A stretch of DNA of 57,973 bases from a virus: positions 1 through 57,973 of the IMG/VR virus record IMGVR_UViG_3300032086_002841, one strand, 5' to 3'. Of this stretch, positions 1 to 57,973 are shown piece by piece; position 1 is the first letter of the stretch; each line of letters opens with the position of its first letter. The notes beneath the pieces were generated by a model, which worked only from the letters and a program-made list of their open reading frames with translations, did no database searches and was not told the origin of the DNA. Position numbers and translations under genes: made by a program.

Positions 1-91
1 ACAAAGCCTGAATCAGAAGATCCAATAGATCAACTACAAAGCGATGTGGATGATGAATCTACCTACGAAAGTATAGTAGTAGGAGAGGCAA
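1..91. repeat. Left copy of 91-bp terminal inverted repeat
   Basis: Bases 1-91 are the exact reverse complement of 57883-57973; the match stops at base 92. It contains the 5' part of the small-terminase gene. No protein-priming polymerase is visible. An exact odd-length overlap at contig ends is also what a de Bruijn assembler leaves when both ends run into the same k-mer node. Confidence 0.95.
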
Positions 92-120
92 GGTCTTTTA
101 GTATACAACAAGGGCTGTGA
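1..120 (+). pseudogene. Truncated small-terminase N-terminus (left repeat copy)
   Basis: Read on the plus strand from base 1, the frame gives the same 30 residues that begin the small terminase at the right end, ending ..VVGEA. After the repeat boundary it runs into unrelated residues (RSFSIQQGL) and stops at 118-120. It lacks the helix-turn-helix core, so it is either a broken gene copy or a chimera made when the contig was assembled. Confidence 0.7.
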
Positions 121-196
121 TATTTATTTAACCTTGCCCACTCACTTACATTATGTGACTGAAATTATCAGCGACATAATTATTTTAACACACTAA

Positions 197-1408
197 TTAA
201 AGTAGTGCATCCTCTCTCAAAGAATAACCTTGACGATCACTCCATGTCTTAACCATAGTTAATAAGGTAGTCCATGTAGTGTCAGCACTTGCAAACTTAC
301 GAACTTCTTCGTGATCATTACATCCTCTGATGCAGAAATCTACAAGTTCTTCGCCAATACTATTCCAACAAAGCAAAGCCTTATCAAAATCAAACTGACT
401 CTCTAGAGATACAAATACTCTAAAGGCACTCAATAGTGGCAATAAAATACCATTATTTAGTATGTAAGTTGGATATTCACCACCAAACTGAATTGTTTGG
501 AATTGGTTAGTAGTAGGAGTTTTTCCTCTATATTTAGTCAATGCTAAAGGTTTAACTCCACTTGATAGTAATTTTTGTGCCGTAGGATTGTTATTGATTA
601 TTGTATCAATACTTGCCTGCATTACATCTCTAAGTCTGAGAATATCAGGTAGAGAGGCAGTCATCAGCTTGTATCTGAGATTGTTCTCTTTAAACTCTCT
701 TCTTATGACTTGTGCGTTACCATAAGCCATCTTAGGTATAGCAGGTTCTTTCCAATCAAAGTCGTTAACATTAGGCATCAACGCTTTCATCATTTGGATC
801 ATACCAAGAACAGTTTGAACACCTGTATCATTTTGGTAATAAGACACATACTCTTCTGTATATGGTGTATCTTTCAACACTTTTTTCATAAGGTTGAATT
901 TACCTGCAATATTCATGTGTGAATCTTCATTCACTTCAACATTGTTGTTCAACCCATATACAATTCTTAACTTACTCTCTTTAGTAAGCCCTGTGTAGAT
1001 CGTGACAGGAACTCTTTTAGATTCTGGTAAAGATCCATCTTCAAAGCATTCAACGATTGCTTTCATTAGATGTTGACCATTACCTATACCTTCTAGATCA
1101 CTTGCACGATCAGACATAGTAATTTCTAACATATCATCTTTAACTTTTACAGTATTTGCAAACAAATATATACCATTTGCTGCTAGATGAAACACATCAG
1201 GATTTGCTGTGTCTTCGATTGCCTCTATTAATGACTCATCCGATTTAGGTTTTGTGTCCCTTGGATTTGGATGATTCTTTATTGTTTTCTCTTGTGCTAG
1301 AGAAATTGCGAATACATTCGCTTGATATGTTTTGATAGATCTATCAAAACGATCTGGTGTGGTTTTTACGCCACTCTCTGTACGAACAGAGATTGTATAA
1401 TTAGCCAT
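197..1408 (-). CDS. AIPR/DGQHR-like protein
   Basis: 403 residues. Around residues 76-117 a segment NGIYLFANTVK is followed by a GIGNGQHLMKAI motif, and later by YGLNNNVEVNEDS. This order (NGI..., then an N/D-G-Q-H/Q turn, then an NNN/NNQ segment) is that of the AIPR (abortive infection phage resistance) and DGQHR/DndB-related families. Members occur in phage-defence loci, in DNA-modification systems and in phage genomes; biochemical roles differ. The start has a good Shine-Dalgarno (AGGAG, 7 nt upstream). It stands alone at the left end, separated from the next gene by about 100 bp. Whether it is defence, counter-defence or DNA metabolism cannot be told from the sequence. Confidence 0.6.
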   Translation of the reverse strand: MANYTISVRTESGVKTTPDRFDRSIKTYQANVFAISLAQEKTIKNHPNPRDTKPKSDESLIEAIEDTANPDVFHLAANGIYLFANTVKVKDDMLEITMSDRASDLEGIGNGQHLMKAIVECFEDGSLPESKRVPVTIYTGLTKESKLRIVYGLNNNVEVNEDSHMNIAGKFNLMKKVLKDTPYTEEYVSYYQNDTGVQTVLGMIQMMKALMPNVNDFDWKEPAIPKMAYGNAQVIRREFKENNLRYKLMTASLPDILRLRDVMQASIDTIINNNPTAQKLLSSGVKPLALTKYRGKTPTTNQFQTIQFGGEYPTYILNNGILLPLLSAFRVFVSLESQFDFDKALLCWNSIGEELVDFCIRGCNDHEEVRKFASADTTWTTLLTMVKTWSDRQGYSLREDALL

Positions 1409-1452
1409 GCTAATCTCCTATTATCTTACGGATCCCTTCGGAACCCTACAAA

Positions 1453-1469
1453 CGATACTTTCAGTACCG
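1453..1469. promoter_or_regulatory. Near-palindrome upstream of the AIPR-like gene
   Basis: CGATACT-TTC-AGTACCG is a 7+7 inverted repeat with one mismatch. It lies about 45 bp upstream of the start at 1408, in the only sizeable gap of this region. It could be an operator. A weak hairpin with a TTCG turn (about 1430-1447) lies between it and the ribosome binding site. Confidence 0.3.
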
Positions 1470-1507
1470 ATAAGATGATTTTAGAATATATTCGTTTTAA
1501 ATCAAGG

Positions 1508-2350
1508 TTATTTAGGAAAAAAATAACTATCGTAATAATGACGATCCATAACATTTAAAAGATAGTCTGCATCATGATCAGATAGATAATCTGTGAAGTC
1601 TTTCCTGGTACCCTTGTCTTTTATATCGTTCTTATATAGATGACATATCAATGGTTCATTTATATTTGGATATAGCAGTTCAAAACCTTTTCTTCTTAGA
1701 TTTACAGTTTGAATAGGCTCTTCTGAAAAGAATATTGATTTTTCGTGTATACCTGAATACTTACCCCATTCATATGTTCCAAAAGCAAAATTAGCACAAA
1801 AAGCTGTTTCTATAAAAAGTTCGTCTGTTTCAGGATATACTGTCATCCATTGAGGATTTAGCCAATCATTTATAAGTTTTTCATGAGTATATCTTTTAAG
1901 CAATAATTTACCCAGATCTACAGGAACTCTGCTGTTCTCTTCATACACATAAGGCGCTGCATAACCTGTCAGGATTGTTTTAGAATTTTGAAACTGTATA
2001 AGCTCTTTAAGTGTAGTGTCCCACGAGAATGGAAACCATGAGTGTGAATCTATTTGCAATACATACTCTTCATTTTCATACATACTATCAACAGTTGCTC
2101 TTGATTTACCAACACCTAACAAATATTGACTAAATTTAGTTGTAATTATTCTAAATTTACACCCATGTTTCTTAAATTCTTCTATATTACTTTGCAGATC
2201 TATGCTACTTTTACTGTCTTTATAATGTAAATATATACCAAAACGAAGGTTTTGTGGTTTGTCTGCCTTTGTTATAGCATCATATATAGTAGGTACTAGT
2301 TCCGTATCATCTAAGGAACATATTTTTATAAAAATACTAGCAGGATCCAC
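1508..2350 (-). CDS. GlcNAc-transferase-like glycosyltransferase (GT-A)
   Basis: Starting at the GTG at 2350 gives 280 residues beginning VDPASIFIKICSLDDTELVP. That opening, the following IYDAI..A..P..L.FGI segment and the DSHSWF....WD motif match the GlcNAc family of GT-A glycosyltransferases (Pfam PF11397), where the D-x-H/D motif binds metal and nucleotide sugar. The frame stays open upstream to 2500, but that part overlaps a better Cys-rich mini-gene in another frame, so I reject the longer start. Translation is probably coupled to that mini-gene (14-bp overlap). Possible roles are glycosylation of virion proteins, DNA or host surface; the target is unknown. Confidence 0.7.
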   Translation of the reverse strand: MDPASIFIKICSLDDTELVPTIYDAITKADKPQNLRFGIYLHYKDSKSSIDLQSNIEEFKKHGCKFRIITTKFSQYLLGVGKSRATVDSMYENEEYVLQIDSHSWFPFSWDTTLKELIQFQNSKTILTGYAAPYVYEENSRVPVDLGKLLLKRYTHEKLINDWLNPQWMTVYPETDELFIETAFCANFAFGTYEWGKYSGIHEKSIFFSEEPIQTVNLRRKGFELLYPNINEPLICHLYKNDIKDKGTRKDFTDYLSDHDADYLLNVMDRHYYDSYFFPK

Positions 2351-2474
2351 CTTCACAACACGCCACCACTTTCTGATTAAAACCTGGACACCTATAATTA
2401 TAGCAATATAATCCTGCATGTCTTTCGAAAAGTGTATGATTACATATTGGACATACAGGATCACTCTTTGCCAT
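2337..2474 (-). CDS. 45-residue zinc-ribbon mini-protein
   Basis: Short frame starting ATG at 2474, with a GGTGGGG purine-rich stretch upstream. It encodes 45 residues with CPIC near residue 8, then C24, a C-P-G-F at residue 29 and CC at 39-40, the pattern of a small zinc ribbon. It overlaps the 3' end of the 26-residue gene upstream and the 5' end of the glycosyltransferase downstream, in a chain of overlapping genes. Function unknown. Confidence 0.6.
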   Translation of the reverse strand: MAKSDPVCPICNHTLFERHAGLYCYNYRCPGFNQKVVACCEGGSC

Positions 2475-2541
2475 TGGCAAAACCCCACCAAAATAAACAA
2501 TTAATAAGAATTATTCCTGTAAATAAATAGAAGATATCCAT
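2461..2541 (-). CDS. 26-residue single-span membrane peptide
   Basis: ATG overlaps the stop codon of the upstream gene as TAATG, indicating coupled translation. The product is 26 residues, almost entirely one hydrophobic segment (MDIFYLFTGIILINCLFWWG) with a short charged tail. Very short, so the call rests on the coupling and on the hydrophobic pattern. Confidence 0.45.
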   Translation of the reverse strand: MDIFYLFTGIILINCLFWWGFANGKE

Positions 2542-2693
2542 TATTCCTCTTCTTGTACAGGATTGTCTAAAAACACCACTTTAATTGACATTTGACAATT
2601 AGTTGGTGATTGATCACACATCCACTTATTTTGTTGTATATGTTTGAGTGGCGTATTGCACTCAATACATCTATTGATTCTTTTTCTGCTCAT
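2541..2693 (-). CDS. 50-residue Cys-rich mini-protein
   Basis: ATG with an AGGAG ribosome site 8-9 bases upstream. 50 residues: basic start (MSRKRINR), then CIEC, then C-x6-C (CDQSPTNC), then an acidic tail (VQEEE). The CxxC...C-x6-C pattern suggests a single metal site. It overlaps the membrane-peptide gene upstream by 23 bp and the 26-residue gene downstream by one base. Confidence 0.6.
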   Translation of the reverse strand: MSRKRINRCIECNTPLKHIQQNKWMCDQSPTNCQMSIKVVFLDNPVQEEE

Positions 2694-2814
2694 ATAAAAT
2701 CTCCTGTACTACTTCTCCAAAATATTTAAAAAATCTTGTACTCATTACTGCTATCCATGTTAAAAGACCGATAGATGTAAGAGATATTGTTAAAACTAAT
2801 ATTATTTCTGTCAT
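2671..2814 (-). CDS. 47-residue membrane peptide
   Basis: First gene of the overlapping mini-gene chain, with a GGGAG ribosome site 5 bases before the ATG. An N-terminal hydrophobic helix of about 23 residues (TEIILVLTISLTSIGLLTW) is followed by an amphipathic, charged tail ending EQKKNQ. The size and shape fit a small holin, spanin-like or superinfection peptide. It follows a holin-like gene at 2838-3032, so a lysis role is possible but not shown. Confidence 0.5.
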   Translation of the reverse strand: MTEIILVLTISLTSIGLLTWIAVMSTRFFKYFGEVVQEILYEQKKNQ

Positions 2815-2837
2815 TAGAACTCCCTTCTGGGACTAAT

Positions 2838-3032
2838 TTACATAACTGCTTGAACTAGAACTACTAAAGCAGATACAGCTACTAGCCATCCACTTAATTC
2901 AGCTCTAGATATTTTTGAATTTACTTTCTCGTGTAATTGATCGATTCTATCGTTGATTCTTTCCTGCCCATCTAATACAAGCATAATTAATTCCTTCTGT
3001 GTAAGACCATTAGGACTTTTATGCTCACTCAT
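2838..3032 (-). CDS. Small C-terminal-anchor protein, holin/XhlA-like
   Basis: 64 residues. The first 45 are charged and helical, with heptad-like spacing (LDGQERINDRIDQLHEKVNSKI). The end is a single transmembrane helix (SGWLVAVSALVVLVQAVM). This layout is that of haemolysin XhlA-type phage proteins that work with holins. It directly abuts the 85-residue membrane gene upstream (start one base after that stop). Both begin with a PNGLT sequence, hinting at a shared targeting or regulatory origin. Confidence 0.5.
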   Translation of the reverse strand: MSEHKSPNGLTQKELIMLVLDGQERINDRIDQLHEKVNSKISRAELSGWLVAVSALVVLVQAVM

Positions 3033-3290
3033 TTAAAACTCTTCTTTTTTGCCACCAAAGGCTTCATTTATTTCTTCTATTGTTAGTTTACCATCATCTA
3101 AAAATCCACGAGCTAATGCTTCTGTGACTTTGGCGACACCCAAAGATCCGGCTAGAAGCACAGAGCTAAGGGTGTCAATACCTATAATTGATCCGGCACC
3201 TATGATAGCTAGTCCATTTGCAACGAACACAGCCACCATACGAGCCAAAACCATTTTGACTTTTTCTAATTTAGTCAAACCATTAGGCAT
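3033..3290 (-). CDS. Putative holin (r1t-like membrane protein)
   Basis: 85 residues. It has a basic N-terminus, then two hydrophobic helices rich in Gly/Ala (MVAVFVANGLAIIGAGSIIG, then LLAGSLGVAKVTEALAR), then a charged C-terminus. The pattern resembles r1t-type phage holins, which form membrane lesions at lysis. The ATG overlaps the stop of a 13-codon Cys-rich frame as TAATG. A second r1t-like protein lies at 6874-7098, so one of the two may be an antiholin or serve another function. Confidence 0.5.
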   Translation of the reverse strand: MPNGLTKLEKVKMVLARMVAVFVANGLAIIGAGSIIGIDTLSSVLLAGSLGVAKVTEALARGFLDDGKLTIEEINEAFGGKKEEF

Positions 3291-3331
3291 TAATTACCTC
3301 CACACCCACAGTTAGATCCACAACATTCCAT
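3290..3331 (-). CDS. 13-residue Cys-rich leader-like ORF
   Basis: ATG two bases after the stop of the 107-residue gene; 13 codons encoding MECCGSNCGCGGN. The stop TAA overlaps the ATG of the next gene as TAATG. A close relative (ECCCSNCECGAN at its C-terminus) occurs at 19531-19605 in the same TAATG arrangement. Two independent copies of the same CC..NC.CG.N motif argue against chance. It could be a metal-binding micro-protein or a leader that couples translation. Confidence 0.45.
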   Translation of the reverse strand: MECCGSNCGCGGN

Positions 3332-3333
3332 TG

Positions 3334-3657
3334 TTAATCTCTCAATCTGATAGTCACTAACCATATAACTATAGATACGACTATCGCTATACCTACAATA
3401 TCTTGTGCGCTACCTGTAAGCGTAAACCATGCGATGAAAAAACCAAGCAAAGTAAACACCTGCGCAATAGACTCCTTTATTGCATCGATAGACCATTTAC
3501 TTAATACTTTTAAAATAGAAGGAATCTTTTTAATAAACCTAATAAATTGTCTATAAGACCATTTGAGGGATATTAAAGAACCCTTTACTGCTTTTAGCAT
3601 AAAGTAATATGGCATACCCAATACATCGTAAAAAAACTTAAAAACTTTTTTGATCAT
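3334..3657 (-). CDS. 107-residue membrane protein
   Basis: A Lys/Phe-rich amphipathic N-terminal half (MIKKVFKFFYDVLG..., repeated K-W-S-x runs) is followed by two hydrophobic helices near residues 65-102 (LLGFFIAWFTL, IVGIAIVVSIVIWLVTI). The ATG overlaps the stop of the large secreted protein upstream by one base. No recognised family. Position among holin-like genes suggests a role at the cell envelope. Confidence 0.5.
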   Translation of the reverse strand: MIKKVFKFFYDVLGMPYYFMLKAVKGSLISLKWSYRQFIRFIKKIPSILKVLSKWSIDAIKESIAQVFTLLGFFIAWFTLTGSAQDIVGIAIVVSIVIWLVTIRLRD

Positions 3658-6443
3658 TAAAATCTCCTAATCAAAGCACCTGCTTGCGCAATTATCTGCG
3701 AAGCAATAATGACAGGAACGACCACTTCTTGTGCTTTCTCTTTTTGGTCGCTAGTCATATCAGCGCCCAACTCCCCCAGATCCATCTCTCTTATGTCTAT
3801 ATTAACAGACACAAGTTCACCTAATGGATTTTCCAAGAACGCCTCTACTTGGACTTCTGTAACAACATCAGCTAATGTATAGTTTTCAACATCTTTGTTT
3901 GCTATAGCTCTATCAACATATTCGTTAACTGCTTCTTGTATATTTACTTCTTTTGCAGCTGATTCAGCAATTTTTTCTACATCCTCAGCAGCAGTTTCCT
4001 GATCTGTAAATCCAAGAACTTTACCAACTTCTTTCTTTTCCTCAGTAGACAACTGAGCTACAGTTTCAACTTTGGTAACTTCCTGGACAACAGCTTTAAC
4101 AACAGCTTTAGTTTCTTTGCTTGCGTTACCTAAGTTCTGAACATTTGCTTTAGCTACCTCTTTGACAACCTCTACTTTTTTCTCAGTAGGTAGTTCTTTA
4201 ACGACTTCAGCAACTTTGGCTTCATAAACTTCTTGAGCTTTTTCTTCGGCTGCAACAACTTCTTCTTCAGATAAACCTTCAGTTTCAACAGGTTCTTCTT
4301 CTACTATTTCAATAACAACTATTTCTTTAACTGCATTTTCTGTTTCTTCGACAATAACAGCTACTTCTTCGTCTGTGAGTTGTACCTCTGGATCTCCCTC
4401 CTCACTAGGTAGTGAGTCAATCTCCACTTCGTCAAGTTCGGTTTCTTCATCAGCAAAATCTTCTTTAATTGGGATCGTTGTTGTAGTAGTAGTCGTGGTA
4501 CTAGGAGTAACAATAACAATTTCTTCCAACTCAAATACTTCTTCTTCATATTCAATAACCTCTAATGTGTCTTTTAATTCTATTATAGTATTTACTAAGT
4601 CGTCTAATGATTTTTGTTCCTCATCAGTTAAATCTTCTCCATCATCAGTTGTGTTGAAATCTGTAAGTGAATCTTGAATTTCTTTCTGAATACGAGCTTG
4701 TTCTTCTTCAAGTTCTTTCTGAATACGAGCTTCTTCTGCTAAACGAAGTCTTTCCTCCTCTTCTAAACGAAGACGCTCTTCTTCTTCAGCTTTTTCTTGA
4801 GCAATACGCTCTTCCTCGGCTATGCGCTCTTCTTCAGCAATACGGGCTAACTCAGCTTCATAAGCCTCTTGAGCTTTACGATCTTCTTCTTCTTGAGCCA
4901 AACGCTCTTGTTCAGCTTCATAAGCTAATTGAGCTTCGTATTCTTTTTGCTTTCTATCTGCTTCGGCTTGTGCGTCAGCGTCATCTTGTGCTTTTTGATT
5001 AAATACTGTTAGTGTCGGTTCAGTACTGTAGCCACTATAAACATTGTTAGTAGAAGAAAAGGCTCGAATGCTAAAAGTATATTCTCCATTAGGAATGCTT
5101 GCATAAGGTATAGTGTACTCTGTTTCTGAAATGTTATAGACAACTGTTTCGTTCTCAGCACTTGTTCTAAAGTAAAGCTCATAAGTATCAGCAGTTTGAT
5201 TACCTGTATTAGGTGCGTCCCAATCTACAACTACACCAACATTATAAGTTTGTGATACTACAGGATTCATAGGTGGTCCAAGAGTTGCTACCCATTGTGT
5301 TGTTTGAAAATTATTACTATCACTATCAGTACAAGATTCTCCATTATCTAAATCTCCACACACACTAAACACCCAATAAAATGTACCTGTTTGTATATTC
5401 GATTTATCTAGATCGTATTCTCTTAATGCTGTATCAGTAATAATTACTCTTGTCCAAGTTAAATTGTCATAACTGTAATTTATATGAAAAGAGTGTGCGT
5501 CTACACTACCATCTGTGTATTCCCAGCTAAACATTACATCTTCGCCACTATAGTTTACTGATACACTTGTAGCGTCATCTGGTGTAGGTGGAGGTGGGAC
5601 TGTATAGCTAGCTACATTAGACCAATTAGAATATCTAGCACTTGTATCGTTATCAGACCTTATCTTTACATAAAGAGTACTACCTACTCCCCAATCAGTA
5701 AAAACTGCTGATAAATAAGTTTGTGTAAAGGTATATGATGTATTTAAAGCGTTACTATCGCCAACATTACCTGTTGCAACTGCATAGTTAGTACCCACAA
5801 AGTTGTCATCACTAAAAGCTATCGCATATCTCTCTGGATCATATTCATAGTTTATATTTGGTGCAGTCCAACTTATGGCTACATCTCCAGAAGAATTTGT
5901 AGCTGTTGTATTAGTCGGATCACCTATGCCATCAAGTATCTTAGGATCATCACAAGCGTCTGTTCCTGTAGGTGCAGACCAATCTGTTTGATTAAATTCA
6001 AAAGGAGGACCTGCATAAAGATTCCAAGACTTTTCAGTAGAAAGTTCAGAAAAACTGTAATCAGTTATGTTATTTGCTCTAACTCTATAATAAATATTAT
6101 TTCCAGCAGGATCATTAAAGTAATACTTTAAATTATCAAGACTAAATGCGTAATACTGCCAAGTATTATCTTGATGTCCAAAAGAGGTAGTAACACAAAA
6201 GCTATTTGTTTCTGTTATACCACTACTTGTACTAAAAAAGATTGTATAGCTTTCTGGTGGACTAGCTTCTGCACCATCAGAACCTAGTATACCAATAGTA
6301 AATGTACCTGCGTTAACATCATTACTAGCATTAGTATCATAAGGTGTTTGTGTATCGACATGATAAGCCATAGCAATAGGAAATGGATATACAAGCAGAA
6401 AGACTATTAATATACGAGCTAAGGTATTGAATTTACGAAGCAT
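3657..6443 (-). CDS. Large secreted fibronectin-III / coiled-coil protein
   Basis: 928 residues. Residues 1-26 look like a cleavable signal peptide (basic MLRKF, hydrophobic ILIVFLLVYPFPIAMA). Residues about 30-490 hold several fibronectin-type-III-like repeats with NTSYTFT/TLYVKIRSDN strands. Residues about 490-600 form a highly charged Glu/Ala/Arg coiled coil built on EAELARIAEEERI-like repeats. A TTTTTTTIP linker and a long acidic Val/Glu-rich region follow. The end is hydrophobic (VPVIIASQIIAQAGALI). Signal peptides are rare on phage proteins. Thr-run linkers are common in secreted actinobacterial proteins, so this may be a captured host surface protein or a phage-made cell-surface factor. 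Confidence 0.6.
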   Translation of the reverse strand: MLRKFNTLARILIVFLLVYPFPIAMAYHVDTQTPYDTNASNDVNAGTFTIGILGSDGAEASPPESYTIFFSTSSGITETNSFCVTTSFGHQDNTWQYYAFSLDNLKYYFNDPAGNNIYYRVRANNITDYSFSELSTEKSWNLYAGPPFEFNQTDWSAPTGTDACDDPKILDGIGDPTNTTATNSSGDVAISWTAPNINYEYDPERYAIAFSDDNFVGTNYAVATGNVGDSNALNTSYTFTQTYLSAVFTDWGVGSTLYVKIRSDNDTSARYSNWSNVASYTVPPPPTPDDATSVSVNYSGEDVMFSWEYTDGSVDAHSFHINYSYDNLTWTRVIITDTALREYDLDKSNIQTGTFYWVFSVCGDLDNGESCTDSDSNNFQTTQWVATLGPPMNPVVSQTYNVGVVVDWDAPNTGNQTADTYELYFRTSAENETVVYNISETEYTIPYASIPNGEYTFSIRAFSSTNNVYSGYSTEPTLTVFNQKAQDDADAQAEADRKQKEYEAQLAYEAEQERLAQEEEDRKAQEAYEAELARIAEEERIAEEERIAQEKAEEEERLRLEEEERLRLAEEARIQKELEEEQARIQKEIQDSLTDFNTTDDGEDLTDEEQKSLDDLVNTIIELKDTLEVIEYEEEVFELEEIVIVTPSTTTTTTTTIPIKEDFADEETELDEVEIDSLPSEEGDPEVQLTDEEVAVIVEETENAVKEIVVIEIVEEEPVETEGLSEEEVVAAEEKAQEVYEAKVAEVVKELPTEKKVEVVKEVAKANVQNLGNASKETKAVVKAVVQEVTKVETVAQLSTEEKKEVGKVLGFTDQETAAEDVEKIAESAAKEVNIQEAVNEYVDRAIANKDVENYTLADVVTEVQVEAFLENPLGELVSVNIDIREMDLGELGADMTSDQKEKAQEVVVPVIIASQIIAQAGALIRRF

Positions 6444-6457
6444 TCTCTCATTACTTC

Positions 6458-6796
6458 CTACCTCTTCCCACCATCATATTCTACGGCATGACCTTTAGAA
6501 ACCATCTCTTTATTTATGTTTATTTCTTCGATATATAGCTCACCAAGTATACGACCATACTTTCCAGATCCATATGACTTCATTTCTACATCTTGATCTT
6601 CTAATCGATCAATAAGCCACTTTTTCGCAGCCAACCCTCGTTTTTTCTCTTCAAGATCTCTTGTTCGTGATTCTGGCGCATTAATGCCCACGAGTCGTAC
6701 ACGACATTTATGCCACACATTAAAACCCAAATCAATTCTAACATCTACTGTATCTCCATCTACTACTCTTAATACTTCTATTTTATAATAATACAT
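6458..6796 (-). CDS. Staphylococcal-nuclease-like thermonuclease
   Basis: 112 residues of the SNase fold. It shows the RVVDGDTVDVRIDLGF strand pair with metal-binding Asp, the catalytic Arg in VRLVGINAPES with the following Glu, and a second Arg in YGRILGELY. The usual Asp of GIDAPE is Asn here, as in many phage homologues. Reaction: Ca-dependent phosphodiester cleavage. There is no clear signal peptide. It sits between a secreted protein and the holin, and may degrade host DNA during lysis or defend the infected cell. Confidence 0.85.
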   Translation of the reverse strand: MYYYKIEVLRVVDGDTVDVRIDLGFNVWHKCRVRLVGINAPESRTRDLEEKKRGLAAKKWLIDRLEDQDVEMKSYGSGKYGRILGELYIEEININKEMVSKGHAVEYDGGKR

Positions 6797-6814
6797 TTTA
6801 CCTCATGAATGATA

Positions 6815-6834
6815 GAGGGGGCGTAAACCCCCTC
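6815..6834 (-). terminator. GC-rich hairpin after the holin gene
   Basis: GAGGGGG-CGTAAA-CCCCCTC, a perfect 7-bp stem between the holin (6874-7098) and the nuclease gene. The T-tract on either strand is weak, so termination may be partial or bidirectional. Confidence 0.6.
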
Positions 6835-6873
6835 AATCTTTATTGCGCACCAATTATTTCGTTTCCGAAATAC

Positions 6874-7098
6874 TTATCCCTTAGGAATGTTAGACATAAA
6901 TTTGAAAGGTGCCTCTTCTAATACATTTTGTAATGCTGAAAAGAATGCTGCACCTGCTGCTACTACTGCGCCTTCCATGACTGACATATCTAGCCAACCA
7001 CTTTGTGCTGCAACTATAACACCAAAGCCTGCTTGCAAACCTGTTCTAACTGCTCTTACTAAGGACACTTTAAAAGCGTCTGTTAATAACCATTCCAT
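6874..7098 (-). CDS. Phage r1t-type holin
   Basis: I start at the ATG at 7098 (AGGAG seven bases upstream) rather than the longer frame to 7125. The result is 74 residues: a short helix (MEWLLTDAF), RAVRTGLQAGFGVIV, a short loop with W, and AVVAAGAAFFSALQNVLEE. The R-x-x-R-T-x-x-Q opening and Ala/Gly-rich second helix are typical of r1t-family holins (PF16945). It lies directly downstream of the endolysin candidate, a standard lysis cassette. Confidence 0.75.
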   Translation of the reverse strand: MEWLLTDAFKVSLVRAVRTGLQAGFGVIVAAQSGWLDMSVMEGAVVAAGAAFFSALQNVLEEAPFKFMSNIPKG

Positions 7099-7108
7099 TG
7101 AAAATCTC

Positions 7109-7903
7109 CTAACTTTCTTTTGCAAAAGAAATGTCCCAGGTCTTTTTACCTAAAACACCATCTTGTTGTAGCCCAAACTCTTCTTGAAGTTCGAGTACCT
7201 TTTTCCTTGATCCATTTCCATACCAACCATCAGGACTTAAACCAACAGCTATTTGCCATGCTTTTAGTTCTTCTGATTTCATCATAGGTACTTGTACCTT
7301 GAAGTATGTATTAGGCCATTGAGGAAAATCTTTTGAAAAATCGTATACTTCTGTTTCTTTTTTTTCTTCTACAGGGCTTTTTGAATATACAGGATCAGAT
7401 CCTGAAATAGTTTTAAAATCTTGCCCTTCTATGTAATCAAAATCAATATATTTTACTATTACTTTTTCACCTGATAAGATAGCATCTCTCACAATCGGAT
7501 AGACATCGGTGTACGCATCACGACTTGAGCCGACAAATCCGTCAGGTTTCACTTTATTGCTAGTTTGTGAATTTCCTAAAATTAGACAGCCGCTAGTGCT
7601 TGAATCGTCATTTCCTGTGTGCCAAAGGATCCACTCGAAATTAGGCACATCATTAACATAAATCATTCCTTTATGCCAATCAGCACCATACCTTTGTAGG
7701 TAGCGTGAGTGAAAACCACCTTCAGTACGAAGTGTTAGTTCATAAATACCGGCAGGTATTCTTGTTTCATGTTTTACTTTGACATCTCTAAATTCATCTT
7801 CGACTGTATAGCAAAGAAATTTTCGTTTATTATCTGTAGTATCAAAAAGCAAACCACTTGTAGAATCTGCTTCAGAACTGAATCGGATTACCTCTAATAT
7901 CAT
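7109..7903 (-). CDS. Endolysin candidate: DUF5675 plus peptidoglycan-binding domain
   Basis: 264 residues. The N-terminal 160 match the DUF5675 family: TRIPAGIYELTLRTEGGF, an ILWHTGN segment and a SGCLILG motif. The H...C pair recalls the catalytic His/Cys of L,D-transpeptidase-like folds, an inference not established here. After a charged linker, residues about 215-262 are a PGBD-like fold (LSPDGWYGNGSRKKVLELQ and DGVLGKKTW) that binds peptidoglycan. Its place next to an r1t holin supports a cell-wall role at lysis. Confidence 0.65.
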   Translation of the reverse strand: MILEVIRFSSEADSTSGLLFDTTDNKRKFLCYTVEDEFRDVKVKHETRIPAGIYELTLRTEGGFHSRYLQRYGADWHKGMIYVNDVPNFEWILWHTGNDDSSTSGCLILGNSQTSNKVKPDGFVGSSRDAYTDVYPIVRDAILSGEKVIVKYIDFDYIEGQDFKTISGSDPVYSKSPVEEKKETEVYDFSKDFPQWPNTYFKVQVPMMKSEELKAWQIAVGLSPDGWYGNGSRKKVLELQEEFGLQQDGVLGKKTWDISFAKES

Positions 7904-7944
7904 ATCTAGACCATTTTAGATGAGTAGTATCTTGTTTTAGGTAT

Positions 7945-9186
7945 TTAACAATTATATGGGAAAAATTTTAGATTATCCCAAAAATACATCTTTTGTTCTG
8001 AAGATACAGTAAAACTAACCTGTGCAGGTGGCGACCAATCTCCTGATATATCTTTATACCACTCTGATCCACCATCAATAGAAGGTGCCTGCATAAACCA
8101 TCTACCATGATTAGAAATGCAAAAATAGTGATGAAAGTGACCTGTAACGACCATATCGCTATCCCCTATCGGTTGTTTGCCCATACATTGACCTGCAAAC
8201 CACTTAATTCCTTTATCAAAAGCATATCTACCTGTTTTAATTGAAACTCCAGATCTAAATTGATGACCATGAGCAAACCCAATAACTTTACCTGATACAT
8301 CAACAGTTGCAGATAATTCGCTGTTAGGTATGTAAAAACTAACATGACCGAATGCTTTTTTATTTTGTCCAACTATTTCTTGTACTTGTTCAACTATTGC
8401 TACATCATGGTTATCTGCAAAATCAGTATAAGATTTTCCGTTATTACGATTTTCTCCGTGATTTCCGGCTATTGCGCAGACGACAACATTATCAAACAAT
8501 GGCGACCACTCAGTTAGAGCTTTTACCATAATTCTACGAGCTACCTTAACCTGGTCCCTAAGATTGAGCTGAACTCCAAAAGTTTGTGTGTCGTAATGCC
8601 CATTACAGTTTTCGATAATATCACCTAAGGATATGACATAAAGATTCTTAATTTTCTTTCCATTTTTCCTTAGCTTTTGTACATGATCTACGAAATCAGG
8701 AATCATTTGGTTAAGTCTTTCAACTATTGCTACTGTACCATCTCCATCTGGTTTTCCTAATTGCCAATCTGACCAACAAAAGACTATTGAATCATCTTTA
8801 TCTACTTTAGGAAGTTTTGGTTTTTTAGCTTTTTTAACTTCTTTCAGTAGTAGATCATAGTCAGGATCATCTTCATTAATCTTTGTTCTAGATTGTATTT
8901 TGGCTTTATAGTAAAAAAGCCTTGTTCCTCCATCAGTCGGACTATCCCATGACCTTACCTCTACCGGCTCTATGACTTCATATTTTTGAGGATCTAACTC
9001 TAATTGAGTAAGAATATCATCATATATGTTGATGTCATTCCTAGTCTGAGGCTCTGATATTATTTCACCCTTATTACCTTTTAGCTTATAGCTTGGTTCC
9101 CATCCTTTAGGGTGATGATTATCAGACTTTTTCTTTTTACTCTCTAGATCAGATTGATTCTTGTTATATTCATCAAGACTTGACAT
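7945..9186 (-). CDS. Calcineurin-like metallophosphoesterase
   Basis: I start at ATG 9186 (MSSLDEYNKN), giving 413 residues; the longer frame to 9228 has no support and would run deeper into the upstream gene. Metal-binding motifs appear in order: SDWQLG (D-x-Q variant of D-x-H), SLGDIIE, AGNHGEN, FAHGH and TGHFHHY. These five motifs define the calcineurin-like phosphoesterase fold, including Mre11-like nucleases. The first 140 residues are polar and unassigned. The N-terminus resembles that of the small gene just upstream (MSSLQEYAQQ). Phage relatives are thought to act on DNA or nucleotides; the substrate is unknown. Confidence 0.8.
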   Translation of the reverse strand: MSSLDEYNKNQSDLESKKKKSDNHHPKGWEPSYKLKGNKGEIISEPQTRNDINIYDDILTQLELDPQKYEVIEPVEVRSWDSPTDGGTRLFYYKAKIQSRTKINEDDPDYDLLLKEVKKAKKPKLPKVDKDDSIVFCWSDWQLGKPDGDGTVAIVERLNQMIPDFVDHVQKLRKNGKKIKNLYVISLGDIIENCNGHYDTQTFGVQLNLRDQVKVARRIMVKALTEWSPLFDNVVVCAIAGNHGENRNNGKSYTDFADNHDVAIVEQVQEIVGQNKKAFGHVSFYIPNSELSATVDVSGKVIGFAHGHQFRSGVSIKTGRYAFDKGIKWFAGQCMGKQPIGDSDMVVTGHFHHYFCISNHGRWFMQAPSIDGGSEWYKDISGDWSPPAQVSFTVSSEQKMYFWDNLKFFPYNC

Positions 9187-9406
9187 AGCGATCCATTGTA
9201 TTTTTAAGTTGTGTACGGATAGTGTCAATCATTAGTGGACATCCTTTTTTTTCAGATAACCACTTAGCAGCACGAAGTGCCGGTACACCATCTTTTACCC
9301 CTTGACATGCCTCTATCCATGCAGCCCTGTTAGACTCTGATTGTTCTCTCCAAGGGATTGTTCCAGGTTTTTTACCCTGCTGTGCATACTCTTGTAAACT
9401 AGACAA
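9173..9406 (-). CDS. Small helix-turn-helix-like protein
   Basis: 77 residues, mostly helical, with ALRAAKWLSEKKG followed by MIDTIRTQLKN, a spacing that fits a helix-turn-helix. The 3' end overlaps the metallophosphoesterase start by 14 bp, so the two are co-translated. It may be a DNA-binding partner of the phosphoesterase. Family not recognised. Confidence 0.5.
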   Translation of the reverse strand: MSSLQEYAQQGKKPGTIPWREQSESNRAAWIEACQGVKDGVPALRAAKWLSEKKGCPLMIDTIRTQLKNTMDRYVKS

Positions 9407-9407
9407 T

Positions 9408-9632
9408 TTATTCTTCTTCTTGAGTTTCTACTTTTTGCCCTGATATGCTTGTAAGTACCTGTTGTAAACTTTGATTTTGAACTTTAAGTTCAGAATTTCT
9501 AAGTTCTAAGTTCGCAATTTTTTCAGCAGTATCAGCCAACATAGCTCTGAATGTTTTATTCTCTGCCATTGTTTTATTAACTAGATCTGCTGTTTGTTCA
9601 GGAGTTAACTGCTGCTGTTGATTTTCAGCCAT
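9408..9632 (-). CDS. Short coiled-coil protein
   Basis: Start taken at ATG 9632 because AAAGGA lies seven bases upstream; this gives 74 residues. It has a Gln-rich start (MAENQQQQLTPEQ), then a heptad-like helix (IANLELRNSELKVQNQSL), then an acidic end (ETQEEE). It is the first gene of the leftward phosphoesterase-endolysin-holin run. Role unknown; could be a structural oligomeriser. Confidence 0.5.
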   Translation of the reverse strand: MAENQQQQLTPEQTADLVNKTMAENKTFRAMLADTAEKIANLELRNSELKVQNQSLQQVLTSISGQKVETQEEE

Positions 9633-9661
9633 AACCATTCCTTTCATAAATTAATACAATA

Positions 9662-9678
9662 ATTATAACATTATTATA
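9662..9678 (-). promoter_or_regulatory. Candidate promoter (two TATAAT hexamers)
   Basis: On the minus strand two TATAAT hexamers (9673-9678 and 9662-9667) lie about 30-40 bp before the start at 9632. A TGTCAC...CGTG element just upstream resembles the GTGAC half-sites of the palindromes at 55402-55431. Good -10 match but no convincing -35 at standard spacing. Confidence 0.35.
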
Positions 9679-9705
9679 TACACGAAAAGTGACAGAATCT
9701 ATCTT

Positions 9706-9855
9706 TTAAGAGATATTATTTTCTCTACAACCACATACACAATCATTTAAATCATATACATGAGTGACAGATTTTTGATCAATAGTTTTTGGAGTTCTGT
9801 CTGTTATTCTACTTTTTTTAAGAAGTTCCCATTCTAAATTGTAATTATTAACCAT
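9706..9855 (-). CDS. 49-residue protein with CxCxC tail motif
   Basis: Short frame directly downstream of the ferredoxin gene (6-bp gap). Polar and charged first half, then DLNDCVCGCRENNIS, placing three Cys as C-x-C-x-C. It may be a metal or Fe-S related partner of the ferredoxin; that is inference from adjacency and the Cys motif. The ribosome site is weak. Confidence 0.45.
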   Translation of the reverse strand: MVNNYNLEWELLKKSRITDRTPKTIDQKSVTHVYDLNDCVCGCRENNIS

Positions 9856-9861
9856 AATACT

Positions 9862-10107
9862 TTATGGTACTATAAAAATACATTCTCCAGGGCATTCTTC
9901 AGCTGCCTCAACAACAAGATCTTCTTTACCTTTAGGAACTTCTGCTTGTCCCTCTGATCCTTGAGAATTGCCATCTGCGTAAGAAAATACCTTATCGCCC
10001 TCTTTCACATAAGCAAGTCCATCATTTTTCATAGCAAAGACTTCAGGGCATATTTCAGCACATAATCCGTCACCTGTACATAAATCTTGATCTATCCAAA
10101 CTTTCAT
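9862..10107 (-). CDS. Single-cluster ferredoxin, Asp-ligand type
   Basis: 81 residues. The motif CTGDGLCAEICPEVF gives Cys-x2-Asp-x2-Cys-x3-Cys-Pro, and the last ligand is in EECPGECIF near the C-terminus. The Asp in place of the second Cys is the arrangement of Pyrococcus furiosus-type [4Fe-4S]/[3Fe-4S] ferredoxins. The middle contains an unusual polar insert (ADGNSQGSEGQ). Role: one-electron carrier in the cytoplasm. It lies beside a cluster of 2-oxoglutarate oxygenase-like genes; those do not normally need a ferredoxin, so its partner could be a host enzyme. Confidence 0.85.
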   Translation of the reverse strand: MKVWIDQDLCTGDGLCAEICPEVFAMKNDGLAYVKEGDKVFSYADGNSQGSEGQAEVPKGKEDLVVEAAEECPGECIFIVP

Positions 10108-10121
10108 AGATACATATTACC

Positions 10122-10862
10122 TTATTTCTTGTTCCGTCTTGTCATATCTCTATATCCACCAGTAAATTTACTTCTTAATTTGAAAGATTCATCATTTATT
10201 GCTTTATGATCTTTTTGTTCAAATTCTGTTACATCAAGTCCAATTTTTTCTCTTTTAAATGGTATAACATGCAAAAATGGATCACCTCTTTTTAATATAG
10301 TGTCACCCTCACTATGCCATATGCTAGGAAAGTTAACTTGATGGAATGTGTCAGTTTCCACGATGCCAGGTATCAAAGTAAAGTCTTTATTAGGATGCAT
10401 CTGTGGTGCTAAGAATAAAGTTGACCAACCTGGAGGTGTCCAAAAAAACCACGGACTTGTAAATTTTACAGGTTTTTTGTAATCTGTTTCGGCAAAAGGA
10501 TATGTAGGTAATTGATCAAAATTATGAAATTCTAAATGACTACTATTAGAATTTATTTGGTTAGTTTCAAAATGAAATACATCTCCTTGCCTTTGAACTA
10601 ACATATCATACCAAAATGGAATTATGAAACCCTCTGTAAAGTAATCAACAACTGCTGGACATTTTTTAATACTATGAGAACTATAATCTCTTAACATTGA
10701 ACCCATTTTAGGAAAAGGTTGAGTATCAAGTCTAGGAACATCTAAACTTAGCTTTGTAAACCACTCTGGTATCATTTGACCTGCTGGTACAGGTGGTGCT
10801 AATTCTACAAGTGGTGCGTCCATTGTAGAAAAACGCATATTTTTTTCTTTTATAAATTTCAT
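10122..10862 (-). CDS. Unnamed phage family, copy 1 (PPGWS protein)
   Basis: 246 residues. Family blocks, in order: LAPPVPAGQMIPEWF, KKCPAVVDYFTEGFIIPFWYD, a WTPPGWSTLFLAP core, LIPGIVETDTFHQVNFPSIWH, and RGDPFLHVIPFKRE. The same blocks occur in the products at 12167-12985 and 29364-30110. I know no function. The conserved His, Asp and Arg pattern and absence of a signal peptide suggest a soluble enzyme or binding protein. Start overlaps the upstream oxygenase stop as ATGA, so the two are co-translated. Confidence 0.6.
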   Translation of the reverse strand: MKFIKEKNMRFSTMDAPLVELAPPVPAGQMIPEWFTKLSLDVPRLDTQPFPKMGSMLRDYSSHSIKKCPAVVDYFTEGFIIPFWYDMLVQRQGDVFHFETNQINSNSSHLEFHNFDQLPTYPFAETDYKKPVKFTSPWFFWTPPGWSTLFLAPQMHPNKDFTLIPGIVETDTFHQVNFPSIWHSEGDTILKRGDPFLHVIPFKREKIGLDVTEFEQKDHKAINDESFKLRSKFTGGYRDMTRRNKK

Positions 10863-11365
10863 ATTTTCTTTTTAAAAAACCAATGATCTGGCTCTGCAAA
10901 ATGCAAGAAAATCATACCAACATTATTCCAATCAGGATTTGGAAATTCAGGTCGCCAATGTTCCTGATCTTCCCCATAAAAAGCTAGAGCTTCATTTTCC
11001 TCTAATTTATATTCAACATCTTCGATTATTAATGGCCATTGAACATTTTGATATAAACAAACATCTAATGTATATGTACAAGCATTAGTGTCTGTGTGCT
11101 TAAACAACTTCGCCTCAGGTCCCTCATAATGAGCTAGCAAAGAGTATGTGTATTCTAATGTATCAGAGTTAAATATTTCTCTTGCTTTATCTACCATTGG
11201 CTCTGTGTATTCTTTTAATTCTGGTAAATCACGATCAGCTATTTCATATCTACCAAATTCTTTAAAATATGGAAATTCTTTATATTTGTAATGCAATAAA
11301 GATTTTAATGTATTAAATGTATGATGATCGAATAGATCCTTAACTAATTTTACTTCTTTCTCCAT
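10859..11365 (-). CDS. 2OG-Fe(II) oxygenase-like protein
   Basis: 168 residues with a double-stranded beta-helix pattern. HTDTNA near residue 91 provides the His-x-Asp metal pair. The distal His is probably in the GEDQEHWRPEFP segment, followed by a beta strand VGMIFLHF. The usual 2-oxoglutarate-binding Arg/Lys after the distal His is not obvious, although an Arg sits in HWRPEF. Likely an Fe(II)/2-oxoglutarate hydroxylase; substrate unknown. Its gene is coupled to the unnamed family member downstream. Confidence 0.6.
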   Translation of the reverse strand: MEKEVKLVKDLFDHHTFNTLKSLLHYKYKEFPYFKEFGRYEIADRDLPELKEYTEPMVDKAREIFNSDTLEYTYSLLAHYEGPEAKLFKHTDTNACTYTLDVCLYQNVQWPLIIEDVEYKLEENEALAFYGEDQEHWRPEFPNPDWNNVGMIFLHFAEPDHWFFKKKI

Positions 11366-12174
11366 GATTTACCTTTCAATAACTTTTTAGGTCGTCTTTC
11401 TAAAGCGTCTGGATATAAAGTATTAGTATCTCGCCTATTTACTGCTGATCCTACAATCATATTCCATCTTTCGCTAAATGTTTCGTTCCACTCTACCCAT
11501 TCTACCTTCACAGGCTTTGAAAATAGTAAATTAAACATAACTGTGTCATGATTAAGTTCTAAAGTATCTTGACTAAGATCAGTCCACTCAAAAGCCCAAG
11601 ACAATCCTCTTGACCATCCGTATATAGGCATAAAACCAGGTACTAATGATATAGGTAAATTTTTACCTGAATTTCTATCTGATGGAATAACATCTAACCA
11701 AACATCTGGATCATCAGTAAAAAACATAAAAGGCATAGTTATCTGCATAACAGGTTTATCAGGACTAGCCCACGCTTCTTTTTCTTCAAGTATAATTTCT
11801 TTAAATGGTCCATGATGTTTAACTGCACCATGATAGTTCGCAGACATACTGTAGCCGTTAAACCTATCTATTTCATCAGCAAATTGATTTTTTGACAAAT
11901 TAACTTTTACATAACTAAAAGGAAAATACATTTCATACATACGATTTCGCATATATTGTGTAGAAACACAACCATTTGGTGCTTTTACAAATTTTCTTGG
12001 CTGACCATAATTTATAATCGGTATTGAACTAGTGTCCTCAATTTCTTTTCCAGGTGAATTAGCTAAAGGTTTGGGTATCGTAAAAGCAACTGTAGGTAAA
12101 TTTCTATTACTTTCTCTAAGTGGTTTACTCCATATTTTGCCATAATCAGGTATTTTTATTGGACATTTACTCAT
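11350..12174 (-). CDS. Uncharacterised protein in the oxygenase cluster
   Basis: Start at ATG 12174, with AGGAG six bases upstream; 274 residues. Features include VPGFMPIYGWSRGLSWAFEW and MPFMFFTDDPDVWLDVIPS. The spacing of aromatic-rich strands loosely resembles the PPGWS family next door, so it may be a distant relative, but the family blocks are not conserved. The last 20 residues are very basic (RRPKKLLKGKSWRKK). Overlaps neighbours at both ends by about 8-16 bp. Confidence 0.5.
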   Translation of the reverse strand: MSKCPIKIPDYGKIWSKPLRESNRNLPTVAFTIPKPLANSPGKEIEDTSSIPIINYGQPRKFVKAPNGCVSTQYMRNRMYEMYFPFSYVKVNLSKNQFADEIDRFNGYSMSANYHGAVKHHGPFKEIILEEKEAWASPDKPVMQITMPFMFFTDDPDVWLDVIPSDRNSGKNLPISLVPGFMPIYGWSRGLSWAFEWTDLSQDTLELNHDTVMFNLLFSKPVKVEWVEWNETFSERWNMIVGSAVNRRDTNTLYPDALERRPKKLLKGKSWRKK

Positions 12175-12985
12175 CAATTACTCCTTCTTGTTTCCATATT
12201 CGTTTATTTTGTTGTGTTAACCATCTATAAAAACCATTTTGCCTAGTTCTTTCGGCAGCCCTAACCTTATTATAATACTTTTCATCAAGCTGATCCATTT
12301 CTGCGACTTGTATTTTTGGTAAAGTTTCTCTTTTAAATGGAATAACCTGTACCAAAGGCATGCCTTGTCTAAATATTTTTTCGCCTGTACCATGATATAA
12401 AAATGGTATATTCATTTGATGATAACTATCTGTTTCTACAATAGATGGTAAAACTTCTATATCTAAATTTCTGTGATACCACGGATCCATAATCATAACT
12501 GACCAACCAGGTGGAGTAATAATATCCCACGGATTATCAAATTTTAAAGCTGTATAAAATGTATGATCCATCATAGGCATACTACCTATTGCCCTAGAGT
12601 CATGAAAAGTTATTGTTTCTTCAAATGCGTGTTTGTTATACCAATTTAAACCTGTACTTTTATCATGATGTATTTTAAGATCTAACCACAACGGAATAAT
12701 ATATCCCTCGTGCATTATATCTTTTACTGTTGGACACTTTTTTAAAGAATTATCTTTATAAGGAACTGTATTCCAACTGTCATCTTTACCCTCGCCATGT
12801 TCTCCATCACGCATTTCTGTCCACTCACGCTGTAAGTTTTTATACCACGCAGGTATAAACTCTTTAGCAGGTCGAGGAGGTGCTAGATCGATATACTCAG
12901 GTTTTTTTGTTAAAAATTTAATAGTATCAAATTCTAATTTATGTTTCTTTTCTTCTAAAAATCTGTTGTACTTTTTCCCCATCAT
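12167..12985 (-). CDS. Unnamed phage family, copy 2 (PPGWS protein)
   Basis: 272 residues with all family blocks: DLAPPRPAKEFIPAWYKNL, KKCPTVKDIMHEGYIIPLWLD, ITPPGWSVMIMDPWYHRNL, VLPSIVETDSYHQMNIPFLYH and QGMPLVQVIPFKRE. It has an extended basic N-terminus (KKYNRFLEEKKHK) and a longer C-terminus than copy 1. It ends by overlapping the next gene. Function unknown; repeated retention of the family in this phage suggests non-redundant targets. Confidence 0.6.
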   Translation of the reverse strand: MMGKKYNRFLEEKKHKLEFDTIKFLTKKPEYIDLAPPRPAKEFIPAWYKNLQREWTEMRDGEHGEGKDDSWNTVPYKDNSLKKCPTVKDIMHEGYIIPLWLDLKIHHDKSTGLNWYNKHAFEETITFHDSRAIGSMPMMDHTFYTALKFDNPWDIITPPGWSVMIMDPWYHRNLDIEVLPSIVETDSYHQMNIPFLYHGTGEKIFRQGMPLVQVIPFKRETLPKIQVAEMDQLDEKYYNKVRAAERTRQNGFYRWLTQQNKRIWKQEGVIDE

Positions 12986-12992
12986 CTACCTG

Positions 12993-13700
12993 TCATTCTA
13001 ACAACAAAGTAGCTGACATCACAGCTCTTAAGTGTTCTTCAGGTTTGTCTGTGACCATTGTTTTATATGTTATTTCATCTCCATCTTCCCAATGGATAAT
13101 TTTTATAGAATTAAAGTTTTCTTTTAAATAAGTTATTACAGTATTTATATTCAAGATCTGATCTGGTTTCCAATCCATAACTACTTTTGTTCCTGCATTA
13201 TTAGACAATGTAGTTTCTGCACCTACAAGAACATCATATTCTTTGCCATTTGCATAAACTATCATTAGATCTATATCAGATAAATTTAAGCTATCAACAG
13301 TTATTACATCTACAGCCTGTGAAGAATCTCCAAACACCATATCTAGTATGCCACCTGATTTATTGTCTTCAAAGAAATACATAGTACCTGTTCCATTTTC
13401 ATCAGAGCATGCTTTGTTGTAGTTTTCAGCAGCATTATAGTTTGCATCTAATATTGCATAGCGATCAGAGTTGGGTTCTATATTTACTGTTTCAACACCA
13501 TCTCCTTCTAATATTCCTGTTGCTACACCACATCCTGCACCTACAATTACAGCTTTTGTAAAGTTAGTTCCGTTATCAACTAGATAAAACTCTAGTGAAG
13601 GATTTATATGACCTAGTGTTGATGCCTTACGATATTCAGATTTATCTGTTTCATCAATATTAATTACTATTCCATTTCTAAAAGTGTGTGATTGTGCCAT
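12993..13700 (-). CDS. FkbM-like SAM-dependent methyltransferase
   Basis: 235 residues. A glycine-rich SAM-binding loop (VIVGAGCGVATGILEGDG) is followed by an acidic strand end (VNIEPNSDRYAI). Later comes the FkbM-type segment VDSLNLSDIDLMIVYANGKEYDVLVGAE, corresponding to the D-x-x-K-x-D-x-E-G-x-E block of the family, with the usual acidic residues partly replaced. FkbM-type enzymes O-methylate sugars or small molecules. With glycosyltransferase and oxygenase genes nearby it could decorate a glycan or virion protein. Confidence 0.6.
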   Translation of the reverse strand: MAQSHTFRNGIVINIDETDKSEYRKASTLGHINPSLEFYLVDNGTNFTKAVIVGAGCGVATGILEGDGVETVNIEPNSDRYAILDANYNAAENYNKACSDENGTGTMYFFEDNKSGGILDMVFGDSSQAVDVITVDSLNLSDIDLMIVYANGKEYDVLVGAETTLSNNAGTKVVMDWKPDQILNINTVITYLKENFNSIKIIHWEDGDEITYKTMVTDKPEEHLRAVMSATLLLE

Positions 13701-13716
13701 GTTTATATCCTACTAC

Positions 13717-14406
13717 CTAAAAACTAATATTTACACCTTCTGGGATATACATTGGTGGTAATCCATCAAAGTCTATTTGGTGACCTAACCATGTAACTAT
13801 AGCGTACTTAGTACCCTCTAAAACAGGCATTGCCTTATGTGAATAAGCGTAATTACTAGGAAACAAAACTAAAGCAGGTTTATCTGGTTTAACCATTTCG
13901 TCAAAGTGACTAAAATAAGTTCCACCACCCTTGTATTCAGTTGGATTTAAAAGTATTAAAGCCGATAAATGTCTAGGATTGTGAGGTGCATAATCACAAT
14001 GAGCTTTATATTCCTGACCACCTTGATACCTTAAAAGTGTATAACCCTCATCAAAGTGAATATTTACTTCATACTTATCACAATACTGCTTTACATAGAT
14101 CTGTAATTTATTAGCTAATAATTCCTGTATATTTTTAAGATCTCTTATGTAATTATCTTTACCATCTTTTATAGCGTCCCTAACTATTCGTGCTTCACCT
14201 GGTAAATTAGCATTTTTACTTATTGGGAATAATTGATTTGTTCTAATATTCCCACCTTTGTGACCTTTTCCAATTCCTGCATCTTCAAAACTCATTTTAA
14301 AATCAGGATCTTTGTCTATGTTTTCTATTGCGTCTATAATCTTTTTTGCCTGATCTTCTGTTAAAAAATCATCATATATCTCAACACAACCCATAACTTG
14401 TTTCAT
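13717..14406 (-). CDS. Prolyl-4-hydroxylase-like 2OG-Fe(II) oxygenase
   Basis: 229 residues, the best oxygenase of the cluster. YQGGQEYKAHCDYAPH supplies the His-x-Asp pair, FPSNYAYSHKAMPV the distal His, and GTKYAIVTWLGHQ the Lys/Arg that binds 2-oxoglutarate. The GGGTYF strand between them is typical of the P4Hc domain. Catalyses Fe(II)/2OG hydroxylation, probably of a protein side chain. A strong AGGAGG site precedes the start, and the gene overlaps the next oxygenase by 4 bp. Confidence 0.85.
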   Translation of the reverse strand: MKQVMGCVEIYDDFLTEDQAKKIIDAIENIDKDPDFKMSFEDAGIGKGHKGGNIRTNQLFPISKNANLPGEARIVRDAIKDGKDNYIRDLKNIQELLANKLQIYVKQYCDKYEVNIHFDEGYTLLRYQGGQEYKAHCDYAPHNPRHLSALILLNPTEYKGGGTYFSHFDEMVKPDKPALVLFPSNYAYSHKAMPVLEGTKYAIVTWLGHQIDFDGLPPMYIPEGVNISF

Positions 14407-15119
14407 AATATTTGCCTCCTTGTTAAATTTTCTGCTGGCACACCATCTAGAAATGAATCTATATCAAATCCACTTGAACATGCAACTAGAAAAGCTGATT
14501 TCCTACCATCTAATAAAGGTGTTGTAGAGTGAGAAAATACAAATGCACTAGGCATTATAACAAGACTTCCTGCTGGTGGTTTATAAGAAGGACTATCAAA
14601 ATAACGAAAATCTAAAGCGCCACCTTTATGATCATCTGTCAAATATGTCAAACAAGTAATCCTCCTTAAAAAAGGTGCGTTCCAAAATCTACCTGTTTCA
14701 GGATTTCTTGTTGATCTATTATCGCCATGATAATTCATGTGCTTAGGTGGTTTATAAGTGATGTATTGATACTGTTCCATCCAATGTATTTCATCCTTTA
14801 CATCAGGATATATTTCACAATATTTATTAATTTTATCTAATGTATTTCTTTGAACTTGAAAAAAAAATTCTACACTTTCTTTTTCACGAAATTCTGTTTC
14901 TGGATCAAATCTTATAGGACCATTTGCATTTCTAACAGTTTCATAATTACCACCTCTATCAAAATCATTATTTTTTATTACAATATCTTTCCATCTATCT
15001 ACTTCTGAGTTCATAATATCTACTACACCATCAGGAACTTCTAAACAATTTTCCCAAGAAATAACACCAGGTACTATTTCCTTGTATTCAACTTCCCTCC
15101 AAAGTTTTTCTAAAACCAT
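14403..15119 (-). CDS. 2OG-Fe(II) oxygenase, second P4H-like copy
   Basis: 238 residues. HMNYHGDNRS holds the His-x-Asp, GGALDFRYFDS is the central strand, VFSHSTTPL holds the distal His, and DGRKSAFLVA the 2OG-binding Arg/Lys. Same fold as the neighbouring gene but only distantly related, so the two probably have separate substrates. The ATG overlaps the upstream stop as TAATG. Confidence 0.8.
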   Translation of the reverse strand: MVLEKLWREVEYKEIVPGVISWENCLEVPDGVVDIMNSEVDRWKDIVIKNNDFDRGGNYETVRNANGPIRFDPETEFREKESVEFFFQVQRNTLDKINKYCEIYPDVKDEIHWMEQYQYITYKPPKHMNYHGDNRSTRNPETGRFWNAPFLRRITCLTYLTDDHKGGALDFRYFDSPSYKPPAGSLVIMPSAFVFSHSTTPLLDGRKSAFLVACSSGFDIDSFLDGVPAENLTRRQIL

Positions 15120-15589
15120 TATTCTTCTTCTTGATCGCTATGGAATACTGATAATTCTGCTTCTTTAAATAATTCACCATTCTTAGTAAAACGCAAGTTA
15201 TACCAACCAACATTTAGTCTGATATGTTCTGTTTCGTAAATTTCTAATCTTTTGTTAAAGTTTAAATTGTGAGATTCTACTTTGTTACTATCTGCTTTAG
15301 GATTTTCGTAATCTTTTTCCCATACTTCTAAAACAAATGTTGGATCTGTTTCAAAAATACCAAAATCGTCTACAAGTCGGTAAATTAAATAATCTGTATC
15401 AGAACAGGTTTGTGGAGTATATATTTCTTGAAATTCTGGTATTTTAAAAGCATGTGCCTCATTTTCATTAATGACATACTTTTGATTGTTATCTGATAAG
15501 CCGTGATGTATTTCTTGGAATTTTCCAAACCATTCATGTTTATAGTCATCTATATTATGATTTTTAGGTACAAAATATACCTTTCTCAT
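15119..15589 (-). CDS. Uncharacterised protein
   Basis: 156 residues, acidic, beta-rich in the second half (FVLEVWEKDYENP, HIRLNVGWYNLRF). No motif I recognise. It is translationally coupled to the oxygenase downstream, which makes it a candidate partner or substrate of that enzyme. The sequence ends in an acidic DQEEE tail. Confidence 0.45.
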   Translation of the reverse strand: MRKVYFVPKNHNIDDYKHEWFGKFQEIHHGLSDNNQKYVINENEAHAFKIPEFQEIYTPQTCSDTDYLIYRLVDDFGIFETDPTFVLEVWEKDYENPKADSNKVESHNLNFNKRLEIYETEHIRLNVGWYNLRFTKNGELFKEAELSVFHSDQEEE

Positions 15590-15607
15590 AATTCCTCCCT
15601 TATTGCT

Positions 15608-16528
15608 TTATACTAAATTAGGTCTGGTTGTAAGTAATTCTTTTAAATAATCTACAGTTGGTCCTAAAACTTCAGACTTTCCAGCTTTGTAAGTTGCTGT
15701 GTCAGCGAGAAAAGCATCTTCATCAAAGTCTGCTGGTACTTCTCCTAACTTATAAAGACTGTTAGCAATAGCTTTGTCGATCATTTGTAGTGCGTCAGCT
15801 TTTTCTACTGCTAAAGCATCTGCGTCTATTGATAATTGCATATCTTCTCCTATAGTGTAAGTTTTACCACATAAGTATAGCATTAAATAACTCATGGTTG
15901 AGTCCATATCTAATGTCATCATTGTCGCAACATTATCTTGAACACTTTGTGGTATTTCTATTGTAGTTGAATTTTTGTAAGTATTGAATATTTTATAATG
16001 CGACCATAAAAGATCTTCACCCTGTTCACCATGTTCTACAGTATCATGTAAAAGATCATCAGATACATTATTTGAATTATTGCCAATAGGTGTTATTTTT
16101 TGAGCTACTATTCCTTGAAAAAAAGTATCTCTGTATAGATATGGTTTATCTTCTTTAACATAAACTACATCATACATATTTTCAGTTAAGGTGAATTTAT
16201 ATCCAGATTCTAAACATAAACCACAAACAGCACCACAAGGAACAGTATTTCCCTCGCAATCTTCTGCATTGTAATTAGTCAAAAAATCTTTTCTACGAAT
16301 AAAAAAATCACAATATTTTGCCCCATTTAGATCAATGTCTGCATAACCAAAACTACCTTCAGAGGTAAATTCAATTTCAGATCTTGGTGCTTCGTGATAA
16401 AAATCTTCATAAGTATTTTCTGGGAATAGCAAATTTGGATCGCCCATGTGTCTACCAGGCATATACCAAAGAGTATAATTGTCGTAGTCTTGATCTTCTC
16501 TACTGTAATAAACTCTGACAGTAGACAT
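15608..16528 (-). CDS. Uncharacterised protein with CBM41-like N-terminus
   Basis: 306 residues. The first 24 (VRVYYSREDQDYDNYTLWYM) resemble the opening strand of pullulanase-type CBM41 starch-binding modules (V-R-x-H/Y-Y-x-R-x-D-x-D-Y-x-x-W/Y). A Cys-rich patch follows (CEGNTVPCGAVCGLCLES). The C-terminal third is helical (MIDKAIANSLYKLGEVPADFDED). It lies between the adhesin genes and the modification cluster. A glycan-binding virion component is a reasonable guess; the CBM similarity is by eye only. Confidence 0.4.
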   Translation of the reverse strand: MSTVRVYYSREDQDYDNYTLWYMPGRHMGDPNLLFPENTYEDFYHEAPRSEIEFTSEGSFGYADIDLNGAKYCDFFIRRKDFLTNYNAEDCEGNTVPCGAVCGLCLESGYKFTLTENMYDVVYVKEDKPYLYRDTFFQGIVAQKITPIGNNSNNVSDDLLHDTVEHGEQGEDLLWSHYKIFNTYKNSTTIEIPQSVQDNVATMMTLDMDSTMSYLMLYLCGKTYTIGEDMQLSIDADALAVEKADALQMIDKAIANSLYKLGEVPADFDEDAFLADTATYKAGKSEVLGPTVDYLKELLTTRPNLV

Positions 16529-16530
16529 TA

Positions 16531-17211
16531 TTATACCTTAAATGTTTTGACTGTTCCGTCAGCATATCCTGTGACATCTGTCAACACACCTGTTAATGGT
16601 ATATCCTGAGAAATTATAAAAATTACTCCACCACCTGTTGTGGTTTCTCCTGTAGCCTTAATAGTTCCATATCCTTGTATTTTTCTAGCACATAAAACTA
16701 CAATTCCTCCACCATGACTTACGCTATCTCCTGCACCACCTTGTAATGCGACAGGAGTTGTTTGACCACCATGTACAATTACTCCTCCAACTGCTATATC
16801 CGGATGATTAAAGTATTCTGCACCTACTGTAGGCGCTGTAGCTGTATATCCATTACCATTTCCACCAAGAGAGTTTGTGACTGCTGCACTCGCGCCACCT
16901 CTAAGAGTTCCTGATGTAGAAACACCACCAATTCTTCCTATTGTTGTATCTGATTGGTTAGTGGAAGTAGCTGCCATAGCTAATGTATTTCTTACAAAAA
17001 CTCTATATCCTGCTGTGTCTAATGCAATTCCTGGATCTATTGTCAAATTGTTATAGTGCATATCTCTTGTTAAAGATGTATTAGAACTTATTTGTACATT
17101 TCCATCCATACCAGATCCATAAATAGAATCAGGAATAACATCAAATTCGGTATAATCTATCTCTGGCTCTCCGACCTCTCTTATATTTCTTCTATAATAT
17201 CTTCTGCCCAT
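16531..17211 (-). CDS. Glycine-rich adhesin-like protein
   Basis: 226 residues. After a basic start (MGRRYYRR) comes a block (DGNVQISSNTSLTRDMHYNN, then LDTAGYRVFVRNTL) that is repeated in the larger neighbour at 17213-18547. A Gly/Ser/Thr-rich body follows with GGGIVVLCARKIQGYGTI. These are features of phage tail-tip adhesins built on beta-solenoid or polyglycine folds. Paralogous to its downstream neighbour. Confidence 0.6.
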   Translation of the reverse strand: MGRRYYRRNIREVGEPEIDYTEFDVIPDSIYGSGMDGNVQISSNTSLTRDMHYNNLTIDPGIALDTAGYRVFVRNTLAMAATSTNQSDTTIGRIGGVSTSGTLRGGASAAVTNSLGGNGNGYTATAPTVGAEYFNHPDIAVGGVIVHGGQTTPVALQGGAGDSVSHGGGIVVLCARKIQGYGTIKATGETTTGGGVIFIISQDIPLTGVLTDVTGYADGTVKTFKV

Positions 17212-17212
17212 A

Positions 17213-18547
17213 TTAAGCCCCCGGATCCGTGTCTGTTGCTGCGATATTGTATACTGTCACAACAGATCCTGCTGTAGCAGTTCCAGATCCACCTGTTCCT
17301 GCCGCTGCTGCCAATGTTAAACCACTTGGCAATGGTTTTGTTCCTGTAATTAAAATTAATGCGCCACCACCAGCATTAAAAGCTGTTGATGCAGTTCCTT
17401 TAGTTCCCCCTGCACCACCTGGGTGATAGTTTGTTGGGTTAGCAGCATAGTTAGTTGCGTTAGTATTTCCACCATAAGAATATCCATAAGAATATCCATA
17501 AGAATAGTTATTACCTGGATATGAATAATTATTACCAGGATGTGTATTTGTATTACCTGGATATGAATATTGATTACCAGGATGTGTGTGTGCATAATGG
17601 TAATGGTAAAAACCACCAGCAAAGTTGTTTATCGGTGGTCCTGGATGCCAATGGTAATGTGTATGAGATGAAGATGGATTAGATCCATAATTTGTTGGAT
17701 TTGATCCATAGTTAGTAGGATTAGATCCATAATTTGTTGGATTTGATCCATAGTTTGCACCTGAGTTTGATCCATAATTAGTAGGGTTTGTATTACCAGG
17801 ATAAGAATAATTATTTCCAGGTGTTTGTGCGTCTGGCGCTGGTGCGCCATCTGTTCCATCAGAACTAGCTGTTGAATCATCTGCGTCAGCTCTAATTGTT
17901 CCGTCACCTGAAATTGTTTTTGCTACAACTAAGACCACTCCACCACCTACTGCGCCTGTGCCTGCTGTCGCAGCATTACCATCTGCGCCTCGACCACCTC
18001 CTGCACCAACTGTTTGATAATTAGCCCAGTTAGTGTCAGATCCATCAGTTCCTGAGGTTGCATTTGCTGTAATTGTTCCTTCAGTTCCACCAGATCCACC
18101 ACTTAAAAATTTAAAAGAGCTTGTAGCTTGATCAAACTTTTGTCCTGCTAAAGCAACTGATAGATTAAAGAAATCAGATTCACCATCAAAAAAAGTATTA
18201 CCTGCGTGTTCTTCATCTGTTTGTTCTGAAGATCTACCACCTAGAGTGTCTGTAGCGTCTATACCTTTACCAAATCCACCTTTTAATGTTCCAGTATTTG
18301 TTTTGTTTGAATATCTACCAATTTTAGAAGTTGAGTCTGTAAATGTTAAAGTTCCTCTAACAAATACACGATAACCATTAGTATCTAATGTAACACCAGA
18401 GTTTATTGTAAGGTCGTTGTAATACATATCTCTAGCAAGAGTTGTATTAGATGCTAATGTGACATCACCATCTTGACCAAACCCATATATTTCATCACCA
18501 CCTAGTCTGTCCAAAAAAATTGGCTCAGGTATTTGTATTTCAGGCAT
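17213..18547 (-). CDS. Glycine-rich adhesin with NYGSNP and SYPGN repeats
   Basis: Start at ATG 18547, which overlaps the upstream stop as TAATG; 444 residues (the longer frame is rejected). The N-terminal block DGDVTLASNTTLARDMYYND is shared with the neighbour. After a Gly-rich body come tandem NPTNYGS units, a His/Tyr/Trp patch (HTHYHWHPGPPINN), and Y-S-Y-P-G-N repeats. A Gly-rich end follows. Low-complexity Tyr/Asn/Gly/His repeats are typical of host-binding tip adhesins that vary quickly. Likely a receptor-binding virion protein. Confidence 0.65.
   Translation of the reverse strand: MPEIQIPEPIFLDRLGGDEIYGFGQDGDVTLASNTTLARDMYYNDLTINSGVTLDTNGYRVFVRGTLTFTDSTSKIGRYSNKTNTGTLKGGFGKGIDATDTLGGRSSEQTDEEHAGNTFFDGESDFFNLSVALAGQKFDQATSSFKFLSGGSGGTEGTITANATSGTDGSDTNWANYQTVGAGGGRGADGNAATAGTGAVGGGVVLVVAKTISGDGTIRADADDSTASSDGTDGAPAPDAQTPGNNYSYPGNTNPTNYGSNSGANYGSNPTNYGSNPTNYGSNPTNYGSNPSSSHTHYHWHPGPPINNFAGGFYHYHYAHTHPGNQYSYPGNTNTHPGNNYSYPGNNYSYGYSYGYSYGGNTNATNYAANPTNYHPGGAGGTKGTASTAFNAGGGALILITGTKPLPSGLTLAAAAGTGGSGTATAGSVVTVYNIAATDTDPGA
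17676..17790 (-). repeat. 21-bp tandem repeat inside the adhesin gene
   Basis: About five degenerate copies of a 21-bp unit (GGATTAGATCCATAATTTGTT in plus-strand form) encode the NPTNYGS series. In-frame units of 21 bp allow slip-strand expansion or loss without breaking the protein. Confidence 0.8.
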
Positions 18548-18876
18548 TAGCTTACCTCTACACCAGAAACATGTATATTGACTGAAGTTGCTGCTGAACA
18601 TTTTGCAGCGACTGAAGCAGATGCCGGTATAACCATAGCCAAGTCAATGACTGAGGTTGTATTAGCCGAAACAGTAATATCGCCAAATACGATATGTTGA
18701 TCTCCTGTTGTGTCCCCTGAAGGAATAACTTTGATTTCTACTGTTCTGTCAGTTGCTGTATAGTTCGACAACATTATTTGCTTTATGATACATTTATTAG
18801 AATTGCTGAAAACTTGTGTTTCAGATGTTCCTAATGCTGTGACCTCTGCTAACTCTGCTGCATTATATACTGCCAT
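18547..18876 (-). CDS. Small beta-sandwich-like virion protein, copy A
   Basis: 109 residues of alternating beta strands (IKQIMLSNYTATDRTVEIKV, then IVFGDITVSANTTSVIDLAM). Same length and strand order as the product of 20404-20733, so the two are probably paralogues. Such small proteins in fibre regions often act as fibre connectors or decoration proteins. Exact role unknown. Confidence 0.5.
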   Translation of the reverse strand: MAVYNAAELAEVTALGTSETQVFSNSNKCIIKQIMLSNYTATDRTVEIKVIPSGDTTGDQHIVFGDITVSANTTSVIDLAMVIPASASVAAKCSAATSVNIHVSGVEVS

Positions 18877-18884
18877 TTATTCTC

Positions 18885-19340
18885 CTATAATCCCATCCAG
18901 ACCAACGCCTCATTAGTAAAGAGTTGAACCGGATTAATTTTCTTCATTGTTGTATCTGAATTATCATATAAGATAACCAGATCATTATCTTCATCTACAT
19001 CTACAGATGTTCCATCTGCAAGTCTTGTAGCATCTAAAGCTATGTCAACTGCACCTGATGTTGCACCACCTGATATACCTGAAGTTGTACTTGTTGTCAC
19101 ACCTGTGACATCACCAATATCTAATTGTAACCAAGCACTTGAAGTTCTTACTTCTAAACGATCATCATCAGTATTGTATATAACCATACCTTCAGTAGCA
19201 GTAGTTATTGCATCTCTTTGCACTTCTGTATATGCAGGTATTAGTGGACCACCATCAACATGACCATCTTGAAATTCTTTTAGACCTGTACTATCAGATC
19301 CTGTCATAGCTACTCTAATTAGTTGTTGTCTATCAGCCAT
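18885..19340 (-). CDS. Short fibre-like protein
   Basis: 151 residues. It opens with RQQLIRVAMTGSDSTGLKEF and includes EGMVIYNTDDDRLEVRTSSAW, a block found in many phage fibre and neck-appendage proteins (MIYNTD-x-x-x-L-E-V-x-x-x-x-x-W). The rest is Thr/Asp/Gly-rich and likely beta-helical. A related ending block (GGEQIFNTTTSKVNVYDGSS) closes the giant fibre gene at 20735. Confidence 0.55.
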   Translation of the reverse strand: MADRQQLIRVAMTGSDSTGLKEFQDGHVDGGPLIPAYTEVQRDAITTATEGMVIYNTDDDRLEVRTSSAWLQLDIGDVTGVTTSTTSGISGGATSGAVDIALDATRLADGTSVDVDEDNDLVILYDNSDTTMKKINPVQLFTNEALVWMGL

Positions 19341-19342
19341 AA

Positions 19343-19531
19343 TTAATTACTTTCCTTAAATTTCTCTGAGTCGAGCTTTGCGTTTACTATTTCACTAAGC
19401 GTTTTCCCACCAACATTATTATATTCTAAACTTTCCTGATCTATGGCTTTTAACTCACCTAAAGTAAAAATAGTCCATACACTAGCCCAACCTAGACCAA
19501 AACCTGCTAAAAATGATATAAATACTTCCAT
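19343..19531 (-). CDS. 62-residue membrane protein
   Basis: Starts at ATG 19531, overlapping the stop of a 24-codon Cys-rich frame as TAATG. N-terminal transmembrane helix (MEVFISFLAGFGLGWASVWTI) and a charged C-terminal tail. No family assigned. A membrane gene inside a fibre cluster is unusual and parallels the arrangement at 2461-3331. Confidence 0.5.
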   Translation of the reverse strand: MEVFISFLAGFGLGWASVWTIFTLGELKAIDQESLEYNNVGGKTLSEIVNAKLDSEKFKESN

Positions 19532-19605
19532 TAGTTTGCACCACATTCGCAATTTGAACAGCAACATTCATCTCCTTCTACTCCTGTATGAGGATCATTT
19601 GACAT
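19531..19605 (-). CDS. 24-residue Cys-rich mini-protein
   Basis: MSNDPHTGVEGDE followed by CCCSNCECGAN, then TAA overlapping the next ATG. The Cys block matches that of the 13-residue frame at 3290-3331, and in both cases a small membrane protein follows. AGGAG is absent, but the start overlaps the end of the fibrinogen-like gene, allowing coupled translation. Confidence 0.45.
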   Translation of the reverse strand: MSNDPHTGVEGDECCCSNCECGAN

Positions 19606-20395
19606 ATATTCTTGCACCCCCTCTACTAGCTAACCAAGCCTTATGTGTTGTTGAATTGTAATTATCTCCGTGAAACATATATTCGCCAGAACCAGTAGTG
19701 CTTCCGTGTGCTGGTGTGGCATCTGTGCTTACATTGATCCATGGATCTTCTGCTTGGCTAGCGCTTCTAAACATAACATAATATCCTGTAGCACCACTAA
19801 TACTTGTAGCAAAATTTGAATCATTTGTTATTGCACCATTTTGTCCTAAGTCTATTCTGTCTAAACTAGCAGCAAACCAATCTCCAGAGTTTGTCACCCA
19901 CATAATCTTTGTCACACTACCTACTGTTCCATCTCCTGCTAGATCAAATTTAATATTTCTCCAATATGTACCACCATTCGTAGTAGGTATTGCACCAGAA
20001 GTATCAAATGTTCCAACAGAATAATCTAAAGGTCTGCTATTTGCGTCATCATACCAACTTACAGTAGTGTTCCATTGTCCAAAAGAAGTTGTACCACTAT
20101 GCGCTGCTGCAAACATTTGCCACCCACCACCATTTGTTGTCATATCGCAATATGCTTGGAAAGTTGTTCCCTGTGAATCTTTTAGCCAATATGTTCCACT
20201 AGAACGAGTAGGATCAAGTGTCAATATTTCAGCAGCAGAATTAGCAGCTGCACTCTCTTGTGTTCCAATAGGAACAGCATAAAATCCTGATTCATTTAAC
20301 ATCATTTGCTCATTTGTTTCAAAACGAGCTGAAGCTGTAGCTGTGCTACTTAAATATCCTGTAGGAAATTTACCTAAAAATCCACCTCTACTCAT
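19595..20395 (-). CDS. Fibrinogen-like domain tail protein
   Basis: Start at ATG 20395 with an AGGA site; 266 residues (22 residues shorter than the open frame, whose Cys-rich start overlaps the upstream gene). The centre has the fibrinogen-related domain opening SSGTYWLKDSQGTTFQAYCD followed by MTTNGGGWQMFA. This is the S-G-x-Y-W ... x-C-D-M-x-T-x-G-G-G-W signature. The end HGDNYNSTTHKAWLASRGG continues the fold. Such domains bind acetylated sugars in animals; in phage adhesins they probably bind host surface glycans. Confidence 0.75.
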   Translation of the reverse strand: MSRGGFLGKFPTGYLSSTATASARFETNEQMMLNESGFYAVPIGTQESAAANSAAEILTLDPTRSSGTYWLKDSQGTTFQAYCDMTTNGGGWQMFAAAHSGTTSFGQWNTTVSWYDDANSRPLDYSVGTFDTSGAIPTTNGGTYWRNIKFDLAGDGTVGSVTKIMWVTNSGDWFAASLDRIDLGQNGAITNDSNFATSISGATGYYVMFRSASQAEDPWINVSTDATPAHGSTTGSGEYMFHGDNYNSTTHKAWLASRGGARIYVK

Positions 20396-20403
20396 ATTTA
20401 TCC

Positions 20404-20733
20404 TTATGTAATCTCGACTACTGAAACAACTATTTCTGCATCTGAAGCTGCACCTGCCCAAGCTCTAATTTGATCGCCAGCTTCTAAAACGAGCTTGCCA
20501 CCGATAGGATTAAAACTTGAATCAGCAGGAACAGATATTGTATGAGCTAATGCTTTAGCAGTTGTTGTAGAACTATCGTAATAATCTACATAAACATTTA
20601 CAGCATTTGCGCCATCAACATTTGCTATTTGACATAGTAAAACAACAGCAGTTGTGCTTGCTGGACATTGATAAATCGATGTATCAGCAGTTGTTCCTAA
20701 ATCAGCATTGACAGACTTATAACTTTCAGCCAT
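20404..20733 (-). CDS. Small beta-sandwich-like virion protein, copy B
   Basis: 109 residues, beta strands with TTAVVLLCQIANVDGANAVN, SVPADSSFNPIGGKLVLEAG and DQIRAWAGAASDAEIVVSV. The GDQIRAWA block is common in small phage virion proteins of fibre clusters. Same length and layout as 18547-18876. Located immediately downstream of the giant fibre gene. Confidence 0.55.
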   Translation of the reverse strand: MAESYKSVNADLGTTADTSIYQCPASTTAVVLLCQIANVDGANAVNVYVDYYDSSTTTAKALAHTISVPADSSFNPIGGKLVLEAGDQIRAWAGAASDAEIVVSVVEIT

Positions 20734-20734
20734 A

Positions 20735-23700
20735 TTAATCTCCTAATATAAAGTAGTTTGCTAGACCTGAACTACCACCACCAACTTCGATCCAGCTACT
20801 ACCATCATATACATTTACTTTCGAGGTAGTGGTATTAAATATTTGTTCCCCACCTGTCATACCTGTAAGAGCATCTCTTTGAGTTGTTGTGAGGTTAGGT
20901 AATTTGACAGGTACAGAGAAATCAGCAGCAGTAGCATCTATTTTTAATCTTTCGCTACCTGCTGTGTGCATTTCTATTTCATCATTATCAGAATTAGAAC
21001 TTTCTACTCTAACAAATGTATCTGTATCGCCATCTCTAAATGTTGTCGCAGAGTTTGAAGTTCCTGTAATGTTAATTGGATCAACAGTTCCATCTGCAAG
21101 TGTTAGATCAAGGTCTGTTGCTGATGTTCCAACATTTGTAAACTGTATAGGATCAGAACTACCATCAGCTAAAGTAAGTGGCATTTCATCATTTACACTA
21201 AATGTTGCACTAGCAGCAAAGTTTGATTTCTGTACTTTTTTCAAAGCACCTGCACTACCATCGTAAACTACTATTAAGTCTGTTTCAGCAGGAGATGTAT
21301 CTTCTGTTAAAGTTGTAATTGCACCTGTGGTAATACCTGTAGCATTACCCTCAAATGTTCCTGCAACAAAAGTTTCAGATCCAACTGTCCACTTGTCTAT
21401 TGATTCGTCCCAAATTAAAGTTTTGTTAGCATCGTCACCTCTCTCAATTTCAATACCACCATTTTCTGAAGCAGAACCGGTTGCATTAGAATTGAGAACA
21501 ATTTGATTATCAGCTAAGTTTATTGTTTCTGTATTGACAGTAGTGGTAGTCCCTGAAACAGTTAAGTTTCCACTTACAGTCAAGTCATTAAAAGTCACAT
21601 CAGAAGTTGTAGCTACTGCCTGGCCGATACTTATAGCACCTGAAGATATTGATACTCCTGTACCACCTGTTACATAACTATCTATCTTTGTTTGGACTCT
21701 TGAATCTGTATAGTAGAGATTTGTTGTTCCTTCACTAAGGTCATCTGTATCTTTTGCAGCAAGTCTTGTATCAAAAGCTGTATTGACTCTAGCATCTGTG
21801 TAGTAAAGATTTGTAGATCCCTCTCCTATATCATCTGTATCAGCAGTAAAGTTAACGAATGCAGAGCCGTTGTATTTTATTAATTGACCATTAGATGGAG
21901 AAGTTATAGTTGTGTCTGTTAAACCACTTAATGTAGCTGTGACATCTCCAGGTTCAAACCTTGAGTTAGATGAACTATAAACTAGTGCTTGTCCATCTGA
22001 AACAGAAGTAGTAATTACATCGCTTAAATCTGCAATAGATACTGTACCAAAGTCAATATCTATTTCATCATTAGCTGTGTCGTTTGTAACAGTAATCTTT
22101 GCTGATCCTGCATTGATGCCTCTAAATTCAAGATCTTCTCCTGTTTTTTGTTTGAATACTCCGATACCAGCAACATTGGCGTTAGAAGCTGTGTTTACTT
22201 CACCAGATCCAGACAATCCTGCGAGTGATGAAAGAACAAAACCACCAGAAGTATCGCTATAAGATATAACTTTTGCGTCATCGCTTGATGTTGGATCGCT
22301 AAATAATACATCGTTTAAATCGTTTATATCGGCAGCAGCAATTCTTGCGTCTGCTCTAGCGTTAGTAAAGTAAAGGTTAGTTCCACCTTCAGCAAGACTA
22401 TCTGTAAAGCTAGGTATATCAGCTGTATATGCAACTGTTCCAGACTCGTTCTTAAATGTGACAGTTCTGTCAGCAGTTGGATTAGCAACTGTTAATTTTG
22501 TTTCAAAACCATTTAAAGAACTACCTTCAAATTTAATAGTTCTACCTGCGTGTAAGTGCATACCATCATCAGTAAACTCTGCAACATTAGATGAACTTGT
22601 AGTTATTACTAAAGCACCTTTGCTACCAAGAGCATCTATTCGACCAGATATAGTTGCATACTTAAAGTCACCACCATTACCTGAACCAGTTGAATTACCA
22701 TAAAAGTTTATTGTTCCTAATGTGTCGCCTGCACCACCAATGTCTGTTCCACCAGCAGCAGGACTATCGCTATCTGTATAAAAATCTAAATGTGGTCCAA
22801 AGTAAGTATTGCTACCACTAGCATATAATCTTGTTCCTGAACCAAAAATAGGTGTATCTGTATTAACCCAAGCTGAACCATTGTAAGCAAGTATTTCGTT
22901 TGTAGCTAAAGAACTTATTGTTGTATCACTTAAACCTGTAAGACTTGAAGTGACATCACCAGGTTCAAATTCACTATTGGTTGCGTTCCATACTAGAGCT
23001 TGACCACTTGTAGGTGCAGATGTTGTTATATCTACATCTGATAAATCACCGACACTTGCAGCTGATATTCTTGCATCAGCTCTTGTATTTGTGAAATATA
23101 AGTTTGTACTACCTTCTGTTAGGTTATCTGTATCTTTTGTTCCAAGTTGTGTATCAAATCTAGCATTTGTGTAATAAAGATTTGTAGAACCTTCGCTAAT
23201 ATCATCTGTATCGTGATTAGAAACATCGCTTACTGTTCCTGTGACATTACCTGTTAAGTTTCCTGTAAATGTAGAGTAGATACTTCCTGCGTCAAATCTT
23301 TCTGAGCCAACAGTCCATTTATTATCTGTTTCTTCCCAAATTAAAGTTACATTAGTATCACTACCACGCTCTATTTCTATTCCTGCATTTTCTGAGGCAC
23401 TACCTGTAGCGTTGCTGTTTAGAAGTATTATATTATCAGCAAGATTGATTGTTTCAGTATTTACTGTTGTAGTAGTACCACTAACAGTCAAATCTCCAGA
23501 TACAGTTAAATCATTGAAGGTAACATCAGAAGTAGTTCCTACTGCCTGTCCAATAGCAACTTCTCCAGAAGATATTGTTACACCAGTCCCTGCTGTTATA
23601 TGTGCTTGTACTTCTGAAGCACTTGGACCTGTATATGTAATTACTCCTGTGCTTGAGTTATAGGATAGTGATCCGTCACCACCACTATCTGTGACTGATA

Positions 23701-26700
23701 CTGAAGATCTAGCTCTTGCGTCTGTGTAGTATAAGTTAGAAGAACCTTCAGTTAAATCGTCTGTGTCACTCGCAGATAGTGATGTTCCTTGTACAGAAAC
23801 TACTGCATCTCCACCCATTCCTGAGTGTGCAGAACAATAATAATAAAGTGTGTCAGGCGTAGCTGCATTGACAATTATTTGAGTATAAGCGCCTGAAGAA
23901 CCTGGAGATCCGTTTGTTGTGACATTGGTTGTGTAAGAAGATCCTGAATTATGAGTACCATCTTTAGTTGTAGATAGTACTAATGGATGTCCTCCGTTAG
24001 AACCATCACTTTGATCAAATCTGTATGTTATTCCAGGTATTAATTGAATACTTGCAGCAGTTTCTCCATCTAAGTGATATTTATTACCACTTACATTCGC
24101 TACTGTAACTGCAAATTCAATGATTGGAGTGTTATCTTCAAAATTTATTGTTTTATTGGTTATTGTGTCTGTGCTAGTCGGAGTAAAATCTGCTGTCAAA
24201 GATCCTGAAGAATAAGTTAGTCCAGATCCAATTTCATTTTCACCAATTAACTCAACCCAATTACCTGCATGTGCATAGTAGGCTCTGCCTGTTGCGTGAA
24301 CATGAGCAAACATACCATGATAAGTTGATGCACTTGGTAAGTCACCTACATTTGAATATATGTTTGCAAATAGGACTTTTTGTCCATTCATATCTAGATC
24401 AGAAGTATTATCGAAAGCTATTGTGCCTGAGCTAAAGCTGATGTTTGTACCACCACTAAAACTTGATAGTGTAGTAAATGCTGATGTAGAATTATCGTAA
24501 TTAGCTAAATCATTATCTACTACAAAGTCAAAATTATTATTTGTGTCATCATAAGTTACAGTTATAAGAGTTTGTGTACCCATTGTTAGTGCAGTACCTA
24601 AAGCATCCTGCGCTCTTTCATTTGTAAAGTAAAGATTTGTAGAACCCTCAGACAAATCATCTGTATCATTATTTGATAGATTATCTTCAGTTGCTGCAAT
24701 AGTAAGTGTTCCTGCTGTGTCGTCATAAGTTAAAGTTATGTTTGATCCTGCTGTTAATAAAGCGTTTACTTGATCATCAACTCTTTCATTTGTGAAATAT
24801 AAATTAGTCGATCCTTCAGTTAAATCATCTGTTGTAGCAGCAGCAATCCTAGCGTCTGCTCTCGCATCTGTATAATATAAGTTTGTTCCTTCGGTTAAAT
24901 CACCAGTATCTTTTGTTCCTAATCTTGTATCAAATCTAGCGTCTGTATAATAAAGGTTTGTACCTTCTGATAGATCAGAGGTAGATTTACCTGTAAAAGC
25001 TGTGTCAAATCTTGCTGTAGTGTAATAAAGGTTAGTTCCTTCTGATAAATCTGAAGTACTGTGGTTAGCAATACTAGATACTGTACCTGTAACATCACCG
25101 GTTAAGTCACCTTCAATGTTTGCTAATAATGTACCTAATGCATAACCTGTTCCGGTTATGTCTACAGTTGTAGTAGGTTCACTTTGCAACCCATGAAACA
25201 ATCTAAACTTGTCAGATTGTGATGCGTCCCAAACTAAACCACCATATTTTGTTGTAGAAGATTGTACATACTTACCATAAAAACCAAAATCAGCAGAGTT
25301 TCCTGTGTTATTATCAGCATATCTAACTAGTGGATCATCAATAGTGACTGTAGTTGAATTAACTGTAGTAGTAGTTCCACTAACTGTTAAATCTCCTGTA
25401 ATAGTTGCATCACCATCAATGCTTATTGCACTAGAAGTTATGTCGTCAGATGTTAAAGTTCCGTCTACTTGAACATTATTAAATTGAACATTGTCAGTAG
25501 TTCCTACTGCTTGCCCAATACTAAATTCACCTGAAGAGTAAGAAATTCCTGTGCCTGCTGATAAATGTGCTTGAACTTCACTTGCGCTAGGTCCTGTATA
25601 AGTTATAACACCTGTTGATGAGTTATAAGCTAGTGATCCATCTCCACCTGAGTCTGTGACTGAAACAGATGCTCTTGCTCTACTATCTGTGTAATAAAGA
25701 TTACTTGAACCTTCTGTTAAATTGTCAGTTGTTTTTGTTGCTAATCTTGTATCAAACCTTGTATCGGTATAGTAAAGGTTCGTTCCTTCTGATAAATCAC
25801 TTGTACTAAATCCTGATAGAGATACAGTTGCGTCTATTGCACCATCATTTGCGTCATCGTATGTAAAAGATATTCCTGTATGACTACCATTAGTAACTAA
25901 TTGATCTCCAACAACATCTTGTACTCTTTCTGTTGTATGGTAAAGATTTGTACCTTCTGCTAAATCTGTAGTTGTATTATTTGATAAATCATCTTCAGTA
26001 GCAGCGATAGTAAGAGTTCCACTTGTGTCATCATAAGTCAAGGTTATGTTAGAACCTGCTGTTAATAAGTTTGCAACTCTATCATCAACTCTTTCGTCAG
26101 TAAAGTAAAGATTTGTTCCTTCGCTTAAATCACTTGTAGATTTACCTGAGAAAGCAGAATCAAACCTTGCAGTTGTATAGAAAAGATTAGAACCTTCTGT
26201 TATATCCCCTGTATCAAATTCTGAAAAATCTAGAGCTAATGTTAAAGTGTTAGCAGTATCATCATAGGTAGAGGAAAGACCTGTACCACCTACGACTAAT
26301 CCATTTACTATATCTTCAAGGGAATCTTCAACTTCAGTTAAATCAACAGATAAAGTTAATTGATTGTTTGTATCATCGTATGATATATCGATACCACTTG
26401 TTGTGGAATCAATAAGCAAAGCACCTACTCTGTCATCTACTCTTTCATTTGTGAAGTATAAGTTAGTGCTACCCTCTGATAAATTATCAGTATCTTTTGT
26501 AGCTAGTCGAGTATCAAAAGCACTATTAACCCTTGCATCTGTGTAATAAAGGTTAGTACTGCCTTCTGATAGGTCGTCTGTATCGAATGATGACATTGTG
26601 ACAGCTACAGTAGGTGTTTGTGCCTCACCTGAAGTAGCGCTTACAGATATACCTGTTCCTGCAACTAAATTTTGTACAAAGTCACCAACTGTATCAGTTG

Positions 26701-27676
26701 CTAAATCTATTGGATCATTTACCCAAGAAGATCCGTTATATCTTAAAACATCTCCATTAGCTAAACTTGTAAAACCTACATCACTTAGATCTGCGATACT
26801 TGCTGCTGTAATCCTGGCATCAGCTCTTGCATTTGTATAATATAAATTAGTAGAACCTTCTGTAATGCTGTCCGTATCAAACTCAGTAAAATCTACTGAA
26901 CCTGTAATAGTCCCAGATCCTTCTGTAAGTGTTATTCCTGTGCCACCTGTAAATGTGACTGTGCCACCTAATGCAACATCGGTTGAGTTAGATCCATCTG
27001 TGACTGTTATAGAACTATTACTAAATGCAGAGTTTGGAATATTAGTAAATGTGTTAGATGCACCACTAAGTGTTTTGTTTGTAAGTGTATCTGTAGAGGT
27101 TCTTGTTATTATTTCGTCATATGACTGATTCTCTCCTAAAACCCAACGATTTGTAGATACATCATAAAATATTCTTGCATCATCAGTATCTGAAGTTTCT
27201 ACAATAATACCTGCATCAACTTCGCTGTTACCTGTGTTAAGTTTTACGAAAGCATCATCAACTACAATGACTTCTGCTGTTGTATTTAAAAACTCTCCCT
27301 GAACATCAAGATTGCCTTGAATTGTAACTGATCCTGAGGTAGTCAAACCTGTAAATGTTGGGCTATCTCCTGTACCTAAACCTAAACTATCTCTTGCAGT
27401 TGATCCTGACTCAACAATCCATTGTGTACCATCTGATACAATAAACGAACCATCTGAATGTACTAGATTTCCTAATGTTGTTAAATCAACATCATATGCT
27501 TGTACATTAGAACCAATCTGTAAACCTAGACCAATTCTAAGATCTGCTAAAGAAGAGTAAGATCCACCTGTACCACCATCAGATAAACCTATAAAATCTG
27601 CTGATTGAAATTCAGCAAAACCATCAGGATTACCATCCCCATCATAATTCAGCCTTATTGGATCTTTTTCTGCCAT
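20735..27676 (-). CDS. Giant repetitive tail fibre
   Basis: 2313 residues, the largest gene here. I count 19 copies of an EG-S/T-NLYYT-x-x-R unit (for example SEGSTNLYYTDARVNSAF), usually about 50-100 residues apart, which suggests a long segmented shaft. Larger duplicated modules carry TVSGDLTVSGTTTTVNTETI. Between about 23795 and 24140 lies a cupredoxin-like domain. The C-terminus has a TTSKVNVYDGSSW block and ends YFILGD. Typical of long side fibres of marine phages. The ATG overlaps the stop of the upstream fibre-like gene. Confidence 0.8.
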   Translation of the reverse strand: MAEKDPIRLNYDGDGNPDGFAEFQSADFIGLSDGGTGGSYSSLADLRIGLGLQIGSNVQAYDVDLTTLGNLVHSDGSFIVSDGTQWIVESGSTARDSLGLGTGDSPTFTGLTTSGSVTIQGNLDVQGEFLNTTAEVIVVDDAFVKLNTGNSEVDAGIIVETSDTDDARIFYDVSTNRWVLGENQSYDEIITRTSTDTLTNKTLSGASNTFTNIPNSAFSNSSITVTDGSNSTDVALGGTVTFTGGTGITLTEGSGTITGSVDFTEFDTDSITEGSTNLYYTNARADARITAASIADLSDVGFTSLANGDVLRYNGSSWVNDPIDLATDTVGDFVQNLVAGTGISVSATSGEAQTPTVAVTMSSFDTDDLSEGSTNLYYTDARVNSAFDTRLATKDTDNLSEGSTNLYFTNERVDDRVGALLIDSTTSGIDISYDDTNNQLTLSVDLTEVEDSLEDIVNGLVVGGTGLSSTYDDTANTLTLALDFSEFDTGDITEGSNLFYTTARFDSAFSGKSTSDLSEGTNLYFTDERVDDRVANLLTAGSNITLTYDDTSGTLTIAATEDDLSNNTTTDLAEGTNLYHTTERVQDVVGDQLVTNGSHTGISFTYDDANDGAIDATVSLSGFSTSDLSEGTNLYYTDTRFDTRLATKTTDNLTEGSSNLYYTDSRARASVSVTDSGGDGSLAYNSSTGVITYTGPSASEVQAHLSAGTGISYSSGEFSIGQAVGTTDNVQFNNVQVDGTLTSDDITSSAISIDGDATITGDLTVSGTTTTVNSTTVTIDDPLVRYADNNTGNSADFGFYGKYVQSSTTKYGGLVWDASQSDKFRLFHGLQSEPTTTVDITGTGYALGTLLANIEGDLTGDVTGTVSSIANHSTSDLSEGTNLYYTTARFDTAFTGKSTSDLSEGTNLYYTDARFDTRLGTKDTGDLTEGTNLYYTDARADARIAAATTDDLTEGSTNLYFTNERVDDQVNALLTAGSNITLTYDDTAGTLTIAATEDNLSNNDTDDLSEGSTNLYFTNERAQDALGTALTMGTQTLITVTYDDTNNNFDFVVDNDLANYDNSTSAFTTLSSFSGGTNISFSSGTIAFDNTSDLDMNGQKVLFANIYSNVGDLPSASTYHGMFAHVHATGRAYYAHAGNWVELIGENEIGSGLTYSSGSLTADFTPTSTDTITNKTINFEDNTPIIEFAVTVANVSGNKYHLDGETAASIQLIPGITYRFDQSDGSNGGHPLVLSTTKDGTHNSGSSYTTNVTTNGSPGSSGAYTQIIVNAATPDTLYYYCSAHSGMGGDAVVSVQGTSLSASDTDDLTEGSSNLYYTDARARSSVSVTDSGGDGSLSYNSSTGVITYTGPSASEVQAHITAGTGVTISSGEVAIGQAVGTTSDVTFNDLTVSGDLTVSGTTTTVNTETINLADNIILLNSNATGSASENAGIEIERGSDTNVTLIWEETDNKWTVGSERFDAGSIYSTFTGNLTGNVTGTVSDVSNHDTDDISEGSTNLYYTNARFDTQLGTKDTDNLTEGSTNLYFTNTRADARISAASVGDLSDVDITTSAPTSGQALVWNATNSEFEPGDVTSSLTGLSDTTISSLATNEILAYNGSAWVNTDTPIFGSGTRLYASGSNTYFGPHLDFYTDSDSPAAGGTDIGGAGDTLGTINFYGNSTGSGNGGDFKYATISGRIDALGSKGALVITTSSSNVAEFTDDGMHLHAGRTIKFEGSSLNGFETKLTVANPTADRTVTFKNESGTVAYTADIPSFTDSLAEGGTNLYFTNARADARIAAADINDLNDVLFSDPTSSDDAKVISYSDTSGGFVLSSLAGLSGSGEVNTASNANVAGIGVFKQKTGEDLEFRGINAGSAKITVTNDTANDEIDIDFGTVSIADLSDVITTSVSDGQALVYSSSNSRFEPGDVTATLSGLTDTTITSPSNGQLIKYNGSAFVNFTADTDDIGEGSTNLYYTDARVNTAFDTRLAAKDTDDLSEGTTNLYYTDSRVQTKIDSYVTGGTGVSISSGAISIGQAVATTSDVTFNDLTVSGNLTVSGTTTTVNTETINLADNQIVLNSNATGSASENGGIEIERGDDANKTLIWDESIDKWTVGSETFVAGTFEGNATGITTGAITTLTEDTSPAETDLIVVYDGSAGALKKVQKSNFAASATFSVNDEMPLTLADGSSDPIQFTNVGTSATDLDLTLADGTVDPINITGTSNSATTFRDGDTDTFVRVESSNSDNDEIEMHTAGSERLKIDATAADFSVPVKLPNLTTTQRDALTGMTGGEQIFNTTTSKVNVYDGSSWIEVGGGSSGLANYFILGD

Positions 27677-28857
27677 TATTCACCCATGTTTATATCTTGT
27701 GTTTCTGTGCTACCATTTGCTAATGTTGATGTCAAAATCAAAGACTTTCCGTCTGTAGTCGGAGGCATTACAATCCTAGATAGTGTTGATCCATCAGATT
27801 GCAAAACTTCAACAGCTCTTGTACTCATAGCTACTGTAGAACCTCCACCATTAACTGATGCTGTAGTAGTTACAGGTATAAAATGATTTTTTAAAGGAAC
27901 ACCACTACCTGAACCTCCACTAAGCACTAATGGCATTTTACCACTATGACTATGAGTTATCGGTATCTTGGCATTCAAAGTAACAGATCTAGCACTTGAG
28001 TCAGTAATAATATCTAACTTACCATCTCTTTCAACTCTAGTAATTGAAGGACTTGCTGTGTCTAAACTTAAAGTATCTGTTGTACTAGCAGCTGTAATAG
28101 TAGTCTGATTTGGTGCAGAAACACTCTTAAATATATCTTGAGTGCCTGTACCTGATGATGTGGATGCTATTGTGATTTGATCGTTGTTAGCATCTGCGCT
28201 AAGGGTAATTCCTGAACCTGCAATAAAAGTTAAAGTATCTGTTTCTCCGTCTGCCTCTAAATTTGATCCACTAGCAGATCCAGATCCTGAAGTTACTGCA
28301 AATGTTGAAAATGCATTAGCAGCAGTATTTGTATTTGATATTGTTATTTTTTTAGGACTAGAACTAGTATTAGTTGATATTCCAATACCAGATCCTGCCT
28401 CAAATTCTATATTTTCAGATGTAGAACTAGCAGATATTGTAGTTGATCCATTTACGACTATTCCTGCAAAGGCATATTGAGTATTATCTATAGTTGTCCA
28501 AGAAATATTACCTAATCCATCTGTTGTAAGAACTTGACCTGAATCACCATCTGCACCTGCTATTCGTAATTTACCTGATAGGATATCTACTCTTTGTGAG
28601 CTGTCAATTTTTAAAGCCTCTACGCTAGCAGTACCAAGTTTAATGTATGTGCTTGACGCAGTAGTACCTATAGATAAATTACCATCAGATACAAGTGTTT
28701 GACCATCCATGTATAGATTGTCATTTAAAGAAACTATTTGTACTGTGGCATTCGAGAGAGTGTAGCCCTCTCCTGAGGAAGATGAGTCAAAGAAGTCGTC
28801 TTGAGTAGTGAGATTATTTATCTCTAGTGTTGATCTACTGTGAGTTGTTAAGGACAT
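27676..28857 (-). CDS. Tail fibre-associated protein
   Basis: 393 residues of Thr/Ser/Gly-rich beta repeats, with ASSTYIKLGTASVEALKIDS and GDSGQVLTTDGLGNISWTT, the latter a widespread phage fibre block (DGQVLxTDGxGxLxW). AGGAGA lies six bases before the ATG. It ends by overlapping the start of the giant fibre. Probably the proximal or connecting segment of the same fibre. Confidence 0.65.
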   Translation of the reverse strand: MSLTTHSRSTLEINNLTTQDDFFDSSSSGEGYTLSNATVQIVSLNDNLYMDGQTLVSDGNLSIGTTASSTYIKLGTASVEALKIDSSQRVDILSGKLRIAGADGDSGQVLTTDGLGNISWTTIDNTQYAFAGIVVNGSTTISASSTSENIEFEAGSGIGISTNTSSSPKKITISNTNTAANAFSTFAVTSGSGSASGSNLEADGETDTLTFIAGSGITLSADANNDQITIASTSSGTGTQDIFKSVSAPNQTTITAASTTDTLSLDTASPSITRVERDGKLDIITDSSARSVTLNAKIPITHSHSGKMPLVLSGGSGSGVPLKNHFIPVTTTASVNGGGSTVAMSTRAVEVLQSDGSTLSRIVMPPTTDGKSLILTSTLANGSTETQDINMGE

Positions 28858-29095
28858 TTCTTATCTCCTGTATGTCGTATGTACCTCCCAAATCTTCATA
28901 AGCATCTGTTAGTATTTTTAATGCTCGTTTTCTCTCATCTACTTCATACTTCCATTCTGCATAATCAGGGTGATCTTCAGAATATGAAATTACAAGCAGA
29001 GAAAATAATGTCCCCTCGCCATCAAAAATTTGATTGAGGAGTAGTCTTTTCTTTGCTTTATCGTCAAATATTTTAAACTCATGTGATTCTGGCAT
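28835..29095 (-). CDS. Small protein of the MPxxxEF group, copy 1
   Basis: 86 residues, helical and charged: MPESHEFKIFDDKAKKRLL ... YEVDERKRALKILTDAYEDLGGTYD. The start (MP-x3-EF/Y) and the LGGTYD/LGGTFD ending block are shared with 30107-30322; the start is also similar in 29151-29342. They probably form one family of small fibre-region proteins, perhaps assembly chaperones. Overlaps the next gene by 23 bp. Confidence 0.45.
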   Translation of the reverse strand: MPESHEFKIFDDKAKKRLLLNQIFDGEGTLFSLLVISYSEDHPDYAEWKYEVDERKRALKILTDAYEDLGGTYDIQEIRNVLNNSQ

Positions 29096-29150
29096 AATCT
29101 CCCTTAATACTTTAATAATACTTATTTAATTAATAATTTAAGGTAATTGA

Positions 29151-29342
29151 CTAACCTTCAAGCTCTGTTAGTTTAGCTTTTAGATCTGTAATTCTTGCTG
29201 TGACTTCAGCTATTTCTGCATCATGAACACCATCAGTATTTGATAGTTCCATTTCAAATATTCTCTCTTCTTCATTCTTAATTCTTGCTTGAACAAAGGA
29301 TATTTGATCATCATTTGATAAGTATTCGTATGTATAAGGCAT
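29151..29342 (-). CDS. Small coiled-coil protein, MPxxxEF group copy 2
   Basis: 63 residues: MPYTYEYLSNDDQISFVQAR, then continuous helix with heptads (AEIAEVTARITDLKAKLTELEG). Resembles the other two small proteins of this stretch at its start. A role as a fibre chaperone or trimerisation factor is possible but unproven. Confidence 0.45.
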   Translation of the reverse strand: MPYTYEYLSNDDQISFVQARIKNEEERIFEMELSNTDGVHDAEIAEVTARITDLKAKLTELEG

Positions 29343-29363
29343 AACTAAATACTACCTACCTTT

Positions 29364-30110
29364 TTAAAATCTTTGAGTAATTGATCTGTATGCGTTTTTA
29401 AATTTAGTAGAAAGCATATTTTTTTGTGCAGTATCTTCATATACTTGCTTTTTGCTCATTTGCCCTACATCTAAGTTGAAATTTTCTCTTTTAAATGGAA
29501 TAACCTGTAAAAAAGGAGTTCCTCTATCTATAATTAAATCTTTTGTTGTGTGAATTATTGTAGGAAAATTAACATGATGATATTTGTCAGTTTCTACAAT
29601 TCCTGGTAGCACAGTAAATCTTTTTTCAAACTGGTAAGTAGGTGTCATAAACATTACTGAATATCCTGGTGGTGTATATATTCGCCAAGGATTTACAAAC
29701 TTCACACCTTCAGGAAAATCTGCTTTTCTCAAATCCCAATTATAAATTTGATTATTAGGATGAAACTCTATTCCATAAGGAAAATTTTTGTTATCCCATT
29801 CAAGTTCATTCTTATTTCTTTGCAGTAGGTAATCGCACCACATAGGAATAATAAATCCTTCAGTTATAAGATCTATAATAGCTGGACATCTTTTGACTGT
29901 ACCTTGACTCCATTTTTTTGATGTTTCACCAGTCTTACCAAATTTATTAGGATAACCATTTGGATTAGGTGGGGATTGTATGTCATCATCCATACTTTTA
30001 AACCATTTAGGTAAAAAGTAATTAGATTTTTGAACAGGGGCAGATATTTCAAGACCAGCAACATCGGTCTTAAATTCTATAAATTGTTTTCCTCCCAAAG
30101 AAAATTTCAA
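29364..30110 (-). CDS. Unnamed phage family, copy 3 (PPGWS protein)
   Basis: 248 residues with the family blocks SNYFLPKWFKSM, KRCPAIIDLITEGFIIPMWCD, YTPPGYSVMFMTPTYQFEK, VLPGIVETDKYHHVNFPTIIH and RGTPFLQVIPFKRE. It lies 16 kb from copies 1 and 2 and between two small coiled-coil genes. The start is a TTG whose codon overlaps the upstream stop (ATTGA), with GGTGGAA upstream. Position inside the fibre cluster ties the family to fibre or surface functions. Confidence 0.6.
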   Translation of the reverse strand: MKFSLGGKQFIEFKTDVAGLEISAPVQKSNYFLPKWFKSMDDDIQSPPNPNGYPNKFGKTGETSKKWSQGTVKRCPAIIDLITEGFIIPMWCDYLLQRNKNELEWDNKNFPYGIEFHPNNQIYNWDLRKADFPEGVKFVNPWRIYTPPGYSVMFMTPTYQFEKRFTVLPGIVETDKYHHVNFPTIIHTTKDLIIDRGTPFLQVIPFKRENFNLDVGQMSKKQVYEDTAQKNMLSTKFKNAYRSITQRF

Positions 30111-30322
30111 TCGAAAGTTCCACCTAACGCTTCATATTGATTAATTTTTTCAGTTAGTTCTGATTCGATTTCATCAATAACATCTTGATCTGGACTTTCT
30201 AGTTGAGATACTAAATAGTGTTGATGCTCATAGGCTTTTATTTCATGAGATAATCTTGCTAATTTATCTGCATCGCTTTCCAAGTCTGTTGCTGCATCAA
30301 ATATTCTATATTCGTGTGGCAT
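30107..30322 (-). CDS. Small coiled-coil protein, MPxxxEF group copy 3
   Basis: 71 residues: MPHEYRIFDAATDLESDADK, a helical middle, and YEALGGTFD at the end, which matches YEDLGGTYD of copy 1. Overlaps the genes on both sides (one base with the S74 fibre gene, 4 bp with the family gene downstream), so all are translated as one unit. Confidence 0.45.
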   Translation of the reverse strand: MPHEYRIFDAATDLESDADKLARLSHEIKAYEHQHYLVSQLESPDQDVIDEIESELTEKINQYEALGGTFD

Positions 30323-33300
30323 TATACTCCTTCAAGTTCATCTATTCTAGCTTCTAGTAATTCTATCTTAGCAGATAATTCCTGAACAGATTTAACTAAT
30401 GGTGGTATAAAATCTGTTGGTCTTATGTAACCTACAGGATTTGACTCATCTAAAGTATCTTGTTCATCTTTATTTCTAGGATTATATGTCAAACCAGAAA
30501 AAGCATTGTTAGATCCTGTTTGATCAAATACTGCTTGTTTTACTTCATCTACAATAAAACCTTGTTGTATGTTTGTATATATATCTCTAGCTACGATTGC
30601 ATGCTTATCAGTTGGATCTAGTAAATCATCTAAATAATCTGATGTCCAATCAAACTCTCTTGGTTGTAGTCTTTTAATAAATTCTAAACCTAATGAAGTA
30701 TCATCAATGTTTGTTTTAAATCTTCTATCAGAAGATAAGTGACCAGATATATAAGCATTATAGTGACTGTTAACTGCTGCTGCTATAGCAGCACTATGAG
30801 AGCTATTACTATTTTTATGAGAGTTAAAATTACTAATGTGGTTTAGGTAATCGTTATAGTAAACATAAGTTCCATGAGCAGTATTACTATTAAAGTGGCT
30901 TTCATTACCTGTCAGATAACCACTATGACTATGATGACTTCCATCTACATCTGCATTTGTAAAATAGTTATGAGAGTTATGTAGTGCAGAGTTATTAGCT
31001 TTATTGTTAAGTGCTGAGTTGATTGTGTTATATAAGTTAAATGCACCAGCAGCAGAAAAAGCTGTATTGTAAGCAGTCACATTATTGTTGTAATTAGAAG
31101 TTATTGCATTTATATTATTTGTACCATGAGAGTGATTATCATTTGTTAATACATTTGTATTACCTTGTGTAGTCACATCAGCTAATGTAAGTCCATGTGC
31201 AGTTCCTGAATTACCTACAGTTTGTGCTATGTGATTAACCATTCCTGTAAAGGAAGTGTTTGTATTTAAAACTGTATTAGTTGCATGAGAGTGGTTAGTG
31301 TCTGATAAAACTGTTCCTGAATTAGGGAAACTTATATTACCATGTGAGTGTCCACCTACTGATTGCCATTGAACTCCATTAGTTGTGTAAGTTAAAACAT
31401 CACCAGAACTTGCATTTGCGCTACCACCTATATGTAATTGGGTGCTGTTTGGAATATGTAATGTAGGTGAACTTAAAGAAGATCCTTCAATGTAAAGGTT
31501 TTCTTGTTTTAGTGTTGTGTCACCCTGACCTGTTACACCACCAGCTTGTATTGTTATGTCATCACCAGAGTTATATCCTCTTATAGTAAATCTATCTGCG
31601 TTTGTTGCCTCAATAAAAGCAACTGTTCCTGAGTTGTAAATAAAATCTACTGCTGCACCAGATCCTGCACCAAACCTTAATCTATTTGCACCTGTGCTTG
31701 ATTGTATATATGCTGAAGATCCTGCTGATAAGTTTTGATCTACTGTACCACTTATAAGACCTCTAGCAGTAATGTTGTTGAATACTGCATCTCCATCTGC
31801 ACCAATTTCAAATCCTGTTGTAGGATAATTTGAAGTTGTCAGAACATCACTATTAATTGTTATACCACCAACAGTTCCGTCTGTTATGTCATCACCATCT
31901 TGTAAAGGTGTAAAGTTTAATTGACCTGTGGTAATACTGTTTGTAGTAATATTTCCACCATCAATAGTTGTTGATCCTGAGTTCACATCACTTGCTGCAC
32001 CACCAACTGCTATAAAATCAGTATCAAGTCTGTCTGAAGATAAAGTACCTGCTGTAATGTCACTAGCGTTTAGTGATCCTCTAATAGTTGCATTTTGAAA
32101 CTCTGCTGTTCCATCTGATGTTATAGCCCAACCTGTAGATCCTGACACATAATTAGATGATTTGATTATAGAATCATTACCGGTATCACCACTAGCATCA
32201 AGAATAATTGTTTGACCTGATATCGTACCTGCTGTGACTTTTCCTGCTGAAACATCTGCAACTTTTAGATCTGTAATTGCTGCGTTAGCTATTAATGCAT
32301 TTGTGACAGCTAAGTTTGCAATATTTTGTGAATTAACTAAATCTGCATTACCACTTTGCTCATCAGAAGGTTCAGATTCATTACCTGAGCTATCAACTGC
32401 TGTGACTCTAAAATAATGCGTATCGGCATTATCCAGATCAATGTACCCTACAGCAGCTATTCCATTTTGTATATGAGCAGAAGAAGCTAGTAGTTCTCCA
32501 ATTTTAAATCCTGATTGTACGACTTTTTTAGTAGATGAATTGTATTCAAGATTAAAACCTTGCGTTGTAGATCCATAAATATTTAAATGACTTATATCTT
32601 TTGCTAAAGTGAAATCTACAACAGGGCTTACTGCACTACCACTACTATCTTTAGCTTGACCTAAGTTATGAACAAACTGTACTCTTAAAGGGTTAGATGC
32701 TATTGTTGCAAAAGTATCAGGTTTATTTGGTGCGCCTGCATCAGCAGGAGTTTGTACTGAAGTTATAGTAGTGAAAGAACTATCAAATCCTGATAAGTCT
32801 AAAGCAGCTACGCCTACTTCGTAATATAAATTAGGGGAAAGATCATAAATAATAAATTCTCTAGTGCTAAAAGATACTGCTGAATAAACATACTCAGTTG
32901 CTTGTGTGTCATTACTATCAATAATATTGTTTCCATCACTATCTTGTACTACTCTCCAACGAAGTCTATATTGATCACCATCGGTAATTGTACTTCCGTC
33001 TTCATTAGTTGGCTCTTGCCATGTCATTTTTATAAATGCTTTTGAAATACCATTACCATCAGAATATGTTCCTGCAACAGTTGTTAAATTACTTGGCGCG
33101 CTTGGTACAGACTTATCATGACCACCAACTTGATCTACTGAATACCCACTAAATCCTAAACTTTCACTTATGGTTGGTGCAACATCTCCTATTTCTAGTT
33201 GCACATCTCCTTCTTCCCAAAGACAATAATCTGTAAGTTCTAAATAAGTACCATCTGACTTTCTATAAAAAACACCATATCCTGACTTGATAGGCCATGT

Positions 33301-34386
33301 TATTCCTAAAATACGAATTTTTGTTGGATTTAATACTTGTCCTTGATAAACAGTTTCGAACAAGCTAGATCTTCCATCAGTAATTCTATCTGCCTCTGTA
33401 TCAACAAAACCTATATCAGGATCAAAAATAAATATTTTATCACCGACTACGAAGTCACCTGCTATGTCGTACTCATCTAAAGAAACATTTAATTGTTTTT
33501 TAACTAAATTTAATTCATTCAAATAAGCACTTGCTCTGTCTGCTTTCAATCCTGCTTGTGTTTGTGGTTCAGAAATATATTGAGTTCTTAAAAGATCTTC
33601 TCCAAATAAATCATTGTATGGGTTTGATGAAACTGTAGCATTACCAATGTTTGCTTCTTTACCATATTTGCTACCAATTAATTCAACAGAACTTACAAAT
33701 TCTGACGCATCATACTGAGCAACCAAACTAGTAGTAGATAAACCTGTAATGTTTGGATCTTCACCTGTTTGACCTCTAACAATTATTGCTGTTGGATCAG
33801 TACTGTGTCCTGAAAATAAAGTTGCTGACGGTCCTGCATCTAATAAACCTTTTGTACTAATTTTAAATTCTACTCCTAAATCTTGGCATATAAATTGAAG
33901 AGCTTTCAAAACTGATTCTGTGTAATGTTTACCTGTGTAGGTAGAGTTGTCAGTAGGTTCTGTTATTGTTCCTTTTCTGATAGGACCTTGTGAACCATTT
34001 TCTTGCCTTAAAATACCTTTAGGAGTTCCTGTACCATCTAATGTTTGTTCTAAAGTTTTATTGTTATAAGCTCTAACACCTGATGCACCACCTGTTTGTG
34101 CTATAGGCATACCTCTAGTATCACCATCACCTAAATATGCAACTAGTCCTTGTCCGTTAACAAGTACTGTAGATTCATCACCCATTTCCAATGAATACAC
34201 AATGCCTGTGTATCTTGCAGAATCCAAAAGAGTTGAATCACTAAATTCTTGTACATTTAAGTCACCAGGAACTATAACAATGTGTCCCCATGCATCTATT
34301 TGATTTATTATGTTATTTGGCGTAGTTTCTTTATTAAGTGTCAGATTAAACTGACCTGGTGCCATTAACTTTTCTGTGACACTCAT
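30322..34386 (-). CDS. Tail-tip/fibre protein with C-terminal S74 chaperone
   Basis: 1354 residues. The first 350 form a tail-tip like region (LMAPGQFNLTLNKE, LEMGDESTVLVNGQGLVAYL) as in Gp37-like minor tail proteins. Fibronectin-III-like modules follow around residues 430-680, then a beta-helical shaft with a His-rich part (GHSHG, NHSHATN, DGSHHSHSG) whose HxH motifs could coordinate metal along a trimer. The end is an intramolecular chaperone: SSDRRFKTNIDD, LQPREFDW and a coiled-coil (LSAKIELLEARIDELEGV). S74 domains trimerise the fibre and cut themselves off at the Ser. Confidence 0.8.
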   Translation of the reverse strand: MSVTEKLMAPGQFNLTLNKETTPNNIINQIDAWGHIVIVPGDLNVQEFSDSTLLDSARYTGIVYSLEMGDESTVLVNGQGLVAYLGDGDTRGMPIAQTGGASGVRAYNNKTLEQTLDGTGTPKGILRQENGSQGPIRKGTITEPTDNSTYTGKHYTESVLKALQFICQDLGVEFKISTKGLLDAGPSATLFSGHSTDPTAIIVRGQTGEDPNITGLSTTSLVAQYDASEFVSSVELIGSKYGKEANIGNATVSSNPYNDLFGEDLLRTQYISEPQTQAGLKADRASAYLNELNLVKKQLNVSLDEYDIAGDFVVGDKIFIFDPDIGFVDTEADRITDGRSSLFETVYQGQVLNPTKIRILGITWPIKSGYGVFYRKSDGTYLELTDYCLWEEGDVQLEIGDVAPTISESLGFSGYSVDQVGGHDKSVPSAPSNLTTVAGTYSDGNGISKAFIKMTWQEPTNEDGSTITDGDQYRLRWRVVQDSDGNNIIDSNDTQATEYVYSAVSFSTREFIIYDLSPNLYYEVGVAALDLSGFDSSFTTITSVQTPADAGAPNKPDTFATIASNPLRVQFVHNLGQAKDSSGSAVSPVVDFTLAKDISHLNIYGSTTQGFNLEYNSSTKKVVQSGFKIGELLASSAHIQNGIAAVGYIDLDNADTHYFRVTAVDSSGNESEPSDEQSGNADLVNSQNIANLAVTNALIANAAITDLKVADVSAGKVTAGTISGQTIILDASGDTGNDSIIKSSNYVSGSTGWAITSDGTAEFQNATIRGSLNASDITAGTLSSDRLDTDFIAVGGAASDVNSGSTTIDGGNITTNSITTGQLNFTPLQDGDDITDGTVGGITINSDVLTTSNYPTTGFEIGADGDAVFNNITARGLISGTVDQNLSAGSSAYIQSSTGANRLRFGAGSGAAVDFIYNSGTVAFIEATNADRFTIRGYNSGDDITIQAGGVTGQGDTTLKQENLYIEGSSLSSPTLHIPNSTQLHIGGSANASSGDVLTYTTNGVQWQSVGGHSHGNISFPNSGTVLSDTNHSHATNTVLNTNTSFTGMVNHIAQTVGNSGTAHGLTLADVTTQGNTNVLTNDNHSHGTNNINAITSNYNNNVTAYNTAFSAAGAFNLYNTINSALNNKANNSALHNSHNYFTNADVDGSHHSHSGYLTGNESHFNSNTAHGTYVYYNDYLNHISNFNSHKNSNSSHSAAIAAAVNSHYNAYISGHLSSDRRFKTNIDDTSLGLEFIKRLQPREFDWTSDYLDDLLDPTDKHAIVARDIYTNIQQGFIVDEVKQAVFDQTGSNNAFSGLTYNPRNKDEQDTLDESNPVGYIRPTDFIPPLVKSVQELSAKIELLEARIDELEGV

Positions 34387-35618
34387 GATTTTACTAAGCG
34401 CACAGTTTCAAATACATTATCAAGATATTGATCTCTTATCTTATCTTTAGTATCTATTGAACTAGCGCTATCCCCATCAAACTCATAACCAATAAAGAAT
34501 TTCATTGTTGCAGTATTGGATGTAGTTTCAATTCCACCATTAGTTGCGTCCACATCAAAGTTCTGAGGTGAACCTAAAACTATTCTGTTTCCATCAGCAT
34601 CTGCATTAGTCATATAAGAATAAGATGTAGCATCTGTGTAAGGTACAGTAGCTGTTGGCTTTATATTAAATTGACCTGATGACCATTGTGTTGCAACACC
34701 TGAAAAATGCCTTGCACCTCTTCTAAGTGTTATATCGAATGTAAGTCTTTGATCTCTAGCAGTAGCATCATAATAACTTGTAAGTCTAATAGTGGCTACT
34801 TCAGGTTCGTTTTTTAGAATCTGTATAGATCTCCAACCTTGCCACTCTGTTTCACTTGTGCCTCTCGATATTGCGAATGTATGTGTAGATTTATAACCAT
34901 CTCCGTCATAACACTTAGTGACAAATCTGCTTTCAGTCAAAGTATTATCAAATGTCATTTGAACTAAACCATTTTGTAATTTGACTGATGATGGAGAATT
35001 ATTTGGAGATTCAAGCCCACATCTTAACCTTGTGATATCACTTACATCATCACTATAAACTTCACAGGCATTTTTATAAAAGTCTGAAGGATCTACTAAA
35101 TATTTAGCATTATAACTTCTTATGCTAGAACCAAACTTAACTTGTAGATCTCCATCTTCTCCAGATCTAATAAAATTAGTTGGATCTGATGAATGACTGT
35201 GAGAATAATGATTAGTAGGTGGTGCGTATATCTGTGCTGTAGTAGATGTTATGGAGTGATCATTTTCAATCAATGCACCTGAAAATTGTGTTTCAAATTC
35301 TATTTCACCCATATTACCTAAGTATTCAAGATCTATAGAGTAGTCATATCCACCAACCATAACTCTGTTAGTGTTTACTGATGCACTATTTACTTTCACA
35401 TATCCTTCTAAAGAAGTATCACCTTGCCAAATAAAAGGAACTGTATAATATCCATTAGCACAAGATAAAAGCTCATCTCTTAAATATTTAACTTCTGCTA
35501 ATGTATCTGCAACAAATTTTCCATTAATACTTAAAGATCTAGTATTACCACTTCTCGAATCTGTTAATTGTGATGGAGAAGTAAATGTCAATCTTCCTAT
35601 AGTTATTGTGTTAGCCAT
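34383..35618 (-). CDS. Distal tail / minor tail protein
   Basis: 411 residues. ITIGRLTFTSPSQLTDSRSG at the start and VKYLRDELLSCANGYYTVPF, then GYVKVNSASVNTNR and DYSIDLEYLG, give a distal-tail (Dit)-like N-terminal fold. A second beta-rich domain follows. Located between the tape measure and the tip protein, where siphoviruses encode the Dit. Stop and next ATG overlap (ATGA). Confidence 0.6.
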   Translation of the reverse strand: MANTITIGRLTFTSPSQLTDSRSGNTRSLSINGKFVADTLAEVKYLRDELLSCANGYYTVPFIWQGDTSLEGYVKVNSASVNTNRVMVGGYDYSIDLEYLGNMGEIEFETQFSGALIENDHSITSTTAQIYAPPTNHYSHSHSSDPTNFIRSGEDGDLQVKFGSSIRSYNAKYLVDPSDFYKNACEVYSDDVSDITRLRCGLESPNNSPSSVKLQNGLVQMTFDNTLTESRFVTKCYDGDGYKSTHTFAISRGTSETEWQGWRSIQILKNEPEVATIRLTSYYDATARDQRLTFDITLRRGARHFSGVATQWSSGQFNIKPTATVPYTDATSYSYMTNADADGNRIVLGSPQNFDVDATNGGIETTSNTATMKFFIGYEFDGDSASSIDTKDKIRDQYLDNVFETVRLVKS

Positions 35619-35718
35619 AATATCTGCACCTCATACATTCTTCATAATTTATTTTAAACATATATTCTCCACATTTGATACAAGGCTCTAAATCTTTACC
35701 TGATTTATTGTCAATCAT
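35611..35718 (-). CDS. 35-residue zinc-ribbon mini-protein
   Basis: MIDNKSGKDLEPCIKC ... ECMRCRYYG: CxxC and CxxC separated by 12 residues, a classical small zinc ribbon. The ATG overlaps the upstream mini-gene stop as ATGA, and the 3' end overlaps the distal-tail gene start by 8 bp. Confidence 0.6.
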   Translation of the reverse strand: MIDNKSGKDLEPCIKCGEYMFKINYEECMRCRYYG

Positions 35719-35822
35719 ATCTTACAAGCATCCCCACAATCTTCGTCAAACTCGTCTGATATATCTATAAATACAGGATTATCTGTAAACATATCTTTAG
35801 GTAGTGTAAAATCTTCTTTCAT
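35715..35822 (-). CDS. 35-residue acidic mini-protein
   Basis: ATG overlaps the stop of the 128-residue gene as TAATG. 35 residues, acidic, ending DEDCGDACKI with two Cys four apart. Coupled to a zinc-ribbon mini-gene downstream. No known family. Confidence 0.45.
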   Translation of the reverse strand: MKEDFTLPKDMFTDNPVFIDISDEFDEDCGDACKI

Positions 35823-36208
35823 TACCTGTTCGCCTCCAACCAACTAATTCTGTCTTTTAGTTCTCTAATTTGTTGTATGTCTTGTTCTTGATCCATAAGT
35901 TGTGATTCAAGACGAATAACTTGTCTTTTAATTTCGTCCCATTCCCATTTTTCTATTTGCACATATTGATTAGTGTCATTAGCTACTTCTAATTTCTGCA
36001 CTTTCTCAAACAGAACAGCTATATCGCCTTGTACAAATGTGCTTTCTCTAAGCATTTCAAAATCTACTTCTACTTGATTCATTCTGTCATCTATGCCTTG
36101 AAGTGTATTGACTATATCACCAGCAGTTGAAAGACCTGTTCCTATGGTTCCCATAAGAGCTATAGCTGTAGCTATCAAACCTAAATTATCTTTTATTTTA
36201 CTTAACAT
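35822..36208 (-). CDS. Membrane-anchored coiled-coil protein
   Basis: 128 residues. Residues about 9-33 form a hydrophobic segment (LIATAIALMGTIGTGLSTAG). The remainder is a long coiled coil (DDRMNQVEVDFEMLR, EIKRQVIRLESQLMDQEQDI). It lies directly downstream of the tape measure gene with a one-base overlap. Such proteins accompany tape measures in many marine siphoviruses; function unknown. Confidence 0.5.
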   Translation of the reverse strand: MLSKIKDNLGLIATAIALMGTIGTGLSTAGDIVNTLQGIDDRMNQVEVDFEMLRESTFVQGDIAVLFEKVQKLEVANDTNQYVQIEKWEWDEIKRQVIRLESQLMDQEQDIQQIRELKDRISWLEANR

Positions 36209-39200
36209 TATCTACCTCTCAAACCTGTTCCCACAACACCTTCTCTGTCTAATTTTGATAGTGCTTTTCTAATTTCTATAGCAGCTTTTCTAGCTTGTAT
36301 TGGATTAGAAGGAACTCCTGTGACATTTACATTCAAATTATTTACAGTAATACCTGTATGTCCTACATTTCCTATAGGAGTGATATCGACTCCACCACCT
36401 GGTATTGCTCTAATTAACTCTGGTCCTGCCTCTCCTACAATTCCTAAGCCAGATCCTAGATAACCACCTTTTGCATACATAGGTATTCTTCCACCTTTTG
36501 CATAACCTGTTTGACCACCTAAATCAAAAGATCCGTCTGCGCCAATTTTTAGTTTTACTTCATCTTGTGCGCTAGCTCTAAAATTATCCCAAGCACCTTG
36601 TACAGCATTGACAGTAGTCATAGCCTCATCACCATTAACATTTATTTCTATTTCTTCTTGTTCTATTTTTAGATTTGTGTCAAAAAACTTCTTTGCAATA
36701 CCATCTACTGAATCACCAAATTTTTTACCAAGTGTATCTGCTAATTCTTTTGTTTTGCCTGTTACCTTTTCAACAATACTTGCATCAATACCTAAAACTT
36801 CTGCAAGTTCTTTAAACATATCAAATGCCTCTGGTCCCATTTGTAACAGTTCGAATGCATCCATACCAAGAGAAAATAAATTTTGGGCTTGACTCATTTG
36901 TTCATTTTTTATTTCCTTATTAACTTCTGCAAGTCTGTTGGCTCTTGCGTTTTCTGCATCTTCTAATTCTTGTTGAGCTAGTTGATATTCAGCTAATGTA
37001 ATCACACCTTCTTCATATGCAATTTTTGCCCATTCTGCTTTATCTCTTGCCTCGTCAAGATTTTTAGTTTGTTCAGCAGTATTACCTTTAAGAAGTTGCG
37101 TTCTTTCTTTTATTAGATCATTGATTTTGTCTTCGTTATCTAAATAGCTTTGCTGTGCGTTAAATAAACCAAACTGACTACCAAATGCACTTTTCATAGC
37201 TGATGTTGCATCTCTTACAGATTGTTCAATAAGATTTACAAGATCTATAGTTTTGCCTTTCCATGATTTCTCTAGTGTTGGGTAGTTATCTTCAATACCT
37301 TTGACAAAACCAAGCATCATAAATTTACCTAGTTCCATAGTTACTCTTGATGGAGATTTAGTACCTGTCACATCGTAAGCTAGCTGAACTGCATTACTAA
37401 ACACAGTTTCAATAGTCTTTGCAAGTTCAGGTTCTTGTTCTTTTAATCCTTTGATAAATCCTTTGATATAATCATTACCTAACTGTGTTGTTTTTGGTAC
37501 GATTGCATCGGCAGCACTATCAGTACTTTCAAACAATGCATCTTTTAATTCTTCTGATTCTGATAGACCTAGTTTTTCTAACATAACTTCTCTCAAGTTA
37601 AGTTGATCTGTATTATCTAATAACTCCTGTAATACACCTGAAAATTGTGGTCCTAGCTTTGAAAACTCTAAAGCTACATCATCAAAACCTTCATTTTTTA
37701 AATATGCTATTTGCTGTTCAAATATTTGTGATAATTGTATTTTTTCTGCTAGAGCTTGGTTAATTTCTTCCCCTGTTTTCATAGCTAGCCCACCAATACT
37801 GTCTAAGCTAGTAAATAATGATTCTGCACTTTCAAGAGTATTTGATGCGATTCTGTCAAATATATTTTCTCTTTGCTCAACCTCAAAATTAGTATCACTC
37901 ATTGAATCTTGAAGATTTTGCTCGTTTTCAATAAGTTTCATCATATTTGAAATTTGTATTCTTTGGAAATCGTGTTCGACTTTTGTGATACCTAGCCTTT
38001 CCATAGCCTGCTCTTTCAAGTCTGCCATTCTTTGTCTTTCTTGTTCTTGAATAGCAGGAAGTAATTTAATAAATAGATCATGTTGTATTTTATACTGCTG
38101 TTCTTGACCAGCTAATATTGCATCATATTCTTTTCTAAATTTATTTAACTGACCTTTTTTGAGTGCTTGTAAAAATGGTAAAGCCTCTTCTTCTGTAAGT
38201 CTTACTCCATGTACATCTACGATAGCCTCAATCATTTGTTGTAATGCATCAGTAGAGTCTTGATCAACTTTTAGATCTATAATCTTTGCAGAACCCATAC
38301 TGCTAAATCCTGAGGAGGCTTGTCTTAAGGCTTCTATATTTGCTATTTGATCATCTATTTGTTTCTTAGCCTCATTGAAGTTTGCATGTTCACCGAAAAA
38401 CATATCTAACACATCTGCTTCTATTGCATTCTTCTGCGTGTCAGTAAGATCTTCCATAAGAGCTTTAAAGTCTGTATTAGCTCTTATTACAGCTTTTAGT
38501 GTGCTTTCTGTTATTTTCCCTGCATTACTAAAGTAATCTAATTCCCTAGCTAGCTTTCCTACTTCACCTGCTGATTCTGCTACTTTCAAACCAAACAATG
38601 AGAAGAGTCCTGTTATAGCTGTGACTGCAATTCGTATTTTGCTACCTACTAAAAATTTAAAAGCTACTTGTACAAATTTTAATTGACTTGCTACTTTCAT
38701 TAAAGTTGCACCAAATCCTATTAATAGTGCCATTAATGAATTGAAAGCAAAATTAGATTCAGTAAGACCTAATATCATTTTCTGTATTGTATTGTTGAAA
38801 GAAGTAGCAACAGGTAGTAAATTGTCACCGATCTGGATTTGTAATTCGTTAAATAAGTTTTTAGTTACTTGTAATTGAGATTCTAAAGTTTCAAATCTTT
38901 TTATAGCTTCTTCTGTAGCTGCCATATTTTCATCAAATGCTTTGTTTGCTGTTGTGATGGCATCTGCCAAAACTCCCTCAGCCTCAGCAAGACCAAGAAT
39001 TGCTAGCATCGTTCTACGCTGTGAAAGACCTAATTCATCTAAGATACCTATAACATCTGCACCTGATTCATTCAGATTATTTAAACCTTCAATGAAAGCC
39101 TGTGTTGCCCTGGCAGGATCATCTTCGAAAAATGCAGCAAAAGATTCTTCTGTTGTATCTCCTGTAGTCGCAGCTACTTTCGCAAATAAATCTAAGTTTT

Positions 39201-39939
39201 CTCCACCTTGAATTATTGCCTGGTTAATAGACTGAAATACACGAGCTACAGCAGTACCACCTGCTTGTGCAGGAACACCAATAGCTTGTAGTGCTGCTGC
39301 AAATGCTAAAGCATCTTGTGTAGTAGCACCTACTTGAGCTGCTGCCTGTGCAATACGAAGAACAGTAGTCATGATTTCGCCTTCTGTAGCAGCGAAGTTG
39401 TTTCCAAGATCTACTATTGTTGACGCAACATTTGAAAAAGTTTCACCATTTGTCTGAGCAATAGCATCAAGTCTAGCTAAACCTAAAGCAGCATTTTCAA
39501 CTGTTAAGTTAGTAGTAGTTGCAAGTTCACCAACAGTTTTTATGAAGTCAGGTAAGTTTTCTACTGCAACACCTAATTGACCACCTAACTCACCAATTCT
39601 ATTTAGATCATCCGTACTAACAGGAGTGACAGATGACATGTCTTTAATTTTTTGAGCTAAATTATCAAATTGTTCTTCGGTTGCCTCTACTGTTTTTCTT
39701 ATTCCGGCAAAAGATGATTCAAAAGCCATTGAGGCCATAGTAGCTTTGAACAACTCCATTGTGATTGCGCCAACACCAATTATGGCTGTTGTCGCTATTC
39801 TGTTAATTTTAGCTGTATGTTCTTTAGCTGCCCTAGCTGCGTCAGCTGCTGCGTCATCAGTTACTTCTTTGACTTTTTGAACACCTTGATTGACAGCTTG
39901 TATATTGACATTAACTTGACCTGCTAATACCGGTGGCAT
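36208..39939 (-). CDS. Tape measure protein
   Basis: 1243 residues. The N-terminal 400 carry the TP901-type core (FAGIRKTVEATEEQFDNLAQ, DLNRIGELGGQLGVAVENL, VARVFQSINQAI). Hydrophobic segments near residues 395-450 (FNSLMALLIGFGATL) are followed by long alpha-helical stretches and a Gly-rich end (GYAKGGRIPMYAKGGYLGSG, then IVGEAGPELIRAIPGG). In siphoviruses the length of this protein sets tail length, and the chaperones at 39941-40629 coat it during assembly. The size suggests a long flexible tail. Confidence 0.9.
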   Translation of the reverse strand: MPPVLAGQVNVNIQAVNQGVQKVKEVTDDAAADAARAAKEHTAKINRIATTAIIGVGAITMELFKATMASMAFESSFAGIRKTVEATEEQFDNLAQKIKDMSSVTPVSTDDLNRIGELGGQLGVAVENLPDFIKTVGELATTTNLTVENAALGLARLDAIAQTNGETFSNVASTIVDLGNNFAATEGEIMTTVLRIAQAAAQVGATTQDALAFAAALQAIGVPAQAGGTAVARVFQSINQAIIQGGENLDLFAKVAATTGDTTEESFAAFFEDDPARATQAFIEGLNNLNESGADVIGILDELGLSQRRTMLAILGLAEAEGVLADAITTANKAFDENMAATEEAIKRFETLESQLQVTKNLFNELQIQIGDNLLPVATSFNNTIQKMILGLTESNFAFNSLMALLIGFGATLMKVASQLKFVQVAFKFLVGSKIRIAVTAITGLFSLFGLKVAESAGEVGKLARELDYFSNAGKITESTLKAVIRANTDFKALMEDLTDTQKNAIEADVLDMFFGEHANFNEAKKQIDDQIANIEALRQASSGFSSMGSAKIIDLKVDQDSTDALQQMIEAIVDVHGVRLTEEEALPFLQALKKGQLNKFRKEYDAILAGQEQQYKIQHDLFIKLLPAIQEQERQRMADLKEQAMERLGITKVEHDFQRIQISNMMKLIENEQNLQDSMSDTNFEVEQRENIFDRIASNTLESAESLFTSLDSIGGLAMKTGEEINQALAEKIQLSQIFEQQIAYLKNEGFDDVALEFSKLGPQFSGVLQELLDNTDQLNLREVMLEKLGLSESEELKDALFESTDSAADAIVPKTTQLGNDYIKGFIKGLKEQEPELAKTIETVFSNAVQLAYDVTGTKSPSRVTMELGKFMMLGFVKGIEDNYPTLEKSWKGKTIDLVNLIEQSVRDATSAMKSAFGSQFGLFNAQQSYLDNEDKINDLIKERTQLLKGNTAEQTKNLDEARDKAEWAKIAYEEGVITLAEYQLAQQELEDAENARANRLAEVNKEIKNEQMSQAQNLFSLGMDAFELLQMGPEAFDMFKELAEVLGIDASIVEKVTGKTKELADTLGKKFGDSVDGIAKKFFDTNLKIEQEEIEINVNGDEAMTTVNAVQGAWDNFRASAQDEVKLKIGADGSFDLGGQTGYAKGGRIPMYAKGGYLGSGLGIVGEAGPELIRAIPGGGVDITPIGNVGHTGITVNNLNVNVTGVPSNPIQARKAAIEIRKALSKLDREGVVGTGLRGR

Positions 39940-39940
39940 T

Positions 39941-40629
39941 TTACATCTCTTCCTTAGCTACATTCTTTTGATCATGTATTAATGTATCAAGAGATGTAGC
40001 AACTCTTTCCCTGTTGCGACCTCTCCTCTTATCAAGTTCTTTTTTCCACCAACCTTTGGGTGGTTCATCTGATAAGCCTTCTTCACCATCATTTAAAAAT
40101 GCTTTATACTGTGGTGCGAAGAATAAAGATTGATCTATAGGCATTGTACCAAGTAATCTGTAAAATTTACGCCATTCAATTTCCAAAGGATTTGAGATGT
40201 TATATAGTCTTTGGAAATCTGACTCGACAGCAGTCCAATTATCTAGGATATCTACTATCTTATAACTTATTTTGGGTTATCACCCTCACCTGTTTCGCCA
40301 TCAATCTCTACTTGTGTTTCTTCTGTGACGACATCTCCACCCATCCCATATTCTGCAAGTAAAAAGTTTGCAATTTCTTGTAGCTGATCAAAGCTAACTT
40401 CTTCTTTTAGTTCTTCTAAATTGTCCCCACCAAATATTGATTCGAACCAATCTAGTAGATTAGATGCTTGAAGCGAGCCATCGGCATTTAGCCAACTCAT
40501 TTGACTTAAAACTACACTTGCACTTAAGAATGCTGGGAATGTGTATTCCTTGCCATTTATCTTAATTACAATAGGTTCTAAGTTGCTCGCTTCTTTTGCT
40601 GCATCAAAGTCTTTATAACGCTTAGTCAT
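39941..40629 (-). CDS. Tail assembly chaperone long form (G-T type) by -1 frameshift
   Basis: The gene at 40267-40629 ends GEGDNPK*, and the last codons lie on the heptamer CCCAAAA (40270-40276). A -1 slip there reads on as P-K-ISYKIVDILDNW without a stop and joins seamlessly the downstream frame (..NPLEIEWRKFYRLLG), ending at 39941. Predicted fusion: 229 residues. This is the classical arrangement of lambda gpG/gpGT, where the minority long form carries the tape-measure binding region. The isolated downstream frame would need a TTG start, which supports frameshifting as its source. Confidence 0.85.
40267..40629 (-). CDS. Tail assembly chaperone short form (gpG-like)
   Basis: 120 residues: KINGKEYTFPAFLSASVVLS, a helical middle, LQEIANFLLAEYGMGGD and an acidic end (ETGEGDNPK). 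It lies between the major tail protein and the tape measure, the invariant position of this chaperone. It binds the tape measure and is lost from mature tails. Its 3' end contains the slippery heptamer. Confidence 0.85.
   Translation of the reverse strand: MTKRYKDFDAAKEASNLEPIVIKINGKEYTFPAFLSASVVLSQMSWLNADGSLQASNLLDWFESIFGGDNLEELKEEVSFDQLQEIANFLLAEYGMGGDVVTEETQVEIDGETGEGDNPK
40270..40276 (-). promoter_or_regulatory. -1 ribosomal frameshift site CCCAAAA
   Basis: Minus-strand heptamer C-CCA-AAA in the zero frame, matching X-XXY-YYZ, directly followed by the UAA stop of the short form. After slipping, the frame stays open for 109 more codons. Confidence 0.85.
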
Positions 40630-40655
40630 ATTTTCCTCCTATCTAAAAAGCATTA

Positions 40656-41312
40656 TTAGTTAACTGCACCATCTGTGGATGCATTTGTGTTATCTACAAT
40701 ACGGAACATATTTTCTTTTCCGTTTGTTGTTCCCACGGATGTTGAGCTTGAATCTGGTACCAAGATCTTAAATTCAACGGCAAGCAACACCTTTTGAGGT
40801 GCTTTTTGGTGTGCCATTGAAAAAGCACCGACATTAACTGCTCTAGGAATATGGAAATGCCTTATTGCGCCTCCTGGTCCTTCTGTGACTAAAACCATAG
40901 ATTTCTCTGTGAAGTCATCAGTACCTGGAGGTGTAAGAACATCAAATCCTGAAGCAAAATTTGTTGTGTCGTCTTCGGTAATGGTTCCACCACCGAATGC
41001 TTCTTTAAGACCGGTTAAACTTGCTTGTGAAAGCGTACCTGTCAAACGAATCTCTTGTGCTGTTTTAACAGACTTAATAGGATCAATTTCTTCTGCGACC
41101 ATAATGTCTTCGAAGGTCTTGTCATATTCAAGAGTCCATCCATCTTCGGAATATCCAACATCAGTCCAAGCTGAATCCAGATCAGCCCATGCTGTTGTAG
41201 TTGTGCTATCTTCTGTAGGGAAGGCTGTGCCTTTTGCACCTACATAAAGAACACCTGTTCCGATGAGAACATCAGATATTGAACCTGAAGTGTTATAACT
41301 TGTTGTAGCCAT
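40656..41312 (-). CDS. Major tail (tube) protein
   Basis: 218 residues. VLIGTGVLYVGAKGTAFPT, WTDVGYSEDGWTLEYDKTFE, VEFKILVPDSSS: the TDVGYT/E-DG-hydrophobic block is a hallmark of siphovirus tail tube proteins of actinophages. Immediately upstream of the tail chaperones. Strong GGAG site before the ATG. Confidence 0.85.
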   Translation of the reverse strand: MATTSYNTSGSISDVLIGTGVLYVGAKGTAFPTEDSTTTTAWADLDSAWTDVGYSEDGWTLEYDKTFEDIMVAEEIDPIKSVKTAQEIRLTGTLSQASLTGLKEAFGGGTITEDDTTNFASGFDVLTPPGTDDFTEKSMVLVTEGPGGAIRHFHIPRAVNVGAFSMAHQKAPQKVLLAVEFKILVPDSSSTSVGTTNGKENMFRIVDNTNASTDGAVN

Positions 41313-41359
41313 AAAGTTCTCCTAACTTATACTTACTAATAATATGTTTGCAAACATAT

Positions 41360-41668
41360 CTATTCTTCTTCTGACTTATACCAATCATCAGAAATTTCTT
41401 CTTCAGCTACTTCATCGCTAACTTCTTTTGTGTTGTCCACTAAAGAAGTAGTCTGACTGACAGGAACGACTTCCCAATCCTCGTCCTGTGCTATGAGTCT
41501 AGGTATACTGAACTCATCCCATAGACGACCTTTGGATTCTTGTAGTCTTTTCCAATCAGTCCCATTAACTTCCGTCCATTCATTCTTGGTAAATGTTACA
41601 CCCAATATCTCATCGCCGATTGCATCAGCAGGATATATCGGATTAACTTTAACTTTATATTTTGCCAT
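41360..41668 (-). CDS. Small tail-region protein
   Basis: 102 residues. KYKVKVNPIYPADAIGDEIL, then TKNEWTEVNGTDWKRLQESK, then an acidic C-terminal tail (EVAEEEISDDWYKSEEE). The first half resembles small beta-barrel proteins sometimes encoded near connectors and tube genes. Function unassigned. Confidence 0.5.
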   Translation of the reverse strand: MAKYKVKVNPIYPADAIGDEILGVTFTKNEWTEVNGTDWKRLQESKGRLWDEFSIPRLIAQDEDWEVVPVSQTTSLVDNTKEVSDEVAEEEISDDWYKSEEE

Positions 41669-41717
41669 AATATTTACCTCTGTAGGTAATATTAGATGAT
41701 GATTTATAGATTTAAGG

Positions 41718-42194
41718 TTATTCCGAGTATCTGTAAGTCATATCAATAGACATATCAAATACTGCTACTTGTAATTCTCTAGATTCAGATCTTATTGGTG
41801 CAGTAGCTACATCAAGACTATAAATATGTGATTTAGTTCCACCTGAAGTTGTGACTTGTATATTAGATTCTATAAAGCATTCTTTATAGATTATTTGAGC
41901 TATGTCGCTTGCAGTTCCAAAATCAGGTTCAGGTTTAGTTCCATCATTTCCCCATCTTCCTGCATAAACTAAAACTCTCATAGCTGCTAAACCAATACCT
42001 GTTTGAGATGAAGAATCAAGCAAACCATTACCTTCTGCTCTTATAACTACAAAAGGTAATGTAGCCTCAGCAGGTAATCTAGTAGCTATTCTTGTGCTTA
42101 CCTGATCAGTAATACTAGTTTTGCTTAACATCCATGCTCTGAATACTATTTCAGGATCTGGTGGTAAATTTGTTAAATTAGTTATTCCTGGCAT
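41718..42194 (-). CDS. Tail terminator-like protein
   Basis: 158 residues: LPPDPEIVFRAWMLSKTSIT, RLPAEATLPFVVIRAEGNG, AAMRVLVYAGRWG, DIAQIIYKECF, FDMSIDMTYRY. The layout (short chain with LPF/VVIR strand, a long helix, and a terminal strand) and the position between neck proteins and the tail tube match tail terminators (gpU/DUF3168 like). Confidence 0.65.
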   Translation of the reverse strand: MPGITNLTNLPPDPEIVFRAWMLSKTSITDQVSTRIATRLPAEATLPFVVIRAEGNGLLDSSSQTGIGLAAMRVLVYAGRWGNDGTKPEPDFGTASDIAQIIYKECFIESNIQVTTSGGTKSHIYSLDVATAPIRSESRELQVAVFDMSIDMTYRYSE

Positions 42195-42202
42195 AATATC
42201 TC

Positions 42203-43183
42203 CTAAAAAGGTACTCCAGGTTTAGGTACATCGGTTTCACCCTCTAAACCCACATCGACATGGTTGTAGATGCTTATTTCATAAGCATCGTTTGGTGGTC
42301 TTTCCGGTTGAAAATCTAAATAACGACTTGCATTAGGATTTTTTTTCCTATTAACTACAACTTCAAAAGAACTTTGATCTGGAAAGTAATGTTTCAGACC
42401 ACCTAAAACAGATTTACCGAACCAACCAAAGTTTCTTGCAGGTACAAACTTTGTAGGATTCCATTTGTAATAACCACCATAGTTAGTTTTCCACCAATAT
42501 GGTGCTTGGTCTGCCTCCCTAACACCACCACCTTTTGAAGAACCGATGGTTATTTTTCCTAGTGCTATACCATTTCTAGATGCATATATTCCTCTAAAGA
42601 TAATTGAGTTATGTAAGTTTCCTGTAGCTTTTGGTGCTGCTAAACCACCACCAACAGAATGCATACCTAACATGTTATATTGTATGTCAGACATTAGCTC
42701 AGGTAATGAAAACTCTTGTATATCTAAACCCATTTGTCCATATTTTTTCATAGCTCTAGATAACTCTTGATTTATTCTTCCACCTTGCGCTCTGTTGATT
42801 GATCTTTTTACTGCTGATGTCATTACATTACCATTATGCTTATATGTATAAGTATCTTTTTGTTTTGTGTTGAAATAGTTTTGAACTTTCATAGTCGCAA
42901 TTCTTCCGTAATATCTGTTTGCAACACGAGTTGCTACACCCATATTTTGTGGAATCAATGACTGACCAGCTCTACCTGTAATTCTACCTGCAAATCTTCT
43001 TTGCAAACGAAGACCAACACCTTGTCCACTAATAGATTTTACATCAGCAAATAATCTTGCATACTGCAAACCTAATCCTCTAATAGGTCTAAGTTGCTTA
43101 TCTAAAAAATTAACAGATAAAACATCACCTGCAACAATAGATGATTTATAAAATAAAGATCTAAATTGATTTGCAACTGACAT
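42203..43183 (-). CDS. Neck / minor tail protein
   Basis: 326 residues, basic. N-terminal MSVANQFRSLFYKSSIVAGD, a helical middle with RSINRAQGGRINQELSRAMKK, and GWFGKSVLGGLKHYFPD. By position it replaces the HK97 gp10-like neck protein, but it is about twice as long and I see no clear family match. The ATG overlaps the upstream head-closure stop. Confidence 0.5.
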   Translation of the reverse strand: MSVANQFRSLFYKSSIVAGDVLSVNFLDKQLRPIRGLGLQYARLFADVKSISGQGVGLRLQRRFAGRITGRAGQSLIPQNMGVATRVANRYYGRIATMKVQNYFNTKQKDTYTYKHNGNVMTSAVKRSINRAQGGRINQELSRAMKKYGQMGLDIQEFSLPELMSDIQYNMLGMHSVGGGLAAPKATGNLHNSIIFRGIYASRNGIALGKITIGSSKGGGVREADQAPYWWKTNYGGYYKWNPTKFVPARNFGWFGKSVLGGLKHYFPDQSSFEVVVNRKKNPNASRYLDFQPERPPNDAYEISIYNHVDVGLEGETDVPKPGVPF

Positions 43184-43518
43184 TAGGAAGTTCTCCTAAG
43201 CCTACATCTTTTCATTACTAAATTACCATGTCTATTTTTGTACTCATTTATACCAAGTACTTCGTAATATTTTGAACTTATATTTACTCTGTGTGAATTT
43301 TTAATATCTATAGATGAAGGTATATACAAGTCAAATTCATCAAGAAGCATTTCTGAATTATCTTCTTCTTCTTGTGATCTAGTAGTTTCTAACCTACCTT
43401 TAGTGGTAGTAAGAGTTGACCAACTATCAGAATAAAGACCTCTTTCATCTACTGAACTTGTAGATCTTGATTCTATAGTCACATCATCATTTAAGTATGT
43501 TTTGAAATTATAAGACAT
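43183..43518 (-). CDS. Head closure / head-tail joining protein
   Basis: 111 residues, beta-rich: DDVTIESRSTSSVDERGLYS, DSWSTLTTTKGRLETTRSQE, DLYIPSSIDIKNSHRVNIS, YYEVLGINEYKNRHGNLVMK. This is the pattern of SPP1 gp16/HK97 gp9-like stoppers (PF05521-like). Adjacent genes support the assignment. Confidence 0.65.
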   Translation of the reverse strand: MSYNFKTYLNDDVTIESRSTSSVDERGLYSDSWSTLTTTKGRLETTRSQEEEDNSEMLLDEFDLYIPSSIDIKNSHRVNISSKYYEVLGINEYKNRHGNLVMKRCRLRRTS

Positions 43519-43548
43519 ATCTGTACTTTACTAGAAATTTGCTTAATT

Positions 43549-44082
43549 TTAGTTATCTAATTTTTGTCGTAATTTTTCTAACTTTTCTTTTTTCTTTTGT
43601 ATTTCTTGTAATTTACCTGATGGATTTTTAATACAAACATTACAAATTTTTTGTCTTCCGTCTTTATATTTTTGTGTTTTACCAAAACTATCAATTTTTT
43701 GTAATTCACCACACTTAGTACATTGTTTTTCTGTAGGGTTCCAAGATTGATCTTTTATATATTGTTGTGCATGAAGTACTCCTAACCAGATCGCAGGATC
43801 TTCTTTACACCAAGTCATAAATTTTTCCAAACCTATTGGCAAGTCATCATATAGATCTCTTACAGTCAAACTATGTTCTCCAGAATATAATCTATCAATT
43901 ACTATTCTTGCAATACCATGATCAATAGATGATATTGGTGGAAAACCACATTGTTCTCTTAATTGCCTAACTCTTTCATGTGAACATTCCCATTCATCAG
44001 CCCAATGTGATAGTGGTTTATAAGGATCGTCATTAAATAATTTGTAAGCCTCTTCTACGCTTGGTATTCTTCTACTCGGCAT
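43549..44082 (-). CDS. Regulator with sigma-4-like HTH and zinc ribbon
   Basis: 177 residues. Residues about 22-45 (LSHWADEWECSHERVRQLRE) closely resemble the helix-turn-helix of sigma-70 region 4.2 (..A-E-E-x-G-x-S-x-E-R-V-R-Q-I..). Near residue 120 lies a zinc ribbon (KQCTKCGELQKIDSF, then KICNVC), followed by a Lys-rich coiled coil. Likely a DNA-binding transcription factor of the phage. It overlaps the WhiB gene upstream by 11 bp, so two transcription factors are made together in the neck-gene operon. Confidence 0.6.
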   Translation of the reverse strand: MPSRRIPSVEEAYKLFNDDPYKPLSHWADEWECSHERVRQLREQCGFPPISSIDHGIARIVIDRLYSGEHSLTVRDLYDDLPIGLEKFMTWCKEDPAIWLGVLHAQQYIKDQSWNPTEKQCTKCGELQKIDSFGKTQKYKDGRQKICNVCIKNPSGKLQEIQKKKEKLEKLRQKLDN

Positions 44083-44362
44083 TTTTCCTCCTTCTAGTTA
44101 AACCCCTCTCTTTACGAATTTTCCTTCTTTCTCTTTCGGATAGTCCACCCCATATTCCAAATTTTTCTGCGTTCACTATTGCATATTCTAGACAATGTTC
44201 TTGAACTTCACATGCATTACACAATTCTTTTGCTTTTCTTGTTGATGCACCCCTATCAGGAAAAAATATATCTGGATCAGCATCTTTGCAGTTGGCATCT
44301 TCTTGCCACCACAATTCTTGAAGTCGTAAAAGATTGTTTAAGGATTCTTCCCTATATTCCAT
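44072..44362 (-). CDS. whiB-like: WhiB-family iron-sulfur transcription factor
   Basis: 96 residues. Cys1 in ANCKDADPDIFFP, then LCNACEVQEHC gives C-x2-C-x5-C, completing the four cluster ligands; the turn FGIWGGLSERERR and a basic C-terminus follow (RRRKNAE). This is the complete WhiB signature, a family confined to Actinobacteria and their phages. WhiB proteins bind [4Fe-4S] and region 4 of the primary sigma factor; phage versions can repress host whiB genes or block superinfection. Best single evidence for an actinobacterial host. Confidence 0.95.
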   Translation of the reverse strand: MEYREESLNNLLRLQELWWQEDANCKDADPDIFFPDRGASTRKAKELCNACEVQEHCLEYAIVNAEKFGIWGGLSERERRKIRKERGLTRRRKNAE

Positions 44363-44508
44363 TGTTCACCCTGTATAATTTCGTAAAATTTGTAATTTAC
44401 TAATTCTTCGTATTCAACTCTCTCACGAGCAAATTCGTTTAGATGAACTGATAGCAATCCATGAAAATTCAAAAATCCTACCAGGAATGTGTATGTAACA
44501 AGATCCAT
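44338..44508 (-). CDS. 56-residue small protein
   Basis: ATG overlaps the stop of the connector gene as TAATG. Hydrophobic N-terminal half (DLVTYTFLVGFLNFHGLLSV) and a charged half (NEFARERVEYEELVNY). The end overlaps the WhiB start by 25 bp, so it would couple connector and WhiB translation. Otherwise unknown. Confidence 0.5.
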   Translation of the reverse strand: MDLVTYTFLVGFLNFHGLLSVHLNEFARERVEYEELVNYKFYEIIQGEQWNIGKNP

Positions 44509-45146
44509 TAAACAAACACCTGTTTTTTATAAGGTGAAAGTAAAACTTTGTCTGATTCTTTTAACAAGTTCCCATCAAAATATAACATTGGATCAGCGAA
44601 CTTTACGCTGAGATCCCCAATGCGTTCTTCTTCTACTATTGCCATACTCGCCCCATTTGTCGAATCTGATAAATGAGTGTTTGCAGCACCGGTTGATGCT
44701 TGACTACTCAAATTCATAGCCGACAGTATTATTCTTGCAGATATCCTGGCGCTTGTAAACTTTATATCTTCAGGAATTGTTGAATAACCTGCATTATAAG
44801 AAACAGATATATTTTTTGGTTTAGCGCCTGACCAACGACCTAGAACTCTTTCAACTCGACCATTAGAATGAAATACATAATCATTTGTATTACCTTCTGA
44901 TAATGCATTACCATCTTCTGTTATAGAAGAAATAGAATTTACAGGTATATGCTTAAGGTTGAGTTCACGCAAGTTATCACCGAATAATGTTTCAGTTTGA
45001 TCTGCTACCTCAATATCATATCCTAGATAAGTTTTAATTACCTGATCTGCAAAAGGTATAATATTGTTTGTAATTGATGTTTCTAGAGCAGAAGCAAAGT
45101 CGATCTGGACAATAGCCTCAACATCAGATACAGTACAGAGTGCCAT
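44508..45146 (-). CDS. Head-tail connector / adaptor protein
   Basis: 212 residues: LCTVSDVEAIVQIDFASALE, FADQVIKTYLGYDIEV, ELNLKHIPVNSISSITEDGN, ISVSYNAGYSTIPEDIKFTS. Helical ends around a beta core with the YNAGY..IP.DIK block, typical of gp6/gp15-like connectors. Lies downstream of the capsid gene as expected. Confidence 0.75.
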   Translation of the reverse strand: MALCTVSDVEAIVQIDFASALETSITNNIIPFADQVIKTYLGYDIEVADQTETLFGDNLRELNLKHIPVNSISSITEDGNALSEGNTNDYVFHSNGRVERVLGRWSGAKPKNISVSYNAGYSTIPEDIKFTSARISARIILSAMNLSSQASTGAANTHLSDSTNGASMAIVEEERIGDLSVKFADPMLYFDGNLLKESDKVLLSPYKKQVFV

Positions 45147-45156
45147 GAGCTACTCC

Positions 45157-45399
45157 TTACTTATTATCTGAAGGTTTAACAGCTTTAGTTTCTACTTTTT
45201 TCTTTGGTGCTTCTTTTTTCTTTGGTGCTGCTTTCTTGATATAGCCAATTTCTTTTAGCCATGACTCAGGATAAGACTTACCTGCACCAGCGAGTTTAGA
45301 AGCGTTTGACTTAGGAAGTTCAGCTTTTGGACCTTCAAAAAATGAACCATCCCCTAGTTGCCAAAGATCTTTCTCTAGTGTTATAAATTTATCTGACAT
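45157..45399 (-). CDS. Small Lys/Pro-rich head-region protein
   Basis: 80 residues. An ordered first half (FITLEKDLWQLGDGSFFEGP, SWLKEIGYIKKA) and a disordered tail with KKKEAPKKKVETKAVKPSD. Similar short proteins with basic tails lie after the capsid gene in many actinophages. Role unknown. Confidence 0.5.
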   Translation of the reverse strand: MSDKFITLEKDLWQLGDGSFFEGPKAELPKSNASKLAGAGKSYPESWLKEIGYIKKAAPKKKEAPKKKVETKAVKPSDNK

Positions 45400-45452
45400 A
45401 ATGATTAATCCTAACTTATTTCTGCCTTATTTAAGGTCTTTGTGTTTCATTA

Positions 45453-45479
45453 AATATGGGGGCATATAGCCCCCATATT
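45453..45479 (-). terminator. Terminator after the major capsid gene
   Basis: Perfect 11-bp stem AATATGGGGGC / GCCCCCATATT with a 5-base loop, 18 bp beyond the capsid stop codon. The run of T on the minus strand is short (ATTTAAT). Partial termination here would raise capsid mRNA relative to downstream genes. Confidence 0.75.
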
Positions 45480-45496
45480 CTAAGATTTAAATGCTA

Positions 45497-46735
45497 TTAA
45501 GCACTTGTGATCTTGTGGAAAGCCTCTTGTCTGTAGACAGGGAATCCAACACGCATAGTAGCTCTGATAACCATGATGTTCTTTGTAAAGTTTTCACCAT
45601 GACTGTCGCTAACTGCGATGTCCATACCTTGCCTCATGACAACATGAGCTGCTTCACCACCACCGAACTTACCAACTAGGATTGTTCCTTCAGCTATTGC
45701 TGTTGAAGGGACAACTTTTAATCCCCATAGTTGATTAGCTACAGCACCTGCATATCCTCCTGCACTTGTAAAGACAGGGGCTTTTGCAGTATACCCTGCT
45801 GATGATGTTCCAGCAAAGTCTTCATCTAACTGAAGTACGATCTGTGACCAATCATTAGGGTGCATAACGATAGCATCTGGCTCTGTGAATGCATTTACTC
45901 TAATATCAGTAATTGCACCATAGATTGCGCCAATTCTACCAAGACCACCGGCATATGATCCGTAAGCTGTTTCGCCTACAGATGATTTACCTGCATCCAA
46001 TAATCCTTCAAGGTTTGGAGATGTTCCATCACCTGCGATTAATTGGCTATCTAGTCTTAATCTCATCATTGTTTGTAGTCTTGAGTTCAAATATGACTCT
46101 AAACCACTTACATCTTGCATTAACTCATCTGTAACAGGTATGTTAACGCCAAGTTTTGAGATTGTTGCTGTTCTCTCGGTGAAAGCTAATGCTGCTTCAC
46201 CAACTGCTGCGGCTTCTGCTGCCTCAGCTGCATTGTTTGTGAAAGTAGTTTCTTCCAAATAAACAAATGCATTTTGATCAGTTGTGATTTGATCAAAAAG
46301 GTTGATTACTGCATTAGGATCACGAAGAGCTGTTTCTAGTACACCACCTTGTCTTAATGACTCTGGTGGATATCCTGTTGTAGTTAAATTAGTTTTTAAC
46401 TCAAAAGGGATTGTGCTTTGAATATTCTTAGCACCATTTTCAACATAGCCTTTGTAGGCTGCTGATTTCATGACTTCTGCACCAAAGGATCCTTTTTTTG
46501 GTTCTTCTGATGGGTTAGGCATGCTTGCTACTGCTTCGCCTGAGATGTCTAGTTTAGACTTTGCCTCAGCGACTTTAAGATCATCTCTTAAAGATGCAAG
46601 TTCTTCATTTCTTTCAATGATTGCTTGCTTTTGCTCTGGAGTAGCACCTGCTTCTTGATCTTTTACATCTTCGAAAAGACTTTTAAGTTCAGCAGATTTT
46701 TCGACTATGCTATCACGGACTTTTTTTACATCCAT
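45497..46735 (-). CDS. HK97-type major capsid protein
   Basis: 412 residues. The N-terminal 75 form a coiled-coil delta domain (KVRDSIVEKSAELKSLFEDV, then IIERNEELASLRDDLKV). The HK97 fold follows with PPESLRQGGVLETALRDP, TISKLGVNIPVTDELMQDVS, LESYLNSRLQTMMRLRLDSQ and GDGTSPNLEGLLD. The processed delta domain serves as internal scaffold. Located between the protease and connector genes, and followed by a strong hairpin. Confidence 0.95.
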   Translation of the reverse strand: MDVKKVRDSIVEKSAELKSLFEDVKDQEAGATPEQKQAIIERNEELASLRDDLKVAEAKSKLDISGEAVASMPNPSEEPKKGSFGAEVMKSAAYKGYVENGAKNIQSTIPFELKTNLTTTGYPPESLRQGGVLETALRDPNAVINLFDQITTDQNAFVYLEETTFTNNAAEAAEAAAVGEAALAFTERTATISKLGVNIPVTDELMQDVSGLESYLNSRLQTMMRLRLDSQLIAGDGTSPNLEGLLDAGKSSVGETAYGSYAGGLGRIGAIYGAITDIRVNAFTEPDAIVMHPNDWSQIVLQLDEDFAGTSSAGYTAKAPVFTSAGGYAGAVANQLWGLKVVPSTAIAEGTILVGKFGGGEAAHVVMRQGMDIAVSDSHGENFTKNIMVIRATMRVGFPVYRQEAFHKITSA

Positions 46736-46738
46736 AAT

Positions 46739-48322
46739 TTACTCCTCAATATTATCTTCTTCTTGTATTTCAATGTCGGTCATAATAGATTCAGCTAAGA
46801 TCTCTTGACTTTCTAGCCAAAGACCATCTAGTTCATTATCTAATACTTCTTCTGTAGGTAATTCAGCCTCATCAACAGGATCTTCAACTGTTCTTTCATC
46901 GCCTGTATCAACTTCCGGTTCTTCAGCAGGTTCTGTAGTTTCGGCAGTTGCCTCTACTTCTTCTTCTGCTACTTCTTCGGTAGTTTCTTCTGCTACAGGT
47001 TCTGAAACTTCAGTTTCAAGATCTTCTGTTTCCTGGACTTCATCTACTACTGCTGTTGCATCTTCCAACGCACCCTCCGATCCAAATTCATCTACGAATT
47101 TGTCTATTTCTTCAAAAGCGTCTTGTACGCTTTCTTGAACTGCTCTGAGAGCTTCGGTTGCTGAAACTCCCAACTTCCTTCCATTCTTTTGCCTAAGTTC
47201 TCCTATAGATTGAACTCTGGCAACGAGGTGATTTAATGCTGCAAGCACATCTTTTACCTCATCAGAAAAGCGTTTACCTTGCACGCTGGCACTCTTTTCT
47301 GAAACTTTTAAATCTTGAACTTTCTCAGGATCTGGTTCAATTAAATTGTCCTTCACCTTTTTCATTTTTTCTGCTACTTCTCTTACTAGATCAACCCACC
47401 ATTGTGGAAGATCTGCATTTTCATCTTTAGGAATAGCTGCAAGAATATCTTTCATATCGTTTGCAATATTTCCTAAAGCCTCCATAGCTGCATGTTGTTC
47501 TGTATGAGTTTTTGCATTCTTTTTCATTGATGCCTCATAGTCTTCATGTGTAGAACATGGCATGTAAAACATTTGATCATTACTTTCAACAGTATGTGAT
47601 CCACTACAACCAAGTTGTTTAGCCCTATCTTCTGCTTCTTCGGCTGACATAAAAAGATCACCTTGTGGTTTTGCTTTTTCTTGATCAGTAGAATCTTCTT
47701 TAGCCATCTCTTTGGCACATTTTCCTGTTTTATCATAATCACATTTTCCGTAGCCTTTTTCTTCTTCTAGACCAGGTTCATCTTTAGAAAAACTATCGTG
47801 ACCAAGAACACCTTTTTCATCTGAATTTTCTTTAGTGCTTTTTATAGCCATTGTGAATGTTTCTTGGTTAGCACCAACTAGTACAGGACTGACTTCATAT
47901 ACTTCTAAATCTTTTAGATATCTGACATCTTCGCCTTCGTCATTTGCGTCTTTTTTAAATTTTCCATATTCAGAATCCATGACTCTAAAACCAAAAGACC
48001 ATTGTTGTAGATCTCCCATTGACTTGACTAAGTTGTAAGCCTCTTTACCGGACTCGGTGTCCATAAAGAACTTACCTTCGAATGTTGCCATGTCATTATC
48101 TTGTTTGATCTTGCCTTTACCTATTGGCATATCCCATTTGTGCGCCCAAACCATTGGTACATCACCTGAATTAAAACCTGACTTGATAGCACCTGGTAAT
48201 ACAACATCACCATCGCTATCTATATTATTGAATACTGAAAATACTGCTTTGACTTCGCCTAAAGATTCTTTATCTTCTTTAAGTTCAAAGTCAATGTTTT
48301 TAACTTCTTTTTGCTCGGACAT
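46739..48322 (-). CDS. Prohead protease fused to scaffold-like tail
   Basis: 527 residues. Residues 1-165 are an S78/HK97-type prohead protease: GEVKAVFSVFNNIDSDGD, catalytic His in PMVWAHKWD, catalytic Ser in QQWSFGF, and LKDLEVYEVSPVLVGAN. The rest is helical and becomes extremely acidic (repeated EE-V-A-E-E-T/E-A-T runs) toward the C-terminus, like a scaffold. Between them, near residues 225-262, is a Cys-containing motif (AKQLGCSGSHTVESNDQMFY). Matures capsid by cleaving the delta domain and probably itself. Confidence 0.9.
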   Translation of the reverse strand: MSEQKEVKNIDFELKEDKESLGEVKAVFSVFNNIDSDGDVVLPGAIKSGFNSGDVPMVWAHKWDMPIGKGKIKQDNDMATFEGKFFMDTESGKEAYNLVKSMGDLQQWSFGFRVMDSEYGKFKKDANDEGEDVRYLKDLEVYEVSPVLVGANQETFTMAIKSTKENSDEKGVLGHDSFSKDEPGLEEEKGYGKCDYDKTGKCAKEMAKEDSTDQEKAKPQGDLFMSAEEAEDRAKQLGCSGSHTVESNDQMFYMPCSTHEDYEASMKKNAKTHTEQHAAMEALGNIANDMKDILAAIPKDENADLPQWWVDLVREVAEKMKKVKDNLIEPDPEKVQDLKVSEKSASVQGKRFSDEVKDVLAALNHLVARVQSIGELRQKNGRKLGVSATEALRAVQESVQDAFEEIDKFVDEFGSEGALEDATAVVDEVQETEDLETEVSEPVAEETTEEVAEEEVEATAETTEPAEEPEVDTGDERTVEDPVDEAELPTEEVLDNELDGLWLESQEILAESIMTDIEIQEEDNIEE

Positions 48323-48436
48323 ATAGCGCTACCTGTTCTCCTATAAATTTATATTTACTTGTGATGCGCTTTTATTAAGAATAACGCATATTTAGTACTT
48401 TAGTGGTTTTTAACTACATATAGTGTATTTGCGTAG

Positions 48437-48468
48437 TTGCCAACAATCTATTGCCAATATGGTATAAT
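48437..48468 (+). promoter_or_regulatory. Rightward promoter with perfect TATAAT and TTGCCA repeats
   Basis: TATAAT at 48463-48468 lies exactly six bases before the ATG at 48475. TTGCCA occurs at 48437 and again at 48451 (14-bp direct repeat); the first is a plausible -35 at a long 20-bp spacing, or the pair is an operator. The predicted start site coincides with the A of ATG, so the mRNA would be leaderless. Confidence 0.7.
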
Positions 48469-48474
48469 TGTTAC

Positions 48475-48714
48475 ATGCTTGAGGATGATATAAAACTTTT
48501 GGCAACTTTGCATATCACATCGGGAAGTTTTCCTTTGAAGGTAAAGTCTGATCGATCTGGTGTTGTCGAAATTTTTGGAAAATCAGTAGAAGTATTCTTG
48601 GAGAAGAATAAACTTAAGGTATCAGACAATATTAGTGCTAAACAATTTAAGGGTGGCGCTAAAGAAAGAGATTATTTACTAGAATGGCTAACACTAAATC
48701 TGATGGAAGTCTAG
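48475..48714 (+). CDS. Moron gene 1, unknown 79-residue protein
   Basis: Start at ATG 48475 (the longer frame would begin upstream of the promoter). 79 residues: LEDDIKLLATLHITSGSFPL, then VEIFGKSVEVFLEKNKLKVS, a beta-rich small fold, and a helix at the end. Opposite strand to the surrounding head genes and with its own promoter. No recognised family. Possible moron (superinfection exclusion, defence or counter-defence). Confidence 0.65.
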   Translation: MLEDDIKLLATLHITSGSFPLKVKSDRSGVVEIFGKSVEVFLEKNKLKVSDNISAKQFKGGAKERDYLLEWLTLNLMEV

Positions 48715-48896
48715 ATGAATTTAAAATGTTCATAGATACATTGGCAAAAGTCAACAAACCATCAAGAAATAAAATTATAACCGATTGGTTGGCTTTCTTA
48801 GATCACGACAATCAAGTTCGTTTGATTAACAAACTTAAAGATCGTGGTATAGAATATCAACCAAAAGAAAATACTAGATATTTTGAAAACAGTTAA
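48684..48896 (+). CDS. Moron gene 2, unknown 70-residue protein
   Basis: Overlaps moron gene 1 by 31 bp and ends exactly next to the portal stop codon (48897). 70 residues, helical: LDEFKMFIDTLAKVNKPSRN, ITDWLAFLDHDNQVRLINKL. No family recognised. Transcription continuing past 48896 would produce RNA antisense to portal. Confidence 0.6.
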   Translation: MANTKSDGSLDEFKMFIDTLAKVNKPSRNKIITDWLAFLDHDNQVRLINKLKDRGIEYQPKENTRYFENS

Positions 48897-51533
48897 TTAG
48901 TTTCTAAAGTCTTTTATTTTTCTTAATTTGGATATTGGTTGGGTAACTGACCTGTCAGTTTTCTTATGAGAACCATCTTCCATAATTGCCCATACCATCA
49001 TTGTTGCTTCTTTTTTATTATTATTTACTGAAGTAACTATTCCATGAACAGTTGATGGTGGATCTGGATCTTTATTAATTGACCAAGAAACAGGATCTCC
49101 TACTTTTACAGAATCTGCTTTTTCAGATCTAGCTGAGTTCATCTCAACTTCTGCTTGGACTTCTGCTTCTTCAGTAGATACATTAATTTCTTGTATTATA
49201 CTTTCTGCATTCTTTTTAGAACTTAAAGGATGATTGCTAGGCAGTAAGTCAGTATCATATGGTTTTCTTTTAAACTTTCCTGTTCGCAAAGCTCTTAATA
49301 GCCCATTCACTCTGGCCATCGCCCATTGTTGAGGTGAACTTACATTACCTCTTACTGATCCTGGATTATTTTGATATGCTGCTAAACCTCTGTTGTAAGA
49401 TGCAGTAAGCATTCTTAGTGTTGCTCTGTATTTTGGATCTTTAGCATTATGTTCATCAGCTTTCTTTTTAAGAGAATCTCTTACAGCTTGACTCAATGCT
49501 TTACCTTCTATTTCAGAAAGCAATTCTTCTTGAATTTTTCTTCTTTCACGAATTACTTTTTTATATTCATTTACAACTTTTTTCATAGCAGGGACACCAG
49601 ACTTTGTGACACCACCCCACTTCATGACAGCGATACTTCCGTTAAGCCTAGTATTTCCTGCATGACGATTCATAAATCTTTCTCTTCTTTTAACCCAATT
49701 TAAAACAGATTCTGATCTATCTCCAGATCTATACTTTGTCCATCTGTTAAAAGCATCATTACCTGTAAATGAAGTTGGAGGATTACCACCGGTACCTGCT
49801 CTTCTCCAAATCTCCGGCCAATCTTCTTTTAAGTTTTTCACATAGTTGTAATCAGGAAATTGTTTATGTTGTGAGTTTGAAATAGAAATAGTTTGATTAT
49901 CACCTGATCTTGGAAAGTTTGTAGCTTTAGGTGCTTTTTCAGATTTTTTCATTCTATCTAAAGCACTTCTTGCTTCTGACTCATCATCATAACATTCAAT
50001 AACATCATTATTTTCGTGATCTAATATGCACCAAGCACCATTAGGCATTTGAGCAACATACTTCATTTCTTCTTGATCAAGATAAGTTGGTGTAGGAATA
50101 ATACCTTGTCTTAAAGAATCTACGGCTGCTAAAGTACTAGTCATAACTTTTTCTTCTAGATCCTTAATAAGCTGTTTCATATCTTGCATATCTTGATTCG
50201 GCTCTTCTTCTGTTTCTTCTGCAACAGGAATTGTAGGATCAAGTGGTCTTTCAACCATGTTCAAAGGTCTTAAATAAATATCATGTGTTTGGTCAGCATC
50301 TAGTCCTGCTTGTTTTCTAGCCTCAGCTATCGTAATCCAACCACCTTGTACAGCAGTATTCATTCTTTTGTAAACATCATCTTTGTCTTGTGATAAAGCT
50401 CTTACATCATCTAAGTTGTACATAACTTTTAGATCTTCAGCATCGAAATCTTTTCTAAGTAATTGATGTGTTAATTCTGATGCAACTGATTTCCACAAAG
50501 GAACAAGTTTTTGTTCTGTAAAGAACTCTCTTAATTCTCTAGTGTTGTTATAAGTTGCTGCATCAAGACCTGCACCAAGTCCAGCTAAGATTGCAGGAAC
50601 GCCAAGAACAGCAGAAACTCTTTCTTCAGGAAGTTTTCTTAATTCAGTTAAATTCATTTGATCTGGAGAAAATGAAACAACTTCAACATTCATAGAGCCA
50701 CTTAGTACCATAGGCGCACCTCTATTTTTACCACCAAACTTTTGTTTATACATAGCAGAAATTGCTTCTGCCTCTTCTTTGGATGGACCTCCCATTGAGT
50801 CATCTTTAGGCGAGAGGATAACACCTGGTACAGCCATGTTATGTAAGAGTGCTGCTGCATATTGTCCTGCTGCCTCATCGCCCAAGATTTCTCTTAATAC
50901 CGATTTTAAAGGCGCAAAACCTCTTCTATGGTTATTTGGATCAATACCATTTCGTATATGCACTATATCGTTAGTTGGGACGACTATACTATTACCCCCA
51001 AGTCCACCATGAGGACTATATTTGAAATGTGTAATTAAAGTATCTTCATCACCTTTTGGCTCTACAAGGTTTGGCATCAATGGTACGAGTTGTACCACAT
51101 TACCATCAAGATTTCGGTTTTTGTATAAAAAAGCATCACCATAAGCAGAAAGAGCAACGACAATATAGTGAGCTAATAAGTTGCCTGATGTAAAAGGATT
51201 CGGTCTATCTAAAAGTTTTGATAATGGATGTTTACTAACTATTTCTTTATCGGCATCAGATTCTTTTATTACTAATGCTCTTGGTTCTGCAAAAGAAGTT
51301 GCAAGAACATTCAAACAGGCTACGACTGCTGAATTATTAGATCCATCTCCGATGTCATCTAGTTGAGAAATAGGCCAATAACCTGAATCTGTGTTATATC
51401 CGTAAACTGCTCGATCTAAACTTGTTTGCTGATTGTATCTACTATTTTTTTGTACATTTTGTACTTGTCTTTGTGTAGGACTATTTAAAAATTCTACTGT
51501 CCTACGAAAAAATGATTTTTGTTCATCTGCCAT
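48897..51533 (-). CDS. Portal protein with long C-terminal extension
   Basis: 878 residues, about twice a typical HK97-family portal. Residues about 60-420 hold the portal core: ALSAYGDAFLYKNRNLDGNV, LVPLMPNLVEP, DIVHIRNGIDPN, LLHNMAVPGVIL, LGVPAILAGLGAG and the wing helices. The extension contains WPEIWRRAGTGGNPPTSFTG, then WVKRRERFMNRHAGNTRLNG plus a helix, a block often seen in marine phage proteins. It ends with a Tudor/SH3-like barrel (VGDPVSWSINKDPDPPSTVH). The additions may bind DNA or be processed during maturation. Confidence 0.9.
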   Translation of the reverse strand: MADEQKSFFRRTVEFLNSPTQRQVQNVQKNSRYNQQTSLDRAVYGYNTDSGYWPISQLDDIGDGSNNSAVVACLNVLATSFAEPRALVIKESDADKEIVSKHPLSKLLDRPNPFTSGNLLAHYIVVALSAYGDAFLYKNRNLDGNVVQLVPLMPNLVEPKGDEDTLITHFKYSPHGGLGGNSIVVPTNDIVHIRNGIDPNNHRRGFAPLKSVLREILGDEAAGQYAAALLHNMAVPGVILSPKDDSMGGPSKEEAEAISAMYKQKFGGKNRGAPMVLSGSMNVEVVSFSPDQMNLTELRKLPEERVSAVLGVPAILAGLGAGLDAATYNNTRELREFFTEQKLVPLWKSVASELTHQLLRKDFDAEDLKVMYNLDDVRALSQDKDDVYKRMNTAVQGGWITIAEARKQAGLDADQTHDIYLRPLNMVERPLDPTIPVAEETEEEPNQDMQDMKQLIKDLEEKVMTSTLAAVDSLRQGIIPTPTYLDQEEMKYVAQMPNGAWCILDHENNDVIECYDDESEARSALDRMKKSEKAPKATNFPRSGDNQTISISNSQHKQFPDYNYVKNLKEDWPEIWRRAGTGGNPPTSFTGNDAFNRWTKYRSGDRSESVLNWVKRRERFMNRHAGNTRLNGSIAVMKWGGVTKSGVPAMKKVVNEYKKVIRERRKIQEELLSEIEGKALSQAVRDSLKKKADEHNAKDPKYRATLRMLTASYNRGLAAYQNNPGSVRGNVSSPQQWAMARVNGLLRALRTGKFKRKPYDTDLLPSNHPLSSKKNAESIIQEINVSTEEAEVQAEVEMNSARSEKADSVKVGDPVSWSINKDPDPPSTVHGIVTSVNNNKKEATMMVWAIMEDGSHKKTDRSVTQPISKLRKIKDFRN

Positions 51534-52811
51534 TTAATATGCACTCCATCCTCTTGTGTACTGTGCGCTTAAAACTCCATAAGCTATGGCATCCACTATG
51601 TCGTCATGACTGCCCACAGGGAATGTCATCAATTCTCTTTCTACTTCTATCAAATAAGGTGCGCCATATTTGAAAAGAACATCTCCTGCTTCCATTCTCG
51701 CTGCTAAAGGCATAGCCCTGCTAACTTTATCTTTGTCAGCTCTTAATTCCTTTACAGCTAAACCTTCTCTTCTAGCAAACTGTATGAGCGAAAGCTGAAA
51801 GCCAGATCTTTCCATACCAACCCATTGTAAATCATATTCTGCCATTTTTTGTCTTATTCGAGGCACAATATCAGGTGCCTCCATGCGTTCACGAACAACA
51901 TCTAAAATCAAGATCTTGCCTTTTGGCGAAACGGCAAAACACGCAATAACAGTATAGTCGGCACCTTCTTCGATTGAGGTAGCAAGGTCTACTGTGGCAA
52001 ATTTTGTACAATCTCGTAAATCTATACTTTCTCCTCTTGCAAATATTACTCCGTCTTTTTCTTTGTAATATTTAAGCCAATCAGGTTTCAACAGTCCTTG
52101 ACCTGCTTCTACAAATTCTGCCATATATTCTTGAGCATAAACAATAGATCCAACTTCTGTTTTAGCTTGTTCTACTTCTTCACGATCAATCATAGGATTT
52201 GTATAAGTTGGAAATTGAAATCTGTCCCAATTTGGTTTATTTTCTGCAAATTCCCATAATTCATAAAACCAATTATTCATACCCATTGGCGTGCTAATAA
52301 ACAAAGCACCACCTTTTCTTTCAGTCAATGTAGGTCTTAATACTTGATGCCAAACATCAGGCTTTACGAATGCTGCCTCATCCATAACTAAGAAATCCAA
52401 ACCTTCACCCCTTAACCTATGAGGACTATCTGCTGATCTTACTGCTATAGATCCACCTGAATGTGGAAACTTAACTTCCATGTTTACTAATGATATTTCA
52501 GGTTCTATTTCAGAAGGAAATGATCTAGCTGATTCTTGTATATCTCTCCAACCAACACGAGCTATAGTGTAAGTAGGTGCAACCCACCAAGCCCTTTTCC
52601 CCTGCAAAGCTATTTCTAAACATAATTGCACACCAAGTCTTGATTTTCCAAATCGCCTACCTGCACATAGTATTTTCCAACGAGCATCACTATCTGCGAC
52701 TGCTTGTTGTGCATCATGTAAAGGTGGGAATATTGGATTTATTTCAACAGAATCATCAATTTGCGACTCATGACGATCCGTGTGATAAAAATCTTCATTT
52801 AATTCACCCAT
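51534..52811 (-). CDS. terL: Terminase large subunit
   Basis: 425 residues. ATPase: Walker A CAGRRFGKSRLG, Walker B LDFLVMDEAAF, and a coupling motif FISTPMG. Nuclease: ATVDLATS (first acidic residue) and SHDDIVDAIAYG (last). Packages DNA into the prohead through the portal encoded next door. The TATGAT at 52818-52823 lies six bases before the ATG, with no Shine-Dalgarno, so this gene may start a leaderless late transcript. Confidence 0.95.
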   Translation of the reverse strand: MGELNEDFYHTDRHESQIDDSVEINPIFPPLHDAQQAVADSDARWKILCAGRRFGKSRLGVQLCLEIALQGKRAWWVAPTYTIARVGWRDIQESARSFPSEIEPEISLVNMEVKFPHSGGSIAVRSADSPHRLRGEGLDFLVMDEAAFVKPDVWHQVLRPTLTERKGGALFISTPMGMNNWFYELWEFAENKPNWDRFQFPTYTNPMIDREEVEQAKTEVGSIVYAQEYMAEFVEAGQGLLKPDWLKYYKEKDGVIFARGESIDLRDCTKFATVDLATSIEEGADYTVIACFAVSPKGKILILDVVRERMEAPDIVPRIRQKMAEYDLQWVGMERSGFQLSLIQFARREGLAVKELRADKDKVSRAMPLAARMEAGDVLFKYGAPYLIEVERELMTFPVGSHDDIVDAIAYGVLSAQYTRGWSAY

Positions 52812-52817
52812 GGGAGA

Positions 52818-52823
52818 ATCATA
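52818..52823 (-). promoter_or_regulatory. -10 hexamer TATGAT before terL (leaderless)
   Basis: Minus-strand TATGAT, six bases (TCTCCC), then ATG. No ribosome binding site can fit. Belongs to the set of five start codons with identical spacing. Confidence 0.55.
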
Positions 52824-52830
52824 ACAGATA

Positions 52831-53925
52831 TTATTTGGTTATATTCTCCAATATAACAATATGAGCTGATTTCTCTAACAACTTCTTATTCTCTATAGCA
52901 TCTAGTTCTTCTTCTCTAGTGTATACAGTTTTGTTTTGAGTATTTATAATATTTCTGACTTCGTAGTCATATTCTTCATAAACAAGTTCAAAGATATTTT
53001 CTAAGAACATATCTTGTATAGGTGTTGTGATCAAGATAAGTTTAGATCCATTCTTTGTAGCAACTCCTAAATTACTAAGCTGATGTCTTATAACTTGACC
53101 GGCTACTTCTGAATCATCATATTCATCAAGAAAATCTAACATGTTAAGTATCACAACATCTGCATTGTTTACTTCTTCAGGATAGGCATCGAATATAACA
53201 TTCAAAACTTCCACACCCTCAAGATCTGGATATGGCATAGTCATAGGTGTAAATGTTTTAGACTCGTAACCAAATAAATCTCTGCAAAGATCTCTTGTTG
53301 TTCCATAGCTATCTGTTAAATCAACAATGAAGTTTCCAGGTTCTGCATACCAAAATAGTAAGTTTGCGATCATTTGAGGTGGAGTTTTTGTTTCTATATC
53401 TAAACCAAAAGCATTATTTGGTTTTCCAAAAGACCAAAAAGAAGTATATTTTATGTTTATACCTGCTTCTTCCATTCTCTCAAAGATGTCTTGTTCTCCG
53501 GAATCTAATTCCAACATCTTCATCTTTTTAATTTCTGATTTCAAATTCCTTACTGTGTAACCTCTAACAGCAGAATCATTTAAAAAAGCATCTTGTTTTT
53601 GAGGATCTAAAGGTGCAACTTCTTTATGATGTGACCAAGAAACACTAGGTAATCTTCTTGCAGGTTCTATTCTGCTTGCAACATATGCTGCATTACTAAA
53701 TGTCTGATAAGCAATACCAAGTTCTAGTGCTTGGGATGCCATCTCTCCATATTTGCGTTCTCCGTAGTTCCACCAATCTCCTAGCCACCACATAATATTT
53801 TGAGTTGTATCTACTAGTTTTTTACCAACTGCTACCCACTCTTCATATGATAAATTAGGATCAAGAAATAATTGAACCCTATCTGTTTGTATTTGAATTT
53901 CTTTGTTCTCTCTCATAACATTCAT
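52831..53925 (-). CDS. LmbU-like DNA-binding domain plus degenerate methyltransferase-like domain
   Basis: 364 residues. Residues about 30-135: WLGDWWNYGERKYGEMASQA ... SWSHHKEVAPLDPQKQDAFL, a helical block seen in actinobacterial LmbU-type regulators and related plasmid/phage proteins. Residues about 170-330: PPQMIANLLFWYAEPGNFIV-DLTDSYGTTRDLC, the start of an N6/N4 DNA-methyltransferase fold. The catalytic DPPY-type motif is not intact; at its place the chain reads IFDAYPEE and NADVVILNML. It could be an inactive methyltransferase used for DNA binding, or a divergent enzyme. Start supported by TAAAAT six bases upstream. Confidence 0.5.
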   Translation of the reverse strand: MNVMRENKEIQIQTDRVQLFLDPNLSYEEWVAVGKKLVDTTQNIMWWLGDWWNYGERKYGEMASQALELGIAYQTFSNAAYVASRIEPARRLPSVSWSHHKEVAPLDPQKQDAFLNDSAVRGYTVRNLKSEIKKMKMLELDSGEQDIFERMEEAGINIKYTSFWSFGKPNNAFGLDIETKTPPQMIANLLFWYAEPGNFIVDLTDSYGTTRDLCRDLFGYESKTFTPMTMPYPDLEGVEVLNVIFDAYPEEVNNADVVILNMLDFLDEYDDSEVAGQVIRHQLSNLGVATKNGSKLILITTPIQDMFLENIFELVYEEYDYEVRNIINTQNKTVYTREEELDAIENKKLLEKSAHIVILENITK

Positions 53926-53931
53926 TTTACT

Positions 53932-53937
53932 ATTTTA
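53932..53937 (-). promoter_or_regulatory. -10 hexamer TAAAAT before the LmbU-like gene (leaderless)
   Basis: TAAAAT, six bases (AGTAAA), then ATG at 53925. A TTGTCA further upstream is too close to act as a canonical -35. Fits the leaderless set. Confidence 0.45.
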
Positions 53938-53969
53938 AAAAGCTAGTGTGACAAATTTTTATTTTTTCC

Positions 53970-54013
53970 AGGATTGGCGTAGGGAAAAAACAAATAAAAA
54001 CCTACGCAATCCT
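53970..54013 (-). terminator. Long inverted repeat after the thioredoxin gene
   Basis: AGGATTGGCGTAGG and CCTACGCAATCCT form a 13-bp stem with one bulged base and an A/T-rich 17-base loop, starting 8 bp beyond the thioredoxin stop (54021). Acts plausibly as the thioredoxin terminator; without a clean T-tract it could also be an operator for the leftward gene starting at 53925. Confidence 0.5.
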
Positions 54014-54020
54014 GTGTGTA

Positions 54021-54341
54021 TCAAACAATATGTGAAGAAAAACTAGATTTTAAATTTCCTACATTTACATTAGATCTAACCTCAGAAACAGGTTCACCAT
54101 TTCTAAAAGCTATAAAAGTTGGTACACCGAATATATTGTATTTTTGTACTACTGATGATGCACCATCAATGTCTAGAGAAACAAATTCTACATTCTTCCC
54201 ATCCCATTCTTCAGATAGCATCTCGACTGAAGGTGTTATTTCTTTGCACGGAATACACCAATCAGCTTCAAATTTTACTATTGTAGTAAGATCTCTATCG
54301 ATTGCTTCTTGGAATGAATTTGTATCTATTTTTCTTATCAT
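54021..54341 (-). CDS. Thioredoxin-like protein
   Basis: 106 residues of thioredoxin fold: VKFEADWCIPCKEITPSVEM with active site WCIPC, EFVSLDIDGASSVVQKYNIF, and the cis-Pro in GVPTFIAFRNGE. The usual WCGPC/WCKPC is replaced by CIPC. Reduces disulfides; in phages thioredoxins support ribonucleotide reduction or act as polymerase factors, neither partner being visible here. Confidence 0.9.
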   Translation of the reverse strand: MIRKIDTNSFQEAIDRDLTTIVKFEADWCIPCKEITPSVEMLSEEWDGKNVEFVSLDIDGASSVVQKYNIFGVPTFIAFRNGEPVSEVRSNVNVGNLKSSFSSHIV

Positions 54342-54386
54342 AGTGAAACAACTTTACCATAAAACTAATTTTTGATTTGTCTTTAG

Positions 54387-54392
54387 TATCAT
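54387..54392 (+). promoter_or_regulatory. -10 hexamer TATCAT before a rightward small gene (leaderless)
   Basis: TATCAT, six bases (ATTTAT), then ATG at 54399 on the plus strand. No Shine-Dalgarno. Divergent from the thioredoxin gene. Confidence 0.45.
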
Positions 54393-54398
54393 ATTTAT

Positions 54399-54530
54399 AT
54401 GAAAATTTATACAGTACAAAAAGATAACGCACCTAACATGAATCGTAAACAGAGAAGAATGTTAGCTAAAAAAATTAGAAAAGATTTAGCTATAGAATCT
54501 AGTAATCGAAAGAAAGCAAATCTTCAATAA
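54399..54530 (+). CDS. 43-residue highly basic mini-protein
   Basis: MKIYTVQKDNAPNMNRKQRR then MLAKKIRKDLAIESSNRKK: very high Lys/Arg content and helical. Looks like a small nucleic-acid-binding peptide. Follows a leaderless-type promoter, and lies just before a series of stable hairpins on the same transcript. Confidence 0.5.
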   Translation: MKIYTVQKDNAPNMNRKQRRMLAKKIRKDLAIESSNRKKANLQ

Positions 54531-54551
54531 TTGTTTAGGTAAAAAAGAAAA

Positions 54552-54731
54552 GGCTATCCCCTAAGAGATAGCCGATGATGGGAGGAAGTCGGTTTAGTAG
54601 CCGACTTAAGTACTATACATCATTCGACATTGATTTTAGGTAAATAAAAAGCAGGTGTCTTGGCACCTGCTTTTCATCAGTAGTTCAACGAAAGGCTTTT
54701 TCTTTGAACATCTTACTATGGACTACCATAG
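54552..54731. other. Multi-hairpin intergenic segment
   Basis: Four clear inverted repeats in 180 bp: GGCTATC...GATAGCC (54552-54573), AAGTCGG...CCGACTT (54586-54607), GCAGGTG...CACCTGC (54651-54670) and CTATGG-ACTA-CCATAG (54716-54731). A weaker TTCAA...TTGAA lies at 54684-54708. No open frame of note. Could be a phage non-coding RNA, a double terminator between convergent transcripts, or an RNA-processing region. Confidence 0.6.
54647..54674. terminator. Bidirectional rho-independent terminator
   Basis: AAAAGCAGGTG-TCTTGG-CACCTGCTTTT: 11-bp stem with T-run following on both strands (TTTTTATTT on minus, TTTTC on plus). Sits between the rightward 54399-54530 gene and the leftward genes ending at 54749. 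Confidence 0.8.
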
Positions 54732-54748
54732 ATGAATACTACTTAATT

Positions 54749-54943
54749 CTACTTCTCTTCAAATTTTTTGCAAATAGATAAATATAAATTTACAAGATCA
54801 TCTGCATCTTGGACCAGGTTGATTCCTTTGATCCTCATGTAGTTGAATTGCTTTAGTACTACTTCTTTTAAATCAGCATCACTAATTAGTTCATCTATAG
54901 CATCTTCTCTTTTAGTTCCTGGAGGAAAGTTAAAATCTGCCAT
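54749..54943 (-). CDS. 64-residue acidic helical protein
   Basis: MADFNFPPGTKREDAIDELI followed by two predicted helices (LKEVVLKQFNYMRIKGI, LVNLYLSICKKFEEK). The ATG overlaps the upstream stop as TAATG and has GGAG near. Conserved family not recognised. Confidence 0.5.
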   Translation of the reverse strand: MADFNFPPGTKREDAIDELISDADLKEVVLKQFNYMRIKGINLVQDADDLVNLYLSICKKFEEK

Positions 54944-55107
54944 TATATTGTCCCTTCTGGCTTTATGCCTGTTATGTCTTCACCTTCTATAGCCTCAACA
55001 TGAGGAATATAGAAATGTAAATCATCTTCTAAATTTTTATAAAAGTCACTAATTGCATCATCATCATTTTCTGCATCAATATAAAAAATAATTTTGTATT
55101 CTTTCAT
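54943..55107 (-). CDS. 54-residue small protein
   Basis: MKEYKIIFYIDAENDDDAIS then FYKNLEDDLHFYIPHVEAIE: a beta-alpha-beta pattern with an acidic helix start. The same order occurs in the next gene upstream (ISFHSTEDYIIDCDTEEQAK), so both may be related ferredoxin-fold-like small proteins. Stop overlaps next ATG. Confidence 0.5.
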   Translation of the reverse strand: MKEYKIIFYIDAENDDDAISDFYKNLEDDLHFYIPHVEAIEGEDITGIKPEGTI

Positions 55108-55116
55108 AAGAACATA

Positions 55117-55341
55117 TTAGTCTTCAAAATACTGATCGTACAGTTTTAGATCTTCAATTTCTTCAACAGTTGAATAAGATGACACATCTAAATAATATTT
55201 AATTTTGTGTTGTTTTATCAAATCTTTTTGTGAATCTTGTTTAAAATCCCAAATATTTTTAACTATTTCCTTTGCTTGCTCTTCTGTATCACAATCAATA
55301 ATGTAATCTTCAGTAGAATGAAAACTAATCATTATTTTCAT
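55117..55341 (-). CDS. 74-residue small protein
   Basis: Preceded by a perfect AGGAGG site. MKIMISFHSTEDYIIDCDTE then EEQAKEIVKNIWDFK and an acidic end (LKLYDQYFED). First gene of a short leftward operon controlled by the operator/microsatellite region just upstream. Function unknown. Confidence 0.55.
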   Translation of the reverse strand: MKIMISFHSTEDYIIDCDTEEQAKEIVKNIWDFKQDSQKDLIKQHKIKYYLDVSSYSTVEEIEDLKLYDQYFED

Positions 55342-55353
55342 ATTCCCTCCTAT

Positions 55354-55398
55354 ATCTATTCTACTCTATTCTATTCTACTCTATTCTACTCTATTCTA
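55354..55398 (-). repeat. TAGAAT-rich microsatellite upstream of a leftward operon
   Basis: Degenerate repeats of CTATTCTACT/CTATT (plus strand). On the minus strand this is a series of TAGAAT hexamers, each a fair actinobacterial -10 (TANNNT), ending just before AGGAGG. Unit-number change would move promoters relative to the operators. Confidence 0.7.
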
Positions 55399-55401
55399 GG
55401 G

Positions 55402-55431
55402 CGTGACAGTCACGAAATGTCACATGTGACA
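55402..55431. promoter_or_regulatory. Two palindromic operators with GTGAC half-sites
   Basis: CGTGAC-A-GTCACG (55402-55414) and TGTCACATGTGACA (55418-55431) are both perfect palindromes built on GTGAC/GTCAC, with centres about 16-17 bp apart. They lie between a leftward operon (from 55341) and a rightward gene (55572). Most likely binding sites of a dimeric repressor, not encoded in a recognisable form in the window. Confidence 0.7.
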
Positions 55432-55544
55432 AAATAGTTTTTACAAAATTTTAAAAGCCTAATTTTATTGAGTTTTTAAAAATTTACTTTTGTAGGTAAA
55501 ATTTGTTACAAATATGTTAAATATATTTTAAAAGCACTTTTTAC

Positions 55545-55558
55545 CGAACAAATGTTCT
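55545..55558 (+). promoter_or_regulatory. LexA (SOS) box overlapping a promoter
   Basis: CGAACAAATGTTCT matches the Gram-positive LexA consensus CGAACRNRYGTTYC at all but the last position and the actinobacterial GAAC-N4-GTTC core. TACTAT, a -10-like hexamer, starts at its last base (55558-55563), followed eight bases later by the ATG at 55572. Repression by host LexA would make this gene DNA-damage inducible. Confidence 0.6.
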
Positions 55559-55571
55559 ACTATGGACACTT

Positions 55572-55721
55572 ATGGATTATTTTATAGGATTTTTATTAGG
55601 TTATTTTTTGAAAGAAATGAGTTCTTATCTTAAAAAACTAAGTAAATGGGATAATGAAGTTCGTTCTACTTGGGATCAAGAGTGGGATTTCATCTCATAC
55701 AATGAGGATGACCTACCTTAA
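55572..55721 (+). CDS. 49-residue membrane protein under the LexA box
   Basis: MDYFIGFLLGYFLKEMSSYL: a short hydrophobic helix followed by a basic segment (KKLSK) and an acidic tail (YNEDDLP). Single-span topology resembles small phage membrane effectors. No Shine-Dalgarno; the mRNA would be nearly leaderless. The 3' end overlaps the convergent methyltransferase gene by 9 bp. Confidence 0.5.
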   Translation: MDYFIGFLLGYFLKEMSSYLKKLSKWDNEVRSTWDQEWDFISYNEDDLP

Positions 55722-57311
55722 AAGCTCATTATCAAAAACTACTGTATCTTCTTCTATTGCTCTTTTTAACAATCTACCTACAAGCTCTGCACATTCCGGT
55801 ACAACTGCATTTCCAAGAGCTTTTAATCTAGCTACACGATCTGGATATTCCTCAAGTGTTCTCGGCATCCCAAATTCCCATGCAGCAAAATCTTTAACTT
55901 GATCTCGCATGTTTCTAAATATTTCTAAAGGTAAAGTTTTTCTGTCACCTGTTTTAGATCCTGTTAGAACTGTGCCATATGTATCTTTGTGATCTCTAGC
56001 TGATGCAGTAGGGAACTTTAGATCATTGTGCCAATCTTCTTCTACTATTGTTGTCATCTCTTCATCAAACTGTAAAGGGATTAGGTAAGGCTTGATCATT
56101 TTCCAATGTTCTATTGTCGGATAACTAAATCCTGAATTGTCATATCGGAACCAATGATCTATTTTTGAACCTGGTATAGTGTCATTAAATCTATTCTTTA
56201 TATCTTTAGCTGATGTGACGGATCTTAAATAATCAACAAATTCTTTTTGAGGAGGTAAGTTTGGTCTGTTTACAATTTTTTCGTCATACTCTTCTAATAG
56301 ATCTGGATTGTCTTTTATTTGTTCCATAGCAACTTCTACTGCTAAAGATACTTGTACCGGCTGTCCTGAAGGTCTTGTGTTTTTACCTTGTATGATTTTG
56401 CTAGCAGTTTTAAGTGCATTTGACTTATCCATAGTTGTTGGAGTTCGCCAGGTGTTTGGATCTTTACTCCAAACATTTTGCATGCCTAATCTAGCCATCC
56501 ATCTGGGAAACCCATAAGACGAGTCACCCATCCATAATTCAGCCTCTTGCCTTGAAATCTCGGATTCTCCCTTAGATTCCCTGTCGATGATCTTTTGGAC
56601 TTCTTCTCCTTGTCCCCCCTGTACAGAACATTCTCCAATGCCTCCCCTGTTCTCGGTGGTAAGTGATCCATCGTGTTCGGAGTTTCCCAATTCGTTACTT
56701 GAACTTTGTCTGCTAGGTTCAATGACCTGTCCTCTCCTCCGTTCTTGGCTATCCTCCTCCCCTTCTCGTTCAGCTCTAAATCTCTGTGTTCGTTGTCCTG
56801 TGTCGAGGGTGTCGGCCAGGCTGCCAACTCCGAAGAATCTTTTTCTAAGGTGTGGCGCACCAACTGATCTTGCTGATACAATAGACCATTCGAAGTTATA
56901 TAACCTGCTTTCGGCAATATCTGTAATAACCCTTTCAAAGGCTTGCCCTTTGTTTGCTGTAAGTAGTCCTGGGACATTTTCCAAGATGAAGTATCGTGGT
57001 CGTAGTACATCAAGAAATCTCCAAACTTCGTCCCATAACCATCTTTCATCGTTTACTCCTTTTCTTTTTCCTGCTGTAGAAACCGGCTGACAAGGAAAAC
57101 CTGCTGTAATTATATCTACCTTAGGTAGTGATTCAGGATCTATTTCCTCGACTTTTTGCTCTAAAATTTGTGTGTTAGGATATCTTTTTCTTAAGACTTG
57201 GCAACAATATGGATCCATTTCTACCATCCAACTTGTTTGATCTACAAGTCCAGATCGTTCAAGGCCATATTCTAAACCACCTATACCTGAGAATAAACTT
57301 CCTACCTTCAC
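55713..57311 (-). CDS. dcm-like: DNA (cytosine-5) methyltransferase
   Basis: 532 residues. Motif I LFSGIGGLEYGLERSG, motif IV GFPCQPVSTAG with the catalytic Cys, motif VI FILENVPGL, motif VIII SARSVGAPHLRKRFF, and motif X RLKALGNAVVP near the C-terminus. The long variable middle (residues about 163-470) would hold the target recognition domain; its first part is Arg/Glu/Gly-rich and coincides with a second coding frame. Start GTG with TATACT six bases upstream. Methylates phage DNA, perhaps against host restriction. Confidence 0.9.
   Translation of the reverse strand: MKVGSLFSGIGGLEYGLERSGLVDQTSWMVEMDPYCCQVLRKRYPNTQILEQKVEEIDPESLPKVDIITAGFPCQPVSTAGKRKGVNDERWLWDEVWRFLDVLRPRYFILENVPGLLTANKGQAFERVITDIAESRLYNFEWSIVSARSVGAPHLRKRFFGVGSLADTLDTGQRTQRFRAEREGEEDSQERRRGQVIEPSRQSSSNELGNSEHDGSLTTENRGGIGECSVQGGQGEEVQKIIDRESKGESEISRQEAELWMGDSSYGFPRWMARLGMQNVWSKDPNTWRTPTTMDKSNALKTASKIIQGKNTRPSGQPVQVSLAVEVAMEQIKDNPDLLEEYDEKIVNRPNLPPQKEFVDYLRSVTSAKDIKNRFNDTIPGSKIDHWFRYDNSGFSYPTIEHWKMIKPYLIPLQFDEEMTTIVEEDWHNDLKFPTASARDHKDTYGTVLTGSKTGDRKTLPLEIFRNMRDQVKDFAAWEFGMPRTLEEYPDRVARLKALGNAVVPECAELVGRLLKRAIEEDTVVFDNELLR
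56486..57049 (-). CDS. Overlapping-frame protein of the WPTPxxxD family, nested in the methyltransferase gene
   Basis: 187 residues in another frame, wholly inside the methyltransferase gene. It has its own AGGAG (57056-57060) six bases before ATG 57049. It is clearly protein-like: FLMYYDHDTSSWKMSQDYLQ, LPKAGYITSNGLLYQ, AAWPTPSTQDNEHRD, NWETPNTMDHLPPRT, RLMGFPDGWLD. The same block order occurs in many phage and actinobacterial hypothetical proteins. In the methyltransferase frame the W-P-T-P/W-E-T-P codons read LADT and LGNS, so the two frames are locked together. Whether this frame is translated is the open question; the ribosome site favours it. Confidence 0.55.
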   Translation of the reverse strand: MKDGYGTKFGDFLMYYDHDTSSWKMSQDYLQQTKGKPLKGLLQILPKAGYITSNGLLYQQDQLVRHTLEKDSSELAAWPTPSTQDNEHRDLELNEKGRRIAKNGGEDRSLNLADKVQVTNWETPNTMDHLPPRTGEALENVLYRGDKEKKSKRSSTGNLRENPRFQGKRLNYGWVTRLMGFPDGWLD

Positions 57312-57317
57312 GAAATT

Positions 57318-57323
57318 AGTATA
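57318..57323 (-). promoter_or_regulatory. -10 hexamer TATACT before the methyltransferase (leaderless)
   Basis: TATACT, six bases (AATTTC), then GTG at 57311. No canonical -35 at 17 bp. A hairpin ATTGGC-TATC-GCCAAT (57388-57403) further upstream may be an operator. Confidence 0.55.
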
Positions 57324-57429
57324 ACAATTACTTTGCTTATATACCAGGATATGATATATTTATATCACATATCGGAAATCGAAAAATATTGGCTATCGCC
57401 AATTCTTTTATTTCCTTCATGTCTGTACT

Positions 57430-57458
57430 AAACAAGCCCTCTTCGGAGGGTTTTGTTT
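57430..57458 (-). terminator. UUCG-loop terminator after the small terminase gene
   Basis: CCCTC-TTCG-GAGGG stem extended by A/T pairs (AAACAAG...TTTTGTTT), with a stable TTCG loop in plus-strand form and T-runs on both sides. Begins at the small-terminase stop codon and separates it from the methyltransferase promoter. Confidence 0.8.
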
Positions 57459-57973
57459 TATGAGCTGTACTTTATATTGAAGGTGATCGCTTTTTTCTTA
57501 GATCCTTCGATCTCTTCAGCAGATCGTTTTCCCCATTCTTTAGGGTTTGATCGTTCTAAGAACCATGCACTTGCTTGCCAAACACCATTGTTTGCTGCAT
57601 CTGTGATAACTGCAAGGTGAGAAATTTCTCCCTCGACTCTCGCCTTTTTTATAGACTCCCAAAACTCCCATAATTCCAAATCATCGGCATCTTTTATACG
57701 ATCTGGGTTGCCGTTACAAGCATCATCTATCTCAAAAGCGCGTTGTCGCCACCTATAAAAGGTAGTTTCGCTAATTCCTGCATAAACTGCTGCCTTTTTT
57801 TGAGATAAGCCAATCTTTAATGCTTGTGACAATTTCTTCCTGGTTGGATCATCAAGTTTAGAAGGTCTACCTCCCAAACTGTTTGCCTCTCCTACTACTA
57901 TACTTTCGTAGGTAGATTCATCATCCACATCGCTTTGTAGTTGATCTATTGGATCTTCTGATTCAGGCTTTGT
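57458..57973 (-). CDS. terS: Terminase small subunit (5' end open at window edge)
   Basis: The internal GTG at 57928 gives 156 residues, but the frame stays open to the edge (TKPESEDPIDQLQSDVDDES...), so the true start probably lies outside. The core has LSQALKIGLSQKKAAVYAGI-SETTFYRWRQ, a helix-turn-helix typical of small terminases. A helical region (LWEFWESIKKARVEGEISHL) and ASAWFLERSNPKEWGKR, the family's W-x-L-E-R-x-x-P-x-x-W block, follow. It recognises the packaging site and recruits the large terminase. Confidence 0.9.
   Translation of the reverse strand, partial: TKPESEDPIDQLQSDVDDESTYESIVVGEANSLGGRPSKLDDPTRKKLSQALKIGLSQKKAAVYAGISETTFYRWRQRAFEIDDACNGNPDRIKDADDLELWEFWESIKKARVEGEISHLAVITDAANNGVWQASAWFLERSNPKEWGKRSAEEIEGSKKKAITFNIKYSS
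57883..57973. repeat. Right copy of 91-bp terminal inverted repeat
   Basis: Exact reverse complement of 1-91. Contains the upstream and N-terminal coding part of the small terminase. See the left copy for interpretation. Confidence 0.95.

Follow-up and report, generated by a model that had tools for sequence, protein, structure and literature searches.

DUF6065-like proteins encoded near 2-oxoglutarate oxygenase and fibre genes of a marine phage have a predicted dUTPase-type fold and may be partners of oxidative tailoring enzymes

Reviews have interpreted the 2-oxoglutarate (2OG) oxygenases of cyanophages and the halogenase VirX1 in terms of DNA repair, nitrogen signalling or antibiotic defence (PMC3037559, PMC2984593). 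Our literature search found no established natural substrate for the cyanophage 2OG oxygenases or VirX1, nothing on DUF6065, and no paper tying together DUF6065, halogenase and fibres. We analyzed a stretch of marine phage DNA (57,973 nucleotides, IMG/VR record IMGVR_UViG_3300032086_002841; hereafter, the window) that carries three copies of a DUF6065-like family and one possible, very distant cousin, protein X (Table 1). New here are the predicted dUTPase-like fold of DUF6065, its possible fold-level kinship with protein X, the general link to oxygenases and the recurring fibre neighbours; the family labels were known before.

Table 1. Genes of the window considered in this study (positions are those of the window)
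Feature	Coordinates	Strand	Remarks
Single 4Fe-4S ferredoxin	9862..10107	-	PF13459 E 1e-19; downstream end of operon
DUF6065/phrog_7084 paralog 1	10122..10862	-	246 aa; dUTPase-fold protein (predicted)
Small 2OG-Fe(II) oxygenase-like protein	10859..11365	-	168 aa; HTD...H...R read in sequence
Protein X	11350..12177	-	275 aa; TTG start; conserved in this virus group
DUF6065/phrog_7084 paralog 2	12167..12985	-	272 aa
FkbM-type methyltransferase-like protein	12993..13700	-	Same operon; phrog_8156 E 5e-15; TIGR01444 E 1e-8, just below its cut-off
2OG-Fe(II) oxygenase	13717..14406	-	PF13640 E 5e-14
Second 2OG-Fe(II) oxygenase	14403..15119	-	PF13640 E 1e-6; 4-base overlap with 13717-14406
Gly-rich fibre-tip-like protein	17213..18601	-	Pro/Tyr/Asn/His-rich repeats NPTNYGS, HPGNNYSY
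Repetitive fibre-like protein	20735..27676	-	2313 aa; read from sequence; no Pfam match
DUF6065/phrog_7084 paralog 3	29364..30110	-	248 aa; TTG start; flanked by fibre-region genes; copy used for modelling
Tail-tip/fibre protein	30322..34386	-	1354 aa; C-terminal Peptidase_S74 chaperone domain PF13884 E 9e-7; PF09327 E 7e-6; upstream of paralog 3

The three copies are true paralogs. BLASTP aligned the pairs over nearly their full length at 39% (E 1e-58), 34% (2e-41) and 33% (1e-49) identity, far above chance, and the five sequence blocks that the initial annotation had described as common to them align in register. The blocks stand, but not all of their exact letters, as paralog 3 reads TPPGYS, paralog 2 LPSIVETD and paralog 1 IPGIVETD. 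Nor is the family unnamed, as had been claimed: the phrog_7084 profile matched all three copies over their full length (E 5e-55, 1.2e-54 and 4.7e-69) and 52/53 members of the broad family. With DUF6065 (Pfam PF19541) the copies scored 22.8, 25.7 and 22.6 bits, which is 1–4 bits short of the curated cut-off of 26.6 bits, and they were treated as DUF6065-like; DUF6065 matched 53 of their 57 close viral relatives at E <= 0.01. Most viral members of phrog_7084 also match DUF6065. Both families are functionally unannotated, neither label bearing a fold or function in the searched libraries. The family occurs in hundreds of viral contigs, with up to six copies in a single virus, and DUF6065 was found above its family cut-off in 34/289 alphaproteobacterial genomes.

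Paralogs 1 and 2 lie in an oxygenase operon. The small 2OG gene upstream of paralog 1 overlaps it by 4 bases (ATGA), and the gene for protein X overlaps the small 2OG gene by 16 bases and paralog 2 by 11 bases. Paralog 3 is separated from the flanking fibre-region genes by gaps of 268 and 211 bases; overlap, which had been proposed to couple the copies to both an oxygenase and the fibre genes, thus exists for the former but not for the latter. The small oxygenase-like protein had no Pfam match and only a weak match to phrog_2954 (a family named ferrochelatase), and a profile search showed it to be related to annotated cyanophage 2OG proteins. The closest solved structures to the oxygenase at 13717-14406 were prolyl 4-hydroxylases (PDB 5iax, 3itq and 5hv0; E 2e-5). 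The ferredoxin is possibly an electron donor. The Gly-rich fibre-tip-like protein would be a candidate target of the hydroxylases, and the repetitive fibre-like protein may be another candidate target.

The association between DUF6065 and 2OG oxygenases is general. Among the 35 DUF6065-positive phage genomes or contigs that encode PF13640, a PF13640 gene lay within 5 kb of DUF6065 in 31, compared with 10.1 expected by rotation (none of 5000 rotations reached 31). The same was seen when lineages not of the cyanophage-type group were counted separately, with a nearby PF13640 gene in 12/14 versus 4.6 expected, so that the proposed tie to 2OG oxygenases holds in unrelated viruses under a position control. 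Nearly all neighbouring 2OG genes (123/125) shared the strand of DUF6065, and a Pfam analysis of 80 DUF6065 neighbours returned 18 matches to PF13640 and 8 to PF13759. No PF13640 gene was present in 10 of the 45 viral genomes or contigs checked, haloviruses included.

Nearness to fibre or receptor-binding genes likewise recurs often in other viruses, as the proposed tie to fibres had implied, haloviruses without oxygenases being among them. In HF1, DUF6065 is three genes away from the fibre/receptor-binding gene HfxHF1_490 (PMC7230728). The gene order is collagen-like protein, halogenase, DUF6065 and nine oxygenase genes in S-CREM1, and tail fibres, halogenase, DUF6065 and oxygenases in Sf-FP1. 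DUF6065 relatives of cyanophages overlap the VirX1 halogenase gene; in Syn10, the overlapping gene encodes VirX1 itself (PDB 6qgm).

In bacteria, DUF6065 was fused to Cupin_8/JmjC three times and to SapC once, and SapC genes adjoin Trp halogenase genes in two of the bacterial genomes in the fusion survey. Because greedy gene calling gave shadow genes on the GC-rich bacterial contigs, a profile search over all open reading frames was used instead. Three N-terminal extensions (L271, L284 and L285) had no Pfam match, were probably read-through frames and were not counted as fusions. The stand-alone bacterial copies showed no coherent neighbourhood, with no recurrent family beyond 3/89 proteins, and only the fusions were informative in this survey.

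The AlphaFold2 model of paralog 3 (pLDDT 85.7) pointed to a dUTPase-type fold. All 50 listed PDB structural matches were dUTPases or dCTP deaminases (best E 5.9e-4), although the match was moderate, with a query TM-score of about 0.3 and only two matches below 1e-3; the model also matched dUTPases in BFVD. When a broad DUF6065 profile was searched against all PDB sequences, the five matches below E 10 were all dUTPases, whereas searches with a single copy or a close-relative profile returned nothing useful, and Pfam PF00692 (dUTPase) had no match to the window copies at E <= 1. Profile-profile alignment of DUF6065 with dUTPases placed motifs 2–4 in register (P 0.0014). At motif 2, the Arg-Ser (PRSG/GRSS) columns have no consensus R or S, and the pattern was found in 3/323 DUF6065 sequences versus 18/20 true dUTPases or dCTP deaminases; the Gly-rich arm of motif 5 was found in 0/323 versus 17/20. 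The motif 1 Asp (Asp93, a column assigned by eye and not by profile alignment) is kept in 44/53 members and the motif 4 Gln in 41/53, and the motif 3 position carries an acid in 48/53 (33 Asp and 15 Glu; His in 3 and other residues in 2), with Glu in the window copies. Newly conserved residues are Cys75 (53/53), His117 (50/53) and Arg208 (52/53), whose conservation spans phages, archaeal viruses and bacteria. As modelled, DUF6065/phrog_7084 is predicted to have a dUTPase-type beta-clip fold without the phosphate-handling motifs. Because those motifs are gone, the match to a known enzyme fold does not refute a role in virion or surface modification.

Protein X, whose span had earlier been given as 11350-12174 and is 11350-12177 when read from the TTG start, had been suggested as a distant relative of the three copies. 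It showed no BLAST similarity to them (E 0.43), hhalign gave a probability of only 0.1–0.2% against DUF6065, and profile comparison with dUTPases found nothing. Its weaker model (pLDDT 64.9) nevertheless had, among its top seven matches, six uncharacterized phage proteins of BFVD shared with DUF6065 (probability 1.00), with dUTPases lower, which tentatively supports the suggested relationship at the level of fold but not of sequence or profile.

We tentatively favour the reading that DUF6065 is a divergent dUTPase-fold partner of oxidative tailoring enzymes that act, probably, on virion fibres. A branch of the dUTPase/dCTP-deaminase fold would have lost its triphosphate-handling motifs and become a partner of Fe(II)/2-oxoglutarate hydroxylases in the window phage, of flavin halogenases and 2OG oxygenases in cyanophages, and of JmjC/Cupin_8 hydroxylases in bacteria. 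The protein would most likely be an adaptor or substrate-binding subunit, probably trimeric, that offers the enzyme its target; the phage target would most likely be the trimeric tail fibre or receptor-binding protein from the adjoining gene, and the three paralogs may serve different enzymes or targets. The roles first suggested in virion or surface modification were those of substrate, adaptor or enzyme. The best fit is an adaptor or substrate-binding partner; the least likely role is that of substrate, since bacterial genomes also have the domain fused to hydroxylases. A broader version is rather doubtful: that a nucleotide-enzyme fold was recruited by alphaproteobacteria and by the tailed viruses of both bacteria and archaea to present substrates within a general system of oxidative protein modification (2OG/JmjC hydroxylases and flavin halogenases), and that phages apply this system to their own receptor-binding fibres, which become hydroxylated or halogenated.

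The predicted fold, together with the mostly retained motif 1 Asp, motif 3 acid and motif 4 Gln, would also suit a nucleotide enzyme, that is, a divergent dUTPase/dCTP-deaminase-like NTP hydrolase of altered specificity that supplies or cleans phage dNTPs. Ribonucleotide reductase or thymidylate synthase is among the neighbours in haloviruses and S-RIM4, and the S-CREM1 copy is annotated as 'triphosphate nucleotidohydrolase'. We consider this unlikely, however, given the loss of motifs 2 and 5 throughout, the His in place of the motif 3 acid in some members, the genuine dCTP deaminase also present in haloviruses HF1 and HRTV-5, the multiple copies per virus, and the fusions to hydroxylase and SapC domains. 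DUF6065 as a stand-in for a missing dUTPase had no clear support; of 16 DUF6065-positive viral records, 2 (HF1 and HRTV-5) encoded a dUTPase or dCTP deaminase in addition.

It is likewise improbable that DUF6065 serves the structure or assembly of the virion, as a trimeric fibre cap, an adaptor or a chaperone of fibres, and lies close to oxygenases merely because both sit in the fibre region. Fibre genes are near in many lineages, including those without 2OG oxygenases, and trimeric assembly is common to known dUTPases and fibres; but the family is also found in alphaproteobacterial genomes, with JmjC/SapC fusions, its same-strand overlap is specific to oxygenase and halogenase genes, and the four major virion bands reported for HF2 do not include it (PMC7230728; VP1 and VP3 compared by locus tag). 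A modifying or second enzyme that works on a side chain or a small molecule, either ahead of the oxygenase or following it, through a new active site of Cys75, His117 and Arg208 together with the motif 3 acid, would account for the invariant or near-invariant state of the first three residues. These residues could instead be structural, and no chemistry is known for such a Cys/His/Arg/acid set on a dUTPase fold; we give this possibility little weight.

For the DUF6065 family, there are now key residues, a list of partners and a predicted fold. A conserved dUTPase-fold partner between oxygenases or halogenase and fibre genes makes it testable whether phage fibres are chemically modified and whether DUF6065 brings fibres to the enzymes. 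If so, VirX1 and many cyanophage 2OG oxygenases would gain a natural substrate, receptor-binding fibres.

Compared with prolyl 4-hydroxylase-type 2OG oxygenases, which act on collagen-like proteins, the locus is similar in that its oxygenase at 13717-14406 has prolyl 4-hydroxylases as its closest solved relatives, and the S-CREM1 module likewise includes a collagen-like gene; DUF6065, in contrast, is a proposed partner and no hydroxylase, and phage hydroxylation is here predicted from genes. The likeness to trimeric dUTPases and dCTP deaminases (PF00692 and PF22769) lies in the predicted fold, with the PPG-loop, motif 3 (GIV[DE]) and motif 4 (..Q.I) in register, whereas DUF6065 matches neither Pfam family, is without the motif 2 Arg-Ser and motif 5, and has an extra N-terminal segment with the invariant Cys and extra C-terminal helices. 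DUF6065 itself is also no halogenase, and the window copies have only 2OG oxygenases beside them, without an adjacent Trp halogenase, unlike the module of the Syn10 flavin halogenase VirX1; that module nevertheless joins an overlapping DUF6065 relative to 2OG oxygenases, as in the window.

Three products of the window, a single IMG/VR virus record, were paralogous in BLASTP (33–39% pairwise identity, E 1e-41 to 1e-58), as the initial annotation had proposed. Their family is not unnamed, as had been stated there, because the copies are phrog_7084 and DUF6065-like (PF19541); both labels carry no function, and no mention of DUF6065 was found in the literature searched. In a tree of 57 sequences, each paralog fell in a separate clade with relatives on other contigs (27, 18, and 9 rows; support 99/98, 100/97, and 100/100), indicating on phylogenetic grounds that the triplication is older than the present virus group. 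Some relatives carried an extra tandem copy. Paralogs 1 and 2 belong to an operon in which the overlap of a copy with a 2OG gene was confirmed (ATGA, shared by paralog 1 and its small 2OG-like neighbour). The overlap claimed with fibre-region genes was not observed: paralog 3 lies apart from the operon, with a tail-tip/S74 protein on one side and a small ORF on the other, neither of which overlaps it.

Features of the window, with the operon (15589 to 9862, minus strand) in transcriptional order
Feature	Position	Strand	Remark
2OG oxygenase	14403-15119	minus	operon
2OG oxygenase	13717-14406	minus	operon
FkbM-like methyltransferase		minus	operon
Paralog 2	12167-12985	minus	operon
Protein X	11350-12177	minus	operon
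Small 2OG-like protein	10859-11365	minus	operon
Paralog 1	10122-10862	minus	operon
Single 4Fe-4S ferredoxin	9862-10107	minus	operon end, immediately downstream of DUF6065/2OG genes
Paralog 3	29364-30110	minus	
Gly-rich tip-like protein	17213-18601	minus	repeats in tandem, rich in Pro, Tyr, Asn, and His; DNA repeats of 21 bases at 17498-17583 and 17675-17757
AIPR-like protein	197-1408		PF10592 at exactly its 25-bit cut-off; family named after abortive-infection phage resistance
GlcNAc-type glycosyltransferase	1508-2500		PF11397, E 2.6e-14; family seen twice beside DUF6065 in other viruses
WhiB transcription factor	44072-44362		
C5 cytosine DNA methylase	55713-57311		long insert
187-aa ORF	56486-57049		overlaps methylase gene in a different frame

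Structure prediction and a fold search, as initially suggested, were run on paralog 3. The AlphaFold2 model (alignment of 57 viral sequences; pLDDT 85.7) was compared with the PDB by Foldseek, and the best 50 matches listed were all dUTPases or dCTP deaminases (top match E 5.9e-4, probability 1.00; target TM-score ≤0.61). In the viral structure library BFVD, uncharacterised phage proteins came first and dUTPases after. Because the structural match was only moderate, sequence profiles were used to cross-check the fold. Among 177,635 PDB sequences, a profile (A12) built from 53 diverse members gave five matches below E 10, all of them dUTPases and all on motifs 3–4 of the five conserved dUTPase motifs, none individually significant (Wsv112 is the white spot syndrome virus dUTPase). 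Profile-profile comparison with 18 bacterial dUTPases and two viral dCTP deaminases gave P 0.0014, with TPPG, GIV[DE], and ..Q.I in register. Of the 53 members, 44 had Asp at motif 1 (in a column assigned by eye), 48 had Asp or Glu at motif 3, and 41 had Gln at motif 4. The motif 2 Arg-Ser and the Gly-rich arm of motif 5 were both lost, and Cys75 (53/53), His117 (50/53), Arg208 (52/53), Trp36, and Tyr241 were newly conserved. Given the fold match and the loss of motifs 2 and 5, DUF6065 is predicted to have a dUTPase fold, yet should not function as a dUTPase.

Protein X, conserved within this virus group (29 loci), had been suggested as a distant relative. BLAST and profile comparison detected no sequence similarity to DUF6065. 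Its model was only fair (pLDDT 64.9); six of its top seven BFVD matches were uncharacterised proteins also matched by DUF6065 (probability 1.00), with dUTPases lower in the list. Because of these common matches, distant kinship is plausible at the fold level, though not detectable in sequence.

The proposed tie to 2OG oxygenases was borne out by a survey of 73 non-redundant viral DUF6065 genes (<60% identity, at least 4 kb on each side). Within three genes lay a 2OG oxygenase in 44/73, a Trp halogenase in 17/73, and a second DUF6065 copy in 26/73; 123 of the 125 2OG genes within five genes were on the same strand. When oxygenase positions were rotated over entire contigs, PF13640 (2OG-Fe(II) oxygenase) lay ≤5 kb from DUF6065 in 31 of 35 PF13640-bearing contigs against 10.1 expected (0/5000 rotations), and in 12/14 contigs outside the cyanophage-type group against 4.6 expected, the P values being nominal because the contigs are mutually related. 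The 80 neighbours in these lineages included 18 PF13640 and 8 PF13759 Pfam matches, together with glycosyltransferases (GlcNAc, PLOD-type, GT25), FkbM methyltransferase, and one carbamoyltransferase. At loci without a nearby 2OG gene, the neighbours included proteins with tail collar, Mtd_N, or fn3 domains, cupins, and ribonucleotide reductase, as well as a single P450 and a single Trp halogenase. One 92-kb virus contig (G342, locus L411) carried six DUF6065 copies and zero PF13640 genes.

In Syn9, Syn10, S-RIM44, P-TIM40, S-CREM1, and Sf-FP1, fibre-region genes were followed by one or two Trp halogenases, DUF6065, and 2OG oxygenases. The richest module found was that of the Synechococcus phage S-CREM1 (L181, 5007-14486), with a collagen-like gene, a Trp halogenase, DUF6065, and nine consecutive 2OG/JmjC genes. 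The Syn10 gene overlapping DUF6065 encodes VirX1 (PDB 6qgm, 1271 bits), a trimeric flavin halogenase whose active site is large and open and which accepts a wide range of aromatic substrates (PMC8407142). In HF1, the DUF6065 gene HfxHF1_475 is three genes from HfxHF1_490, described as a typical tail fibre whose variation tracks host range (PMC7230728). The window oxygenase at 13717-14406 was closest to prolyl 4-hydroxylases, and the Gly-rich tip-like protein is a plausible candidate hydroxylation target.

DUF6065 was also above cut-off in 34 of 289 alphaproteobacterial genomes sampled, with fusions to Cupin_8/JmjC at three loci (L260, L262, and L266) and to SapC at one (L265). Two DUF6065-bearing genomes (G188 and G284) had 12–16 Trp halogenase matches each, several in tandem, one adjoining SapC at ~200 bases. 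From these neighbourhoods, overlaps, and fusions, the partner set JmjC/2OG, Trp halogenase, SapC, and DUF6065 recurs in both phages and cells.

We tentatively favour, at somewhat under even odds, the reading that DUF6065 has a dUTPase fold and serves an oxidising or halogenating enzyme as an adaptor or substrate-binding subunit, probably in trimeric form. We infer that this subunit would present a target to that enzyme; in phages the target would most likely be a trimeric fibre. A nucleotide enzyme with altered specificity would be in keeping with the ribonucleotide reductase and thymidylate synthase near DUF6065 in haloviruses and S-RIM4, and with the annotation of the S-CREM1 copy as 'triphosphate nucleotidohydrolase'; we consider it unlikely, as we do, to the same degree, a structural fibre component. 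That DUF6065 is itself an enzyme, with a novel site made up of Cys, His, and Arg, seems slightly less probable still.

The WhiB gene suggests an actinobacterial host for the window virus. The overlap of the C5 methylase gene with the 187-aa ORF is possibly a frameshift or an artefact.

The literature searched held no description of the DUF6065 fold assignment, motif loss, controlled linkage, VirX1 overlap, or fusions. The family had already been catalogued and the dUTPase fold as such is known.
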